Positions 1 through 64,000 of a stretch of DNA of 64,000 nt are shown piece after piece (the stretch's first letter is position 1; the number at the start of each line of letters is the position of its first letter). A program made the translations under genes and the position numbers. Under the pieces are notes generated by a model. It ran no database searches. It worked only from the letters and a program-made list of their open reading frames with translations, and had not been told where the DNA came from. The stretch is from Thuidium tamariscinum (taxonomy: Eukaryota; Streptophyta; Bryopsida; Hypnales; Thuidiaceae): NCBI GenBank assembly GCA_947034885.2, contig OX344755.2, forward strand, positions 22,327,052 through 22,391,051, in the 5' to 3' direction.

Positions 1-1794
1 TGCGTAGAATTTAGGGTAGAATTTGCACAGTTTTCTTTGATTGTAAAACGTTTGTTTGTAATTATGTGCATCTTTGCTTACATCTTATTTTGTATTTCAT
101 CTCTCAACCTTTCTCTCGATGTACTTTATATAGAGTCTGGGAGAATGAGCATCGTGGATATCCAACATCATCCAACATTTAGGGCATCAGGACCAGTTCC
201 AAAGTGTCTAAAGAATGTTATGAAATTATGTATTGGCAACTTGCAGTAGGTATTTTGATGCAGTCTTGTCACGCACCTTATTCAACTTTGTCAAAGATCT
301 TGAAGGGTGTATGTATGGAGTGGGCTTTGGCCGACCAATTATGTTTCCACAATATTTCATTGTACAAATCAAGCTCCACTTTTTGGTTTTAGGTATTTTG
401 CAATCCTTAGTCTTGTCTCGCACATGATTGCATGCTTTTTTAGCACCTTTGGTGCAATTTATGTGTTAAGAATCAACCTTTAATTCTTTGATTTTCTCCT
501 AAGTTTGTTAGGAAGGTCATTGTAACTTGGGCATTGCACAAAGCACTTTCTTTTTGTTCCTACAAAACATCAAAGAAAAAAGGAAGTTGAAGAGGTCTTT
601 GGACTTGGGATGTTTGGAGCTCAAGAATAACCATTCATTATGAAAATGAGCATTTTCTAAGGTTTTGTAAGGTTTCTAAGGATGTCATTTGATTCTTGAT
701 GGCTCTTGACTTCTTGGAAGGTCTTCATAATAATATGTACTTACATTGATACATGTGAAAATGATGTCTCATTAATATCAAAATTAAAAAGAAGAAAATG
801 GTGTTAACAACTTGTATAGGTTCTAAAACAATACCAATATGGGTCTATTGAACCAAATTCTCGTAAAGTAGTTTTGTGTATAAGACTTGTATCTATTTGA
901 GTGAAGTGTTTGAATCTCATTGACTATTGGCACATCATTTATTTCTTCTTGATATTGGATATTCATTTATTTTAGAATGATATTCTTTTGATTAATATCA
1001 CCATATTTTTCTTGAGATTCCATTTTAAGATATCCAATTTCAAATTAAGTATTTTAAAGACAAGATTTTAGACTCAAGATTGCATAGGATATTTAAAAAG
1101 AAAGAAACAATAGGATTCAACATTCAACACATATGGTGAAGTTTGACACCTATTGTTTTGATTGGTTTAGTTCTACATTCATTAACTTAATTGATTCCAT
1201 TTTGATGAAGAAAAATATTGGCATATAGAAAAAGAAAAATATTGAGTGCCTTGAGGTTCTAGGATATAGTTTATAAATACATAGTTTGTTGCTTATTTCT
1301 ATACATGATGATTATATCAATTGTGGATACCTAAAATTTTTTAACTTTAAAATCTAGTTTTTATATTACACACCAAATTACATGGGTTGGTATAACAATA
1401 TTAAAGTCCCTTGAATATTATTTAAAGTAGGAAAAAAATAAATTTATATAGGGGCTTAAAAGTTTAAAGTTAAATGGGGCCTTTTTAGAATTGTTCAACA
1501 ATTGTCAATAACTTTGGTCAATGGCATTATACTCATCCCAAACAATTTTGTATAGCAATTGAGTTTTTCTTCTAAGTATATTGTTTTAGTACTTTGTATC
1601 AAAACAAATTCTTTCATTGAAATAATATCAAAAGCTGTGCCATTTACAATAATGATTTTTATAAATTAAACTAAACAAAAACAACACTATTGTTGCTATG
1701 ATCATAGAGATGCTTGCACAAAGGCCATTCTTGATCTAATAATTTTAAAGATTATCTCTTTGATAGAAATCACATTTGGATTTATATGAAGCCT
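1..1794. other. AT-rich DNA without a recognisable gene
   Basis: Only short, stop-rich reading frames without conserved motifs are present, and base composition is strongly AT-rich. I see no RNA gene, transposase or terminal repeat here. The stretch resembles decayed plant intergenic DNA. Confidence 0.6.
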
Positions 1795-2655
1795 TTAATC
1801 CCTAAGGTTCCATGACTATATATTTACCAAAAATACTCCAAAACTACCATTTCTAGTACAACTACCAAATTTTTAAAAAAAAACAATTTTTCACATGTAA
1901 CCATAGGATCTTGTAGTATGATGTCTTAACAACATGTTGTAAGAATTTCAAAAACTCTCACTATGTGGATCAAAAGATATGAGCATTCAAATTCACCAAA
2001 ACAATTTTTTCAATCCTGTAGAAAACCAAGCAGCTGCACTTCACAAGCTTACTTTTCAATGAAAAATGTTGAAAATGGTGGTGCTTCTTTGAATACCATT
2101 TCCCAAGCAAGTTGGCTAGATGCTTGTAAATTTTTACATCATTTGGAGTTTTATAACATATAGGAAAAAAATAGTAAGTAGAAAAAAATAGACAATGATT
2201 TGAAATACTAAATTGTTAAGAATTTAATTATGGAATTGAAAAATGCCAATCCCAATAGTTCTAATGTTGTAATAATCAATCTACATCCTAGTATTTTATT
2301 TTTTTTCAAAAATATTGAAATTTGAGTTAAATAAATGACTTCAAAGTATTTTTGTAGTTGGGAATCAATAATTGCCCACAAACAAAAAAACCTCATAACT
2401 ATTGACTTTTTGATTGAAATGAAATGATTCAAAGCTTTCTACATATATGTAAATGAAGAAAACCAATTTCAAATTTTTATTTTTGAAAAAAGTGATATTT
2501 TTGGATCTGCCCGAACTGCCTAGCTACAAAAAAATAACATATTAGGCCATAACTTTTTACTCATATTTTCAAATGTCATGAAATTTGATACACATGAAGA
2601 TATTCCTTGTTCCCACCTTCTATTAAAATTTCAACTTAACCCCTAAAGCCCCTAT
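1795..2655. mobile_element. Degenerate piggyBac-type MITE copy
   Basis: The left edge reads TTAATCCCTAAGG, close to the TTAACCCCTAAAGG ends of the better copies at 18,610 and 58,717. The interior keeps family landmarks in the same order: a CCATAGGATCTTG block near 1,903, a GATATGAGCATTCAAA block near 1,975, and a GCCATAACTTTT block near 2,545. The right edge is unclear. A TTAACCCCTAAAGCCCC motif lies at 2,636, but in the orientation of a left end, so the copy is probably rearranged. There is no coding capacity. Confidence 0.5.
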
Positions 2656-3950
2656 GTTTTTTGGCATTATAAATTTTTTAGGCACCTCACTATGAATGGA
2701 GTTTTTATTTTTTTTCGCTGAAATTTTCACACAAGATGTGCCCAAGGAGTAGCTTTAAGGCCCAATAATTTTTGTAACTTTTGACTCTGTGGTTAAAAAG
2801 TTATGGCATGATATGTTGTTTTCTTTACTCGAAGGGCAGCCCAGGCAGCTGAAAAACCTTTTTTTTTCAAAAGTAGAGAACTATAGTGGAATTATTAAAT
2901 TATTAGAAATAATTATAAGAAATTCCAATATTCTCATTTTTAATTTTTAAAACTATAGATATTCTATTTGAATCCAAAAAAATTCCAAATTAGACTCTTA
3001 AGCTCCATTTATTGTTACAACTTACAATATTAGTCATTAATAGTATCAATGAAAGCAAAAAAATAGGGAGATATGGAATACAAGGGATCCTAAGAATTCC
3101 TCATTGAAGATCAATTAGATCATAAAAGTATTGCCAAATATTTTTTAATACACTTTTGATGCAAAATATTGGTAAAAATGACAATTCATAGTTTCATTAG
3201 AAGACTTTTTTTATAGTTGAAATTATTTTTATTATTAATGATAAAATAATTTTTCATCTATTTTGACATGCATTTTAAATTGAGGAATACAACGAGGGAA
3301 TATACATGTCACCATATATTCTAAAAATTTATAGACCTAACCTTAGGTGCGTTATTTGATCTAGAGGCATCTTGAAAGTATAACATCTTGATTTTTCATG
3401 ATAGGGCTTTTCAATGTAAGAGGAATGAAGAGTTATACATTAATTGCAACGACATTAGCTATGTGAACATTGAAATACTAAAATAAGAGCCTTCAACATA
3501 TATATACATAATGATAAATATCCTACAACAATTGAAGGTGATTATAACATAAAGATCTATAGTGTAGGTATTTGTAACATAGGTGCTCTATATTCATGAA
3601 AGGCTTATATAATATACACACTTATATTATAGGTATAATTCTTCTAGATTCATCTACACATGATCCTAGACACACATAATAGTAACTCACCATTAATTGC
3701 AAGAAGGGAATCAAATTGGTTGGCTAGTCAAAAAATTTAAAGAAAACTTGAGATAAAAAAAAGTAAGAGAGGCAAGCTTTCAACTTTCCAAAATCTATTC
3801 TTAACATGATCTTTTGGAATTCTTCAAGTTTGACAACTAGACAAATGCCCTTCTTTCCTATTCATCTAGAAATGAAGCGATCATGAAACATCAACAAAGC
3901 AATTCTAATTCTCAAAATTTTTAAAATACATTTCCAATTGCACCCATAGA
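2656..3950. other. AT-rich spacer with an old dispersed repeat
   Basis: No gene is seen. The stretch at about 3,480-3,640 (centred on ATCCTACAAC and TTGAAGGTG) resembles, in opposite orientation, the stretch at about 6,950-7,080. This indicates an old dispersed repeat flanking the CPBP gene region. Confidence 0.4.
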
Positions 3951-3979
3951 ACTTTACACCTATCTTTATTATACTACAC

Positions 3980-4910
3980 TACACGAACGGACCCTTTTCT
4001 TTAAATTGTCCTTTCTTTTGAAAATGTCCTTTTTGAATGGCATTCTTCATTCCCTATCCGAACGACTTGGACTCTTCCTCCAACGAGAAGCGAAACGGAT
4101 ATGGTGCAGACTGGAAAGGCAAACACGGTCACTTCTGATTTGCCCGCGCCATGGCCCCCTCTCCTACACAAGCGAATTCCTCCTTCCCCACACATTTGTA
4201 GCTGCTCAGAATCATGCTTGCGAGTTTCGAATTTTGAAGCACTGATTGCGCAATGGAAGTACCATTCGGCGACCCCTCAATTCGCAAATGTATGCTTAGT
4301 CATTCAATTTCTTCATTAGAATCCCAGCTGATTAGATTTAGTCTTGTGGGTTTCTAATTCTTGGTTTGGATTTCTGGGGGATTAAAGCGCATTGGAAGCT
4401 TCGTCCGTGACGCTTCAATTATGTAGATTCTCAAAATTTTGCGTGTTTTGTGAACTTTTCTCTTTCTCTGGAGTGCTTGTGAGGGGCTCGCGGTGCAATT
4501 TGCTGAAGAGAGGAGCGCATGCGTGTTGTCGAGACATGTGTCGCGCCTCCTTGGGAAGAAAGTTTGCGGACAATCGACAGGGCAGACGGAAGCTAAGTTT
4601 CAGGGTTGTGGCAAGCGAGCAAGCTGCAGCGGTGAATTCGAACAACCTCTGTGCAGATGGGTTTTGCGAAACTAGGGTTCGTGTTTTCTCTCGAGATTTT
4701 GAGCCAGAGCTCGCTCTATCTGTCTCAAATCTTGCAAATGTCTTCAATCTTACCCCTGGAATGCCCACTCTTTCACTATGACGCCGTTTGAGAATCGTGC
4801 TACAGCCGATCGATGATACTTTGGCAAGTGTGCAAGGCATTCGAGTATCGGGAATGTCATTTCAGGGAAGCTCTCCTAGTCAAGAGGTCTCAGTGTGCTG
4901 ATTTTCAAGC
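3980..4910 (+). promoter_or_regulatory. Presumed promoter and 5' leader of the CPBP gene, possibly with an upstream exon
   Basis: GC content rises abruptly from about 3,980 and stays high up to the CPBP start, as expected for a genic region. A plus-strand frame (first ATG near 4,533, stop near 4,781) encodes about 80 residues. It is Arg/Ser-rich, acid-poor at the start and contains RKLSFRVVASEQ, which looks like a plastid transit peptide with a V-x-A cleavage region. It is not in one open frame with the CPBP sequence, because an in-frame TGA lies just before ATG 4,911. It could join only by splicing, which I could not settle. Confidence 0.35.
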
Positions 4911-5708
4911 ATGGGCATAGGCGTGGACGAGCTCCTCCGCTTCATGCCCTGGATCCTCACCATCATCTGCGCCAATGTGGTCCACTACCGCTCTCTCTGG
5001 GCAGCCCGCGCCACAGAGCGCAAGCGCATCCGCAAGCCCAGCGACCACGACGCCCCAGGACCGCATCCCCCCCACGAGCTTCTCACCTTCGACCTCATGC
5101 AGTCGCCCATCATGCGCAAGGCTCGGTACAAGATTAAGCTCCTGCGCTACATCGCCACCTCGCTCTACATTCTCCTCTTCCACCGCTTCATACCTGAACT
5201 TCACGAGCCCTACTCCGTGAACTCGGTCACCCTGGAGTGCTTCATCGTGGGCGCCCTCAGTGGACTCATTACCGTGTACTTGAATGAGAATCAGGACGAA
5301 GCCATGCGTACTCTGTGGCGCCCCGGCCATGATTTTGAATCGGGGTTGGTGGGGGATACGTGGGACATGCTGCGTCTCGTGGGGTCGTCGTTGGCGGTGC
5401 CAGTGGAGGAGGAGCTCTTCTACCATAGCTGGATGTTTCGGTATATAGTGATGGCGCGCAAGGGCGAGTATGAGAGCTTTGTGGATGTGCCGTTCTGGGA
5501 GTGGAACTGGGTGGCGTGGGTGGCGTCGAATGGTGTGAAGGGGATTTATAATGGCAAGGAATGGCAGAGCTACTTTATCAGTGGGCTGCTCTTTCAGTGG
5601 ATGATTGGAAGGCGAGGATTGTTTTTGGATGGTTTGATTACGCATTCGGTATCCAATCTCACGGTGGGGGGCTGGGTATTGGCCACCAATCAGCGGCAGT
5701 ATTGGTGA
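4911..5708 (+). CDS. CPBP/CAAX-protease-like integral membrane protein
   Basis: This intronless frame of 265 residues starts at ATG 4,911, just after an in-frame TGA. It resembles the CPBP (CAAX prenyl protease and bacteriocin-processing) membrane metalloprotease family, whose plant members act in plastid or ER membranes. Hydrophobic segments lie near residues 10-30, 75-95, 105-125, 155-165, 195-210 and 220-252. Motif 1 reads EEELFYH (166-172), with His where the family usually has Arg in EExxxR. Motif 2, normally FxxxH, appears as WVASN (203-207), lacking the His. Motif 3 HSVSN (245-249) fits HxxxN/D. Protease activity is therefore doubtful, and a scaffold role is possible. Codon use is GC-rich, unlike the AT-rich surroundings. 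It is the best candidate for a host gene here. The start could lie upstream if a transit-peptide exon is spliced on. Confidence 0.75.
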   Translation: MGIGVDELLRFMPWILTIICANVVHYRSLWAARATERKRIRKPSDHDAPGPHPPHELLTFDLMQSPIMRKARYKIKLLRYIATSLYILLFHRFIPELHEPYSVNSVTLECFIVGALSGLITVYLNENQDEAMRTLWRPGHDFESGLVGDTWDMLRLVGSSLAVPVEEELFYHSWMFRYIVMARKGEYESFVDVPFWEWNWVAWVASNGVKGIYNGKEWQSYFISGLLFQWMIGRRGLFLDGLITHSVSNLTVGGWVLATNQRQYW

Positions 5709-5719
5709 CAGGAAACGGA

Positions 5720-5915
5720 GGAGTAGTCTAGAGAGAGACTTGCACATGTGTGGGTTGGGGATTGCAAACAAGCGGACCAGGATAAGTGTAGAGAGACTTG
5801 CTTGTTTTTTTTTCGGGAATCAAAGAGAAGTCTAGAGACAAACTTGCACATGTGTACTTCGGTGACTGCAAACAAGCTGACGAAGATAAGACCAGAGAGA
5901 GACTTGCGTAGGGTT
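5720..5915. repeat. Imperfect direct repeat in the CPBP 3' flank
   Basis: Two copies of a roughly 75-bp unit follow the CPBP stop. Each contains GAGACTTGCACATGTGT or a close variant, then GACTGCAAACAAGC or a variant, then a second AGAGAGACTTGC. The copies begin near 5,730 and 5,832. They probably form part of the 3' untranslated region or its flank. No function is evident. Confidence 0.6.
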
Positions 5916-8900
5916 GGGGGCTTCTTTCAAGTTCTTATCCTGCTAGAGTTGCAGCTGCAAATTGTGTCGACCATGGTGATCGCCGAGTTTCAACAAACTG
6001 TTCCCAAGGAGCCACAAAGATGCTGACTTTGTTCAATCGAAAAGATCAACCGGTGTCAAGAGCAGGTTTTTTCGTCCGCCATGACAGCATTGGTAGCCGT
6101 ACCTTAGAATGCACGTGAATATAGTTGAACTTGATTCCACATTCGACGGCATTGTACCATCGTCTGAGGTCATGGATTGTTATCGTCACCTAATTTTGTA
6201 GCAATATTTCCAGGATTGAAGAATGATTAGATTTGAGAGGAAAATCAAATGGATTGCAGGCCTCTGAATCCTCCCCTCGGATCAGTGTTGAATCTAGCAG
6301 CTAGATACGATACTAGATGTTTTGCACCGATTCTGCAAAACTTTGTACAACGTGTTCACAAATTTGCACTTCGCGTACTAGGAAGACAACCTTGAATGTA
6401 AAGGAGACCAATGCAATGTGTGTTGCATGTTGGGAGCTTTTCTTTATGAAGAAGGAAGAATCTGGACCGTCTCACAAGGGGCAAATGTGGTTTGATTTCC
6501 AAAGTAAATGCTGAATGTTTCTTGTTTGATTGAACTCCAAAGATTTTATCTTCCAATTTTTTCTTTCGCTAGAAGAGTGCTTAGCAATGCTAGTTAATTT
6601 CATGCGGTAGCACGGTATGAAGATTTTGCTTAGAGAACTCTGATGCTGCCATATCTCAAACAAAATTAAGGTATGGTCCTTGCATTCAAAATGTGATAGC
6701 ATATGAAATACATTAGAATTAGAAATGCCAAAAGTTGAATCAAGCATATAGAAAGAAAGATATTGAAGATGGATCATAGTTCTTGTCACGCGGACTATCC
6801 TTGCATGGTTGATGAAAGTCATACAAGCCTATTTATCAACTTCACTTGATCAACATTTTGTTGGATGGCAACCCTTGAATAAGGATTGCTACTAGTATGT
6901 GAGCCTAGGAGCTTGAGTCCATGAACCTAAAAAACCATATACTTTATGTTATAGGTGTTTATATTATAGGAATTGTCAATGATAATATTGTAACTATGTT
7001 ATAGACACCTATAGGTGTTTATATTATAAGCACCTTCAGTGGTTGTAGGATATCTACTTATATATATGCTCAAGGTTCACATGTTCACATTTTCATGCTC
7101 ACATACTAGCATCATTGTTCTTGAATGAGTACCAAATTTTGTAAAGAGAAGTCATAACATGTAACTTCAAAGAATAGTATAAGGGCCATCAACATTTGGA
7201 TATAAGTTGTACAATACACTTTAGCTAATATGTCTTTGTAATATTAGATGCAAAAATTACATCCATTATTTGTCTAGGAAGCATTCATTATTCAATTTTG
7301 AACAAAGTTTTTAATAAATAATTCAATACAATAGCCATCCTTATGTAATGAATTTTAGCATGAATATTTTGCAACACCTATTCATGACATATTTATTCAA
7401 CTACAAGACCATACTAGGCTTTTTCTTGACATTCAATAGTCCCAACAGGACTCAAGTGTACTAAAAATGAAAATGGGCCAAACAGGAAATGTGCTGGGTA
7501 GAAAAAAATATGGGAATCTTTTGGAAATTTCACCAATCCTCTGGATGGGCCTGGATGGGGAAGGGCTCTCTCTAGCTCGAACTTTTAGCATATAAGATAC
7601 AATGTTTTACAAATCCCACTTTGCACAGAGTTGAACCTGTGTGGAACCGAATACATCAGGTTGGTTTGTTTTTTGACTTTCTGGTGCCAGATTGTGTAAG
7701 GATGTGCCAACAATAGCTCAAATTTTTCATTTGTCCTATGACAACAAAGGTGGCATAAGCGCTAAAACAGGCACTTTGGTGAGTCTGTTTGGGCTGCAGC
7801 TACTTCTCACCCGCTTGCTTCTTTGCTGACATTACAGTTGGAAAAAAAATTCTAAGGCATGGTCTTTGTGATATTCCGCAGTTATTGAAGTATGGTAGTG
7901 AGTGATTAATAAATAGAGCAAGAATAGGCGTCAAGAAAAAAATGAATCATACGTGTCAAATAGGCGTAAGAGGACGTGCACATGAAATTGTGTAAATGAC
8001 AGTTAGGGCCTTAAACCTATAGTAAAGCCTTGTCAATGTCCATGCCAACTTTTTCCTAAATGTGTATGCAAAGTTTAATCACAATATAATATGTGAAGTG
8101 TTGACGTTGCTTCTAGTAGATTCAACATCAATTGTTTTAGCTCATTAGGAGCGAGCACCACTAGAAATCTCAATGGGTCAAGGAACTTCTCATTTCAATT
8201 TCTTCCAGTCACTATATGCACACACAAGTATTGGTCTGTCCAAGAGACGCTTCGTTGTCTCATGCCACGAACTACCAGTGATTGCAAGTTCTCCATCTTG
8301 GAAGACAATCTTTGTTCAATGAAATGGGCACCTCCTTCACGTACTAGTCTTGAAGTTCTCTTTGTTGCGTATTTTTCAAAAAAATTGTGCAACTCCTAAT
8401 AGCAATGAAAATAGAGTTCTATGCTAATACAAGGCCCGGCCCATTACAGTCAACACCTTGCCTATGGTGGTCAAACCTTATAATCCTTGCATTGCCTCCA
8501 CAATAGAGAATAACCCTCATGTCTATACATTTGATTTAGCCTACCCCTTAAGATCATACGACTCGATTTTGTGTTGCATGCTTGACGTCTTCATGTTATA
8601 GCCAAGAAGATTTTCAAGTTTTAGCAGTAGTTCCACGTCTTTGCATGACTTTGTTTGTTAAATGGTGAAAAGACATTTTTCAATAAATTAGTGATGGATG
8701 AAGGTAATTAGGAGAATTAGTTAGTTAGAAAGTGAATAATAGGCAAATTAGGATTTGGCTCTTTTCTTTCTTTCTTCCTCTTGTACTTGGTGTATTTTGG
8801 AGGATGGGGGGAGAAATGAGAGAAAAAAATGCAGCAAGTATTAGATTAAGAAGTAGAATGAATAGGGAGCAATGATAGGACAATTTTTTGAGTAGGTTTT

Positions 8901-9180
8901 AATCATTTCATGAGGGGAGATGGCTGAAAAAGATAAATTAGTAAGGTCAAATGAAAAGTTGGTGTTGAGGGAAGAAGGAAAAGTTAAGGTTTGGAAGACT
9001 TGGAAAGAACTACCAACTTTGATGAGTTGTAGAGGACAATTGACTTAAGATTTGGAACTAAAAATTAGAAGAGAGTTGTGCCTTCAAATCAAATTTCAAT
9101 CAAGACCAATCTCGCCCAATTTGGAGCTTGGACATGGTGGTGGTGGTGAATTTTGTTGCGGGAAGTTTGCTATTGTAGAA
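5916..9180. other. Mostly AT-rich DNA, no gene recognised
   Basis: The first several hundred bases are more balanced in composition and may be 3' flank of the CPBP gene. From about 6,600 the sequence becomes AT-rich with short, uninformative frames. Small repeats of TATAGGTGTTTATATTATA occur at 6,951 and 7,010. No transposon ends or RNA genes were identified. Confidence 0.5.
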
Positions 9181-9837
9181 AGGTGATTGTACGAAACACT
9201 TGTACTATTTGTTGCATTTTGCAACAATATTCAAGATTTTTTTTGGAATACTATAAATTTAGAAAAATAATTTAAAATTTTTAAGAAAATATGACTTACG
9301 AATACACCTTTAAGACAAAGGTACCTATGGAAGGAGTTGTATAGAAAAATTCTCTAAGTAGGAGAACTTGAAAAGTGCCAAACCTCAAGAAAATACATAT
9401 CTTCATGTTTTAATTAGGAAAAAATAGTAAAAATAAGTAAATACAAAAAGTAAAGAGTATCCATTAGCAACAAATCTATGGAAATGGTCATTCACCAAAA
9501 AAACCACTAAAATAATATTTCATATGTTTCAAAATTTAAGCAAAAAGAAGCTCATTTTGTAGACTTCTACACCACATAAAATTAACTATTTTCAAAAATC
9601 CTTCCTTGGAGAGCAAGAAGTCTGTTAGAAGACCATCTCATCCAAATTTCATTTCAAAATCATTAAGGATTATCTTTTTGAAATTATAAAAAAAATTACA
9701 TAAAGTATATGATAGTCATGAGTGCCTTTCCTAGAAATCTTGAGTCATTGGAGCAAAAGTACAAAAATTATGGCCAAAAAATAGATTAGCATGAGGCATG
9801 TGATGGAAAATAATACAATTGTTTCATACAATCACCT
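9181..9837. mobile_element. MITE, family X, copy 1
   Basis: Terminal inverted repeats read AGGTGATTGTACGAAACAC at the left and the inverted form ending CAATCACCT at the right, enclosing 657 bp of AT-rich, non-coding DNA. The interior carries CTAAGTAGGAGAACTTG and TGCCAAACCTCAAG, shared nearly word for word with the copy at 15,847-16,568. No target duplication is clear, so I do not assign a superfamily. Confidence 0.7.
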
Positions 9838-11220
9838 AGGATTTTAAAGCTATGACTTTGGACAACAACTTCGGGAAATAGGTAGAGTGCGATGAGATGA
9901 ATTTTAGAAGAAAAAGAGATAAAGAGGTTAACTTTAAAAAAAACCCATTCATGGGTCATTTAGAGCTTAGATGAATCTATAGCAGCCATTTTTCCAATAG
10001 GAGGTCTACTACCTTAGAAAAAAGCCCAATTGAAGGTTTTGGATGGAACTTTGCCCAATTATTATTGAATGCTTGCAATTTTCGTTGCATTGATTCATGG
10101 ATCGCTTTGCGAATGCATGTGTTACTAAATTGGATGTTTGAGAATGCATAAAAATTGAATTTTTAGAGTTTGGGGGCATATCCGCACATGTAGAAGAATT
10201 GTTCTAATTGAATCAAGATTAGGATTTGAGGGATCAATTGTTTGGCATGAAAAGCACATTTTAAGGGTCAAAAAAGGAAATTCCTTAACATTGCATAGAG
10301 AACATTAAATAGAAGGGATAAATGCAAAGAAATGTATGACAATTGGAGTGTTGGTTTATTGAAGATGTGCTGGAATTAGTTTGAAGGATCCATTTTGGGC
10401 CATTTGAGGCCTTCATTTGCACATTTGAGGTAGATTTTTGCCTTAGGTACAATCCCTTTCTAATCCATGGCTTAAATTTAATGATGAAAATGGTTAGGAG
10501 GGTGTTTGGGAGAAAAAGACAAGAGTTGTCCCTTCCAAAGTAGTGTCATTCAAGCACAATTTTATCACATCACTTGTAGAAGTCCATTGCTTGGAGGCAT
10601 CTTAGATTAGAATTCCATACACTCCTCCTCAACCCAACTTTTGGGGTGGATTTTGCCTCATGGTGAATTTCACTCACAAACACCCTCTTGTTCTTCTTAT
10701 CCTAGAAGATCTAGTTTCAAGGCACAAGCAGGCTTCCAACTACTTCCGTCATGAAGGATAGCATCTTGTTGTTTATAGCTCTATCTCTACTTTGTCCATT
10801 TGGCGGCCGCCCTCTCATTGCATAGCTAAGGTAGAACCATCCATCTTGACCAGCGCCCCATAGCTAACCTATAGATTCATTAATGTATTTCCAATCAAGG
10901 CTAGAATATGTTTTCTTGTCCTTTTCAAAGTTGAGACTAAAAATTCATGATACATGTTCCGAAGTAGTGAACAAGAAAGTAGGAAACGATGAGTGGGAAA
11001 GTAGTTTTTCGAATGATTGGATTTTGATGAGTCTAGCTAGAGGTTGGCTATGAGTTCAACGCACTTTATGCCTTTCAAAATTCATAGTAATTTCAATTCA
11101 TGTGATAAAATTACCAAAGTTTTTGCAATCTCCATCATTTCTATCATTGCACCTTTGAAAATATTTGTTTTGCCTTACACTAAACCAAATCATATTTACA
11201 ATACCTTAAATGATTGGTTA
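9838..11220. other. AT-rich spacer
   Basis: No supported gene. A slightly less AT-rich patch at about 10,600-10,870 contains no long frame. No terminal repeats were recognised. Confidence 0.5.
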
Positions 11221-11331
11221 TGGGTTATGTACTTGCCACAATCTAGTGTGAAGATATCTTCATGTTTTCATCTATGGGTTATGTACTTGCCACAATCTAG
11301 TGTGAAGATATCTTCATGTTTTCATCTATGG
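11221..11331. repeat. Perfect 54-bp tandem duplication
   Basis: The unit from 11,221 to 11,274 is repeated without change from 11,275 to 11,328, and the next three bases also match. The identity suggests a recent duplication, by slippage or by repair of a break. It lies about 80 bp from the left end of a TTAA-ended element. Confidence 0.95.
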
Positions 11332-11407
11332 AATATGACTTGCCAGCATTTATGGTCTTAGTTGACAAAGTTTCATTTGACATTTGTGCTTTTTTTTTAA
11401 TATCCCT

Positions 11408-12370
11408 TTAACCCATAAAGGCCCAAAAAAGCCTTTTGGGAGTTAAAAACATCATTGCTTCTAAAATATTATAGGTCTAAATGTCACTAGGTATGGAAAT
11501 TTCAACCATACAATCTTGTAATGTACATATTGTAGATGACATGAATCAAATTTGGAGTCATTTGGTCACATAGTAAGATTAATCTTGAGATTATGATGTT
11601 TTAGTATTGAGAAAAGATGAAAAAACACATTTGGAGGTCAAATTTGAATTCTAGACCTACTCAAATGAAAGACTTTGAACTTAAAAGTGCTTCAACTTCA
11701 CCATACAAACACATTTATTTGTTGAAGAAAAATATCATTCAATTGACTCATTGTGTTTGCAAAATGGCTTTGAAATGTCAAAGAATAGTTGCAAAAAAAA
11801 ACAAGGCTAAACCTCCTTCTACTAAAATGCCTATATATCACTCATAACTTCTTGGATTGATATAAAATTTTAGCCACACTAACAAGATAATGTGGCTAAA
11901 ACTTATTAAAAACAGATACTATGTGAAGAAAAAACAAGCTACCAAAATTCACTATAATCTAAAAACATCTGGATTTTGAACTTTGAATTGCTCAAAAGTC
12001 GAAATCAAATTGGTTTGACATGAAGATTTGACAACAATAAGTAGACTTCTATAGAAACATACCACAACAAGTTTTATTCCAAAAAAACATTGGATGAAGG
12101 ACATACAAGCCCCCAAAGTTGTAACCATCAAAATACAATTTGGTACATTTTGAAATTGAACCTATGAACTTCAAATGGATTCCAAAAAATCAATACATCT
12201 TTGATCAATCTAATCTGAAAACTTCATAATACAAACTAGAAGAAAGAGCACAAATTTTCCAACAAGTTTTAATGAATTTGGACATTGGATGCAAAAGATC
12301 TTACAACACTTCACGTGGGACTTATAGAATGAAAGGACACTTTTGGCCTTTTGGGGAATTGAGGGGTTAA
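11408..12370. mobile_element. piggyBac-type MITE, diverged copy
   Basis: The element is 963 bp between TTAA tetranucleotides. The left end reads TTAACCCATAAAGGCCC and the right end, read inward, TTAACCCCTCAATTCCCC. A small hairpin (GGCCCAAAAAAGCC) lies just inside the left end. TTAA target duplications and CCC-starting ends are hallmarks of piggyBac transposons. The interior is non-coding and AT-rich, so it would need a transposase supplied in trans. Confidence 0.65.
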
Positions 12371-12952
12371 GAGTGACCTATCCACAAATCTAGACTTTGC
12401 ATCAATGGTGGGAATTCAAGAGTGATCAATTCATGGCATATATAATTGAGTTATTGAGATACTATTGTTCTATTGTTGCACTGTCTATGCATATAGTATC
12501 ATTAGTTGAAATTTGAGGCCTTTGAAAGATTGCAAGAACTTTCCTAGATTGTAGGAGCATGGAAATTGTTTCAAAGAACACAGAATTGCAAAATCCTACG
12601 TAATTGAGAGACTGCCATGTCATTAAATTATTATTTTTTTGAATTTTCTTTCACATTTTAGCTAAGGTTGGTTTGTTAGAGAGCATGACATTGCAACATG
12701 GAGATGTCATGCAACATCCAATAGACCCTCTACAACATCCCAAAAAGTCAACATAAAGTTGATTTTAAAATAAATGATTAGAAATTTAAAATTTTGACAA
12801 ATTTAAGTTTGGTATCAATTAAGTGTCTCGATTTTATGATTACATATTACATTCTAAATTTAGGTTCATAGTTATAGTAAAATTTTCATATTTTTGAGCT
12901 GCTAAAAATGAACTTTTGCGATGAGCTACGACACCTTAGTGACAAGTTATCA
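12371..12952. other. AT-rich spacer between two repeats
   Basis: About 580 bp with no open frame of note and no recognisable repeat ends. Confidence 0.5.
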
Positions 12953-14359
12953 TGTACAGTGGGGTACCAATCAAAATGTCGTTTTCAAATCCGCAGTGAG
13001 GAAAATTTCAGCATTGCCAACTTTGAAAGCCTCTCGAGAGCTCAAAAATTGGTATTTTACCACGAAATTCTTACCACAGCATCATCTTTAAGTTAATTAT
13101 ATGTACAAAAAATTTCAAGGCCAAAATATTTACAAAAAAAAAGTTATTTAAAATCTACCAACATGGGTAGTGGTGAGAAACATTTCACTACTTTCAACTT
13201 TGATACCTTCCTAAGGATTGAGTTTCTTTTCTTTTTCCATGAAAATTTTGTCATGAAACAATATCCATGTTTTTAATATGTTTAAAAAATTTCTAGGTAA
13301 GAAAAGTTTTTGTTAAGGAGATATTTGAAATCTCCCAAAAGGTGTAGTTTTGAGAACATTTTCACAATTGCCAACTTTGACACCCTCCCAAGGGCTGAAA
13401 AATTTGTTTCTTACTATGAATTTTTTATTGTAAAGTCACCTCTATGTTGATAATATGTACTCCAAATTTCAAGTTCAAATGAATTACCAAAAAAAAGATA
13501 TACAAAATCTCCCAACATGTGTAGTTGTGAGAAAAATTTCACTATTGCCAACTTTGACACCCTCCCAAAGGCTGAAAATTTGTCTATTTGACATGAATTT
13601 TTTTGAATAAAATTAAATTTATCTTGATAATATATGTTCAAAATTTCAAGTTCAAAACACTCACCAAAAAAAAGATATTCAAAATCTCTCAACATGTGTA
13701 GTTGTGAGGTTGAGTTTTTACATTTGTGTCAAACTTTGCTCCACAAAATAACACTATACTAAGGGCTCAAAAACTCCTCCTCACAACTACACATGTTGGG
13801 AGATTTTGTATATCTTTTTTTTGGTAATTCATTTGAACTTGAAATTTGGAGCACATATTATCAACATAGAGGTGACTTCACAATAAAAAATTCATGGTAA
13901 GAAACAAATTTTTCAGCCCTTGGGAGGGTGTCAAAGTTGGCAATTTTGAAAATTTTCTCAAAACTACACCTTTTGGGAGATTTCAAATATCTCCTTAACA
14001 AAAACTTTTTTTACCTAGAAATTTTTTATACATATTAAAAACATGGATATTGTTTCATGACAAAATTTTCATGGAAAAAGAAAAGAAACTCAATCCTTAG
14101 GAAGGTATCAAAGTTGAAAGTAGTGAAATGTTTCTCACCACTACCCATGTTGGTAGATTTTGAATAACTTTTTTTTTTGTGAATTGTTTGGCCTTGAAAT
14201 TTGATATACATATAATTAACTTAAAGATGATGCTGTGGTAAAAATTTTGTGGTAAAATACCAATTTTTGAGCTCTCGGGAGGCTTTCAAAGTTGACAGTG
14301 CTGAAATTTTCCTCACTGCGGATTCGAAAATGACATTTTGATTGGTACCCCACTGTACA
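12953..14359. mobile_element. 1.4-kb foldback element built from about 175-bp tandem units
   Basis: The outer ends are inverted copies of TGTACAGTGGGGTACCAAT (from 12,953; inverted, ending at 14,359). The arms converge on a short unpaired centre near 13,720-13,775. Within each arm a unit of about 175 bp recurs. Each unit holds a block such as CAACTTTGACACCCTCCCAA preceded by a TGTAGTTGTGAG-like motif. The left arm has about four units and the right arm about three, so the palindrome is asymmetric. There is no coding capacity. It resembles Foldback-type or MITE elements of unknown superfamily. Confidence 0.85.
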
Positions 14360-15846
14360 ATATACGGCAACAAATTGCCTAGACAACACCTAAATCCAAA
14401 AATATGTCTGACAAGACAACCATGATTTTAGGACTCCAAATTTGAATTTTTTTTGTAAATATTGACCTGACAGCAACCAACAATATCGAGAATAGTTTTG
14501 GCCATCCAAAGGTAGCAAATTTCATCTAATGGTACAAATTTAAATTATTGTTGAAGTCAAGGTTCTTTTTGAAAGTTTAATCCATTCATATGGAGTTAGT
14601 TCTACTTTTTTTTCTTACCTCTGTTAGACATTTATTTGACATTAGTTTTTTTGTTTTTTTTACAATTCTAAACATTTTGTTACTTTATTTTGTATTTTAA
14701 AGTTGTTTAATAGAAAGGTAAATCTTGTTTTACCTTTCTTTTAAGTTTTTGAAGGATTAGAAATCTACATAAGGAAGAAAAATAGAGTTATGGGAAAGGG
14801 GAAAAGGCCAATGGATGAGTTTAAATCCATGTGACTTTTTTAGAAGCAAGTGGAGTTTGCTTAGGTATGTTTAAGGTTGAAAGATCTTCTCCCTCCTCCT
14901 CATGGTTAACTTGGAGGAATCGTGAATTTATGAGGGTCATTGCACATAGTACATAGAGGATTTTGTAATGAAATTTGGAGAGGTTGTTTATCTTCTTTTT
15001 ACCGAATCTAGTTGCAGTTAGATTCTCTGTGTTCTTTCAATGGAAGGCCTCTCTACTTGAAACAATGTGATTGGATTCAACATTCCCAATTAAATCATTA
15101 ATCGATAAAGATTTAAAAGCCCAATATGGGTTATTTCAACTTAGGGTTTTTTTTTGTATATTTGATGTACAAGGTACTTGAATTTATACAAACAAAAGTT
15201 ATAAAAATTCAATTTCAAATGTGCATGTTGAGTTGGATTGAATGTCTCAACACACTTCCCATTTAGATCACAATTGCACCACTTCCATGTTTAAGAAGTT
15301 GCAAATGGCCATTTATTCAACAAGTATGGTGTCATTTTTGAAAATGATAAGGTTTAGATATTAAAATGAATGACCTCCAATTGAAAAATGTCAGTTGTTG
15401 AATTTTCAATCCAATGGTGTATGTTTTACCACATTTCATTATATACTTCAAATCCTACAAATAAAATATTGGATCATAGATATGGTCCTTACAAAGCCTT
15501 GAAGAGTTAAGTTATCAAGATACTACAGTCATGCAGTTTCTATGATATCCAATTTCAAAATACCAAATTATCAAACATTGGTGTGTTTGACTTCATCTCT
15601 TATTCTTCACCACTGTCACATTACTAGCATAATTTATACTAAAGGCTATAGTACCCAAGAATCTAACAATCATCAATAGTTACTATAATAATCTTCATCT
15701 TTAAAATTTCTAGCAATTTCAAAGGTCTTTTGGATCCCAATTTCTTAAGTTACAAAAAATTGAAGCTCAATGGATGATGAATCATTTTTAGGCAAAATTA
15801 GCCATAAGAAGCCAAGTCCTTCTTACCTCTTCAAAGTTTGATGTCA
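14360..15846. other. AT-rich spacer
   Basis: Nothing identifiable beyond short frames. A purine-rich patch near 14,760-14,830 and low-complexity T runs are the only noticeable features. Confidence 0.5.
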
Positions 15847-16568
15847 AGGGTGAATGCAAGAAACACTTGTACTATTGGTTGCGTTTGGCTGATTTTTTCG
15901 GGAGCACTTTAAAATTAGAATTTTTTTTTAAAAAAATTTAAAAAATATGACTAATGTAAAGACCTTTAAGATGAAGAAAACCACCAAAGGAAATTTGTTA
16001 AAAAAATCTCTAAGTAGGAGAACTTGAAAAGTGCCAAACCTCAAGAAAATACATACTCTGATGTTTTAATTAGTAAAAAATAGAAAAATAAAAATTTAAA
16101 AAAAATAAAAATTGGCCATTTGCAAAAACTTTATAGAGATGGTTATTAATCAAAAAAATCACCAGAATCACTTTTTACATGTTTCCAAAAAAATGTAGAA
16201 GGAGGCTCACTTTGTGGACTTGTACACCATGTAAAAATAACTTTTTTTGAAATCCCTTCGGGTGAAAGCTACAAATCTACTAGAAGACCATCTCATATAA
16301 ATTTGAGCTCAAAATCATTAAAAAAAGGTACTCAATAGTACTAAAAACCTCCAAAATGGCATTTGTGACATTCAGTCACTAGTACTATTTAAATAGTAAA
16401 TCATTTTTGAAAATTATGAAAAAATTACTTAAGGTGTATGATAGTCATCAGTACCTTCCCTAGAAATTTTGAGTCATTTCAAGTTAAAATGCAAAAGTTA
16501 TAGCCAAAAAACAGATCAGCACATGCCGTGTGACACAAAATAGTACAAGTGTTTCTTGCATTCACCCT
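15847..16568. mobile_element. MITE, family X, copy 2
   Basis: The terminal inverted repeats AGGGTGAATGCAAGAAACAC and its inverted partner, ending GCATTCACCCT, match over about 30 bp including ACTTGTACTATT. The 722-bp interior is collinear with the copy at 9,181-9,837. This copy has an extra stretch near 16,320-16,390. The superfamily is not assigned. Confidence 0.8.
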
Positions 16569-17113
16569 CAATCCAACTCATAAATTGTAAGATTACAACA
16601 TAAATGTGAAGGTTACTTCAAGGAAATTTATATTTCGGCAAAACTAAAATTGTGCTTTGACTCGTTTTTTTGGACACATATCATTATAGAAAGTTGACAT
16701 CTTATACTCATTTTCAACATAACTAAGTTCTACATGCATGGAAACAAGTCTTGTATTTTATTACCAAAATGAGTGAGAAATTGCTCTTGCAATAGTGATC
16801 ATTTATTGTTAAATTTCAAAAAAATATGAGAAAATCAAAGATTTGTCACAAAGTTGGAGCCAAAATTCAAGATTGAACATGGTAGAGTGAAAAACCACAA
16901 GAAAAGACACACAATAAGTGAATAAATTTGAAAATGGGCTCAAATCTAACCACAGGATGTGTATTCCAATGGTTGTCATTAGATACATACCAAGAAGAGG
17001 TAAAATAGCATATACCTCTACCTCATTGGCCCAAGTTCCTTATTTGATAACTCTTCAACATTACCTCCTAAGCACCTATGCTTTAGAAATTCTTATAAAC
17101 TCTATAGTGAATC
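16569..17113. other. AT-rich spacer next to a GC array
   Basis: No gene or repeat recognised. Composition changes abruptly at 17,114, where the GC array begins. Confidence 0.5.
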
Positions 17114-17395
17114 CAGGGCTGTGCGGACGTCCGGGCGTCCGCGTCCGCGTCCGGCACCCCGCGGACGTCCTGTGACATTTAAATTTCCTTATTTAGTGCG
17201 CCCGGTAAAATATAGAGGTGGATGGCTGCCCCGGCAGCCGTCGTCGGAGGTCCCGTCCGACCGCCCGTCCGCCCCGACCGCGGCGTCGGAGGTCCCGTCC
17301 GCTGCGCCCGTCTCAGCGTCCGCCCCGACCGCCGGCGTCCGCCACGAAAGCGATCCCGTCTGCTCCGACCGACCGCGTCCGCCACGCGTCCGTGA
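17114..17395. mobile_element. GC-rich CpG array A with a hAT-like left end
   Basis: The block starts CAGGGCTG, like hAT ends (CAGGG...), and is packed with GTCCG, GGACG and CGTCCGCC repeats. A short AT-rich gap at about 17,175-17,220 interrupts it. No matching right end was found, so it is either a truncated element or the far end of a larger one carrying the kinase-like gene at 20,036-21,538. Reading frames across it are repeat artefacts. Confidence 0.5.
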
Positions 17396-18169
17396 TTCTA
17401 ACTTTCAATATAGCCATTTTGGTATTTAACTTAAAATAAGAAAATGAAGCTTGAAAACTTTTCTTTTTATTTGAACTTAAAATTTTGAAAAATTCCAAGA
17501 ATTGAAAAATTTATTGCAATTGCAAGTTCTATGTGTTGAAATCCGTCAAATACAATACATTGTCTTTTTCATTCATATTTATTCGTTTTAAGATCAATCC
17601 TTAATTTCAATTGCAATATTCAGTTTTCCATTTAACATTCATTAATGGTGAAAATTTCAAACTATTCCAATATATAGTATAATTGATATAATTTTCTTAA
17701 CTTTTTACTTTAAAATTATTACAATAATATGTAGTTTTCATCAAGCAATTTGTAGAAAAATAGAATATGTAGAAAGTAGAATTTTACAATAGAATTTCTC
17801 TTGATAATGTATAAAATCAAAAATTTAATTTTCTTTAATAGCCAAATTTGACTTTGAGGTCTTTTGTTATTGTAGTTTTTGGTTTAAACTTTTTGAAAGG
17901 CAAATTGAAAATTATATATAGTGATCTCCATTTATACTTGTACCTTTGGAAGAAATTGAAAGTATTTCGGATTTTTTCTGCTAGTTTTCCTATATTTATT
18001 TTTAATTTTTGTAAAAAAATGATAACGATTAGAATTTTTTTCAAAATCAATTGCTCCCATTTTTGGTTCAATTGATAATCAACTATTGTTTCAATCAAAT
18101 TTTTGTTTCAATTGATTTGGTTATTTTTGTTTCAATTAAAAATCGGCACAAAATCAATTGAAACCAAAA
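17396..18169. other. AT-rich spacer inside the possible kinase-carrying element
   Basis: No gene. The sequence is poor in G and C and contrasts strongly with the adjoining array. Confidence 0.5.
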
Positions 18170-18312
18170 TATAAATTTTATATCGATAAAATTCATAGTT
18201 TCTATTCCATTTGGTCAAATATCATCCTTAAGCTAAAATAAGCATATCTTATTTTGTTCAAACATCAATCTTATATTTTTATTACTTGAAACTATGAATT
18301 TTATATCACTAT
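18170..18312. repeat. Short foldback repeat
   Basis: AAAATTCATAGTTTC near 18,188 is mirrored by GAAACTATGAATTTT near 18,289. A second inner pair, AAAATAAG and CTTATTTT, surrounds the centre near 18,245. The whole can fold into a hairpin of about 140 bases. It is probably a small MITE remnant. Confidence 0.6.
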
Positions 18313-18609
18313 GAGGAAATTCAAATGATTTTGAGAGAAATTTTAGTCATCTTTTTAGTTGCAAATATTAATTGGTGGGGAAATTCACAATAAAATTTTG
18401 GAACAATGTACCCTATTACTTGAACAAGTTAACAAAAAGATCAACAAGTTGGTTTTCTTAAAAAAAATTTAATCATGAAGATTTTGATTTTTGACATTCC
18501 TTTCGGGACAAGTATTTAGTATTTTGAAGTGCATTTCGGGCACCAGTCCTTTTGGGGTTAATGACATTTTCGAATTTTGAATCATGATCTGTCCATGTCA
18601 TGATTTTAT

Positions 18610-19541
18610 TTAACCCCTAAATGCCCAAAGTCCCCTCGGGGGACACTTGGGATTTTGGGCAAGCTCGTGTGACCTGAAATTTTGACATAATTTTTTGAAA
18701 CTTTTTTTGAAGATAGAAAATCACATCAGCTTTCTAAAAATATAATTTTTTTTTCAATCGGTGCCCGGGAGCAGAAGTTTTGCCATCTTAAGTCAAAAAA
18801 GCAGTTCGGCGGGCAGAAAAAAAAAAACACAAAAAAAATGAATTTTTTTTTTTTCAATTTTTTTTCTGAAAGATTATGTTTTTGTCTACATTTGAAGCTT
18901 TGATTCATCCTATTTGGACTAATAATGAAAAAGTTATGGACAATCTTGTTTTTTGGGCAATTTAAGCATCTTCTTCAATAAACAACTTATAGAATTCATT
19001 TTTGAATGCAATTTTCAATTTTTTTCAATTTTTTTTTTTTGAAAAGGTTAAGTTTGTTTTCAAGAACAATCCCACCATTGGGATTATGATTTTTTTATTC
19101 CATCTAAAGGCTATTAACAATTTAGTATTTTGTTCAACTTTGGACCTACTTCTACTTAACAATTTTTTTATATGTGAAAATCAAGTTTTGACATTCTGAA
19201 ATTTTTTTCCACAACTCTCAACTCAAATGTTCAAGATAAAAAATTTTAACCTTATGGTGTGTAGTGCAAAGAAAATCCACAAATGGCCATCAAAGTCACC
19301 TGAAATTGCAGGCCGCAGTTGAAAAAAACTTTCTTTTTCAACTTCAAATGCTAATATCTTCCAATCCGTACGGTCAAACTTCATGAAATTTTTACCACAT
19401 TATTTGAGACAAGTGAATTACAAGATCCTACGGTTAGATTCTAAGAAAAAAGTTTTTTTAGGTTTCTTGAGTGATTGCAGCAGAAATGGCAGTTTTCAGT
19501 GGTTTCAGAGCCAGAAAATGCCTTGGGAACTTAGGGGTTAA
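18610..19541. mobile_element. piggyBac-type MITE (932 bp)
   Basis: TTAA flanks both sides. The left end reads TTAACCCCTAAATGCCC and the right end, read inward, TTAACCCCTAAGTTCCC. A subterminal hairpin (GTCCCCTCGGGGGAC) lies just inside the left end. The interior matches, in opposite orientation, the copy at 58,717-59,643, including the blocks ATCTTCCAATCCGTACGGTC and GATCCTACGGTTAGATTCT. It is non-coding. The ends resemble the TTAACCCC end at 34,822 beside the piggyBac transposase gene, so that element or a relative may mobilise it. Confidence 0.85.
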
Positions 19542-20035
19542 AATTGCCATAAATTTCTCAGAGCTCCGCAAAAAGAATTTTGTCATTTGAATTTCATTTG
19601 TGAAACGTTTGTACACCTCTGAAAAATATAAAACTCTCTTGAAGTTCACCCTAACATACTCAGATTGCAAGTCAGGACGCTAATAGGTACTTCTACCTTA
19701 CTTACTACTTAGACCTTATACATCATGCAAATTGTTACACAACCTTATCAAGTATCTATGTGCACAACAACATCTACCAACAATAAATACTATTGATCTC
19801 ATTCCCCCCCCCATGAATACGTTTGCCTATCAAGTATCAAAGATCATAAACATTAATAGCTGAAATTTTCAAATGCTTTCAATAATTCAAAAAATATAAT
19901 AGATTTCATTTGGGTTGCCATACATTGGTGCTCCGTACATATACTACGTATTATATATGCTGCACGTGTACATTCTCTCTATAACATAGACTACATATCA
20001 TTCTATACTTACGTATGCTACTATACTATGCCGAT
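19542..20035. other. 3' flank of the kinase-like pseudogene
   Basis: About 490 bp of AT-rich DNA downstream of the minus-strand kinase frame. It contains a run of nine or more C (about 19,805) and clusters of TACGTA-like motifs. No clear polyadenylation signal could be assigned. Confidence 0.4.
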
Positions 20036-21538
20036 CTATTCATACAAACGCCGAAAGTGTTCATTGGGAATAGGCCAGTTGAAAGTATTGGTCCAACGAT
20101 TGATGATGCGTGCCAAACCGCCCGCATTCTCCGGGCCGTCTTTGCAAGGGTGCTCCAAGTACGCACGAAATGAAATTGCCAAGGCTTGGTGATTAAATTT
20201 GCTCATGCTTGGCGTTTCCATGTTCAACTTGTGGTACTCCTCAGACATGCAATCCCTGTTAATTGCCATGGCTATTTTGCACACTGCGTACTCCTCCGTT
20301 GCAATGGATAAACTTGGAATTACTTGCACATTTTTGTCTTTTTCGTGCAAATATGCAATCTTCGAGGTCACCTACCAATGGTTTTCCAAAGCAGCATCCA
20401 TCTCTTCTTTGGATGTGAACACGTACAATGACTTCGGTGGTTCTGTAACGTACGAAGTCATGCCCCAATCGCACACTCCAATGTACACGCGCGACTCGTC
20501 CGCGGGAAAATACAACATAATGTTGTCCAGTGAGATATCATTGTGCAAATATCCTGCATCGTGCACCGCATGCATGATATGCAACAACGCCCATGCTAGC
20601 TCCATACGTTTCTTCCGAAATCGTGCAAGATGATCCGCGGCAATGACATCCGCATCCGTTGGCGAGCTATATTGCAAGTGCATACGTATGTTGTCTGGAT
20701 AAGTTCTATCCAAATGCATCATCTTCCGCAAGGTCCCGCCATTCCACCAATATGCATATCCTTCATTCCTCCTTGCATGAACTGCATGAAACCGTATCAC
20801 TCCGGGATGGCCAATCCGCACCGCCATGGACTTGTTTCGGTGTTCCACCTTCGCAAGATGAGGTAGCGTTTGCTGTACATTAGATAGCTTTGCTGCAAAC
20901 TCCCAATATTCAGGTATTTCACGGCATCCCCGAATTTGCACCCTCCGAATTGTTGCGTACCCGCCTTTGGTCACGACATCATCACAATTAATCACGGTCG
21001 CCGTGTCTGGAAGTGCTATTAGATGCTTCCTGCCTTCCGTCAATTCAACCATTCCATCATTGGTTTTCCACCAACCCATAGATCCTCGTCTGTTCCTGGC
21101 AGACGCAAATGGAGCACATCGGCCGACAAACAATTCAGCCCTTAGAATGACTTACTGAAATGCAGCATCATGTTCACGGTGATGCCTCCCATACTTCGTT
21201 AAGATGTCCTTTGCATTCCACAACGCGTCATGCACCTTATTTTTCAAAAACGGCTCAAAGCCACTCTTATCCATCTCACTGTGCCATTGTGGAACAGAAA
21301 CCGCATCCATAAGCCGTCGCCACATGTCGTCCTTGAATTTTTTAGGATAGTCCTCATTGTAGCGAACATACTTCATCTGCAAGGACATCGCACTCTCCGA
21401 TTCGTAGAAGTCCACGATCACTTTAATCAGCATATTATTCAATGCTTCAGAGGGCTTGTTTGCTTTTACCTCCTCTTTAGATGGACCTGCCACCTCCTCC
21501 AGTTTCCTTTTACCCGCCTTCTTTGTTCGTCCCATCAT
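20036..21538 (-). pseudogene. Protein-kinase-like gene with two in-frame stop codons
   Basis: From ATG 21,538 to the stop at 20,036 a single frame of 501 codons runs on the minus strand, broken only by a TAA (21,152-21,154) and a TAG (20,372-20,374). The N-terminal third is basic then helical (GRTKKAGKRKLEE at the start). The rest is a kinase fold related to the intact gene at 56,843. Shared features are FAAKLS (likely ATP-binding Lys), YWWNGGTL, the catalytic loop LHNDISLDNIML and CDWGM in place of DFG. The TAG falls where the relative has the second Trp of RWWVAPE, so TGG to TAG is likely. The TAA could come from CAA. Both fit C-to-T transitions. It may be a recently silenced copy, or be read through; I favour silenced. 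Confidence 0.75.
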
Positions 21539-21690
21539 GATAAAAATCACGTCAAAACTTTGAAAAAAAGCAACAAGGGGGCCCCAATAATGTCACCCTT
21601 GCTTTCCCTAGGAGGGGAACCAATGGAGACTTAAGAACTTAAGCCACCAAGCTTTCCACTCCACGCTTGCAAAATGCAAGGGAGAAAACA
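21539..21690 (-). other. 5' leader of the kinase-like gene
   Basis: The leader lies between the predicted transcription start and ATG 21,538. A possible intron runs from GTGACATT (minus strand, about 21,594) to a T-rich stretch ending TTCAAAG (about 21,560). This would mirror the leader intron of the related gene at 56,843. The exact splice sites are uncertain. Confidence 0.35.
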
Positions 21691-21975
21691 AGAGTGAGGG
21701 CGGACGGCCCCGACCGCCCCTCTTATACCCTGGCGGACGCCCTAACCTGTGCGGACGACCCGACGAGGCGCTGTCCGCCGTCTGATCGATCGGACGGCGC
21801 GCATGCGTTCGCGCGATCGAGCGGCCGCGGACGGGCGGACGGATATGCGTCCGCCTCGTCGGACGGCATTAGTCCGTCCGCCGACGCAATGCACGTCGGA
21901 AACGTGTCCGCCCGATTGGGCGGACGGGAAGTCCGCCGTCCGATCGATCCGACGGACGACCATGATCGGGTGGGT
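21680..21975. repeat. GC-rich CpG array B at the kinase-like promoter
   Basis: This roughly 300-bp block is dense in GTCCG, CGGACG and CGATCG words on both strands, with clear edges against AT-rich DNA. It covers the TATA box and upstream promoter of the kinase-like gene. The same arrangement is seen at the genes at 49.6-51.7, 56.8-58.5 and 60.0-63.2 kb. The frames seen here on both strands are repeat artefacts. Confidence 0.75.
21721..21727 (-). promoter_or_regulatory. TATA box of the kinase-like gene
   Basis: The minus strand reads GGGTATAAGAGGGG, a strong plant TATA match about 190 bp upstream of the ATG. It lies inside the downstream edge of GC array B. Confidence 0.6.
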
Positions 21976-22014
21976 GCCTTCCGCCTAATCCAACGGTCTA
22001 CTTTGTAGAAGGCC

Positions 22015-22335
22015 TTCATTTGAAATTTCACGTGAAGAGGGGCCAAAAAAATATGGAGAGGTTGAAATTTCTTAGAACATTTCTATTCTTTGACAAATTT
22101 CCATTTGGAAATTGAAATTGCCTATTTTTTATGAGATTCCAAAAAATAGGATACATTGCAATATTTGGAGTTTTTTGCTAAGTGCCCTATTCATTTCAAA
22201 TTTCACGTGAAAAGGGGCCAAAAAAAATATGGACAGGTTGGAATGTCATAGGACATTTATGTTCTATGACTAATTTCCATTCCACATTTGAAATTCTCTA
22301 GTTTTGATTTTATTTCAAAAAATACGCCACGTAGC
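22015..22335. repeat. Tandem repeat with a 175-bp period (about two copies)
   Basis: TTCATTTGAAATTTCACGTG at 22,015 recurs as TTCATTTCAAATTTCACGTG at 22,190. Each is followed by AGGGGCCAAAAAA, then ATATGGA and an imperfect copy of the next 120 bp. The core CACGTGAA is a G-box-like word, but the repeat could equally be part of a transposon end. Confidence 0.8.
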
Positions 22336-22378
22336 CATTTCTGGGTCTACTTTGTAACATTAGGATGAGAGTCAGCCC

Positions 22379-22386
22379 TTTATAAG
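22379..22386 (+). promoter_or_regulatory. Candidate TATA box
   Basis: CCCTTTATAAGACC is a good TATA match about 340 bp upstream of the first frame of the unrecognised split gene at 22,723. Position and composition are the only support. Confidence 0.35.
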
Positions 22387-22722
22387 ACCTCCACAATTAG
22401 GTAGCTGCCCGATACGAAAAGATTGCTTCCCGAATGCAATGATTGCATGAGCTGATATGGACAACAGTTGTACATGCTGTCATGCTTTGGGCTCAACGGT
22501 CCGATGGGCAAATCTCAACGGCTTTGAGGAAGGACTTGCATGACTGCAATTTTGGCGCCTACTTGTATGGCTGGGGTTTCGCGCGGTTTTTGCTACATAC
22601 ACTTCTTACAGCGACTTGGATTTTAGTCACCTAAACATTGCAGTGCCACCACCATATTTTCGATGTCGTTGTTTTGCTTTCATTGCAAGTTTCTCTAAGC
22701 TTGCTTCAGTTACTCTAAAGAG

Positions 22723-24642
22723 ATGAGGCCACGAACTTCTGTGCAATCGGTACTTTTGAACAATTCAATGGATAGTGATGGAAATTATATTCCAATGAGA
22801 ATAGAAATTAATTCGTGGGTGAATCTTATGCCTGGAAAGATTGGAGGCCATGCAAAGGATGCTGCAAAGCATGGTAGTGCAACCATTGGAGGATCTTATA
22901 AAGCAAAGGTGCTTGATTTTAGAGTGAGTTCAGGTATGAAGACAGTTTCCGCAGTACAAGTCCAGCATGCTTATATGAAGCGCCAACTCAATCTTGATCC
23001 AAGAATTCAAGTTCAGAATGCTGCATGTAATTGTATGTCTTAATCCTTGAATCAAATTTTGGTTTTCCTTTTGATTGTTGCAAATTTGGAGTGAAAACAA
23101 CATTAGATTTTAAGATATCAGTTGTTTGTATGTTTGGTTTCAATTTTCATTGCTTTGGCATAATTTTGAGAGGTTGGCACTTACTAGTTGTCTCAATGAA
23201 TTGTGTTTGTTTGCATGTTGATTTTCTTGCGGTGAATCATCTATAGTTTACAAAGAACTTATCCAATTACTTACAGTTTGCAAAAAACTTCATGTATTTA
23301 GATGTATGTTACAATTTTTGGTGAGATAATCCTCCCATATTGATGAAATTGATTGTTTATTAAGTCTAAGTATTTGAATGAGCAAAATTTGGTGCTTTGA
23401 GTCATGCCATTGTCACAATGAAAGGTGACCAACATTGTTGAAGTAGAGAACTAAAACTCCAGCTCAATTAGAGTTGCAATTTGTTTCAATTCAATCTCTA
23501 TCAATCTCTTGAAGAAACTATGGAGTTGATCACTTGATCCCTATAAATTGTTGCAAGTTTGACAACATTATAATCATTGAAGACATTGATGAAGTTTACC
23601 TTGGCTTCCTTCATCAACTTGAATTATCATGAATTTTGTCAAGAATTGTGACATTCACTTGTACAAAGCTGCAATTAATGTGATGATTTATGAAAGTAAA
23701 CATTTAACATCAATTTCGTCAAATTGGCAATATTCCACAAGCTAAAAATTGTGACATGTATTGTATTTTAGCACTAGTCTAATTTGAGATCGCAAACTAG
23801 GACTAATGTATATATTTAAGACTACCCAAGTATGGATTTTAGATAGATAGCATGATGTGAATTGTGCCAAATTAATGGATTATTACCAATCTAACAAAAT
23901 TGACATTTCATTGTCTTTTGATACAGATTTGTATCTTTCAGAGTTCAAGGATTGGGTGCATCCACAAAGCCTTCTTGGAGTCATCGTGGTTATGCATGCA
24001 GAGATTGGAGAATTAACCCGTGGCAACCGATCACATTCTGAGCTATTAATGGACAGTGTTTTTTTTTACAATGCCTTCTATATACCTCGACGAGGGGCTG
24101 GTGGTTTTGGTAGACTTGAATCAATTCCACTTCCTAGTTTTGATTCACCTGAGTGGCCTCTTCCTGATATGTCTACTACCGAATCATTTCGTGCAAAGTT
24201 GCGTCAAGATTTTCATAGTTCCATGCGTCCGACAACTGGTAGTAAACAGACACATTTGTCTTGGTTCATGCCAATTGGGGTTTTTGTAGACTTGTTCTTT
24301 ATCGGTGACATGCACAAGACAAAATTCATGTTCATCTACAAGCATGCCTCTGATGAATTGTGCCGATCACTGATGGACTCGGGATGGGATTCAAAAGTAA
24401 CCATTGGAACAGATGTACTGAAGACTACTATCGCTAAAGATTCAGTGAAATTCAGGTACCACATTTGTCGATCTATGTTGTATGCAAATTTTGTATACAA
24501 TCGACATAAGATGCTTTCTGACAGTACTTGGGAGGCCTTAGATCAATATGATCATGTACAAATAGTTTTATTGAATTGTGAGATGGGAGGGTTTCATGAA
24601 GAATTAGAAGTTGGCATATCTTGGACGATACATGAGGTCTGA
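22723..24642 (+). CDS. Unrecognised split gene (two coding-like segments)
   Basis: Two plus-strand segments look protein-coding. The first, 22,723 to about 23,036 (about 104 residues), contains NYIPMRIEINSWVN and ends at a plausible GTATGT donor. The second, about 23,857-24,642, has about 260 residues, including WVHPQSLLGVIVVMHAEIG and LPSFDSPEWPLPDM. About 800 bp of AT-rich DNA between them could be an intron, with an acceptor such as GGATTTTAG near 23,841. Neither segment matches a family I recognise. Average composition and lack of low complexity make chance frames less likely. Whether the two belong to one gene, and whether more exons follow, is unproven. Confidence 0.4.
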
Positions 24643-26400
24643 CAAGAAATATCGATCCACTTTGGAGCAGCTCTGAACTCCCCAGACTTTGATATTTGGA
24701 TTGTGAGTGGTGATATAGCTAATAAAGTGAATGTGAGGAATGAGAAAAATGTTATAGTTCAATTGTGTTTACCACCAAATAAGCTTAGAGTAATACTAAG
24801 ATGCTAATAAAGTTTGCATCTTCATTGAGTGTTCAGTCATTTGGGACATTGCATGAATAAACTACAAATTTTCAAAGTGTTGAAAATAGGTGTTCCTAGA
24901 ACCAATCATAGATTTTCATGAATAGTAGGAGTACATTTCAAGCAAGAATCTATAGTGTGCAATTTTTGGTGTAGCCATTACCTTAGATTGGCTAGTAGAT
25001 TCCACTATAGAAAACAATTCCAATAAATTGAAGTTTCAAGATGTTGTAGGCAAGGTTTTTTAGAATTTTAGAATTTTAGAATATCATAGTTTTGATTATT
25101 GTGAGCCTTACATGGTGATTCAATAAATTATTTAAGCTTCTTTTGTTGATGTGTCTAACTTTGCCTATGTTTGTACCATCTCTCTTGTATTATTTGCCAA
25201 TTGCTAATTAATTTCAAAGAAACCGTACCAAACAATTGTGGTACTCTAGGTGGCCACAGTTAACTAACCTTGCTTAGGTCCTTTGGAAAAGGCTACAATT
25301 TTTTATTGTCTATGCATGATAAAATTTGCAAATTTTGAATTCATATTTGCAATCAATAACCCCCAAATTTTGAATTCATATCTGCAATCAGTAAGACAGT
25401 AACCCCAAATTAGCAAGGAAAGTAATGCCATAACTGCCACATTCCTAGTCTAAGAATAAGAGAAAACCAACAAATTATATATTCTAAGCATATATAAAGG
25501 ATGATATATAGTTTGTGTTCCATTGTATATCTTATGATCTGGTGGCTCCCTTTCTCAAATCAAGGAGATATTTGGGTTCAACTCAGAAAGCTCAAACTTA
25601 GAGACAAGCAGATCTCTTCTGAGTTCTTTTTGAATAAGCCTCTTGCACCACACAAAACAATTGACCAGTTTCCATTCCCATGTTTCATACATTCACAGCA
25701 TTGATGGGATATGTGGTTCGTGGTGTATTAGGAGAACTCGGAACATGCATCGACAAATCTTACATATTTATTGTTATACATAAATTCCATTCATTTTTAA
25801 GGATTGATTATGTGTCTGATCGATAAGTAGAATGCCGGAAGGTACAGTGGAAGTGAATTTTCTACAAGAGTCTATGCTCTTACCAGTCGATCTCACACCG
25901 TACCTCACTGCTTATGTATTAATTGAGTCATTTCTAACTTGTCCAAAACATGAGAATTCAAAAAGGATTTGTGCCTTGAAATTGCAGCAACATTAGCTAT
26001 ATCCAACGCAAGCTCATGGCGGAGAGCGATAGTACGTTACTTGATCCCAACTCTTATTCGGTACGTCATGGTACCTCAAAAATCGATTGACATGCTGTAA
26101 CTTTCTCTACTGAGCGACCACAACCAGATATGATCGGGATGGTGGGTGGGATTCTTTTTCATGTTATATTAACATAACACTAATTCATAACTCATTACCC
26201 TACACCTCAAGAATCTCTCAAACTAGGCTTATCATTATACATGAAAGAATTCTTTCATTTAACTTCCATTCTCCTTACTACACAGGTGACTTATATAAGT
26301 GATTATTTGAAATTCAATCACCTCTTTTTTTTAACAGGTGACACTTCATTTACTTTCATCATTATTTCTTTTTGATTTCCTATTGAGCAAGTGTTACTTG
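24643..26400. other. AT-rich spacer
   Basis: No supported gene. TTTTGAATTCATAT occurs twice close together, near 25,336 and 25,369, as part of a short direct repeat. Short T-rich frames carry no motifs. Confidence 0.5.
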
Positions 26401-27460
26401 GTAGGCGCTCCTAAACAACAGCGATTTGAAGTTTCGAACACGAGAATTGAACCTCACTTCGTTTTGCTTCTGCGATGGTTGCGCCAGATCCGAAATTAGA
26501 GATCGAAGTTACTCTACACAGCTCGGATACTCTGTTTCGACACTTTGCTGCTGGTTGGAGCATGAGTGGTTGGTAGGAGGAGACCTCTCGTGTGACCGGA
26601 GAGAATCTCCAGCCTAGGATGGCTTTCTTGGGAGTGAGAGCGGCCATATCAGTGGTTCAACTTCGATACATGATTGCGTGATGGATATGGTGGCACTATG
26701 TTTGCAATTGCTACACAGCGGAGTGGGAGCTTCGGACGCTCTCGGATTCGAGGTTGTGGAAGAAGCTTCTGACCCGAAAGAAAAGGTTTGCCTAGCCCGC
26801 CAAGGAATCACGGAAACAGAACAGTGGCCAGTCTCTAAACACCAAGTTTCGGTAGTTCTACAGTATCAAGCTTGCTAGCATCTGAAGGAGTGATCCCGCA
26901 CCGCGTAAGCTTGTTCTCTGCAATCGGCCTAGGTTGTATTGAGGAAGCTCTATTTTTTCAGAGCTTGAGAGCATCGCCGGAATGCGCGATTCATTTCAAC
27001 GGCGCTTAAGTATCTCCTTCTCTCTCCGACATAGCCATTCAGCCCATGCACATGCCCCAGAACTTGGGGTGGGGTGGCGGGTTCCGTCTGGCGAGATGGC
27101 GGAACTGAGCCCCGCCAGGTTTTTTTCCCCAAGCAATTACAGGATCCAGCCAACAACCTTCAGAAGCCCAGTGGCCGCCAGAGACTGCCATCGTTTGCAG
27201 GAGCCAGGGCCAGGCAAGCAGGCAGCAGGCTCCGTCATTAACACCCTTGCTTCAGAAAACAACCTTGCTTTTCAAGTGTTACAACTTATAAGTCTAAATG
27301 AGAGTAAGGTACGAAAATCTGAATTGTACCATCTTGTAGTGTGCATGCAGGAACAAGAAGACTGTCAGAAGAAACAGAAACTGGAAGTAAACTTGCAGCC
27401 ATGCACTCTGCATCATCAAAACAACCAAAATAGTGGACGTGACTCAAACTAAACTACAGT
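26401..27460. other. GC-balanced island, possible gene fragment
   Basis: Composition rises to near balance, unlike the flanks. Candidate frames include a 78-residue minus-strand frame starting at ATG 26,647 (MAALTPKKAILGWRFSP) and plus-strand frames at 26,678-26,878 and 26,982-27,452. None carries a motif I recognise and they overlap on opposite strands, so at most one is real. The block could be first exons or a promoter region of a host gene, or a remnant of a GC-rich transposon. Confidence 0.25.
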
Positions 27461-29212
27461 TGCAAAGAGTCACAGAGCCATTCCCTCATTGCAAATCATG
27501 CAACTTAGAAAACTAGAAAGTAGACGAAGGGAGTACCTACTGCATGTCATCTGTTGATGCACATCACTGAGACTACACTAAAATCTTCATTGAAATCACC
27601 ATGAACATGTCATTGAAAACACAAACTGATCTTTGTTCGGGAGGGAGGGCTGGATTCTGTATGTGCCGATTTAATCACCTCAATCAATGTTTATGTTTGC
27701 ATGTCAATGTGTAGGTGAGAGATTATTGATTCCATATCAACAAGCTTGATCAGCAATATTTTAACCAAGCATGCACAAAGAACCCTCTAGGACAAGTGTT
27801 TACAAATTGCCACTTGCTTAAGTACTGTCGTAGCACAAGGAAGCACAAATCCGTCTGTAGGTGTTAATTTGGCGTTAACACCGTTCAAATGACTCGTGTA
27901 TCGTTCCCACAGGATTTTACGTAGATTCCTCAAGATATCCGGAATAACAGGATGCGGAAAACAACTCCAAGACAACAGTAACCGGATTCCTAACCGGAAA
28001 CTTCCTCACAACATCCGCATTCCTTTAGATTGCCTTTCTCACCATTCATACATACTTTACCACTCTCACAACAACCTCCAAACAGGGGGGAGTGCCCAAA
28101 CTCTGTACCTTCCCCTATCCGGACTCACAGTATCCGACTGGGAGGATTAGGAACCGAAAGGAGTGCCCAACTCTGTACCTCTTCCGGATCCGGTTTCCGG
28201 ATCCAATCACTCAAGTAACCAATGAAGTTTAGCCTCTATATTAGAGGGGTCCGCGGTTGGCATTTAGGAAGGATGCGTTGAATCCTACCCTCCTCAAGAT
28301 TATAGTGAATGGAGTTCCACTAAAAGAGAAAAATAACAAAAAGACATAAAAGAAATAGGCTGCAAGTTCCTCCTCACAACTAATCCGGATTGCAATCCCA
28401 ACTAGCAGGTCACTCAGGAAACCCCTACAAACCCCACATTACTACAATGACAGACTCACCCAAACTCAGTTCCTAAGGCTTAATCTAGGAGCCAGATAAC
28501 TAGGGGATCCTAACTGTCTGTACATCCCTCACTTCTAGTTATAGTAGGACCTCAACAACACGTCAATTGGCATGCGCCCACTCTCCTAGCAGAACACACC
28601 CAATCTAAGAGCGGCTTTCCCACACAGAAGCCTCCAAGTGACTGCAGCAGCTAGACTTCAATCCTAATACACCAGTAGCCTCAACCAAATCACTTCAATT
28701 TCCCGGAACCGGATTTAGACAAAGTCTGGGGGAGACACCTCATCCAAACACCTGCAAACCCAGCTACCTCGCACTATCCAATGGTTCTAGCATTGCACGG
28801 CATACCAATCCAGAGTCGAGACTTGTTCAGACCAACTCTTAGAAAGTAGAAATCTAGAAATCAGATTGCAAATGAAAGGAAAAACAGAAGTAGGAACACC
28901 CGGGGCAACCAACTAACAGCCACCCCTAAATACCAACCCAAGGGAACCCTAAAAGCCCCAAGGGAACAAAATCAGAGGACAAGGGAATGCCAGGTGGCAT
29001 TCCTTATCCACAAAAGTCACTTTCCTATCCACCCAACTGGACCCGAAAAAAGTGGATCTCAGATCCGAAAAATCCGGATCTGATTGACCAGGTGCATTCT
29101 AAGTCAAAAGCACCTTGCTAACTACTTCCTACCTACTGGAAAGGTAACTTTCCACCTTTTCCACTAAGTCTGCTCCTCAAAATTCTCTACCTACTCTACT
29201 TTCTATTCCTAA
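27461..29212. other. Non-coding flank of the unknown coding region
   Basis: From about 27,900 the sequence is rich in TCCGGA and CCGGAT words, matching the composition of the coding region to its right. It is therefore probably part of the same element or transcript (3' side, minus strand). GAGTGCCCAAACTCTGTACC and a near copy recur at about 28,090 and 28,163. No motifs of a known protein are present. Confidence 0.4.
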
Positions 29213-29660
29213 CTACTTCTTCATCCGCTTTTTGGGGGAATCCGCATGCTTGGCGGCTCCCTTGCGTGTTGGCTGTTTCCTACTGGTGGAAACCTTTGCC
29301 GACGCAGCTGCTTTGCCCTTGGAAGGCGTGGCAGCAATCTTACCCTTCCCCGCAGATTTCGGAGGCGTGATTTTCGCCGGGTCTGACGGTTCCGGTTCCG
29401 GTTCCGATCCTGATCCGGATTCCGAATCTGACTCCTCTTCTTCGTACTCGCTCTGCTCTGGGGACTCATCTTGGTCTGACTCCAGCTCAATGGGACTCTC
29501 CCTCGCCCGCTTCGCTGTAGCCTTCCTCTTCATTGTGCTAGGAACCTTGGGAGATTTCTCGGATACCTTGCTCGGAGGCGTCTCTTGATCCTGGTCTTCC
29601 GCTTGGACTTGCTTTCGGATTTGGGATCCGGGTGTTGCCCCTTCTCCCACATCAAGATCA
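29213..29660 (-). CDS. Charged low-complexity coding-like segment, left of the hAT MITE
   Basis: A minus-strand frame ending at 29,213 encodes acid/Ser/Glu/Pro-rich and then Lys/Ala-rich sequence with a basic tail (SPKKRMKK). The pattern (acidic SESGSGSEPEPEP, then lysine-rich AKAAASAKVST-like stretches) suggests a disordered nuclear protein tail. It lies directly against the 8-bp target duplication of the MITE, and similar coding sequence lies on the other side. I therefore read both as parts of one region that the MITE interrupted. Confidence 0.45.
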
Positions 29661-29668
29661 AGTCGGGA

Positions 29669-30466
29669 CAGGGTTGTCTATCCTGACGTGATGTGGGCTT
29701 TTCCCGTCCGGATGTCATGACGCGTCAGAGGCCGTCCCGAATGCTGACGGCGTCGTCGACGGCCTGGATGAAGTCTGTCGACAAGGCCGTCCACCATCGA
29801 CAGGGCCGTCGAGGAGGCCGTCCACCGTCGACAGGGCCGTCCACGAGGCCGTCCACCGTCGACAGGGCCGTCGAGGAGGCCGTCGACCGTTAACAGGGCC
29901 GTCGAGGAGGCCGTCCACCATCGACAGGGCCGTCGAGGAGGCCGTCCACCGTCGACAGGGCCGTCCACGACGCCGTCGACCGTTAACAGGGCCGTCGACC
30001 GTCGATAGGGCCGTCGAGGAGGTCGTCGACCGTCGACAGGGCCGTCGAGGAGGCCGTCCACCGTCGACAAGGCCGTCCACGAGGCCGTCGACCGATTAGG
30101 GCTGGCCGGCTGCAAACTTCAGAGCCTTGTAACTTTTGCAAAAAGTCTTCAAATTGGGCAAATGAGATGTTTTTCGGCATCTACAGTTTCTGTAGATGCC
30201 GAAAAACATCTCATTTGCCCAATTTGAAAACTTTTTGCAAAAGTTACAAGGCTCTGAAGTTTACAGCCGGCTAGCCCTAATCGGTTCGATTCTATCCTGG
30301 ACGGTCCGGTCGACGGTGGACGGCCTCGTCGACGGCCTTGTCGACGATTTTTCATCCTCTGTTGCGGATTCTGTCGTGAATTTCATCCTGACGGACGCTC
30401 GGCTCCCCGTCACGTCAGCAGACGGACATCCTGACGGACGGACGTGACGCGACGGAAGCAACCCTG
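29669..30466. mobile_element. 798-bp hAT-type foldback MITE with perfect 8-bp target duplication
   Basis: The ends read CAGGGTTG at 29,669 and CAACCCTG at 30,466. They are flanked by identical 8-bp duplications AGTCGGGA (29,661-29,668 and 30,467-30,474). CAGGG ends with 8-bp duplications are diagnostic of the hAT superfamily. Inside, two GACGGCC/GTCGAC arrays flank a near-perfect palindrome with arms of about 95 bp (about 30,093-30,188 and 30,189-30,285), meeting at CTACAG/CTGTAG. The right 125 bp is almost identical to the end at 47,060. There is no coding capacity, so a hAT transposase must act in trans. Confidence 0.95.
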
Positions 30467-30474
30467 AGTCGGGA

Positions 30475-31935
30475 AGCTGCCTTGGGCGCCTGTGGAGTCT
30501 TCTCTTCCACTGAACCCTTGCCCTTGGATTTCCCAGAATCAAGTGGAGAACCCACTTTGAATTCAGGAACCAGGATTACACTTTCCTTACCCTGGCTGGA
30601 CTCCTTCCCCGTTTCCGGATCCGGATACAGCCCAGCTCCTTGCAAAGCCTCCCTGATCTCAAACAGAGTTCTCTCCATCCTCTCACCAAACTCCACTAAC
30701 ACCTTCACCATCTTAGAAGCCACTGCCGGCCCTGCCTTATGCACTTCCTCATCAAATAATTTTGCCTTGTTAAGTACATCGCCCGGAATCTTAATAGAAT
30801 CCCGAATCCGCTTGAGGATTGCTTGGGACTCACCCGACAGCCTCCTAGACTCTTCTGACTTCTTCTCCAACTGACATTGGAGATCCCTAACCTGAGTGGA
30901 CAATTCCGCAATCCGGCTTTCCCACTTCCCAATATCCTGATTTTTGAGAAGTTCTTCTATTTTCTCACACAAAACAGAGGGACTGATGTTTCCCAGCAGT
31001 CTACATGCCTTCCGGACTTCCTCTCTTTCCCCACTCTGATCCTTTCGGATCCTCTCCAAATCCGCAATAACAATTCCTAACGGATCCTCCTTCCTATCAC
31101 TCGGCCAGACCGGATCCTCTTTCACTTCCTCAACCTCTGGCTCCTTTCCCTTCCTTGAAACAGGAACCTTCTCTTGCTTTCTCTCCTTCTCTGAAGATCC
31201 TGGTCCTTTTGAACCTTCCTTTCCCTCTCTCTCTTCCTCACTTTCTGATTCCGGGGGAGGACTGATGTCAAACTTCAGCATCACTGAAGCGGACTTGTAC
31301 ATAGTGGCCTCTCTGTCCCTTAGCAAATCAAGAGAGTGATATAGATGGAAGAGAAAAGGACTGAGGATAGTGGGTTTAGACTTTCCGGCCAAGGTTACTA
31401 ACTTTCCTACATGATCCCGGATTACCATTCCCCAACTAACCTTTCGGTCCCCAGATAATGCCCCAAAGATCGTGTTGGCTATCGTGGTTGTAATCCGGGT
31501 TGGCCTTTCCGGATACAGAATCGGAGTTAGGAATTCAAGCACTCTCCTATCCCTCTTGCTTGCACATTCCGCGACTGTATACCCGTCCTTAGGATGCGGT
31601 GGTTTGGAGAACTTACCCTTCAAGAACTTGTCCGTCCTTGAGGCTCCTCCTTCTCCCTCCTTAGGAAACCCATACGCCTTCCTCCACAGCTCCGCTGTCC
31701 ACCGGTTAGGAAGCGCCCTAACAGTCCGGTTCCACTCACTGGACTGATCCTCCATCACCTCCCGGACCATGTCTTCGTCTTTGAGGTTCCATGGGCGCTG
31801 CAGCAACCCTAGGCAGCCAATCTGGGTCAGGTCCTCCTCCAAATAAGCGCGCTCCTTGGCATCCTTGGGCACTCCCGGAGTTACGGACTTTAGGTTCACG
31901 AAAACCGGATCCTCTGCTTCCTTGGACTTCCCCAT
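30475..31935 (-). CDS. Large uncharacterised coding region, interrupted by a hAT MITE
   Basis: The minus-strand frame starts at ATG 31,935 (MGKSKEAEDPVFVN) and runs about 487 codons to the MITE. The N-terminal half is globular, with conserved-looking blocks RITTTIANTIFGALSG and KPTILSPFLFHLYHS. The middle is Glu/Lys/Pro-rich and disordered. The last third (about residues 265-425) is predicted coiled coil. I do not recognise a named domain. Similar ORFs are, to my recollection, frequent in repeat-rich plant genomes, so a mobile-element protein is more likely than a host gene. A retroelement origin cannot be excluded, but no reverse transcriptase, protease or LTR is visible. It is interrupted by one element insertion. 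Confidence 0.5.
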
Positions 31936-32974
31936 CTCTCACTCAGATAGGCGCTCAAGGTTCCAAGACGGATTATCTCACCACAAAACCCTCAAAACGC
32001 AACCAGCGCTCAAAGAACCACGAGGTGCTCACTCAAAACCCTCTTACTTCAAGTCGGCCGTGCGCCCTTCCGCAATACAGGAACCGGAAACTCTGTAGCC
32101 CTAAAAGACTCAAACTCCCGCCCTTGCAACACAAAAGAGCTCTCAAAAACACACTCAAGAAACACCAAACTGAATCGTCACCAAATGAGAGTGACGACCC
32201 CTCCATCAGCCATGACCCCTGGAATCCCAGAACTAGCCGTTTAACTGACAGTTCCGTGATTTCCGGATGTCCCACTGTTAAGGTTTCATCTAATTTCTCC
32301 CGGCGGCGCCGTCTTTGCCGGTTAGGGTTCCGTTGGCTCCTGGACAACTGGTGGTGGCTTTAGGATGACACCTGGACCCTTCCACGATCCTAGGGCTGAA
32401 CCCCAGATCCTCAATCCGGTTCCGGATTTTCCAGTTAGGTAAGGGTTTCTACTTCCCTTTCTTAACCTAATTATCCCAATTGGATGTCTCCAACTTCCAC
32501 CTCTTCCTAATCTTACTAACTTTCCCTATTCTTGACCAAAGAATCGAAAAATTTATCTAAGATTAGCTTCCTTATTCCTAATTCTATACTAAATATTAAA
32601 AACCTGTATTCTAGGTTCCCACAAGTACGTCACCGAACCGTCAAATCCAGGATCAAAACCTTCAAGTAGATTACCGAAAACTTCAGATACTACACTGACA
32701 ATGCAAAACTTCATACCCAACACATGGAAACGTGCAACCCAAACCTTGATCGATTGGGAGGGAGAGCGCTGACTGGTGGAGTTTTGCATAGTGATCGATA
32801 CATTGCAAAGCAAATACTGCAAACTACCTCTCTGAACGATGAGCTGATCTACTTATCAAGAACCTCTTGTTATCGCTTATGTCTTCTATGGTATCGCTCG
32901 GCACATTATTCTCATAAGCCTCTCCCAAAATGGTAATTGGAAAACTTCACATTGAACATTGACTCTCATCAATG
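31936..32974. other. 5' flank of the unknown coding region
   Basis: About 1 kb upstream (minus strand) of ATG 31,935. The first 450 bp keep the TCCGG-rich composition of the gene and may be leader or promoter. Beyond about 32,450 it becomes AT-rich. No convincing coding frame is present. Confidence 0.4.
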
Positions 32975-34580
32975 TCATGCACGTACAATAGAGTCTCTCG
33001 GGACCCATTTGCTTCCTTTTCGAATGCAGTTTGACCGCCATAAAGCACTGTGTGCAGCTGCAGATGAATTTATTGAAGCCTCTCTCCGGGCTTGAACCTT
33101 GGCCTCTGCACATATTGCAGCTTCAAGCTCTTCAACACTCAGAATTGCAGCCTCTTGGTTTCGAAACCTGTGTGCTATTATACGGTACCAGTGTTGAAAT
33201 GTTTGGACTAAAGCACTTTTTTTCTTTTTACCACCACCGTATTGTGTATGCCTCTGGTAAGTAGTTTTTGCAGCACTGTTCTCCATCCCTTGGCAACTCC
33301 AAAGTGCCAATGAACCATAACGCTGGAGAAAAAAAGGGGCATGCCTAACAACAACATGCTGCCATTGAACACAATATATCATTAGTTTCAAATATAGTTG
33401 GTAAAAAAGATAAATAAAGATTGAAATTGCAACTAAAAAGAGTATTGACATCAAGAAAATCACATATAAAAGACTAGAGATCCATTTACCATATAATGTG
33501 TTACATGAGTCTCCCCAAAACACTTAATGTATTGGTGACCAAATGCCTCTACTTTACTTTGGAAGTCAATTATTGCACATTGATTTTCACCAAGCTTCAA
33601 GCCTTTGAAATAAGGCAGTAGGTTGTCTAATATATCCCAAAGATCAAGACGATCTCTCCTTGCTTGTCCCATATTTGAAAAATTCTTCTCTAAGTTGATC
33701 AAGTCAACATACAACTTTCGAGGATAGTGTAACTCAATTGGATTGTCTTGGAATAATTTGAGTGCATGGGCACCGCTAAAACTAGGCTTATTAGGGACAT
33801 TGTTTGATTTTCCTGAGAGCTCTGCATCTTTAAAGATAATAACATTTCCACCATGAGCTCCAGTCAATGAGACAACCTTTTGCATTTCCTCGATAGCACT
33901 TTTTTGTAATATTTTGTCTCTTATAGTCCATACATGCATAAAAGACATGTGGACCATCTTTTCAATGATTCTATTTAAGGCGTGTAAGACACATATGTGA
34001 ACACGATCTAATGGAATGTCAAAAATGGGTTTCCAACGGCCAAGAGTAGCCACTCCAATAAGAGGCTCTGCCATCACTGCTTTTGAAAACAAACCGTTTT
34101 GCCAAGTAAATTTACGATTGTTAGCAATTGTTGTGGCTTGTAATACAGTACCTACAATAGGCTTTACTCGTGTTTGTGAACAATAGATGCAACATTGTGA
34201 ACAATTGGGACCTTGCTTTAAACCATACATTGCCTTTATAGTCTTCATATCAGCAGCTAAATGCCACTCTATTAGAAATGAGCCGACACCAAGAACTTCA
34301 AGTAGTTGTCCTTGTCCTTGGGCCTTGATTAAATCAGGAATCTTTGTTAAATTAAAAACCCAACTTAAAATTTCATTTGTTTCCCGTGGTACTTGAAACG
34401 TAGCAACTGGCCATATTTCCCTCTTTGACTGGACGGAAAAATATTCCTTTGACTTGATATTGATTCTACTATCTAAAGCACGATTCATCACACTTATTGA
34501 TACTCTTTCCATCTTCTGCCCGTGAACCACCTCAGCCTCATCGAGCTTTATAACAAAAATGAGTGGTTTACCTTGTAGTT
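32975..34580 (-). CDS. Spliced transposase-like protein of unassigned family
   Basis: Two minus-strand exons are clear: 34,580-33,490 and 33,358-32,975, with a GT-AG intron (33,489-33,359, 131 bp) keeping the frame (THYM then HVVVRHAPFF). An acceptor (GATGTACAG) precedes the first, so at least one upstream exon is missing or lies beyond 34,581. Visible motifs are a Cys cluster CSQCCIYCSQ, the block ALNRIIEKMVHM, and the C-terminal RYGSLALWSCQGMEN followed by HTQYGGGKKKKSAL. To my recollection, similar QG(M/V)E(N/K) motifs occur in uncharacterised repeat-borne proteins of plants and animals. I would call it transposon-derived, superfamily unknown. Its 5' part may have been displaced by the piggyBac insertion at 34,822. 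Confidence 0.55.
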
Positions 34581-35760
34581 CTGTACATCAAGAAAAAAAA
34601 TGATCAATTGTTACAACAGTTATGCAAAAACAAAGATGTTGCTAAATTAGAAGGCTAGGATTTATTTGCAAGTAGGTCTAGTTCTCCATGCAAAATCTAT
34701 AAAATCAAGTTGGCTCATTTAGTCCTCAATTACAAAATTACACAATCAATTTAATAATTGTGTGCAGGTCAAAATGTTTGCATCACAAGCAAATGTTGCT
34801 ATGGACACAGTGCTTGTTTGATTAACCCCTAAACGACGGGCCTGCAACCGCAGAGTGAAATCAGTGACAGAGCCGGTGACCGCGTGTGAAGGAAGAATCG
34901 GGTGGGGGCGGTGCTGTGAGCATGGGATGCGGGAAAATCGATTACAGAGCGAATGGGCGTTGAGTCTAATACGTGCTGAAGGATTCACAGAATTTTTGGA
35001 ACGATGATGGCGTGATCAGCGGCTGAAAAGAGGAGCAACAGTCTCAACTCGGCAGCTCGGGCAGGCGTGAAGAAAGCCTAGAAATAATTGGTTGGAAACG
35101 GTCACGGAAAAGTGGACATGAGATTCGAAGAGAGAGGCATTGCGGACGTCAGAAGATGTTGCCGATCATGCAAAGTTCTGCAGCATTACTGTGCAATCAA
35201 GCTTGCAAATGGACGACAGCGACACAGTGAAAAAAAAAAGAAGTGAAATGAAGTCGTAGAAAAACACAGCAAAAAAGAAAGAGAGCTATCCTGTTGCTTT
35301 GATGGGTCCCTGAAGTCCGGGTGGCTCGTGTGCCACAGAGAAAATATAGTATTCAGTCCATGGGCTCCTGTTCTTCGAAAGCACCCAAGATTTCTGAAGT
35401 CACAGGACGGGCATGCCGGGCTGCAAGTGCGACGTTGGTGCGGGGTGCCCGAATAGCGCTGACGGGCACGTAGAGACGCTCGGGCAGCGTCCTCGCCAAC
35501 CTGGCGGCTGATGTCACGCAACTGTCACAGCCCTTCCGACGCGACTGAGGACTGCCCGGCAGCACCTACTGCGTCCCGGCAGTTCTTGGACGCCGCTGAA
35601 ACTTCCCGGTCCAGTGCCCTCGCCGCTCTTGCTGCCGGCCGCATGCACAGAAAGTCCACGACGTCGAGCACTGTACAAAGAAAATGGGAATCATCGACGT
35701 CCGTTTCTACGCGCCGCCTAGACATAGGGATTTATACAAGGGGTTCAGAAAATCCGCTTC

Positions 35761-37419
35761 TTACATGTGGCTATTCCAGTAACAAGGACCTCGGCAGACA
35801 TGGTAACCACAGCCCGGACACGCAGAATTCGTTCGGACTCCGCAGATGCGGCACTTGCCGCGCTTAGTGCCCATACTGGTCGTGCCGTGAATAGCTGCGA
35901 CCTTCGGTGATAATGTCGAGAAACTACTGTTCCACCCGCTCCATGTCGACAGCAAGTCCTTCGCAAGCTGCAATTGGAATGACAGGTGAGTTAGAGGCTC
36001 CTCCAAAAATCGAAAACTTAAATCACTATGAATGATCCAGGCGTTCGTGATTGTCGTGTCCAGCAGGTAGAAAAATAGTCTGTGCCACCACTTGTGGCTT
36101 CTCGACAAACTACTATAGGAGCCACGTAATTGATCTGCTGTGTCAACCCCACGCATATTCTCCGTGTACTGTAGATGCATAGGACCAGTTTTCACTTTCT
36201 TCCTTTTCCCTTTAATTTTGCGGTACACGAATTGCTTCACTCCAGGAGGTGGTAACGGCTCTGCATGAGTTGAGAGAAGCACCACAGCATTTCTATCTTT
36301 CCAGACAGAGCAGCAAATGTTGCCTTCCTCATGCATGCGATAGTCAATCCATCCATAATTTTTCCGTTTCGTCACAGCACGTGCATACATGTCTTTGGGC
36401 ACATATTTCCTATTAGCTTTCAACGTGCCAGTGGCCATGATTCCCAGAGCAAGCAAGTCCAGAAACAATGGCACTGACGTGAAGAAGTTGTCAGTGGTGA
36501 CTATGTGTCCCTTCCCTCCCAAGTCTTTCAGCTGCTCCTTCACTACGTTCCTTCCCTGCTGGCCTTCTCCCTTGCCGACCTGTATGGGGAAGTCGCCCTC
36601 TCCAAGAACTTCATCGCAAGAGTTCTCAGAGTCATCATTGTCATCATGGGGATTGCCCATTTTCCCACAGTAGATCTGAAAATTCCAGAGATACTTTGAT
36701 AGAGCATCAGTTGTGCTCCACACCTTCAAGCCAAAACGAACAGGCTTTTTCGGCAAGTACTGTCGAATGGGACAGTACTTGCCCTTGTACATGACCATGC
36801 TTTTATCGACTGTCAGCTGCTGATTCGGAGTCCACATGGATTTGAAATTCGAGCAGACCTGGTCCACAAGCCACCGGACTTTGTGGAGTTTGTCATATAC
36901 AGGACTGTTTTTGTCTTGGACGGCTGCAGGAGCGGTGGCCACATGCAAGCATCGGGTGATCTTCTCAAACCGGTCCCTCTTCATAATGTTCGAAATTACT
37001 GGACAATGGAAGAGGTTCTCCTCTTTGGACCAATACAGTCTTTGATTTGGCACCCTCTTGATCCCCATGTAGAGACAAATTGCTAAATACGCTCTGAATT
37101 CCCCGACTGTCAAGGGAATCCACTCGCTGCCACCTCTTGTTCTACCTGATTTGTCGAGCACCTCCGAGGCATATAGATTTGATTCTCTCACGATACGGCG
37201 TTGCATTCCGCGTGTCCAGAATCTTTGGAATAATCCAAGAACGGACGGTACACGCCCATACGGGTGAGTGCATCCCGGCACGTCGCCCGTGAAGGGCAAC
37301 GGCGACGTCCTGTAGTGAGGGTCTCCGGACTTCCAAGTTGCAGGACCGAAGCGCAGGAGTAGAGGATCTTCGGCCTTCTCTGCCCTCTTCTGCTTGGTGG
37401 CAGTCCTACCACTAGGCAC
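35761..37419 (-). CDS. piggyBac transposase (DDE_Tnp_1_7 type), catalytic part
   Basis: An open minus-strand frame of 552 codons encodes a near full-length piggyBac transposase, the cut-and-paste enzyme acting at TTAA sites. Numbered from codon 37,419, the catalytic aspartates are visible at D205 (VDKSM), D310 (TTDNFFTS) and D426 or D429 (GVDTADQL). The C-terminal Cys-rich zinc-binding tail (CRICGVRTNSACPGCGYHVC) is complete. Codon 37,419 is GTG, and the frame stays open upstream for at least 70 codons of Ser/Asp/Arg-rich sequence, so the true start lies in the upstream region or a further exon. No internal stop is seen. The gene looks functional. Confidence 0.9.
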   Translation of the reverse strand: MPSGRTATKQKRAEKAEDPLLLRFGPATWKSGDPHYRTSPLPFTGDVPGCTHPYGRVPSVLGLFQRFWTRGMQRRIVRESNLYASEVLDKSGRTRGGSEWIPLTVGEFRAYLAICLYMGIKRVPNQRLYWSKEENLFHCPVISNIMKRDRFEKITRCLHVATAPAAVQDKNSPVYDKLHKVRWLVDQVCSNFKSMWTPNQQLTVDKSMVMYKGKYCPIRQYLPKKPVRFGLKVWSTTDALSKYLWNFQIYCGKMGNPHDDNDDSENSCDEVLGEGDFPIQVGKGEGQQGRNVVKEQLKDLGGKGHIVTTDNFFTSVPLFLDLLALGIMATGTLKANRKYVPKDMYARAVTKRKNYGWIDYRMHEEGNICCSVWKDRNAVVLLSTHAEPLPPPGVKQFVYRKIKGKRKKVKTGPMHLQYTENMRGVDTADQLRGSYSSLSRSHKWWHRLFFYLLDTTITNAWIIHSDLSFRFLEEPLTHLSFQLQLAKDLLSTWSGWNSSFSTLSPKVAAIHGTTSMGTKRGKCRICGVRTNSACPGCGYHVCRGPCYWNSHM

Positions 37420-38962
37420 TGCAGCTTTCCGTTGTCGTTTAGCTTGGGGTCGGATGTCGTCAGGCCCCCGAAACCACGAATCAGAGCTACTGCCGTCCCT
37501 GCTTCCGTTAGGTGGTTCATCAGCGACTTGACCGTTTGTGCCGTTGTCAGGACGAAGCCCTCCGCGTCCCTCTTTTTGAATTCGAAAACCGTTTTCGTGG
37601 AGGTGGGAACGGTTAGCGTGCCTTCGTCCTCATCCAGGTCGACTGAGTGCTTCAGTGTTCAAGGGAGGCTCTGGAGCTTCCAGGCCCACAGTAGTGTGTG
37701 CCACTCCCACCTGCCTGCATCTGAGAGACCCGAAGTGTTGTCGTCTTCCAAGCGAGGTGCCCGCTCCTGCGAGGTCCTCATCAATCCAGTCACTTGGTCG
37801 TGGTTTGCCCGCCCTGTAGTACTCGCCGTCACTCATAGTCCTGTCCGAGTCCGAGCAAGCTGCCTTCGCTCTACGGCCACTGTCCGGAGAGGCGCCGACC
37901 TCGCGGCGCAGGGCGTATTGATCATATGAAGAGGAGGACTCACTGAGTGTGGCCTCACTATCGTCGCTGCTTCCGAAGAAATCATCGCCAGAAGAGGGGT
38001 GCGTGTCGTTCAATTCATCGTCAGCCGCAGTGACGGGCTGCAGGTCTTCACCGTGAGGAGCTTGTGCCTGCACGTCTGCGTTGCCTTCAGGACTACGGAG
38101 GCGCGCTTGGTGGGATCGAGTATTGAGGCGACGATGGACGGCTCCTACGCAGACTTCTTCGACGTCGCCATTATCGAACTGTAATCTAAGGTACTTGTGA
38201 CTAGAGTGCACGTCTATCCTTTCATCGAGAACATGTGCTGCGGTCAAGTCGTCCGGGCCTTCGTCGTGCTCATGTACTTCATGCTGCAGTAAGGACCTCT
38301 GAACCCAGACGACCTCAGCTCTTGCAGAAGTGCACATCTGAGGACTAGCTGCGAGGGGAATGCAGAGTCTCACCTGCAGGTCTGCTGGAGCTGATGTTGG
38401 CGACGTCGGCCGTGAATAGATCGACGAGTCCTCGCGCCCCATCCCAACTCTCGGAGAAGCTAGCTGCCCAAGTCCAGCCTCGTGTGGAGGTCGTGGTCGG
38501 CTCCGGTCCTGCTCTGCGGACGGTGGCGTTCTTGATTGCTGCAACGGATCTGCCTCCTCCGATGCTTGCATCTCCACCTGTCGGCTGCGACTGCAAGGGA
38601 CAGCGCTCGTTGGGTCCACTGAATGCGAAGTTCGTGCAACATCGGGTGCTCGCTGCGGAGCCGTGGCTGACTGCTGCAGCCTTCCCACGTCGCACTCCCG
38701 GCGCGGCCCTCTGATTCTCATGCTCCCTCGCTCTCTCCACTTTCGGGAAAGGAAATACCACCGTCAAAGCCAACAGCACTGCATCAGAGAAACCTTTCGA
38801 ATGTCCAGCCGCCCTCTGCGTTCGCCATCCGAGCAAATGCCTACCCCATGTACACCATAGCCAGCACAGATTCTTAGGACTTCTGTCATAGTGAAAAAGA
38901 CCTGTCTTGTCCTCATCCAGCTTTGGCAAGCTCATCAGATAGTCTTCATCGAGCATAGCCAT
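37420..38962 (-). CDS. Probable N-terminal coding region or exons of the piggyBac gene
   Basis: GC-rich minus-strand sequence upstream of the transposase stays coding-like. A frame from 38,721 to 37,630 includes HVLDERIDVHSSHKYLRLQF and GDVEEVCVGAVHRR, followed by acidic Ser/Asp stretches such as SSGDDFFGSSDDSEATLS. A separate start-like segment at 38,962 reads MAMLDEDYLMSLPKLDED. N-terminal acidic regions of this sort are common in piggyBac proteins. These pieces are in different frames, so introns are needed. I could not fix the splice sites, and some segments may be leader. Confidence 0.4.
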
Positions 38963-40121
38963 GAAGTACTGGATCTGCCATTTCGTAGCGGCATGTGCAA
39001 CTAGTAAGTGCTGCCGAATCAGTGCAGCCTCCTTGTCGCATCATGCAGGATGCGGAATAGGGAAGGGGAGATGATTGAAGCGCTTCTTTGTGGTAAGTCT
39101 CGTCATCACAACGGCGGCTCACTCAGTCAGTCAGCTGAATTCTACTAGAACGTGAAGCAATTGCATCCACAGGTCATCGTTCCAAACTTCATGTGACCGC
39201 ATTTGTGTCGATGAAGCCGTGCAAGCCAATTCACTACAAGGAATTGAGGTCCGAAATGACTATCCTAAATGACTGCAAAACAGTCATTTCGGACCGATAT
39301 GACAGGAAAATGACTCGAGGCCGCTGCAGTCATTCCGGACAAGTCATTTATTAAATGACTCCAGTTTTATTATCACCATCCAGTTAGGGGAAGGATGAAG
39401 ACATCGATGATAGTATCTACGTGGCATGGGAGGGTCAGGGAAAATTTCCGAGTTAGGGCAGGCAGGTGACCATTTTGTCCTGAAATTTTGGAGGTTGAAA
39501 CAAAAAACTCAGTCATTTATGCTGTCATTTTCTAGTCACAACTCACCCAATACTGAAGTCATTTTCCAGTCAACTTCGAGTCAAAAATGTGGTGACGTGG
39601 ACGTTGTCAGGAGATAATTATGGAGTCATTCTTCAGTCGTCCTCCTGTCTATGAAGTGCTGACGTGGACATTGAAGGCCGTCTTCAATCCCAGTCATTTT
39701 TGAGACATTTTCTAGTAGCGGAAAGGGGCTCATACTAAGTCATTTTCTAGTCATTTTGGAGTGAGAGATTATGAGTAATGACATTGTTGGCAGTGATGCA
39801 TGTAGTCACTTCTGAGTAACTTCTTAGTCATAATTTTTACTACTGCTGTCATTTTTTAGTCATATGTACTGCTTGTCCAATGGATGGGGGGGTTTTGCAC
39901 AATGTATGAGGGTGTCCATAGAGTTATATGCCTTAACTTCTAAATGACTCCCTGGTGACTAGTGCAACGACTACATTGACTGTACAACGACAGGACTCCA
40001 AGGTGACTCGTATAGACAACAACACTCAAGCATTCAATACCCGTATTTGCTAGTCAATGGATGCACTACTCTGCTATATCACTGTAATAGGATTCAATGG
40101 CATAATCATGCATGTTATGCA

Positions 40122-40137
40122 CACTACAAAAAACGGG
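40122..40137 (+). repeat. Second CACTA-like terminus motif
   Basis: CACTACAAAAAACGGG is a textbook CACTA end, but it lies inside the larger CACTA element and has no visible inverted partner. It may be a nested solo end or chance. Confidence 0.3.
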
Positions 40138-40350
40138 AGGTATAGAAAACATGTATTCAGAAGTATTGAAGTACCCTGTGGTACTCATAGAATTCCAAAA
40201 ATGCAAGGCCGCAGCACATGCATGCTTGCAGCCAATATTGCTACTCCAAAATACCATCTACAATATTCTCAGTTTGTCACAGTCGTCAAGGCCTCTGAAG
40301 ATCCAGAAATGTACTCCCCCTTGTACAAATGCTTCGCCAAGAATGCGAAC

Positions 40351-43300
40351 TCAAGTACTTGCCTTCAGGTATTTCTGGTCCCACACTGTACATGTCCCCT
40401 TTACATGTTCTACATGAGTCTGGCCGTCTGTGTCATCGGGGTACATAAGTGCCACATTTTCGTGCATAACTTCCCGAATGTCCACTTTCAACCAAGTCTC
40501 TGGAATCTCTTTGAAGTGGAATTTGTGTTGGCCGGGAAATCCACTAATGGTTCCCACCGCCACTTTCTGCCTGATCGCACGCGGGTTCATGACAAACACT
40601 TCGTCACCGAGCTTGAACTGCACAGAAGCCAAGAATTACAGAACCGATCATTAACATTTCAGGGTAATAGAGGCATTCAGCACAAAGACCGGGCCAGCAT
40701 TGGTCGACTGTGTGGCTCTCCTGTAACTTCTACATGACTTAATCTTGACTTACATGTGACTTCTACGTCACTAGGCAGTAAATTGCGACTGTCATATGAC
40801 AACATGTGACTTCTACGCAACTTCGCTTAATGCTACCACAGAACCACTGCAGTACTTTTACTTGCATTCAATCCGCAGTAGAGTCAATGCACAGATGGAA
40901 CCAAATTCATCCGCATAAGTTCAAGTAGTACCAAAGTCTACCTATAGAGCACATAGTTCTCTTCATTGAACGTCACCACAACACGGCATACATATACTCA
41001 TGCACAATGGACGTCTGGGAGGGCCTTCATGTTCAGAAAAAAAATTTACTATACCATGAGCTTGTAAGGCTTGCGCTTTACATGCCTGGCTGAAAGGACG
41101 CTTGGAGAAGAGTTAGGATCTCCAGATGTGAGTTCGTAACTTACCTTCCCTGGCAACTTGAAGACTTGCCGTATTTTATATATACACATTTCTCCTAATA
41201 CGTTTCATTTACAGAAGGCAGGGCTATACCCAAATCTTCTTCAAAACTCACTTAGGTTTTCTGGAGACTGCTATGACGCCAAGACAAAAACAGAAAATGT
41301 GGTTAGTTCGTATATGGGTTCACCAAACACGTTGACAACTACAAATGTCTACATGTGCTGATGACAACCATTACTTAGAAGAGGGCTTCAGTCAATAGGA
41401 CTTGTTTTTTAAACGGGAAGTTGCCTTCCTCTGAAGGCTGTCTATATTCTGCTCGACTACCTTACAATGCACATGTCACTCATGCGTGACTTGTACAGTT
41501 GCGGACTTCCTATTTCTGACTTCACAGAATCTACAAAATGACTTCAAGAACATTGGAAAATGACTACACAATAACCGAAGCATTACTTCTCAGAATACAA
41601 AACCCACAAGCTGTTTTGGAGTTGAATTGAACACACCTTCTTCGTGGATGGACCGGAACCCTTCTTGTCCGCTGCCAACGCTGCCTTGGTCTTTGGATCT
41701 TGCTTCTGCGCCTTCACCTACGTGCACAATTGCAAACGGTCAGATAGAAGTGAAAAGGAAGGTGAGGGGACGCCATGACATCTGCAATCCACTGCTTGGA
41801 CAGTCCCCTCACCTTCCACAATGTCGTAGAACTCATATGGTTTTCCAGTTCGTCGTCTCTGTAGCATGTCTGCCATGGATTCGTTGACAATTTTTGGATA
41901 TTTGGATCGAAAGGCTGCCACATTTGGGCATTCATCCCAAGCCTCCAATACCGGCCACAAGTACCGTTTCAAGTACTCCTTGTCATCTGCCAATGCGCAA
42001 ATCCACTTGACGTAGAAAGGAGGACTGATGATCACATTAGCATCTGGATTGGTCGCCACCCTGTTGTGCCTACTATCTACTATTAAAGTGTTCTCTGCAC
42101 TAAACGAGGGCCAGGCTGTATAGACGGCCGACAAATTCTTGGCAAGCTCACTACTTGACCCATCTTGCATTTCTTGCCACTCACAATGTTTACCGGACCA
42201 AGTGAAGAGTGGGGTTGCATCGAAACCGTTCAAGCCACCAAGCATTGCTGGAACAACATCTTCCATATATGGCTTACTCTTGCTACCCCAAAAAGCAACA
42301 TAAAATCTTTGGAAGCATTTGAATAGAAACGGTTTCAACCAAGGCCTCAGAACTACTCTCCTTAGCTCAGTTTTCATGCTCATTCTGATTTTTGTATTTG
42401 GATTTCCCTCTGCCAACATACTACAATCTAGAAGTGTACCATGGACATTAAAGATTACTAATTTTGAAGGTTTAGGTTTCTGAAATGGGGTCATGACCCG
42501 TGCTGCACCTGAAGGACTCACCTCCTTCGACGTATACTTAGGAACGCCGAATGGTGAATTTACCTTCATTGGCGACTTTGCTGCTTTCTTGAATTTCTTC
42601 TGTGGGACCTCTGCCGCGGCTTCTTCTTCGGCATTTAGTTTAGACCCTTCAAGGTCGACCTCCACTTTCTCCACGGCCTCAACTTCAGCGACTACTTCTT
42701 CTTCCTCTGCTGGGCTACCCGAGGTCAAGTCGTTCGTGGACGGTTTAGGGGTTGTGCCGTCAACAGGCTTCGCTAGGTCTTGTTTGCCAACATCCTCCGC
42801 TGCTTTTTTCTCCTTGCCGGCGTCATCCTCTGTTTTCTTCTCCGCTCGAGCAGTAGGACTGACTTCAGCTGCCGTGTCCTCTTCATCGAGGTCAACAGTC
42901 ACAACAGATTTGACCTGTGGTGTTGGCGCAGAATTCTTAGCGCCGGATGGGGGAGGAGCAACCTCAAGCACCGACGACTTCTCCACTTCAGTGACGGGCT
43001 TCGCGCTCACAACCTTCCATTGTTGCTTGACCAACTTCTTGTCCAATGTTGTCTTCTTTGTTAGCTCTGAATCGGAGGAATCCAAGTCAAGAGCTGCAGC
43101 TTTAGCAACGGTGTCGTCATCTGCCTTCTTCACAGGTGGCTTCGGGCTTTTACGCTTCTCTTTCGGGGCCCCACCATCTTTCACCATGACGGCATCCATG
43201 CCTACTACTTTTTTTTTGGAATGAGGCAGTAACCCTGCTGCGGGTCGCTCTTGAAGTCCGTGTATCTCCTCAATTTCTAGGGCCGACTGTGTCCTGGATG

Positions 43301-46300
43301 GGCTTGCAAGCCTGACATCCTCCTCCTGTTGTTTCTTGCCCATGAACTCCTTGAACATGAATCGCAGTTCCTCTAATGCTGTGCCTTGGCTTGTACTGGT
43401 GGAGACCAATTTGTCAAACTTCACATCCACATCTCTCTTCCAAGCCTCCATCACTTGCCACCGGCTCGAATCCTCTCCCCCTACCATCTTTGAACCCGCA
43501 ATCACAAGTGAACATATTATCAGTCATTTCTACGTTAGCTACAAGTCACCCCAACAACTTCACAACTAAAGTGTGACTTCTGTGTAATAGAGATGCGACT
43601 CTCTTGAACTAGAAGTCATACATCACAACTTAGACCGACGCACATATGACTTGGCAGAACATGCAATGCGGTTTTAGGGTTCAATGTGACTTCAATAACC
43701 CTATAACTTAGTGCAACTTCAAATACTTGGGGTTGAAAAAAGAGACCTTCTCTTCCCTATGACCTTGGCTTCACTTAATCCTGCATTATTTGAAGTTTCC
43801 AAAACCGTGAACTTCTAGCAGTCACTCAAGTCATTGAACTTAGAAGACTGAAATGAACTAAGGTGACACTAAAGACATTTGATTTCAAGGAAGGGTCTTA
43901 CCGTGGTTGCAGATCCGATCCCATCTCTTGATCGCCTCCCCTCAGCAAAATCTGTGATGCCTGGGCTACTGTCCCGTCCTGCCTTCTATCAAGTATACAG
44001 AAGATAAACATTAATCACAGATGAATCCCTCATGACTACAATCTAGTGAATCTACCAATACCATGCTCCAATGAGGCATAAACTGTAAACCATTACAAAA
44101 CTGAATTCATTTGCATGAAACACTTACTACGAGTGCATCCTTCCCTGCCTTGCCTTTCCTCCCCACGAGGTCGTAATTCTTCACGCTCCGACGTGCTGCG
44201 GCCATCTTCTGTGCCTTCTCCATCTGGGCTGGAGTATTCCAATACTCTATGAGTTGGTCCCATTGCTTCGGATCCACGCGGAGAGGAGCCTTCACTGTCC
44301 CCTTCTCAACCATCTTCAAGTATCGTGTTTTTAGCCGAGATCGCTCGGACTTCATATACCTGGTCACTATCACTCGAAATGCAGTCATGCTCAACGGGGT
44401 GCCCACATACTCGAACTCTGCATCAAGGGCATCTCGCAGTTTCTTCACTCTCTGAGGCGACTGCTCCTTCCAGTCCACGATGCTCATGTCTAGAGTCTTT
44501 GGGACTAAGTCCCTCAGGGCTTCATCCCATGCATTCTTTCCCTCACAGTTGTCGTCCACTTCCCCGCTAGCCGACACTGTCACTCGGTTAGGCTTCATGC
44601 CAGAATAAGTCCGCTCTTGACTGCCCTGATCATATGCAGCTTTCCTCTTCCGCCGTGACAAACGCTCTTCAGTATCATGGGACATGCCTGGTGGAAAGCC
44701 CTCCTGCATCGCTGATGTGTGCCCCGGCCATGTCCCTGGCAATGCGAGTGGGGGACCGCCGCACCAGGGAGCACTTGGTGGTGGTGCCTGGCTTGGCATG
44801 TAGTGCCCAAGGACCCAATTCCAAGGTGGGTGACCATAAGAATTGCTCTCCACGAGCGCTTTCGTTGGCTGAAGAAAAGGGTCGTCCACTTTACGAGTCC
44901 TCAATGGTGACAGAGGTACCTGCCTTGTCCGCTTCGCCCTGGGATCGAGTAGTCGTTCCTCCTCTACTTCGTTGAACTCATCATCGGATGAATCCACCAG
45001 TGGGCGCTCAACATCTACAAAAAAAATAAACAACAAGCGATGAGGTCCAGGCAAGCCAATTGCAGTGCTGCAGTGTGCCCACTCCCCATCTGTGAAACTG
45101 TGATGTGTGAGCCCCCTACATTGTTGACAACTGAATGCATAAGTTGGTACTCACAGACGCTGAGCACAACACCGCTAAGTCATGACTAACCTCAATTGTA
45201 GAATTCAGTCGATGTTCTACCCTGGACAACCTACCGAACCTTAAAACGAACCAGACTACAAGGAGCGTAATGCCAATGTACCTGTAGCAGCTGCCTCCGA
45301 GTTGGATTCCCGCTCAACAAGTTTACAAGCAATTGCGAGATTCATCATACCTTTCGCGATTTCTTCCTCATTGGACTCCGTCGCCTCCGACGACGAACCA
45401 TGCTCGCTACTCATGGCGGGATTTGTTGTAGCTCCTCGCCGGCGCTGCCTCGCACGCTTCTTCCGTGCCTCGGGTCGTGGATCTCCGCTTCGCCTCAAAC
45501 TCCGGCGCAAGGGACCCGATTCATGCGTCTTCTTCACTAACAGCTTCTGCTTCCGCTTGAGTTTGTCGTTGTCCCTACGGCGCAACAAGCAGAAGGCTCA
45601 GTTTACAGAAAAGGATTCTAAATTGCTTGGGGGACTACACACGTTGAGAAAGGAGTACTGCCTGTGACAGCGTTTTGGCGCATTGGTGAGCTCCTAGGCG
45701 AAAATGAGACAATGTCTAGGGTTTCGTGAAAAAACAAGGGGTACACTGCTTGTACAGGCAAGGCGCAAAAGGCTTCCACGTGGACAACGCAATAATTATA
45801 GCCGCCTTTTGGAGTTTTCGTCATGCGCAACTGCGACTCTACTGGTATACAACTAAAAAATGACTAGACAGTAGTTGCATACTAGTAGGAAGACATTTAA
45901 CGTGACTCAAAGGTCACTGGAGGTCAACTACAAAACAACTCCTGCACCTTGTAAAGCATCAACCATTGCATGGCTGCACAGAAACCCTAGCTTAACGCCG
46001 TCATGTGCATTGGAATGCGTGCAAGACTTAATTACAAAAACAACGGTCATACTAGCGCGCGCCCACAAGTGCTCTTCCTCTAAGTCCAGGGCCTAGAACT
46101 CGAAACGATAGAAGGACCTCCTATGTTCAGTGCTGCCTACGCTGTATTGATTTCTACTACTTCTCTTCGCCTACAAGTTCGTAATGCTTGAATTGAGTGT
46201 ACTATAGGGAAAGAATTATACATCTCTTGTCTCAACGCTAGAGCGGGCCCAAGCCTTTTTAGATTCTCCGCGACTTGTCGATCTCGTGCAAGCTCGTACT

Positions 46301-46346
46301 TGCCCTTCTCGGGCGGCGGACTCTCCATCGCGGAATCTACTGACAT
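40351..46346 (-). CDS. En/Spm TNPA-like protein fused to a plant HAD/NIF-like domain (8 exons)
   Basis: Exons on the minus strand: 46,346-46,222; 45,574-45,282; 45,014-44,128; 43,985-43,902; 43,487-41,813; 41,717-41,637; 41,089-41,055; 40,617-40,351. All junctions are GT-AG and phases close, giving 1149 codons with stop. The start carries YELARDRQVAENLKRL, typical of TNPA-like proteins. Exon 3 ends with the plant Ptta/En/Spm transposase domain (WDQLIEYWNTPAQMEKAQK). Exon 5 adds acidic Ala/Glu-rich sequence, then at about residues 800-1005 a HAD fold like plant NIF/FCP1-like proteins (KLVIFNVHGTLLD; LRPWLKPFL; FYVAFWGSK). The DxDGT motif is NVHGT, so phosphatase activity is unlikely. The last exon resembles the C-terminal domain of TNPA-like proteins (FHFKEIPETWLKVDI). 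A further small exon near 41,148 is possible. Confidence 0.75.
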
Positions 46347-47059
46347 TGGTAAGTCGCCGCCAATCCTCGACCTCGTTCTGTTCTCGCTAATCTGTTTTGA
46401 TCGCACTCTCGATTCTCTAGATCGACGTAGTCCGCTCTGACTCTACGTCCTCACGCACTGGACACGGAGTTTATGAAGCTCGCTTTGACATGCAGCGCTG
46501 CAATCTACAATTGGTGCCATTGAATTCACAACAAGGATGCAATGCAAGTGAAATGCGCAGCCTCCCTGAAGTCCTGAACTTGAAGAAGCGGCGGAGTGAT
46601 GGGGCGGTACGTGCATGATGACGGAGGCTAGTTTTGGCGGCTGGTAATTAATTGCTAATATTAGTAATTAGTGATAGGCTTCTACTTGATTAGACAGCGT
46701 GGACTGGCACGATCATCCTCTAATTCGTATTTGAGTGCACTAATAGCAATAGAAATCATGAGGAAGCTCTGTAATTATAACTGAACTACAGTTTTGCACA
46801 TTTACTTGTACATGTTTGCCATGAGTCTCATATTGTCCACAGAACTTGATTTTTCAAATTGGGGCTTACAATGCATGCTTGAAGTCTGTCCCTACGTTAA
46901 TTACTTCCAGAAGTCATTTTTCAGTCATGGTGTAGTAAGAAAATCAGCATGACTAAGACAACACTTCTAGTAGTCACTCTGAAGTTGAATTATGTAGAAA
47001 ATCAGGCCGAGGTCAGAAAACCACGTCAAACAGAAGTCGCAACGGGTTAGTAGTCACGT

Positions 47060-47560
47060 CAGGGTTGCTTCCGTCGCGTCACGTCCGTCCATCAGGATGT
47101 CCGTCCGCTGACGTGACGGGGAGCCGAGCGTCCGTCAGGATGAAATTCACGACAGAATCCGCGACAGAGGATGAAAAATCGTGACAGCGGTCGTGGACGC
47201 CCTCACGGACGACCTCCGTGGACGGCCTGGAAGGACGTGCTCGGTGGACAGTTCCGATGGACGGTCCTGGCTGACTGGACGGCTTGGATGGACACTCTGG
47301 GTTCTGCGGACGGTCCGGATCCGGTGGACGGTTTTAGGGGACGGCCCCGCTCGCGGGGTATGGACGGCCCCGATGGACAGGACGTCCAGTGGACGGCCTG
47401 GACGGACGCCTCCAGATCGACGGTCTGGGTACAGTCTACGCTTGGGAAGGACGGCTTGGATTGAGAGGAAGGTTGGACGGCCTGGGTTCGATGGACGGCC
47501 TGGCCGTGCCGTCGACGGTCAGGATGGACGGCCTGGGCTCCGTGGACTGGAACTCTTTAT
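47060..47560. mobile_element. hAT-type GC array C with intact left end
   Basis: The block starts CAGGGTTGCTTCCGTCGCG at 47,060 inside CACTA subterminal repeats. The preceding 8 bp are AGTCACGT. Its first 125 bp are almost identical to the inverted right end of the MITE at 30,466, then it passes into GGATGGACGGCCTGG-type repeats. No CAACCCTG followed by AGTCACGT was found to its right. It is either truncated at about 47,560 or it is the left end of a longer element that includes the RING gene. Confidence 0.75.
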
Positions 47561-47639
47561 TTGTAAGACTTAAAAGTCTGAGTTCATATTCGCAATCAAA
47601 ATTTTCTCATTAGTCTATGAGGTTTAACCATCTCTCAAA

Positions 47640-48945
47640 AAATAATTTCCCATGGTTTTGTATTTTAGGCCTTCCATAGTCTAAATATAATATATATTTT
47701 GTATTTAAAAAAAAGGTTTTGGTGGTTTGAATCAAAAAAAAGGAAATGGTTTAAATGAAAATAACGTTAATGGTTTGGAATTGTGAATAAAAAAAAATGT
47801 AAAACTGGTTTTGAAAAAAAATGTGTTAATTGTTCGAATAAAAAAATTATGGAAATGGTTTGAATAAAAAAAACGTTAATGGTTTGAAATGTTGAATGAA
47901 AAAAAAATATAGAAAGGGTTTGGAAAAAAATCTGTTAATGGCTCGACCAAAAAAATTTGGAAATGGGTTGGGAAAAAAATGTGATTAGGGTTTGACTAAA
48001 AGAAATATGGAAATGGGTTGAAATGTTGGAAAAAAAAATTTAGAAATGGTTTGGAGAAAAAATGTGTTAATTGTTTGACTAGAATAAATATGGAAATGGT
48101 TTAGGGTAAAAAAATGGCCAAGTTTTGAGTAAAGAAAAACGGTAATGGTATAGGGTGTTAGAAAGAAAAATATAGAAATGGTTTGGAAAAAAGATGGGTT
48201 AATGGTTCGACTAAAAAAATATGGAAATGGTTTGAATCAAAGAAAAAGAAAAAGGAAATGCTTTGAATTAAAAAAAAGTTAATAATTTGAAATGTTGAAT
48301 ACAAAAAAATATAGAAATGGTTTGGAAAAAAAATGTGTTCATGTTTCGACTAAAAAATATATGAAAATGCTTCGAATAAAAAAAAAAATGGAAATGGGTT
48401 GAATAAAAAAAAAGGCAATGGTTTGAAAGGTTGGAAAAAAACTTATAGAAAGGGTCGTGAAAAAAAATGTGTTAATGGTTTGACTAAAAAAAATATGGAA
48501 ATAAGTTGGAAAGAAAATGTGTTCAGGGTTTGATTAAAAATAATATGGAAATGGTTTGAAATGTTGAATAAAAAACATTTAGAAATGGTTTGGAAAAAAA
48601 ATGTTAATGCCTTAATGGTTAAGGCTCAAATTGGAAATAGTTTGAATCAATAAAATGGGAATGCTTTGAATAAAAAAGAACGTTGATGGTTTGAAATGTG
48701 GACGACAAAAAAATATAGAAATGGTTTAAAAAAATGTGTTCATGGTTCGACTAATAAAAATATGGAAATGGGTTCAATCTAAAATATGGAAAGGGTTTGA
48801 ATCTAACAAATGGAAATGGGTTAGGGTAAAAAAATGGTTATGGTTTGACATGTGGAAAAAAAAAATGTGGAAAAATGCGGTGGGAAAAACTTGGGTTAAT
48901 GGTTTGATTAAAAAAATTCGAAATGGTGGGAATCAAAAACAAAAG
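47640..48945. repeat. AT-rich degenerate tandem repeats (GGTTTGAA and A-run units)
   Basis: About 1.3 kb is made of short degenerate units around ATGGTTTGAA, TATGGAAATGG, TGTGTTAATGG and TCGACTAAAAAAA. They recur every 30-40 bp and group into a looser higher-order period. The same units in inverted orientation occupy 54,316-54,750. It is probably satellite-like filler inside a transposon. Frames crossing it are artefacts. Confidence 0.85.
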
Positions 48946-49299
48946 CATATATACTTGTGGCATATGTAAAAAATAGAATTTTGGAAATTTTTAAAAGTGA
49001 ACTTACAAAATCTACTTTAAGTGAAAGTATGGCATTGGATTTAAATGAACTTGTTGCACATACATTTCAAGCAAACGTATTGAGTATTCTTTTCATTTGT
49101 TCATGGTTAAGTTTTCAGTTTAAGTGTTTAACAAACAATACAGTTGTACGAGAAAAATGAAAATGCTTCATTGCCCAAAAAATGTACTTTTGCAACATGA
49201 GCAACAAACGCTCGTAAATGGTCGTCATAGCCAAATACTATTTACAATACTAATATACTATACATCCGTCTAATGGCCTAACTCATCACCAGAAGGTAT
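48946..49299. other. Spacer after the AT-rich repeats
   Basis: About 350 bp of AT-rich DNA forming the 3' flank of the minus-strand RING gene. No feature recognised. Confidence 0.4.
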
Positions 49300-51663
49300 T
49301 CAACCTTGTTCTGGTTCTACAATGCCTCTGCCTATACTATTTCTCAAAAAATCTTGCAATCCTTCTCTAGATTGCAAACTATTCAACGTAGCCACTACGG
49401 TCCGATCATATCGATCGTGCAAGTAGGAAGAAATGGTTGACAACATTTGCACCTCATTGAACGTAGTGTCTTCGATGAACCTCATTTGTGCCTCATGATC
49501 CATGTCTTGGAGTATTCCGATAGGATTTCCACTGGAGTCAAAAACCACATTCTCTAGATGTGGTTGGCGCACGAACTCTTGTCGGTCCAAGTCCTAATGG
49601 CCACCAGCAAGTTGGCCAAAAAATACTCGCCGCCCTGGATCGCCCGCACTAATCAGCTTCTTGCACACCTCCGTAATCTCCGCATCATCGTTCCACGGAA
49701 TGTCTTGCACGCTGCGCACGGCGAGGTGTCTACTGTCATGGCCCCACTTCCACATCCATATCATGTCATTACCCCAACTCCCTCTATTCTCATCGCCAGG
49801 CAAGTTCTCTTCGTTCAACTCGAAGTGTGGGGGCATGTAATCCTCCAACCCAAATTGGACGTACAACCGCCGGTGCAAAGGAGCCTTGCATTGTGCGCAC
49901 CGCTTTCTTGTGACCATGTGCGGAATGAGACATCCGGGGTGGTACATATGTCCACACGTTCCAAGGCAAAATCCACCTTCGGGTCCAAACGGTTCCATGC
50001 AAATCGTACACGTCGTTCCATCCTTCACAAACTCGGGAACTATGGGCCACAGTAAGGGGGCATTGCCTTCTCTATCCACGGGCCCGTATCGATATCTCGC
50101 GGTGTTGAATTGGAAGTCTAGATGCGGATGCCCGTCCCAATCAATGCTTGCATTATCGCAATTTTGGGGCAATGTAACTGGAAACATATCCTCCAGTCGG
50201 GCCCACGATGTCAAGCCAAAATAACGTTGGCTACCATCTCTAAATTCTGCAGCTATTCTCCTGACTTCACGTTGCAGTTGTGCGACCTCGTTCATAGCCA
50301 AAGTGCATGCCAATCTCATGTTGCTCATGGCAAGCAACTTTTGCTCCCTCGTAGTTGACGTTTGTTGCAACAATCTATCCTTCATGGCATTTACAAATGC
50401 CAACTCGTCCTGTAGTCCCTCCAAAGCCGCTGATACAGTCTCCATGTTGGCCTTGGCCTCATTGCACTCGCCCTCTACACGCTCCGCTCGTGCCACAAGG
50501 GCATCGTATGCCACGCGCTCAACGCTTATGAACTCTTGGCCCAATGCATTTGTTGATTGGGTTGCCGCATTTGAACTCTCACCACGAAAATGTGGTGTTG
50601 GGAATATACCATGAGGCCGCACCCGGCGCACCGTCAATGGGTCAGCTGGCTCAATTAGACCATATGTGGCCCGCTCCACGACCTCATCCAATGGTGGAGT
50701 GCCATCCGTGCTTTGGCGACGTTCACGTTCAAGCAAGTCAATGTTACTTGCTAGTAACTTAGCATTCGTTTCCTCCAAAGCCTTCACTCGTGCGTTGTGG
50801 GCTTGTACCTCCATCTCGTGCCTTCGCTCAGCTTCTGCACCATCCTCACGCAGCTTAATCACCAATGCACGTAATGCCTCTAATTCCCCATTTGCTCCAA
50901 ATACTTCATTAATTGTCATGGATGGGGGAATTGGGTGAATGGCGAGTGGCATGGGCTCGCTTGGACCGGCAATGGGCGCCTCCAATTTGGGAGCCACCGG
51001 ATTTTGTTCGTTGGCGCCTTGAGGTGCATTGTCGACCTCCATGGGGTCCGCGGCCGCCGCTTCGTCCCCTTGTGCCCCAGCCACTCCTTCGCCTTCCAAT
51101 TGCACTTCAGGATTTGGTGGAATTCTACGGCTTTTAGTAGGGAAACGGCCGCCCCGTTGTTTAGCCGGATACGTGTTCCAATCCACGTCCTTGCCCAAAA
51201 AAACCTCCGCATACGCCATTTGACACAATGCGAGGGTCCCATCCTTCTTCGAGAGGGTCCCCCAAAGTGCCAATGCCACCTCGGTCAACCGCTTCTTGAA
51301 CGTTGGGTGTACGCAATACTTGATCAATGCAACGCCAGATCGCACTTGCGTCTCATTTCTCTCCCGTGGAAAATGGCGGTTGATGTGGGCCCAGTCCACG
51401 TATCTCTGACATGTGGTGCGGGTCCATGGCTCAAGCGCCTGTTCCCACCCGTGCCCGGCCAAAACTTCTCCAGTGTTGAAAGTCGCCCAGTCTACAGTGC
51501 TCCTGTTCCCACGACGCCTCCTGTGTGGGGGTTCACCTTCATGGGTTACCATCTCCTGGTTTTCTACCACTGGGGGGTGATTTCCAGCAATTACCACCTC
51601 CTGGTTCTCTGCCATAGGGGGGTTCTCCACATGTATTACCATCTCTAGTGGGTTTAAGGCCAT
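49300..51663 (-). CDS. RING-finger protein with coiled coils; one in-frame TAG before the tail
   Basis: From ATG 51,663 (MALNPLEMVIHVEN) the frame runs 689 codons to a TAG at 49,594-49,596. It then continues open in the same frame for another 98 codons to 49,300. Counting from about 51,684: a conserved-looking N-terminal domain (about 60-180; RYVDWAHINRHFP), an acid/Pro-rich linker, coiled coils (about 265-325 and 405-490), and a RING at about 559-605 (CTICMEPF, CGHMYHPGC, CAQCKAP) with all metal ligands. It was most likely an E3 ubiquitin ligase. The tail after the TAG has normal protein composition (NVVFDSSGNPIGILQD), so the TAG looks recent (CAG to TAG) or is read through. A TTGTGTGCAG acceptor ends six bases before the ATG, implying a leader intron. 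Confidence 0.75.
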
Positions 51664-51863
51664 AGTACCTGCACACAATGCCACAACACGGTATATATGT
51701 ACAGATGACTATGCTCTGCCTCCTGTTGCGTGAGGGCAACTGGAATGTGGCAAAGCAATAGCCAAATGCTTGACTTCCTCCCGAATTGCAATGCAAAGCT
51801 TTTTTCAAGCTAGGACAGAGCAACTCAAGAGAGAAAGCAAGGTTAATTGTGGCTGAATTTGGG

Positions 51864-51870
51864 ATTTATA
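51864..51870 (-). promoter_or_regulatory. TATA box of the RING gene
   Basis: The minus strand reads GGGGAGTATAAATCCC, about 200 bp upstream of the ATG and about 80 bp downstream of GC array D. The spacing resembles that of the other array-linked genes. Confidence 0.6.
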
Positions 51871-51944
51871 CTCCCCATTACCAAGCCTCGTTAGGAGTGT
51901 TAATTTGTGTCTAATCACATCGCCATGCACCACCTGGAGCCGTT

Positions 51945-52720
51945 GATGCGGACGGCCATCGACGGCTGGGGCGTCCAGGGAGCGTCGACGGAGGTTTGAG
52001 AGGCCGTCGACAGCTTCGGGATGACGTCACAGAGGCCGTCCACAGGTCCGGCGTCGTCAACGAGTTCGAAAACACTCATGAGTTCGAAAATCCATAATTA
52101 CTCCGCCGAATTGCAAATTCGATGGCCAAAAATGGCTCTTCGTGACGGCCTGCCCGTGGTCTTGGACGGCCACTGTTCCGCTGTGGACAGCCTGCCCGGA
52201 CAGGTCGACGCTCCGGCCCGCAGCCAAATTCGTTGCGGACGGCCTGCCCAGGTCCTGAACGGGCCCGTGTTGCTGGACGGTTTTCTGGACGCCCTCCGTC
52301 CCCGTGACGGCCTGCCCAGGGCCTCGACGGCCAGGGAGGACTAACCCCTCTATTGCCCCTCCGGAGGGTAAATGTAAAAAATTCCCCCCTAATTTGTGCC
52401 GATTAAATTTTAGATTTCAACACGTCCCCTAGCTAAATCGAGGTCTCTGATTCCAAATAAGAATTCAGAATTTGCAAAAAAGAATTTGTGTGAAAAATAA
52501 AAGAAATTCCAGGGTTTTCTACAAGGGTAAAAAAGGGGCAATAGAGGGGTCAGTCCTCCCTGGCTGTCCTCGACAGGCCCGTCTTCCTGGACGGTTTTAG
52601 GGACGCCCTCCGTCCCCGTGACGGCCTGCCCTGGTCTTGGACGGGCCCGTCTTCCTGGACGGTTTTCTGGACGCTCTCCGTCCCCATGACAGCCTGCCCA
52701 GGTCCTGGACGGGCCCAATA
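51945..52720. repeat. GC-rich array D upstream of the RING gene
   Basis: GACGGCC, CTGCCC and GTCGACG words dominate 51,945-52,341 and 52,565-52,720. The unit GTCCCCGTGACGGCCTGCCC is repeated, for example near 52,297 and 52,611. A 235-bp AT-rich stretch with inverted ends separates the two halves. Frames across it are artefacts. Confidence 0.7.
52330..52564. mobile_element. Small inverted-repeat insert within GC array D
   Basis: Thirty-base ends, 52,330-52,359 (GCCAGGGAGGACTAACCCCT...) and 52,535-52,564 (inverted), match at all but one position. They enclose about 175 bp of AT-rich DNA. It could be a small MITE or a palindromic rearrangement of the array. No target duplication was established. 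Confidence 0.6.
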
Positions 52721-54315
52721 GGTGGGCCCAATATATACTGAATTTCAATTAGGCAGGTGGAATCCAATTAGACAGCCAAGATCCAATTACGCAATTGGTA
52801 TTCATTTAGGCAGTTGAGATGCAATAAGCTGTAAGACAGCAGAATTTTAATGTGGGTGAACTGGTGAAGATTGCCAATGCAGTACCTGTATACTGTAATT
52901 TTTATTGGAGCTCAGTGAGTTAACATTCACAGCTTGCATTTCTTTTTAAAAAAATTTGGGATTCATTCATGGTTGTGACAAGTGTGTGACTCATTCAGAT
53001 CTTGTATTTCTTTTTAAATTTTTTTGGGATTCATGATTGTGACAAGTGTGTTAGCCATGTATGCATGGTAGGAGGCAAAGATTGCACTTATTTAAATTAA
53101 GAGTTGATTTGCCTTTTTCGTGTATGTCTTTAGATGAAAATATTTTTAGTTTATTTTTCAGTCAAGGAGAAATAGATGAGGAATCTAATACAAGTTGTTT
53201 CATATTTTTTGGAAGAAAAATTGAATTAATTATTAATTTTCAAACACAATTTGTCATAGGACCCTATTTGTGATCAGTAAGCCTTGAAAATCTATACATG
53301 CACAGTTTCTAAAAGAATCTGGTTTGGTGAATAAACTAGTAATGCAACATGTAAAAAATGGTTTGAAATGGTTTCTAAATGTGTCCCTTTCAAAATCTGA
53401 AATGAATTCTTCAATTAATCATTATTTCAAAACAATTTCACATTTGAAAGAAGGTAGTTTAACAACCATTTTTTATTTTGAATAAAATTAGTAGACACCT
53501 ATAAGTACACTTAGTTACGATTGAATCCATTGTAACTCCAAAACCATCCATTCATATAGTAAAAATCAAATCTTAGCATGCTTCAATATAATCCACAATT
53601 AGTTTCCTCACAATGAGCTTTCCAATTCAGATTTCAGACCCTCCTATAGTCCTATTAAGCAGATAAAAAAGCCTGCATAGTTTATTAACCTCCGTGTGAG
53701 CTTCCTACCATAATAGTTGATTTGAGAGCAAGAGGTCCTTGAACTTCTTCATTTTAAATGTTAGAATGGATTTGCAGACTTACTGATACTTGTGTTTTTA
53801 AACACAATCGGCTTATTAAATTCCCTAAGTTTTCCTTATTATATAAATGAATGTGAATATGCTCTTGTGCCTTTAAATTGGTTTTAAATATTGCATTAAT
53901 TAGGATTGTATACTATAGTTTAATTTCTCTATTGTGTGCTTTGTTTTCTTATAAATGGTGAAATATAAATAGTTGTAGCTTTGATTTTTGATTTTCAAAC
54001 TCTTTAGTGGCATATAGATAGCATATGCTGTGCGTTTCACCATGTTCTTAGTTCATCAAAATCCTTGAAGCTCACATGTTTCCTTGTATACAATGTTTTT
54101 GATCTTCTCAATATTTTGTAATTATGAAATGTAGAAAAAAAATAGGGTGTTCAAAAATAGTCCTTCAAAGAATTTACAAAAGAAAATAGGGTACTCTAAA
54201 ATACACTCCGGTAGCTTTATTCTACTAATAGGGAGGGAAAAAAACATGAGAAGGACATAAATACCCCCCCATTAAATACCCCATTATCGCACGTGGTTAC
54301 CAAAAGATAAAGGGG
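52721..54315. other. AT-rich spacer
   Basis: No gene. GCAGGTGGAATCCAATTAG-like repeats lie near 52,755-52,815. ATTTCTTTTTAAA-type words repeat at 52,940 and 53,005. The rest shows nothing recognisable. Confidence 0.45.
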
Positions 54316-54760
54316 GTGAACCCCCAAGTCTATTATTCAAACCATTCCCATTTTTTTTATTCAAACCTTTCCCATTTTTTTTATTCAAACCATTCCCATT
54401 TTTTTTATTCAAACCATTTCCACATTTTTTTCCAAACCGAATCATTTCCATATTTTTTTAGTCGATCCATTAACCCATTTTTTGGTCCAAATCCCTTCTA
54501 TATATTTTTGCCCAACACCCGAAACCATTAACGTTTTGCTTTATTCACACCACTTCCATTTTGGGGATTCAAACCTTTTCCCTATTTTTTTTAATTGAAC
54601 CATTAACACATTTTTTTCCAACCCATTTCCACATTTTTTTTATTCGAACAGGGCTCGACAATTTCTTTCCAAACCCTTTCTATATTTTTTTGGGGTAACT
54701 TTTTAAACCCTTTGACGTGTATTTTTGGTTCAAACCATTAACACACTTGCGGAATTCTAA
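54316..54760. repeat. Inverted copy of the AT-rich degenerate repeats
   Basis: Units such as TTATTCAAACCATTCCCA and CATTAACACATTTTTTTCC are reverse complements of the units at 47,640-48,945. The first four units (54,330-54,415) are almost identical to one another. With the other block they make a widely spaced inverted repeat around the RING gene. Confidence 0.8.
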
Positions 54761-55968
54761 CTCTTTCTTCTAGGGTTTATCATACACTTCGGCAAAGAGA
54801 GGATTAGAGCGGTTTAGGGTTCCGCAGAAGAGTCTGAATTCTGAAAATTGGTTGGTGCCCACTAACGGAGTCTTGCTTGCCAGTGCCCCCGTCCTAAACT
54901 CCTAATTAGTGCTCGCCATTCACTTATACTTTCATAACTCATAGTTTCATAACTCATAAGTAGAGTACATGACTACATGACCAGAATATTATGCAATATA
55001 GTAATATACTAATATGTACATGTAGTACTAATCTAATTTCCTAAAAAATACATGCCTAGTCGGATGGCTCCCGAATTTAAAATTGAGAAGTTTAAATCCC
55101 TACATATCCGTAGGGCAACTTCTAAAATTTAGGGTCCATCACTTCAGCCATTCTCGATATGAGATGAAGCACTGGAAGGCAATGTAAAATTTTAGCCGTG
55201 TACATTACACACTACCCACCAACAAGTTTAGGATCATCCAATTCTGCCATTGAAACAAATTTTGCATAATATAATCAAGCATACCAAATGTGGATTTCAC
55301 ATAAGTCAAATTCAGTATTTGGTGAATTGTTTCATTCAAAACTCATGGTTTAGCATGATAATTGATTATAAAACATTGGTGATGAATTAGCATTAATTTG
55401 CAAAGAGGAGATATGTAGGAAACATCTATATGCACATCTTTCATACCAAAAAACATCCTAGATTCCTAGTAAGTTACAACAATATAATTGGGTTGAAGAA
55501 TTCAATTAGGCATTTTATGTGACCCCATTTTGTAAAATAGATGTATGTACGCTTGAATTAGATTTAGGCAAAGTCATTGTACGGAAATGATTTAAGTTCC
55601 TCAAGGAGTTATAGTGTGACCATCAAATAGCAAATGCTAATTAAGCCGGATTAAATTATTAAAATTAGCTCCTATTTCCTAAATTTACGGGGGAGAATGA
55701 AATTAGATGGAAAGGGAGGAAGTAGAGCTTTTTGACGACACAACTGAGAACGGATACGCATCAACCGAAGAGGTATGTGTTTAGACTAGAACCAATAAGT
55801 TTAATCATTTCATGTTATTTCTTTTAATTACTTCAAAATTTGCAAAATTAGATTGACGCTAGGAAAATAAAGATCAATTACCGAATACAAATTATAATGC
55901 ACTTCTTAAGTTATTAAATTACTAAACTAGACATTTTACCCTCATTTACGCAAAAGTAAAAAGGAACT
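54761..55968. other. AT-rich spacer
   Basis: No supported gene, RNA gene or transposon end was seen in these 1.2 kb. Confidence 0.45.
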
Positions 55969-56008
55969 TAAACCCTAAACCCTAAACCCTAAACCCTAAA
56001 TCCTAAAA
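55969..56008. repeat. Interstitial telomere-like repeats
   Basis: Four to five units of the plant telomere repeat in the CCCTAAA orientation, the last ones imperfect (TCCTAAAA). They lie about 190 bp before GC array E. They could be a telo-box promoter element or a trace of break repair. Confidence 0.85.
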
Positions 56009-56194
56009 CCTTCGGTTGGGCAAGGGCTTTAGGCTGGGTTTTTGACCTTCTCAAAATTCAGTGTCAGCCCTTAGATGGGCGGTTTCTGGCCTGTTACCTT
56101 ATTACCTTGTAGAGGAATTTCAGTTGCACGAGGCTTGCCATTAAGTCTTCGCTGGCATCTTCACCGCCCTGTGCTTCCCCGACGATCCCCTTAA

Positions 56195-56640
56195 TGGTTC
56201 AGAATTCCCGGGACGCCCTGTGGGGTCGCGTGGACGGCCTCGTTCCACGACGGACCCCCGAATTCCCAGGACAGCTTGTGCGTCCTGTCGACGGTCTCGC
56301 AGTTCCTCGACGGTTTCCTGGACGGCTTCGAAATTCCCGGGACGGATGGGTGCGTCCCGTCGACGGCCTCATCGTCCTCGACATTCCCCTCGACGGCTTC
56401 CCAATTCTGAGGACGGCGAGCGCGTCCCCTCGACGGTCTCGCAATTCCTCGACGGTCCCCACGACGGCTTCGAAATTCCCGGGACGGATGGGTGCGTCCT
56501 GTCGACGGCCTCATCGTCCTCGACATTCCCCTCGACGGCTTCAGCGCGTCCCCTCGACGGTCTCGGAGTTCCCGACACCCCTCGACGGCTTTCGAGTTCC
56601 TTGGACGGATCGGCCGTCCATGCGACGGCTCGCCAACGAC
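56195..56640. repeat. GC-rich array E at the promoter of the intact kinase-like gene
   Basis: GACGGCTTC, CCTCGACGG and TTCCCGGGACGG words repeat throughout. A larger unit beginning TTCGAAATTCCCGGGACGGA recurs at 56,327 and 56,469, a 142-bp period. The block stops at a TATA box (56,641), so it forms the upstream promoter of the kinase-like gene. Frames here on both strands are artefacts. Confidence 0.8.
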
Positions 56641-56648
56641 TATATAAG
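56641..56648 (+). promoter_or_regulatory. TATA box of the intact kinase-like gene
   Basis: ACTATATAAGGTGGG directly follows the last unit of array E and lies about 200 bp before the ATG. It is a strong plant TATA match. Confidence 0.75.
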
Positions 56649-56789
56649 GTGGGCCAGGTCCCCCACTCTGCACGAGTCTCTCCTGCTCTGACGGTGCTCT
56701 CTTGCCCTGGATTGGTTGCAGTCCTTGCTTGGGAGCGCGGGTGCTTGCGAGGAGGCTCGGCTGAGGAAGGGGGGATAGTTTTCACATTT

Positions 56790-56841
56790 GTGAGTACTGA
56801 ACCCTAATTCCTTGGTTTTACCATCGCATATTTTTTTTCAG
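56790..56841 (+). other. Leader intron of the kinase-like gene
   Basis: A GTGAGTACT donor at 56,790 and a TTTTTTTTCAG acceptor ending at 56,841 define a 52-bp intron. It ends one base before the ATG at 56,843. The short length and perfect signals make it convincing, though unproven without transcripts. Confidence 0.65.
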
Positions 56842-56842
56842 A

Positions 56843-58504
56843 ATGGACGGGCGAGGTGCGTCGAAGCGCAAGGTTGATGAGTGGTTTTCAGGCATCGGAG
56901 ATCCTGTTGGTGAGCAGTCTCCAGAATCCATTGACTGCGTATCAGAGGCAGTATTGGCCGGAGAAGGGGTCGGTGGTGCGGCTGGAGGAGAATCTTCGGG
57001 GGCCAAGAAAAAAAAGAGCAGGCGGAGGCACAAGGCTACGAATACAGACGACTGGCCAAGGAAGGCTGCGACCAGAAAAGTGCAGGAAGTGGCATTGGAT
57101 TTTTTGGAGCAATATACGATTGCTCAATTGAATACGACCTACGTCTCGCGTGGATTGCAAGGGGTGGAGACAATTAAAAAAAAATTCACCCACATGTTTT
57201 GGACAACAATGGGCGAGGATGAGTGGCTTGAAGATCGCACAAAGGAACACTTCCGTCGTTGGCTTGACGAACAAGTGCAAACTTGTGTTTTCAACATCGC
57301 CCAAGTCGCCGCATCGGTAAAGGGCTTCAAACGAGATGTAGCGCCGAAGCAACAAGCATTGCATTTGTTGCACAAAAAGGTGTATTGGTGGCATGACGCA
57401 ATGCGAGCGCTGTCTTCCAGCAATATCCGCTCTGCCCCATGGTTTCAGCAGAGCCAAAGCTTGTCCCTAGGCCAAGCGGGTGCGGGAGGAGTGGTATTTC
57501 TTGAACGAGGAGTGGTGGTGGTTCCATTGTCAGGCCACAACAAACAAGGGGGGCACGGGAGGGTGCGTAAAGTGAGCCTCCAAAATTCAAGGCACATTCC
57601 CCCCATGATGGAATTGGCGGGCAAGACAGCCCTATATGTGGATCAATTGAAGAAGTCGCGGGAGAAGTTGTCCATCGAGGCTTTGGTTTGTCCATGTAAT
57701 CATCCAGGGGTCATAAAATTTTTTGCTATAAATGACATGACCATGGAGTGTTATTCTCAATGGTGGAATGGAGGAACATTGGGAGCCATGTTCGCATTGG
57801 ACCAAAAAAACCGAGATTATGCTGAGATCGGGGAGCTTGCCTACCATGCAACTCCACAGACGATGCAAGAAGCCAAAAGACTCTTGGCTTATCGTAGAAA
57901 CCGCACCGAGCTTGCATGGGCGTTAATTTGCATCGTGGATGCGGTGCAACAATCTTCGGTGCTCCACAACGACATCACGCCAGAAAACATCATGTTGCAT
58001 TTTCCGAATGATGATGGGCGAACAGTGTGGATTGGGCTATGTGATTGGGGAATGGCTAGTCGTATCAATGAAGAAACCCATTCTTTGTACCAGTTTCAAT
58101 GTGCAAGCCAAATGCGGGCTACACGTCAGAAACGTTGGTGGGTGGCCCCTGAATTGATGTATGTTCCTGGAGAGGCGGGCACTTCGGTATCCCCCACTCG
58201 TGCAGATGGGGCACCGTGTGTTAGTATACATACAGACGGATATGCTGTTGGGAAGCTTGCGGAGAAGATATGGAAGAAAGACCGCGAAAATACGGAAATG
58301 CTTCCCGACCATACAGCGTTTGGTACATTTCAAGCCACATTGGGCGAATTGTGCAAAGAGGACCCACTACAACGACGCACAGTAACGTACGCCGTGGGAC
58401 GAATTAGTGGCGCCCCCTTATTTTGGACTCCACCCGTTGATTGCTACCGCGAGGCCCGCAAGGAGCAAGCACTTCTACAAGAACAAGCAAGGAATGAAGA
58501 TTAG
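56843..58504 (+). CDS. Intact protein-kinase-like gene with atypical HND and DWG motifs
   Basis: The 553-codon frame from ATG 56,843 has no break. Residues 1-75 are low-complexity with a basic stretch (KKKKSRRRHK), a likely nuclear signal. Residues 75-200 are helical. The kinase fold spans about 210-530: glycine loop region GGHGRVRKV (237-245), likely ATP-binding K261, YSQWWNGGTL (304-313), catalytic loop LHNDITPENIML (374-385) with D377 and N382, CDWG (400-403) for DFG, WVAPE (433-437) and TDGYAVGKL (464-472). Key catalytic residues are present, so activity is possible despite HND for HRD. It is clearly related to the broken gene at 20,036. I do not recognise a named kinase family. It faces the hAT transposase gene and may be transposon cargo. 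Confidence 0.8.
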   Translation: MDGRGASKRKVDEWFSGIGDPVGEQSPESIDCVSEAVLAGEGVGGAAGGESSGAKKKKSRRRHKATNTDDWPRKAATRKVQEVALDFLEQYTIAQLNTTYVSRGLQGVETIKKKFTHMFWTTMGEDEWLEDRTKEHFRRWLDEQVQTCVFNIAQVAASVKGFKRDVAPKQQALHLLHKKVYWWHDAMRALSSSNIRSAPWFQQSQSLSLGQAGAGGVVFLERGVVVVPLSGHNKQGGHGRVRKVSLQNSRHIPPMMELAGKTALYVDQLKKSREKLSIEALVCPCNHPGVIKFFAINDMTMECYSQWWNGGTLGAMFALDQKNRDYAEIGELAYHATPQTMQEAKRLLAYRRNRTELAWALICIVDAVQQSSVLHNDITPENIMLHFPNDDGRTVWIGLCDWGMASRINEETHSLYQFQCASQMRATRQKRWWVAPELMYVPGEAGTSVSPTRADGAPCVSIHTDGYAVGKLAEKIWKKDRENTEMLPDHTAFGTFQATLGELCKEDPLQRRTVTYAVGRISGAPLFWTPPVDCYREARKEQALLQEQARNED

Positions 58505-58716
58505 AGAATAGTATTTTAGTGGCAATGTAATCGTAGACGTACCTTAGTACTTGCTTTTACCACAGTATAGTCCACGAACTTTGCGTCACTGAATTTTGTA
58601 CTAACTCCTTTTTGAAATAAATATATGTAAATCTTTTTGTTCCATTCGAGTATGATTCCGGTGAGTGGATTTGTGAGTAGTTCTGTCCCTTCGTAAATTT
58701 TGGACTGAATGCCATG

Positions 58717-59643
58717 TTAACCCCTAAAGGACCACGGCCGTTTTTCAACCCAAAACCACTCAAAACTGCCATTTTTGTTCCATTCATCCATGAAAAACAA
58801 AAAAACTAAATTTTTAGAATCTAACCATAGGATCTTGAACTTTACTTAACTAAGATGATGTGGTGAAAATTTCATGAAGTTTGACCGTATAGATAGGAAG
58901 ATATGAGCATTCAAAGTTAGAAAACAAAGTTTTCTTAAACACTAGTTTGCAACTTCAAATGACTTTGTCCTCCATTTATGTAATCTTTTTGCACTACAGA
59001 CCTTGAATTAAAATTTTTTTATTGAGAAATTGAGCTAAGAGCTTAGGAAAAAAAATTCACAAAATAAAGACTTTTTGTCATTCTTTAAAAAATTGTCAAG
59101 TAGATGTAGGTCCAAGATTGAAAGAAAAACTAAATTGCAAATATCTCATAGATGGAATTGAAACACAATAATCCCAATGGTGAGATTGTTCTAGAAAACA
59201 AAATCAACCTTGTCCAACAATTTTTTTTTTAAAATTGTGGAAATTGCATTCACAAATGAATCCTAGAAGTTATTTTTTCAAGAAGATGCTTAGATTGCCC
59301 GAAAAACAAGATTGTTCATAACTTTCACATTACTAATCCAAATGGAATGAATCAAAGCTTTACTTGTAGACAAAAATATAATCTATAAGAAAAAAAAATT
59401 ATTTTTTTAATTTTGAAGTTTCTGTAGATTTTTTTTCTGCCCGGCAACATAAAAATAATGTTTATGATGGCATAACTTTTGCTCCCGGTCACCAATTGAA
59501 AAAAAATGAATATTTCCACGGAGCTAATCAGTTTTTTTATCTTATGTGAAAATTTCAATAAAATTCATTAAAAATTGAAGTCACAAGTACTTGCCCTAAT
59601 TCTTAAAGTTCCCCGAGGGGACTCTTGGTCCTTTAGGGGTTAA
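58717..59643. mobile_element. piggyBac-type MITE (927 bp), best-preserved ends
   Basis: Ends of 18 bp match perfectly as inverted repeats: TTAACCCCTAAAGGACCA at 58,717 and its inverse ending at 59,643. The outer TTAA is the expected target duplication. A subterminal hairpin (AGTTCCCCGAGGGGACT) lies inside the right end. The interior is collinear, inverted, with the copy at 18,610-19,541. It sits between the convergent kinase-like and hAT genes and is non-coding. Confidence 0.92.
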
Positions 59644-60024
59644 TTCAGTACTTTCAATCATTTTCTCCATATTCCAGATTACATTTGTTTTCTTGTACAT
59701 GGCAAAATTCATAATGATCTCAAAATATCCAAGCATGTAGGTAACCAGTTTCAAAGAATGAATCCAAATTTAAGAGTATAGAACACATGGCAAACGACAA
59801 AGCAAATATTTCCATTTCTTGGGACAAATATCCATAAATGGATCCGTTGTTGCGTTGTAGAATTTGTGACATGTGAAGATAAAAAATTTCTACCCATGCG
59901 CCCTACATGAGCACAGGAAGCATGTGTAGTATTTATAATTAATGCCGAATTTCACATGCAAGGTATTCAGCCTTACACAATATTACATAAGATGACATGG
60001 AGACATTTTTTTCCCTAGATGCTC
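59644..60024. other. 3' flank of the hAT gene
   Basis: AT-rich, about 380 bp, containing possible polyadenylation regions for the minus-strand hAT gene. No hAT terminal sequence (CAGGG...) was found here, so the element does not end in this interval. Confidence 0.4.
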
Positions 60025-63000
60025 TCAACGTCTTGCACGTGTACGATTAGGAGCCATGCTCCTTGCAGCAGCCTCTCGCGTGGTTGCTTGATTGTCTTGA
60101 GGTGCAGGTGGAGGACCTCTACGAGTCCCTCTATAATCACTATCTCCCGGAACTTCACCATCTTCACCTATACTAGGACCCATGGATTCATCATCATGAT
60201 TGGACGTTGCCCTACCGACTTCGCTTGGTGAGTTGTCAGGGCTGTCTGAGCCTTCACCTGCTATAGAAGCCAATCTGCGGATTGTTCGCCCTCCTACTCC
60301 ATCTCTAGCGGTATCCACACTGGGCCCCGTCGGTCCAGGGAGAAGACCTTCGCGGAGAAATGGTATACTCGCCGCTTCTTCCCTTCTTAGCCTTCTACGT
60401 GTTCTTCTACTCACTCGTTCATTGGTAGGGCTTTCTTCACGTGGCCGCGGGCGTCGATTAGTAGTGCGTGTAGGCGGTGCAACGGGTTGTTCTGAGGATG
60501 GAGGTGCATTCCTTCGCTCGGTCATATTTAGAGTTGGGAAGAGACCGGCCAATCGTGTACCGACTGATGGAGTTTCTTGGTTGGGGCGGACTCTAGAAGA
60601 TGAAGGCCGTGCTGAAATTTGGACGGGTGGATCATCCAAGCTAGGCGCTTGTGGTCGCACGCCGATCGTGTCTCGAAGCAATGTGCGAAAGTCTATCTCG
60701 ACACCAATGGGGGATCTGTGGCTACGAGTGTTCCGCGCCACTCGGGGATCTGTGGCAACGACCTCATCTTCGCCTTGTCTTTCTACCACAACGACATGTT
60801 CATGTCTCCGGGTACGCATTTCTTCTTCAATCGGCCCTATAACCGGCGAAGGTGGGGCTTCAACCCCTTCGTTTTGATTTCCACCACTTGACCCCGCAAT
60901 CGATGTACGTGGCATCCATGACGGACTGCCATCATTTCCCCCGTTGTCATTTCCATCCTCATCTCCCCCGTGGTCATTTCCATCATTATCCGCGCCATCA
61001 AAGTCAAATACGGACTCGTCAATTAGGGGACCCCTTTCTTGCCTTTCACCCAAAGGCCGAAATGGTGGATCATCATCGCCATTGGAACTGTCGTCTGAGT
61101 CATCGTTGTTAGCGTCTGACATAACCGAACCACGATCCAAGCCATCTGATTCGGTTGTCATGGAATCTTCGGACAACATGTTCTCAGTGTACCATCGTGC
61201 TGCATCCGCCGCACCCCTTTCCCTGAGAGTCCTCGAATTGGTATAAATGTAAACCAATTCCTCCGCGCGCTCAGATGTCAATCTGTTGCGAGACTTGCTG
61301 TGGACAAATGAATACATGCTCCAATTGCGTTCGCATGATGATGCGGAACATACTTGTGCGAGGATCCTTCTTGCAATAGGTGCAAGCGTATGAGCAGCGG
61401 CTCCGAGAAGATCCCACCATTCATGCGGCTCCAAATTCAAAGTATTCACATCGGGAAGTCCAGCGAACATGCCTCGGCGGTCTCGAAAGGATTGGTACTC
61501 AAACAAAGCGGCTGCATATCCCAACCCTCCAACTGCCAATTTGCGTAGTACTCTAAGAATGGCCTCCTTTGCCTCGTTATCGTCTATTAGTATAATTTCA
61601 TCAAGGAGGAATGGATTGAGCAGGGCAGCTGCGTAGTGCAAATCAGTCTTCATCAAATCCCATCGTTCGTAAAACGCGTATTCAACACGGTCCGCATAAT
61701 TTGCCTCCAATGAAAATGGTCGATTCCTCAAAGCCAAAACATGCTTTTCTAGCTTCTTCATCACGATCCATGCTTTGCCCATGACCGGATGTTTTCCATC
61801 AAACTCTCGAAGAGCCACCAACACAGGCTCTACCATATGCACAAAGTTGAGACACCTCCTCCAGAACTCGTCCTTTCGAACCCTACGTCGAACCTTTTCT
61901 GCCTTATTGTGTATTGCAGCGTTCGAGGACCTCACATATTCGTTCCACTGCGGATCATGGACTGTAGATTCCACGGCTTCCTTGACCTCGGCCAAACGCT
62001 CGATCATGAGGAACATGGTCGCAAAACGTGTCTCAATGGGATTCTTCAACATGAGGTTAGGAGAATGTCGTCGGAAAATGGCGAGTGGCATGTGATGCGT
62101 GCGAATGAATTTCACGATTGATTTTGCTTTCTTCACCATTTTGACCACCCAAAGTTGCTTGCCCCAATCTTCAAGTAGAAGGTCAAGTGCATGCGCGGAA
62201 CAACCTTGGAAATATAGGTGAGGGAATTCGCGAGTAATTTGAGTACCAGCCAAACGCATGTTTGGCGCATTGTCCGTACAAACTTGCACCACATTCTGTC
62301 CCCCCACCGCGTCAATGTAATCGATCATGCGATTAGCCACATAAACAGCGTCTTTGCTTTCGCCTGTAGTGTCCACCGATCCCAAAAATACTTCTCCACT
62401 CGTGCACGACAACATTACATTGATCAATGGCCGATGGCTGACATTGTCCCATCCGTCAGAACATATAGTGACACCGTACTTGTGGATAGGCCCCTTTGTC
62501 TTCTCCGCTACCAGTGCAGCCACTTCCTCCTTTGTTTATGTCATGAGCTTCGTACGTATGGCATTGTAAGGTGGAGGTTTGTAAAGAACTCTGGACTCGG
62601 AGGTTGATTTCACGGCATCCACAAAAGCGGGGTGTCTCACCACATTGAATGGGATATTTGCTTCGTAGAAAAACTTTGCCCACTTCTTGTCTAGTACTTG
62701 CTTTTTGGATGTGTCCATCCCTTCTTGTACGGATAATTGCCTCAGCGGTCGACTATGGGTCGAAGAAGGGACAGGCGCCTCTGATGATCGAACTTGAGAA
62801 TTTTGGCCCAAAGTATTTCCTCCCCCTCCACTAATTGAGATTGAAGCATTGGGTAATTCTTGATCACGTACCACCCTCGTTGGATTCGATGACGGTGATG
62901 TCACTTCCACATCATGTTCCTCTTCGTCTTCGGAGACCGTAGGAACATTCCCCCCACAATTGAAAAACATAGCCTTCATTGCTGCACTGGCCTTGTTGCA

Positions 63001-63159
63001 CATTCTCACTCCGGGGAGGGTGTCATTTCGTCTATAACCCAAGTGGAAAAGCAAGCGATCCTTGCGGTAACTAATCTTCGTTTTGCAGAACTTGCATTCC
63101 ACTTTCCCATCCTCTTGTAGCCTGTACCAGGGTTCCCATTGTGTCCTCCCCCCTCCCAT
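60025..63159 (-). pseudogene. hAT transposase gene (BED finger, DUF659, dimerisation domain) with one in-frame TAA
   Basis: From ATG 63,159 one frame of 1045 codons runs to 60,025 with a single TAA at 62,536-62,538 (RTKLMT, stop, TKEEVAAL). The N-terminus has a BED zinc finger (CKFCKTKISYRKDRLLFH ... MC). After the TAA come the DUF659-type RNase H fold and hAT dimerisation domain. Counting from GTG 62,523, catalytic acids are D23 (CSDGW), D84 (CTDNAP) and E398 (SCERNWS). The last roughly 390 residues are an unusual acidic, Arg/Pro-rich, disordered tail. The TAA could derive from CAA by a C-to-T change. A leader intron (63,243-63,186) precedes the ATG. Apart from that stop the gene looks whole, so it is either freshly inactivated or read through. 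Confidence 0.88.
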
Positions 63160-63185
63160 TGCTCCCACTGGTTCTTCACTTGAAA

Positions 63186-63243
63186 CTGCACAAACAAAAC
63201 AGGTTAGTATTCAGTTTGGATGTGATGTGGAAATAACACTTAC
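63186..63243 (-). other. Leader intron of the hAT gene
   Basis: On the minus strand a GTAAGT donor begins at 63,243 and TTTTGTTTGTGCAG ends at 63,186, giving a 58-bp intron shortly before the ATG. It mirrors the leader intron of the kinase-like gene at 56,843. Confidence 0.6.
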
Positions 63244-63371
63244 TGCTTTCACAGCAAGTGTTCCTCCCACACACTCTTCTTGGACTTCACTCTAGTGCAA
63301 TGGCTGTGTGCCAACCAGGTCATAAGAGCAGAGATCAGCAAGGAAAAGTGACCTTCAAATACACGGCTTGT

Positions 63372-63379
63372 GCTATATA
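63372..63379 (-). promoter_or_regulatory. TATA box of the hAT gene
   Basis: The minus strand reads CAGTATATAGCAC, about 210 bp before the ATG and just downstream of GC array F. The spacing is very like that of the kinase-like and RING genes. Confidence 0.6.
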
Positions 63380-63389
63380 CTGTGAAGGC

Positions 63390-64000
63390 CTGGCAGCAGT
63401 CGTCCAGTCGACGGCCTGTCCGTTGGCGCACTGTGGACAGCCGCGGACGGGACGTCGTGGCCGTCCCTGCAGACGCTCTGGCCGTCCAGCGGACGTCCCG
63501 CTGTCCAAACGACGGCCTGGCCGTCCCCGCAGCGTGGACGGACTCTGGACGCCGTGACCGTCCGCTGAACGGAAAACTGTCGAGGCGACGGCCTGGCCGT
63601 CCGGTCGAAGTGCACAAGCCGCGGACGCTCTGGCCGTCCCCGCTGCGTGGACGGACTCTGGACGCCGTGACCGTCCGCTGAACAGAAAACTGTCGAGGCG
63701 ACGGCTTGGCCGTCCCGTCGAAGTGCACAAGCCGCGGACGCTCTGGCCGTCCCCGCTGCGTGGACGGACTCTGGACCCCGTGACCGTCCGCTGAACGGAA
63801 AACTGTCGAGGCGACGACCTGGCCGTCCCGTCGAAGTGCACAAGCCGCGGACGCTCTGGCCGTCCCCGCTGCGTGGACGGACTCTGGACGCCGTGACCGT
63901 CCGCTGAACAGAAAACTGTCGAGGCGACGGCCTGGCCGTCGCGCCTAAACCCTAAAGCCGCGGACGCTCTGTCCGTCCACGCGACGGCCAGTCGTCGAGG
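63390..64000. repeat. GC-rich array F: 113-bp tandem repeat upstream of the hAT gene
   Basis: AAAACTGTCGAGGCGACG recurs at 63,573, 63,686, 63,799 and 63,912, an exact 113-bp period. Each unit holds AAGCCGCGGACGCTCTGGCC and GACGGACTCTGGAC. Units differ by only a few bases. The array continues past the window edge. Near 63,952 a CCTAAACCCTAAA telomere-like word interrupts it. Frames across it on both strands are artefacts. Confidence 0.95.

Follow-up and report, generated by a model that had tools for sequence, protein, structure and literature searches.

En/Spm (CACTA) elements have a GC-rich promoter region, in which CpG-rich repeats adjoin the transposase promoter. In MuDR, promoters located in the TIRs drive the genes of the element, and the TIR promoters of Pack-MULEs drive internal regions (PMC3310237). 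The maize Ac/Ds elements have 8-bp TSDs, TIRs that start with C/TAGGG and subterminal AAACGG repeats that bind transposase (PMC3260210). In the promoters of Arabidopsis and rice, a TATA box combined with a Y patch is a normal arrangement, and the elements upstream of it are insensitive to direction (PMC1832190). Literature searches gave no clear match, among the matches listed, for a transposon with a kinase or RING gene as cargo or for a hAT element with CpG-rich subterminal promoters.

When GACGG/GTCCG words were mapped in the window, by which we mean the whole 64-kb stretch of DNA (64,000 nucleotides) that was analysed, seven dense arrays were obtained. There were 10 clusters of at least six words; in 50 block-wise dinucleotide shuffles their number averaged 1.64 and never exceeded 5. 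The largest cluster held 45 words, compared with 14 for the largest in the shuffles. Four of the arrays lay upstream of genes, as a first-pass annotation of this DNA had claimed, and these genes (kinase 1, RING, kinase 2 and hAT transposase) have the following features.

21,680-21,975, minus strand: CpG array of kinase 1, GCGGACG-type, 26 core words (cluster at 21,701-21,957), 69% GC
21,720-21,727, minus strand: kinase 1 TATA box TATAAGAG, followed by 75% pyrimidine over 36 nt
20,036-21,538, minus strand: kinase 1 frame, decayed, with stops TAA (21,152-21,154) and TAG (20,372-20,374)
51,945-52,720, minus strand: CpG array of the RING gene, word cluster 51,949-52,712 in three pieces with an insert between
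52,326-52,360 and 52,534-52,568: arms of the inverted-repeat insert in the RING array
51,863-51,870, minus strand: RING TATA box TATAAATC, followed by 78% pyrimidine
49,300-51,663, minus strand: RING frame, with in-frame TAG (49,594-49,596)
56,195-56,640, plus strand: CpG array of kinase 2, 71/142-bp period, word cluster 56,233-56,694
56,641-56,648, plus strand: kinase 2 TATA box TATATAAG, followed by 67% pyrimidine
56,790-56,841, plus strand: predicted leader intron of kinase 2, 52 nt (GTGAGT...CAG), by motif alone
56,843-58,504, plus strand: kinase 2 frame, 553 aa, without in-frame stop; Pkinase E 9.4e-9
63,390-64,000, minus strand: CpG array of the hAT gene, 113-bp period, reaching the window end; word cluster 63,410-63,987
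63,372-63,379, minus strand: hAT TATA box TATATAGC, followed by 75% pyrimidine
63,186-63,243, minus strand: predicted leader intron of the hAT gene, 58 nt (GTAAGT...TACTAAC...CAG), by motif alone
60,025-63,159, minus strand: hAT transposase frame, with in-frame TAA (62,536-62,538)

The annotation had, however, counted these four arrays only; the other three, at 17.1, 29.7 and 47.1 kb, are upstream of none of the 13 listed starts. The annotation had named a majority of arrays lacking a gene as the outcome contrary to its proposal; in the window this was not seen, three of seven being gene-free. The position of four of the seven upstream of a start was matched in 63 of 100,000 random placements, and inspection by eye saw no array at the 3' side of the genes.

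In all four array genes a TATA box was present 189-220 bp before the ATG (kinase 1, 189 bp; RING, 207 bp; kinase 2, 202 bp; hAT, 220 bp) and at most 78 bp from the array edge, in agreement with the distance of about 200 bp originally noted. The box sits inside the edge of its own array in kinase 1, 2 bp past the edge in kinase 2 and 78 bp off it in the RING gene. The expectation for such sites was 0.031 per 30-bp bin, and for five other frames (two of them without a clear ATG) no TATA box was found within 420 bp. The four boxes also had the plant-type arrangement in which a pyrimidine-rich stretch follows downstream (67-78% pyrimidine; 36 nt scored for kinase 1); a level of 64% was reached by 28 of the 302 TATA-like sites in the window, the four array-gene boxes being among them. 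One of the three gene-free arrays had no TATA-like site within 200 bp past its edges, and near the other two all such sites had 50% pyrimidine or less. A further TATA-like site, with 44% pyrimidine, lies 19 bp past the outer edge of the RING array. Because of the placement, the TATA spacing and the pyrimidine statistics, a shared core-promoter layout consisting of array, TATA box, pyrimidine-rich start region and leader of about 200 bp is supported as a prediction from the sequence, and transcription would be expected to start at the four TATA boxes. The layout is the part of the proposed common expression cassette that stood up statistically; a single super-family with cargo genes was not shown.

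The leader intron that had been described as part of the design was complete, with consensus donor and acceptor, in two of the four genes only (kinase 2 and hAT). The splice acceptor just before the ATG was confirmed in three genes. The frames had been called intronless, and that of kinase 2 is indeed uninterrupted, whereas there are two in-frame stops in kinase 1 and one each in RING and hAT. A reassignment of stops (TAR read as Gln, table 6), with TAR codons numbering 1 in the hAT frame, 2 in RING, 3 in kinase 2 and 10 in kinase 1, was considered but not adopted: part of these codons fall past the gene ends, many frames open in non-coding stretches too, and ordinary decay was preferred because it is simpler.

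The arrays themselves are unlike in repeat unit and period. The claim that they share word content held for short words, CCGTCC and GACGGC each being enriched in six of the seven, but among the gene arrays 8-mer sharing exceeded all shuffles in just two of six pairs (6 of 21 for all array pairs, with 40 shuffles). The words of the kinase 1 array are shared with the 17-kb array (GCGGACG type); the gene arrays of RING, kinase 2 and hAT do not share them.

17,114-17,395, no strand assigned: gene-free array, beginning at the word CAGGGCTG

A second end of this array was looked for and not found. These differences in unit and period, the three gene-free arrays and the 15 of 21 pairs in which 8-mer sharing did not rise above all shuffles are what would be expected if unrelated GC-rich minisatellites lay close to genes by chance; set against the combination of placement, TATA spacing and pyrimidine patch, that explanation is very improbable. 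The arrays would be candidates for protein binding and for CpG methylation. Two arrays, those of RING and kinase 2, have word gaps near 10, 20 and 30 bp (mean cosine 0.59 and 0.53, respectively, at 10.2 bp, calculated without a shuffle control), a candidate helical phasing that was given no weight; the other five arrays had mean cosines of -0.39 to 0.17 and no such gaps.

The kinase 2 protein scored above the Pfam gathering score for Pkinase (35.5 bits against 31.7), and the middle piece of kinase 1 below it (E 3.5e-5, 23.8 bits). The RING frame matched zf-RING_2 with E 4.9e-6, 0.1 bit under the gathering score. In the hAT frame the piece after the stop contains both DUF659 (E 9.3e-34) and Dimer_Tnp_hAT (E 8.9e-10); the N-terminal piece of 207 aa had no Pfam match, and a CxxC pattern was seen in it by eye when it was tested for a BED-type zinc finger. 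The predicted structure of kinase 2 (mean pLDDT 35.5) was too low in confidence for use, and comparison with solved structures gave one weak match (E 0.033). Protein searches with the array genes gave no usable relatives. In searches that reach close relatives only, none were found in viral contigs for kinase 2, the RING protein, the C-terminal piece of the hAT protein or the piggyBac-like protein, nor in prokaryote genomes for kinase 2; a phage search likewise found no relatives of kinase 2. The window also contains TAAACCC repeats and a Transposase_24 match below the cut-off, which, like the pyrimidine patch and the DUF659 hAT, hint at a plant but are no more than suggestive.

The four genes had been described as unrelated, but two of them, kinases 1 and 2, are paralogous, with 34% identity over 244 aa. 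Diverged as they are, both have an array, a TATA box and a leader of 189-202 bp, although no alignment between the two arrays was obtained at E 1e-6. This would fit kinase and RING families of the host whose regulatory region is genuinely of the array type, with slippage turning the units over, selection keeping position and core words, and transposons as bystanders. That a TATA box with a Y patch is normal in Arabidopsis and rice (PMC1832190) agrees with this, as does the lack of convincing transposon ends in the kinase and RING units. The same design is, however, found upstream of a hAT transposase gene, three of the four frames have in-frame stops, and similar arrays exist without a gene, one of them as a mobile element, so host promoters of this kind appear somewhat unlikely.

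The mobile element is the array at 29.7 kb, which the sequence identifies as a complete hAT-type element; the array at 47 kb is similar to one of its ends.

29,669-30,466, no strand assigned: hAT-type non-autonomous foldback element, largely a GACGGCC/GTCGAC array
47,060-47,560, plus strand: gene-free array, its first 160 bp a 91% match to one end of the 29.7-kb element

The element has the TIR CAGGGTTG at both ends (8/8 match; CAGGG-type start) and an 8-bp TSD, AGTCGGGA, that is exact on both sides. A TSD with at least five terminal matches occurred in 1 of 200 shuffles, and a pair with eight matches in none of 200. Its self-folding gave a z of -39 against 20 shuffles, and its tandem unit contains CAGGGCCGTC, a near-match to the TIR CAGGGTTGTC. 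Two frame pieces on the same strand flank it; one, a 154-aa frame at 29,216-29,677 that is outside the 13 listed starts, adjoins the array and is read as the second part of a frame that the element interrupted. The 160 bp recurring at 47 kb take in the TIR word. A transposon origin of these two gene-free arrays is supported because of the TIR and TSD at 29.7 kb and this recurrence; since a gene-free repeat block is here a small mobile element, the array promoters may be transposon-derived switches. The 8-mer sharing of the 29.7-kb array with any gene array was within the shuffle range (with the RING array, 35 shared 8-mers; shuffle mean 28, maximum 40).

The transposon link suggested by the first-pass annotation is supported for two gene-free arrays; the kinase and RING units gave no convincing ends. 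No exact 8-bp TSD with at least five terminal matches was found for the kinase 1 or kinase 2 units, and looser scans of both yielded nothing beyond weak matches that were AT-rich or lay inside the array. For the RING unit there was one weak candidate pair (49,299-53,448) with the exact duplication AGAAGGTA, five leading and 12/20 terminal matches, a level equalled in 7 of 200 shuffles; its ends, TTCAA, are unlike hAT. The array of the hAT unit runs to base 64,000, with its 5' end outside the window. An overly strict end scan also missed the 29.7-kb element, and scans of arrays alone were noisy, in that inverted repeats inside the arrays ranked above the genuine ends of this element. If the kinase and RING genes were cargo of one transposon super-family, with the array as its 5' end, the design held in common with the hAT transposase gene, the hAT-type element that consists largely of an array of this kind, the decayed frames and perhaps the RING pair would be accounted for. 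This pair is non-hAT and the only one in the three units tested, kinases 1 and 2 having none, and with no 3' array seen and word sharing above all shuffles in just two of six gene-array pairs, we regard cargo as improbable.

Some plant elements favour the 5' ends of genes, and with a complete array-type MITE present in the window, such hAT MITEs could have inserted independently just upstream of existing TATA promoters. At the array edges of the RING and kinase 2 genes, however, TIRs or TSDs were not found, and at those of kinase 1 there was a within-array palindrome only; the TATA box also lies inside the array edge in kinase 1 and 2 bp past it in kinase 2. Independent insertion is, on this evidence, highly doubtful.

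The reading that we prefer, to which we give a probability of roughly 45%, is that of TATA promoters at the edges of arrays that descend from hAT-like transposon ends. The four genes share a TATA box and a pyrimidine patch, which would make up an ordinary core promoter, at the margin of a CpG-dense array of GACGG-core words or close to it; the array would stand in for the orientation-insensitive regulatory region farther upstream. Most likely, the arrays would descend from hAT-like DNA transposons, whose ends are rich in repeats that would bind transposase and also drive the transposase gene, and the kinase and RING families would have adopted or retained such an array as promoter. Counted for transposon descent, which for the kinase- and RING-side arrays is our inference, was that one of the four array genes is itself a hAT transposase; counted against it was the different word class of the kinase 1 array. 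A stronger version, in which a transposon-derived CpG-array module is common to a hAT transposase family and two unrelated families, one of HND/DWG-type kinases and one of RING genes, the order of array, TATA box and 200-bp leader being fixed and the units turned over completely, and in which the kinase and RING genes would be true hAT-type cargo governed by a single regulatory logic, seems distinctly unlikely. If the arrays are transposon ends that several gene families reuse as promoters, the locus would clearly exemplify promoters made of repeat arrays in which position is kept and sequence turned over; if they are not, it still has a well-defined promoter layout that is worth annotating.

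Compared with the known systems, the 29.7-kb element resembles maize Ac/Ds in its 8-bp TSD, its CAGGG start and its repeated subterminal words, and a hAT transposase gene is present at 60-63 kb. The element differs in that its terminal repeat is just 8 bp and its repeated words, instead of being AAACGG hexamers, are of the CpG-dense GACGG/GTCGAC kind and extend in arrays over hundreds of bp. The proposed likeness to MuDR and Pack-MULEs is that terminal transposon DNA serves as promoter for element genes or internal regions; unlike them, the kinase and RING units have no long TIR or convincing TSD, and their arrays are one-sided. With En/Spm (CACTA) the locus has in common that CpG-rich repeats adjoin a transposase promoter; the transposase beside the array is here a hAT. 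As in the TATA and Y-patch promoters of plants, the TATA box is followed by a pyrimidine-rich stretch, and most arrays contain their words in both orientations, as would suit direction-insensitive upstream elements; the difference is that the upstream region is here an array of 300-800 bp made of few kinds of word.

The window was scanned for the words GACGG, CCGTC, GTCCG and CGGAC, with at least six words making a cluster, and 10 clusters were found, compared with a mean of 1.64 and a maximum of 5 in 50 block-wise dinucleotide shuffles. Joined, these gave seven CpG-rich arrays, at 17.1, 21.7, 29.7, 47.1, 51.9, 56.2 and 63.4 kb, of which the first-pass annotation had named four; three more exist in the window. 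The presence of hAT, piggyBac-type and RING genes points to eukaryotic DNA. The features concerned are:

20,036-21,538, minus strand, kinase 1 frame
49,300-51,663, minus strand, RING frame
56,843-58,504, plus strand, kinase 2 frame
60,025-63,159, minus strand, hAT transposase frame
29,669-30,466, gene-free element forming the 29.7-kb array
35,764-37,629, piggyBac-type transposase frame

Four of the seven arrays lie no more than 320 bp upstream of a correctly oriented frame, which occurred in 63 of 100,000 random trials against 13 starts, a list that we compiled ourselves and in which several starts are approximate. None of these 13 starts adjoins any of the other three arrays; a 154-aa frame beside the 29.7-kb array (29,216-29,677) was left off the list because it was read as the remainder of a frame interrupted by the element. 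When the kinase, RING and hAT proteins were searched against the window by tblastn (E up to 1), no extra fragments of them appeared.

GACGG/CCGTC occurs in both orientations in six of the seven arrays, with a strong strand bias in that of kinase 2 (19 to 2), and the 17-kb array has the CCGTC orientation only. Common 8-mers exceeded all 40 shuffles in 6/21 array pairs, including 2/6 pairs of gene arrays; the 8-mers that the 29.7-kb element has in common with gene arrays stayed within the shuffle range. Core words in the RING (51,945-52,720) and kinase 2 (56,195-56,640) arrays are often spaced by about 10, 20 or 30 bp, a spacing absent from the other five.

The proposal that each gene has a TATA box at or near the array edge, about 200 bp before the ATG, was borne out in all four, at 189-220 bp; no TATA-like box was present within 420 bp of five other frames, two of which lack a clear ATG. 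In kinase 1 the array extends 27 bp past the box; in the other genes the box is beyond the array edge, by 30 bp for hAT, 78 bp for RING and 2 bp for kinase 2, where the edge was placed by hand at 56,638, excluding one word downstream of the TATA box. In the 36 nt spanning 28 to 63 bp past the box, the four genes have 67-78% pyrimidine; at least 64% was seen at 28 of the 302 TATA-like sites window-wide, these four included. Within 200 bp past their edges, the 17-kb and 47-kb arrays have only TATA-like sites of at most 50% pyrimidine, and the 29.7-kb array has no such sites. Promoters of Arabidopsis and rice are described as having a TATA box, a pyrimidine patch and upstream direction-insensitive elements (PMC1832190). 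We consider a promoter layout common to the four array genes well supported, with transcription itself predicted.

The remainder of the proposed design held in part. An acceptor consensus precedes three of the genes, but a leader intron with donor as well is predicted only for kinase 2, at 52 nt, and for hAT, at 58 nt and containing TACTAAC; the RING leader lacks the donor, and kinase 1 has neither by the consensus used. Likewise, the frame is free of in-frame stops in kinase 2 but interrupted in kinase 1 (two), RING (one) and hAT (one). Nor are the four genes unrelated, as had been stated, since the kinases are paralogues (34% identity over 244 aa). Kinase 2 gave one weak match to solved structures (E 0.033). 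No relatives of kinase 2, the RING protein or the hAT C-terminal piece were found among viral contigs, nor of kinase 2 among phages and prokaryote genomes, most searches reaching close relatives alone, and all conclusions therefore rest on one 64-kb window.

Read on the plus strand, the 29.7-kb element starts CAGGGTTG, finishes CAACCCTG and is flanked on each side by AGTCGGGA. An end pair like this one, with at least five terminal matches, appeared in 1/200 shuffles, and one of equal length in 0/200; self-folding gave a z of -39 (against 20 shuffles). The element sits between minus-strand frame pieces at 30,418-31,935 and 29,216-29,677, neither with a Pfam match; by eye, the split frame appears gag-like. 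The ends and flanking duplication of the element are hAT-type features; maize Ac/Ds is described as having 8-bp duplications, C/TAGGG ends and transposase-binding subterminal repeats (PMC3260210). The 47-kb array has 160 bp at 91% in common with one end of the element, TIR word included. Because of these ends, the duplication and the common 160 bp, two of the seven arrays are assigned, by sequence, to a hAT-type family, one being complete. The 17-kb array begins at CAGGGCTG; a second end was sought there and not found.

Several scans for TSD plus TIR flanking the two kinase units gave nothing convincing; the first threshold was too strict for the true 29.7-kb element, which a looser second scan recovered. 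The RING unit has a candidate pair at 49,299-53,448, starting one base past the RING stop codon. It has 8 bp (AGAAGGTA) duplicated exactly, ends TTCAA, five leading matches and 12/20 terminal matches. Since 7/200 shuffles gave a pair as good and three units were tested, we regard these as weak candidates for true ends.

Several other features lie near the array genes. TTAA-flanked elements with CCCCTAAA ends (18,614-19,537 and 58,721-59,639; 75% identity to each other) lie downstream of the kinase genes, one each, in identical relative orientation. AT-rich minisatellite blocks of 24-26-bp units, mutually inverted (47,700-48,910 and 54,330-54,745), bracket the RING unit, their outer flanks apparently unrelated by eye. 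The RING array is split at about 52,318-52,575 by an inverted-repeat insert with arms of ~28 bp (GCCAGGGAGGACT...) and, by eye, a possible imperfect CCTCGAC target duplication. About six TAAACCC repeats upstream of kinase 2 (55,969-56,011) and a CTTTAGGGTTTAGG word within the hAT array (about 63,945) resemble plant telomere-type motifs. Elsewhere, a large inverted repeat (12,948-14,364; 96% over 580 bp by self-BLAST) contains 177-bp tandem copies, and the frame at 4,911-5,705 has an Rce1-like CAAX-protease domain, with four plasmid matches at 23-31% identity, two annotated xrtE and two CAAX prenyl protease-related.

The arrays as a type are likely of transposon origin, demonstrated for gene-free arrays alone, and the kinase and RING genes may be transposon cargo. 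For the suggestion of a common expression cassette, perhaps a transposon super-family with differing cargo, sequence statistics support the layout, and a transposon link is supported for two gene-free arrays; convincing ends were not found at the kinase or RING units. Internal genes of MuDR and Pack-MULE can be driven by the transposon ends (PMC3310237), so the mechanism is already known in kind.
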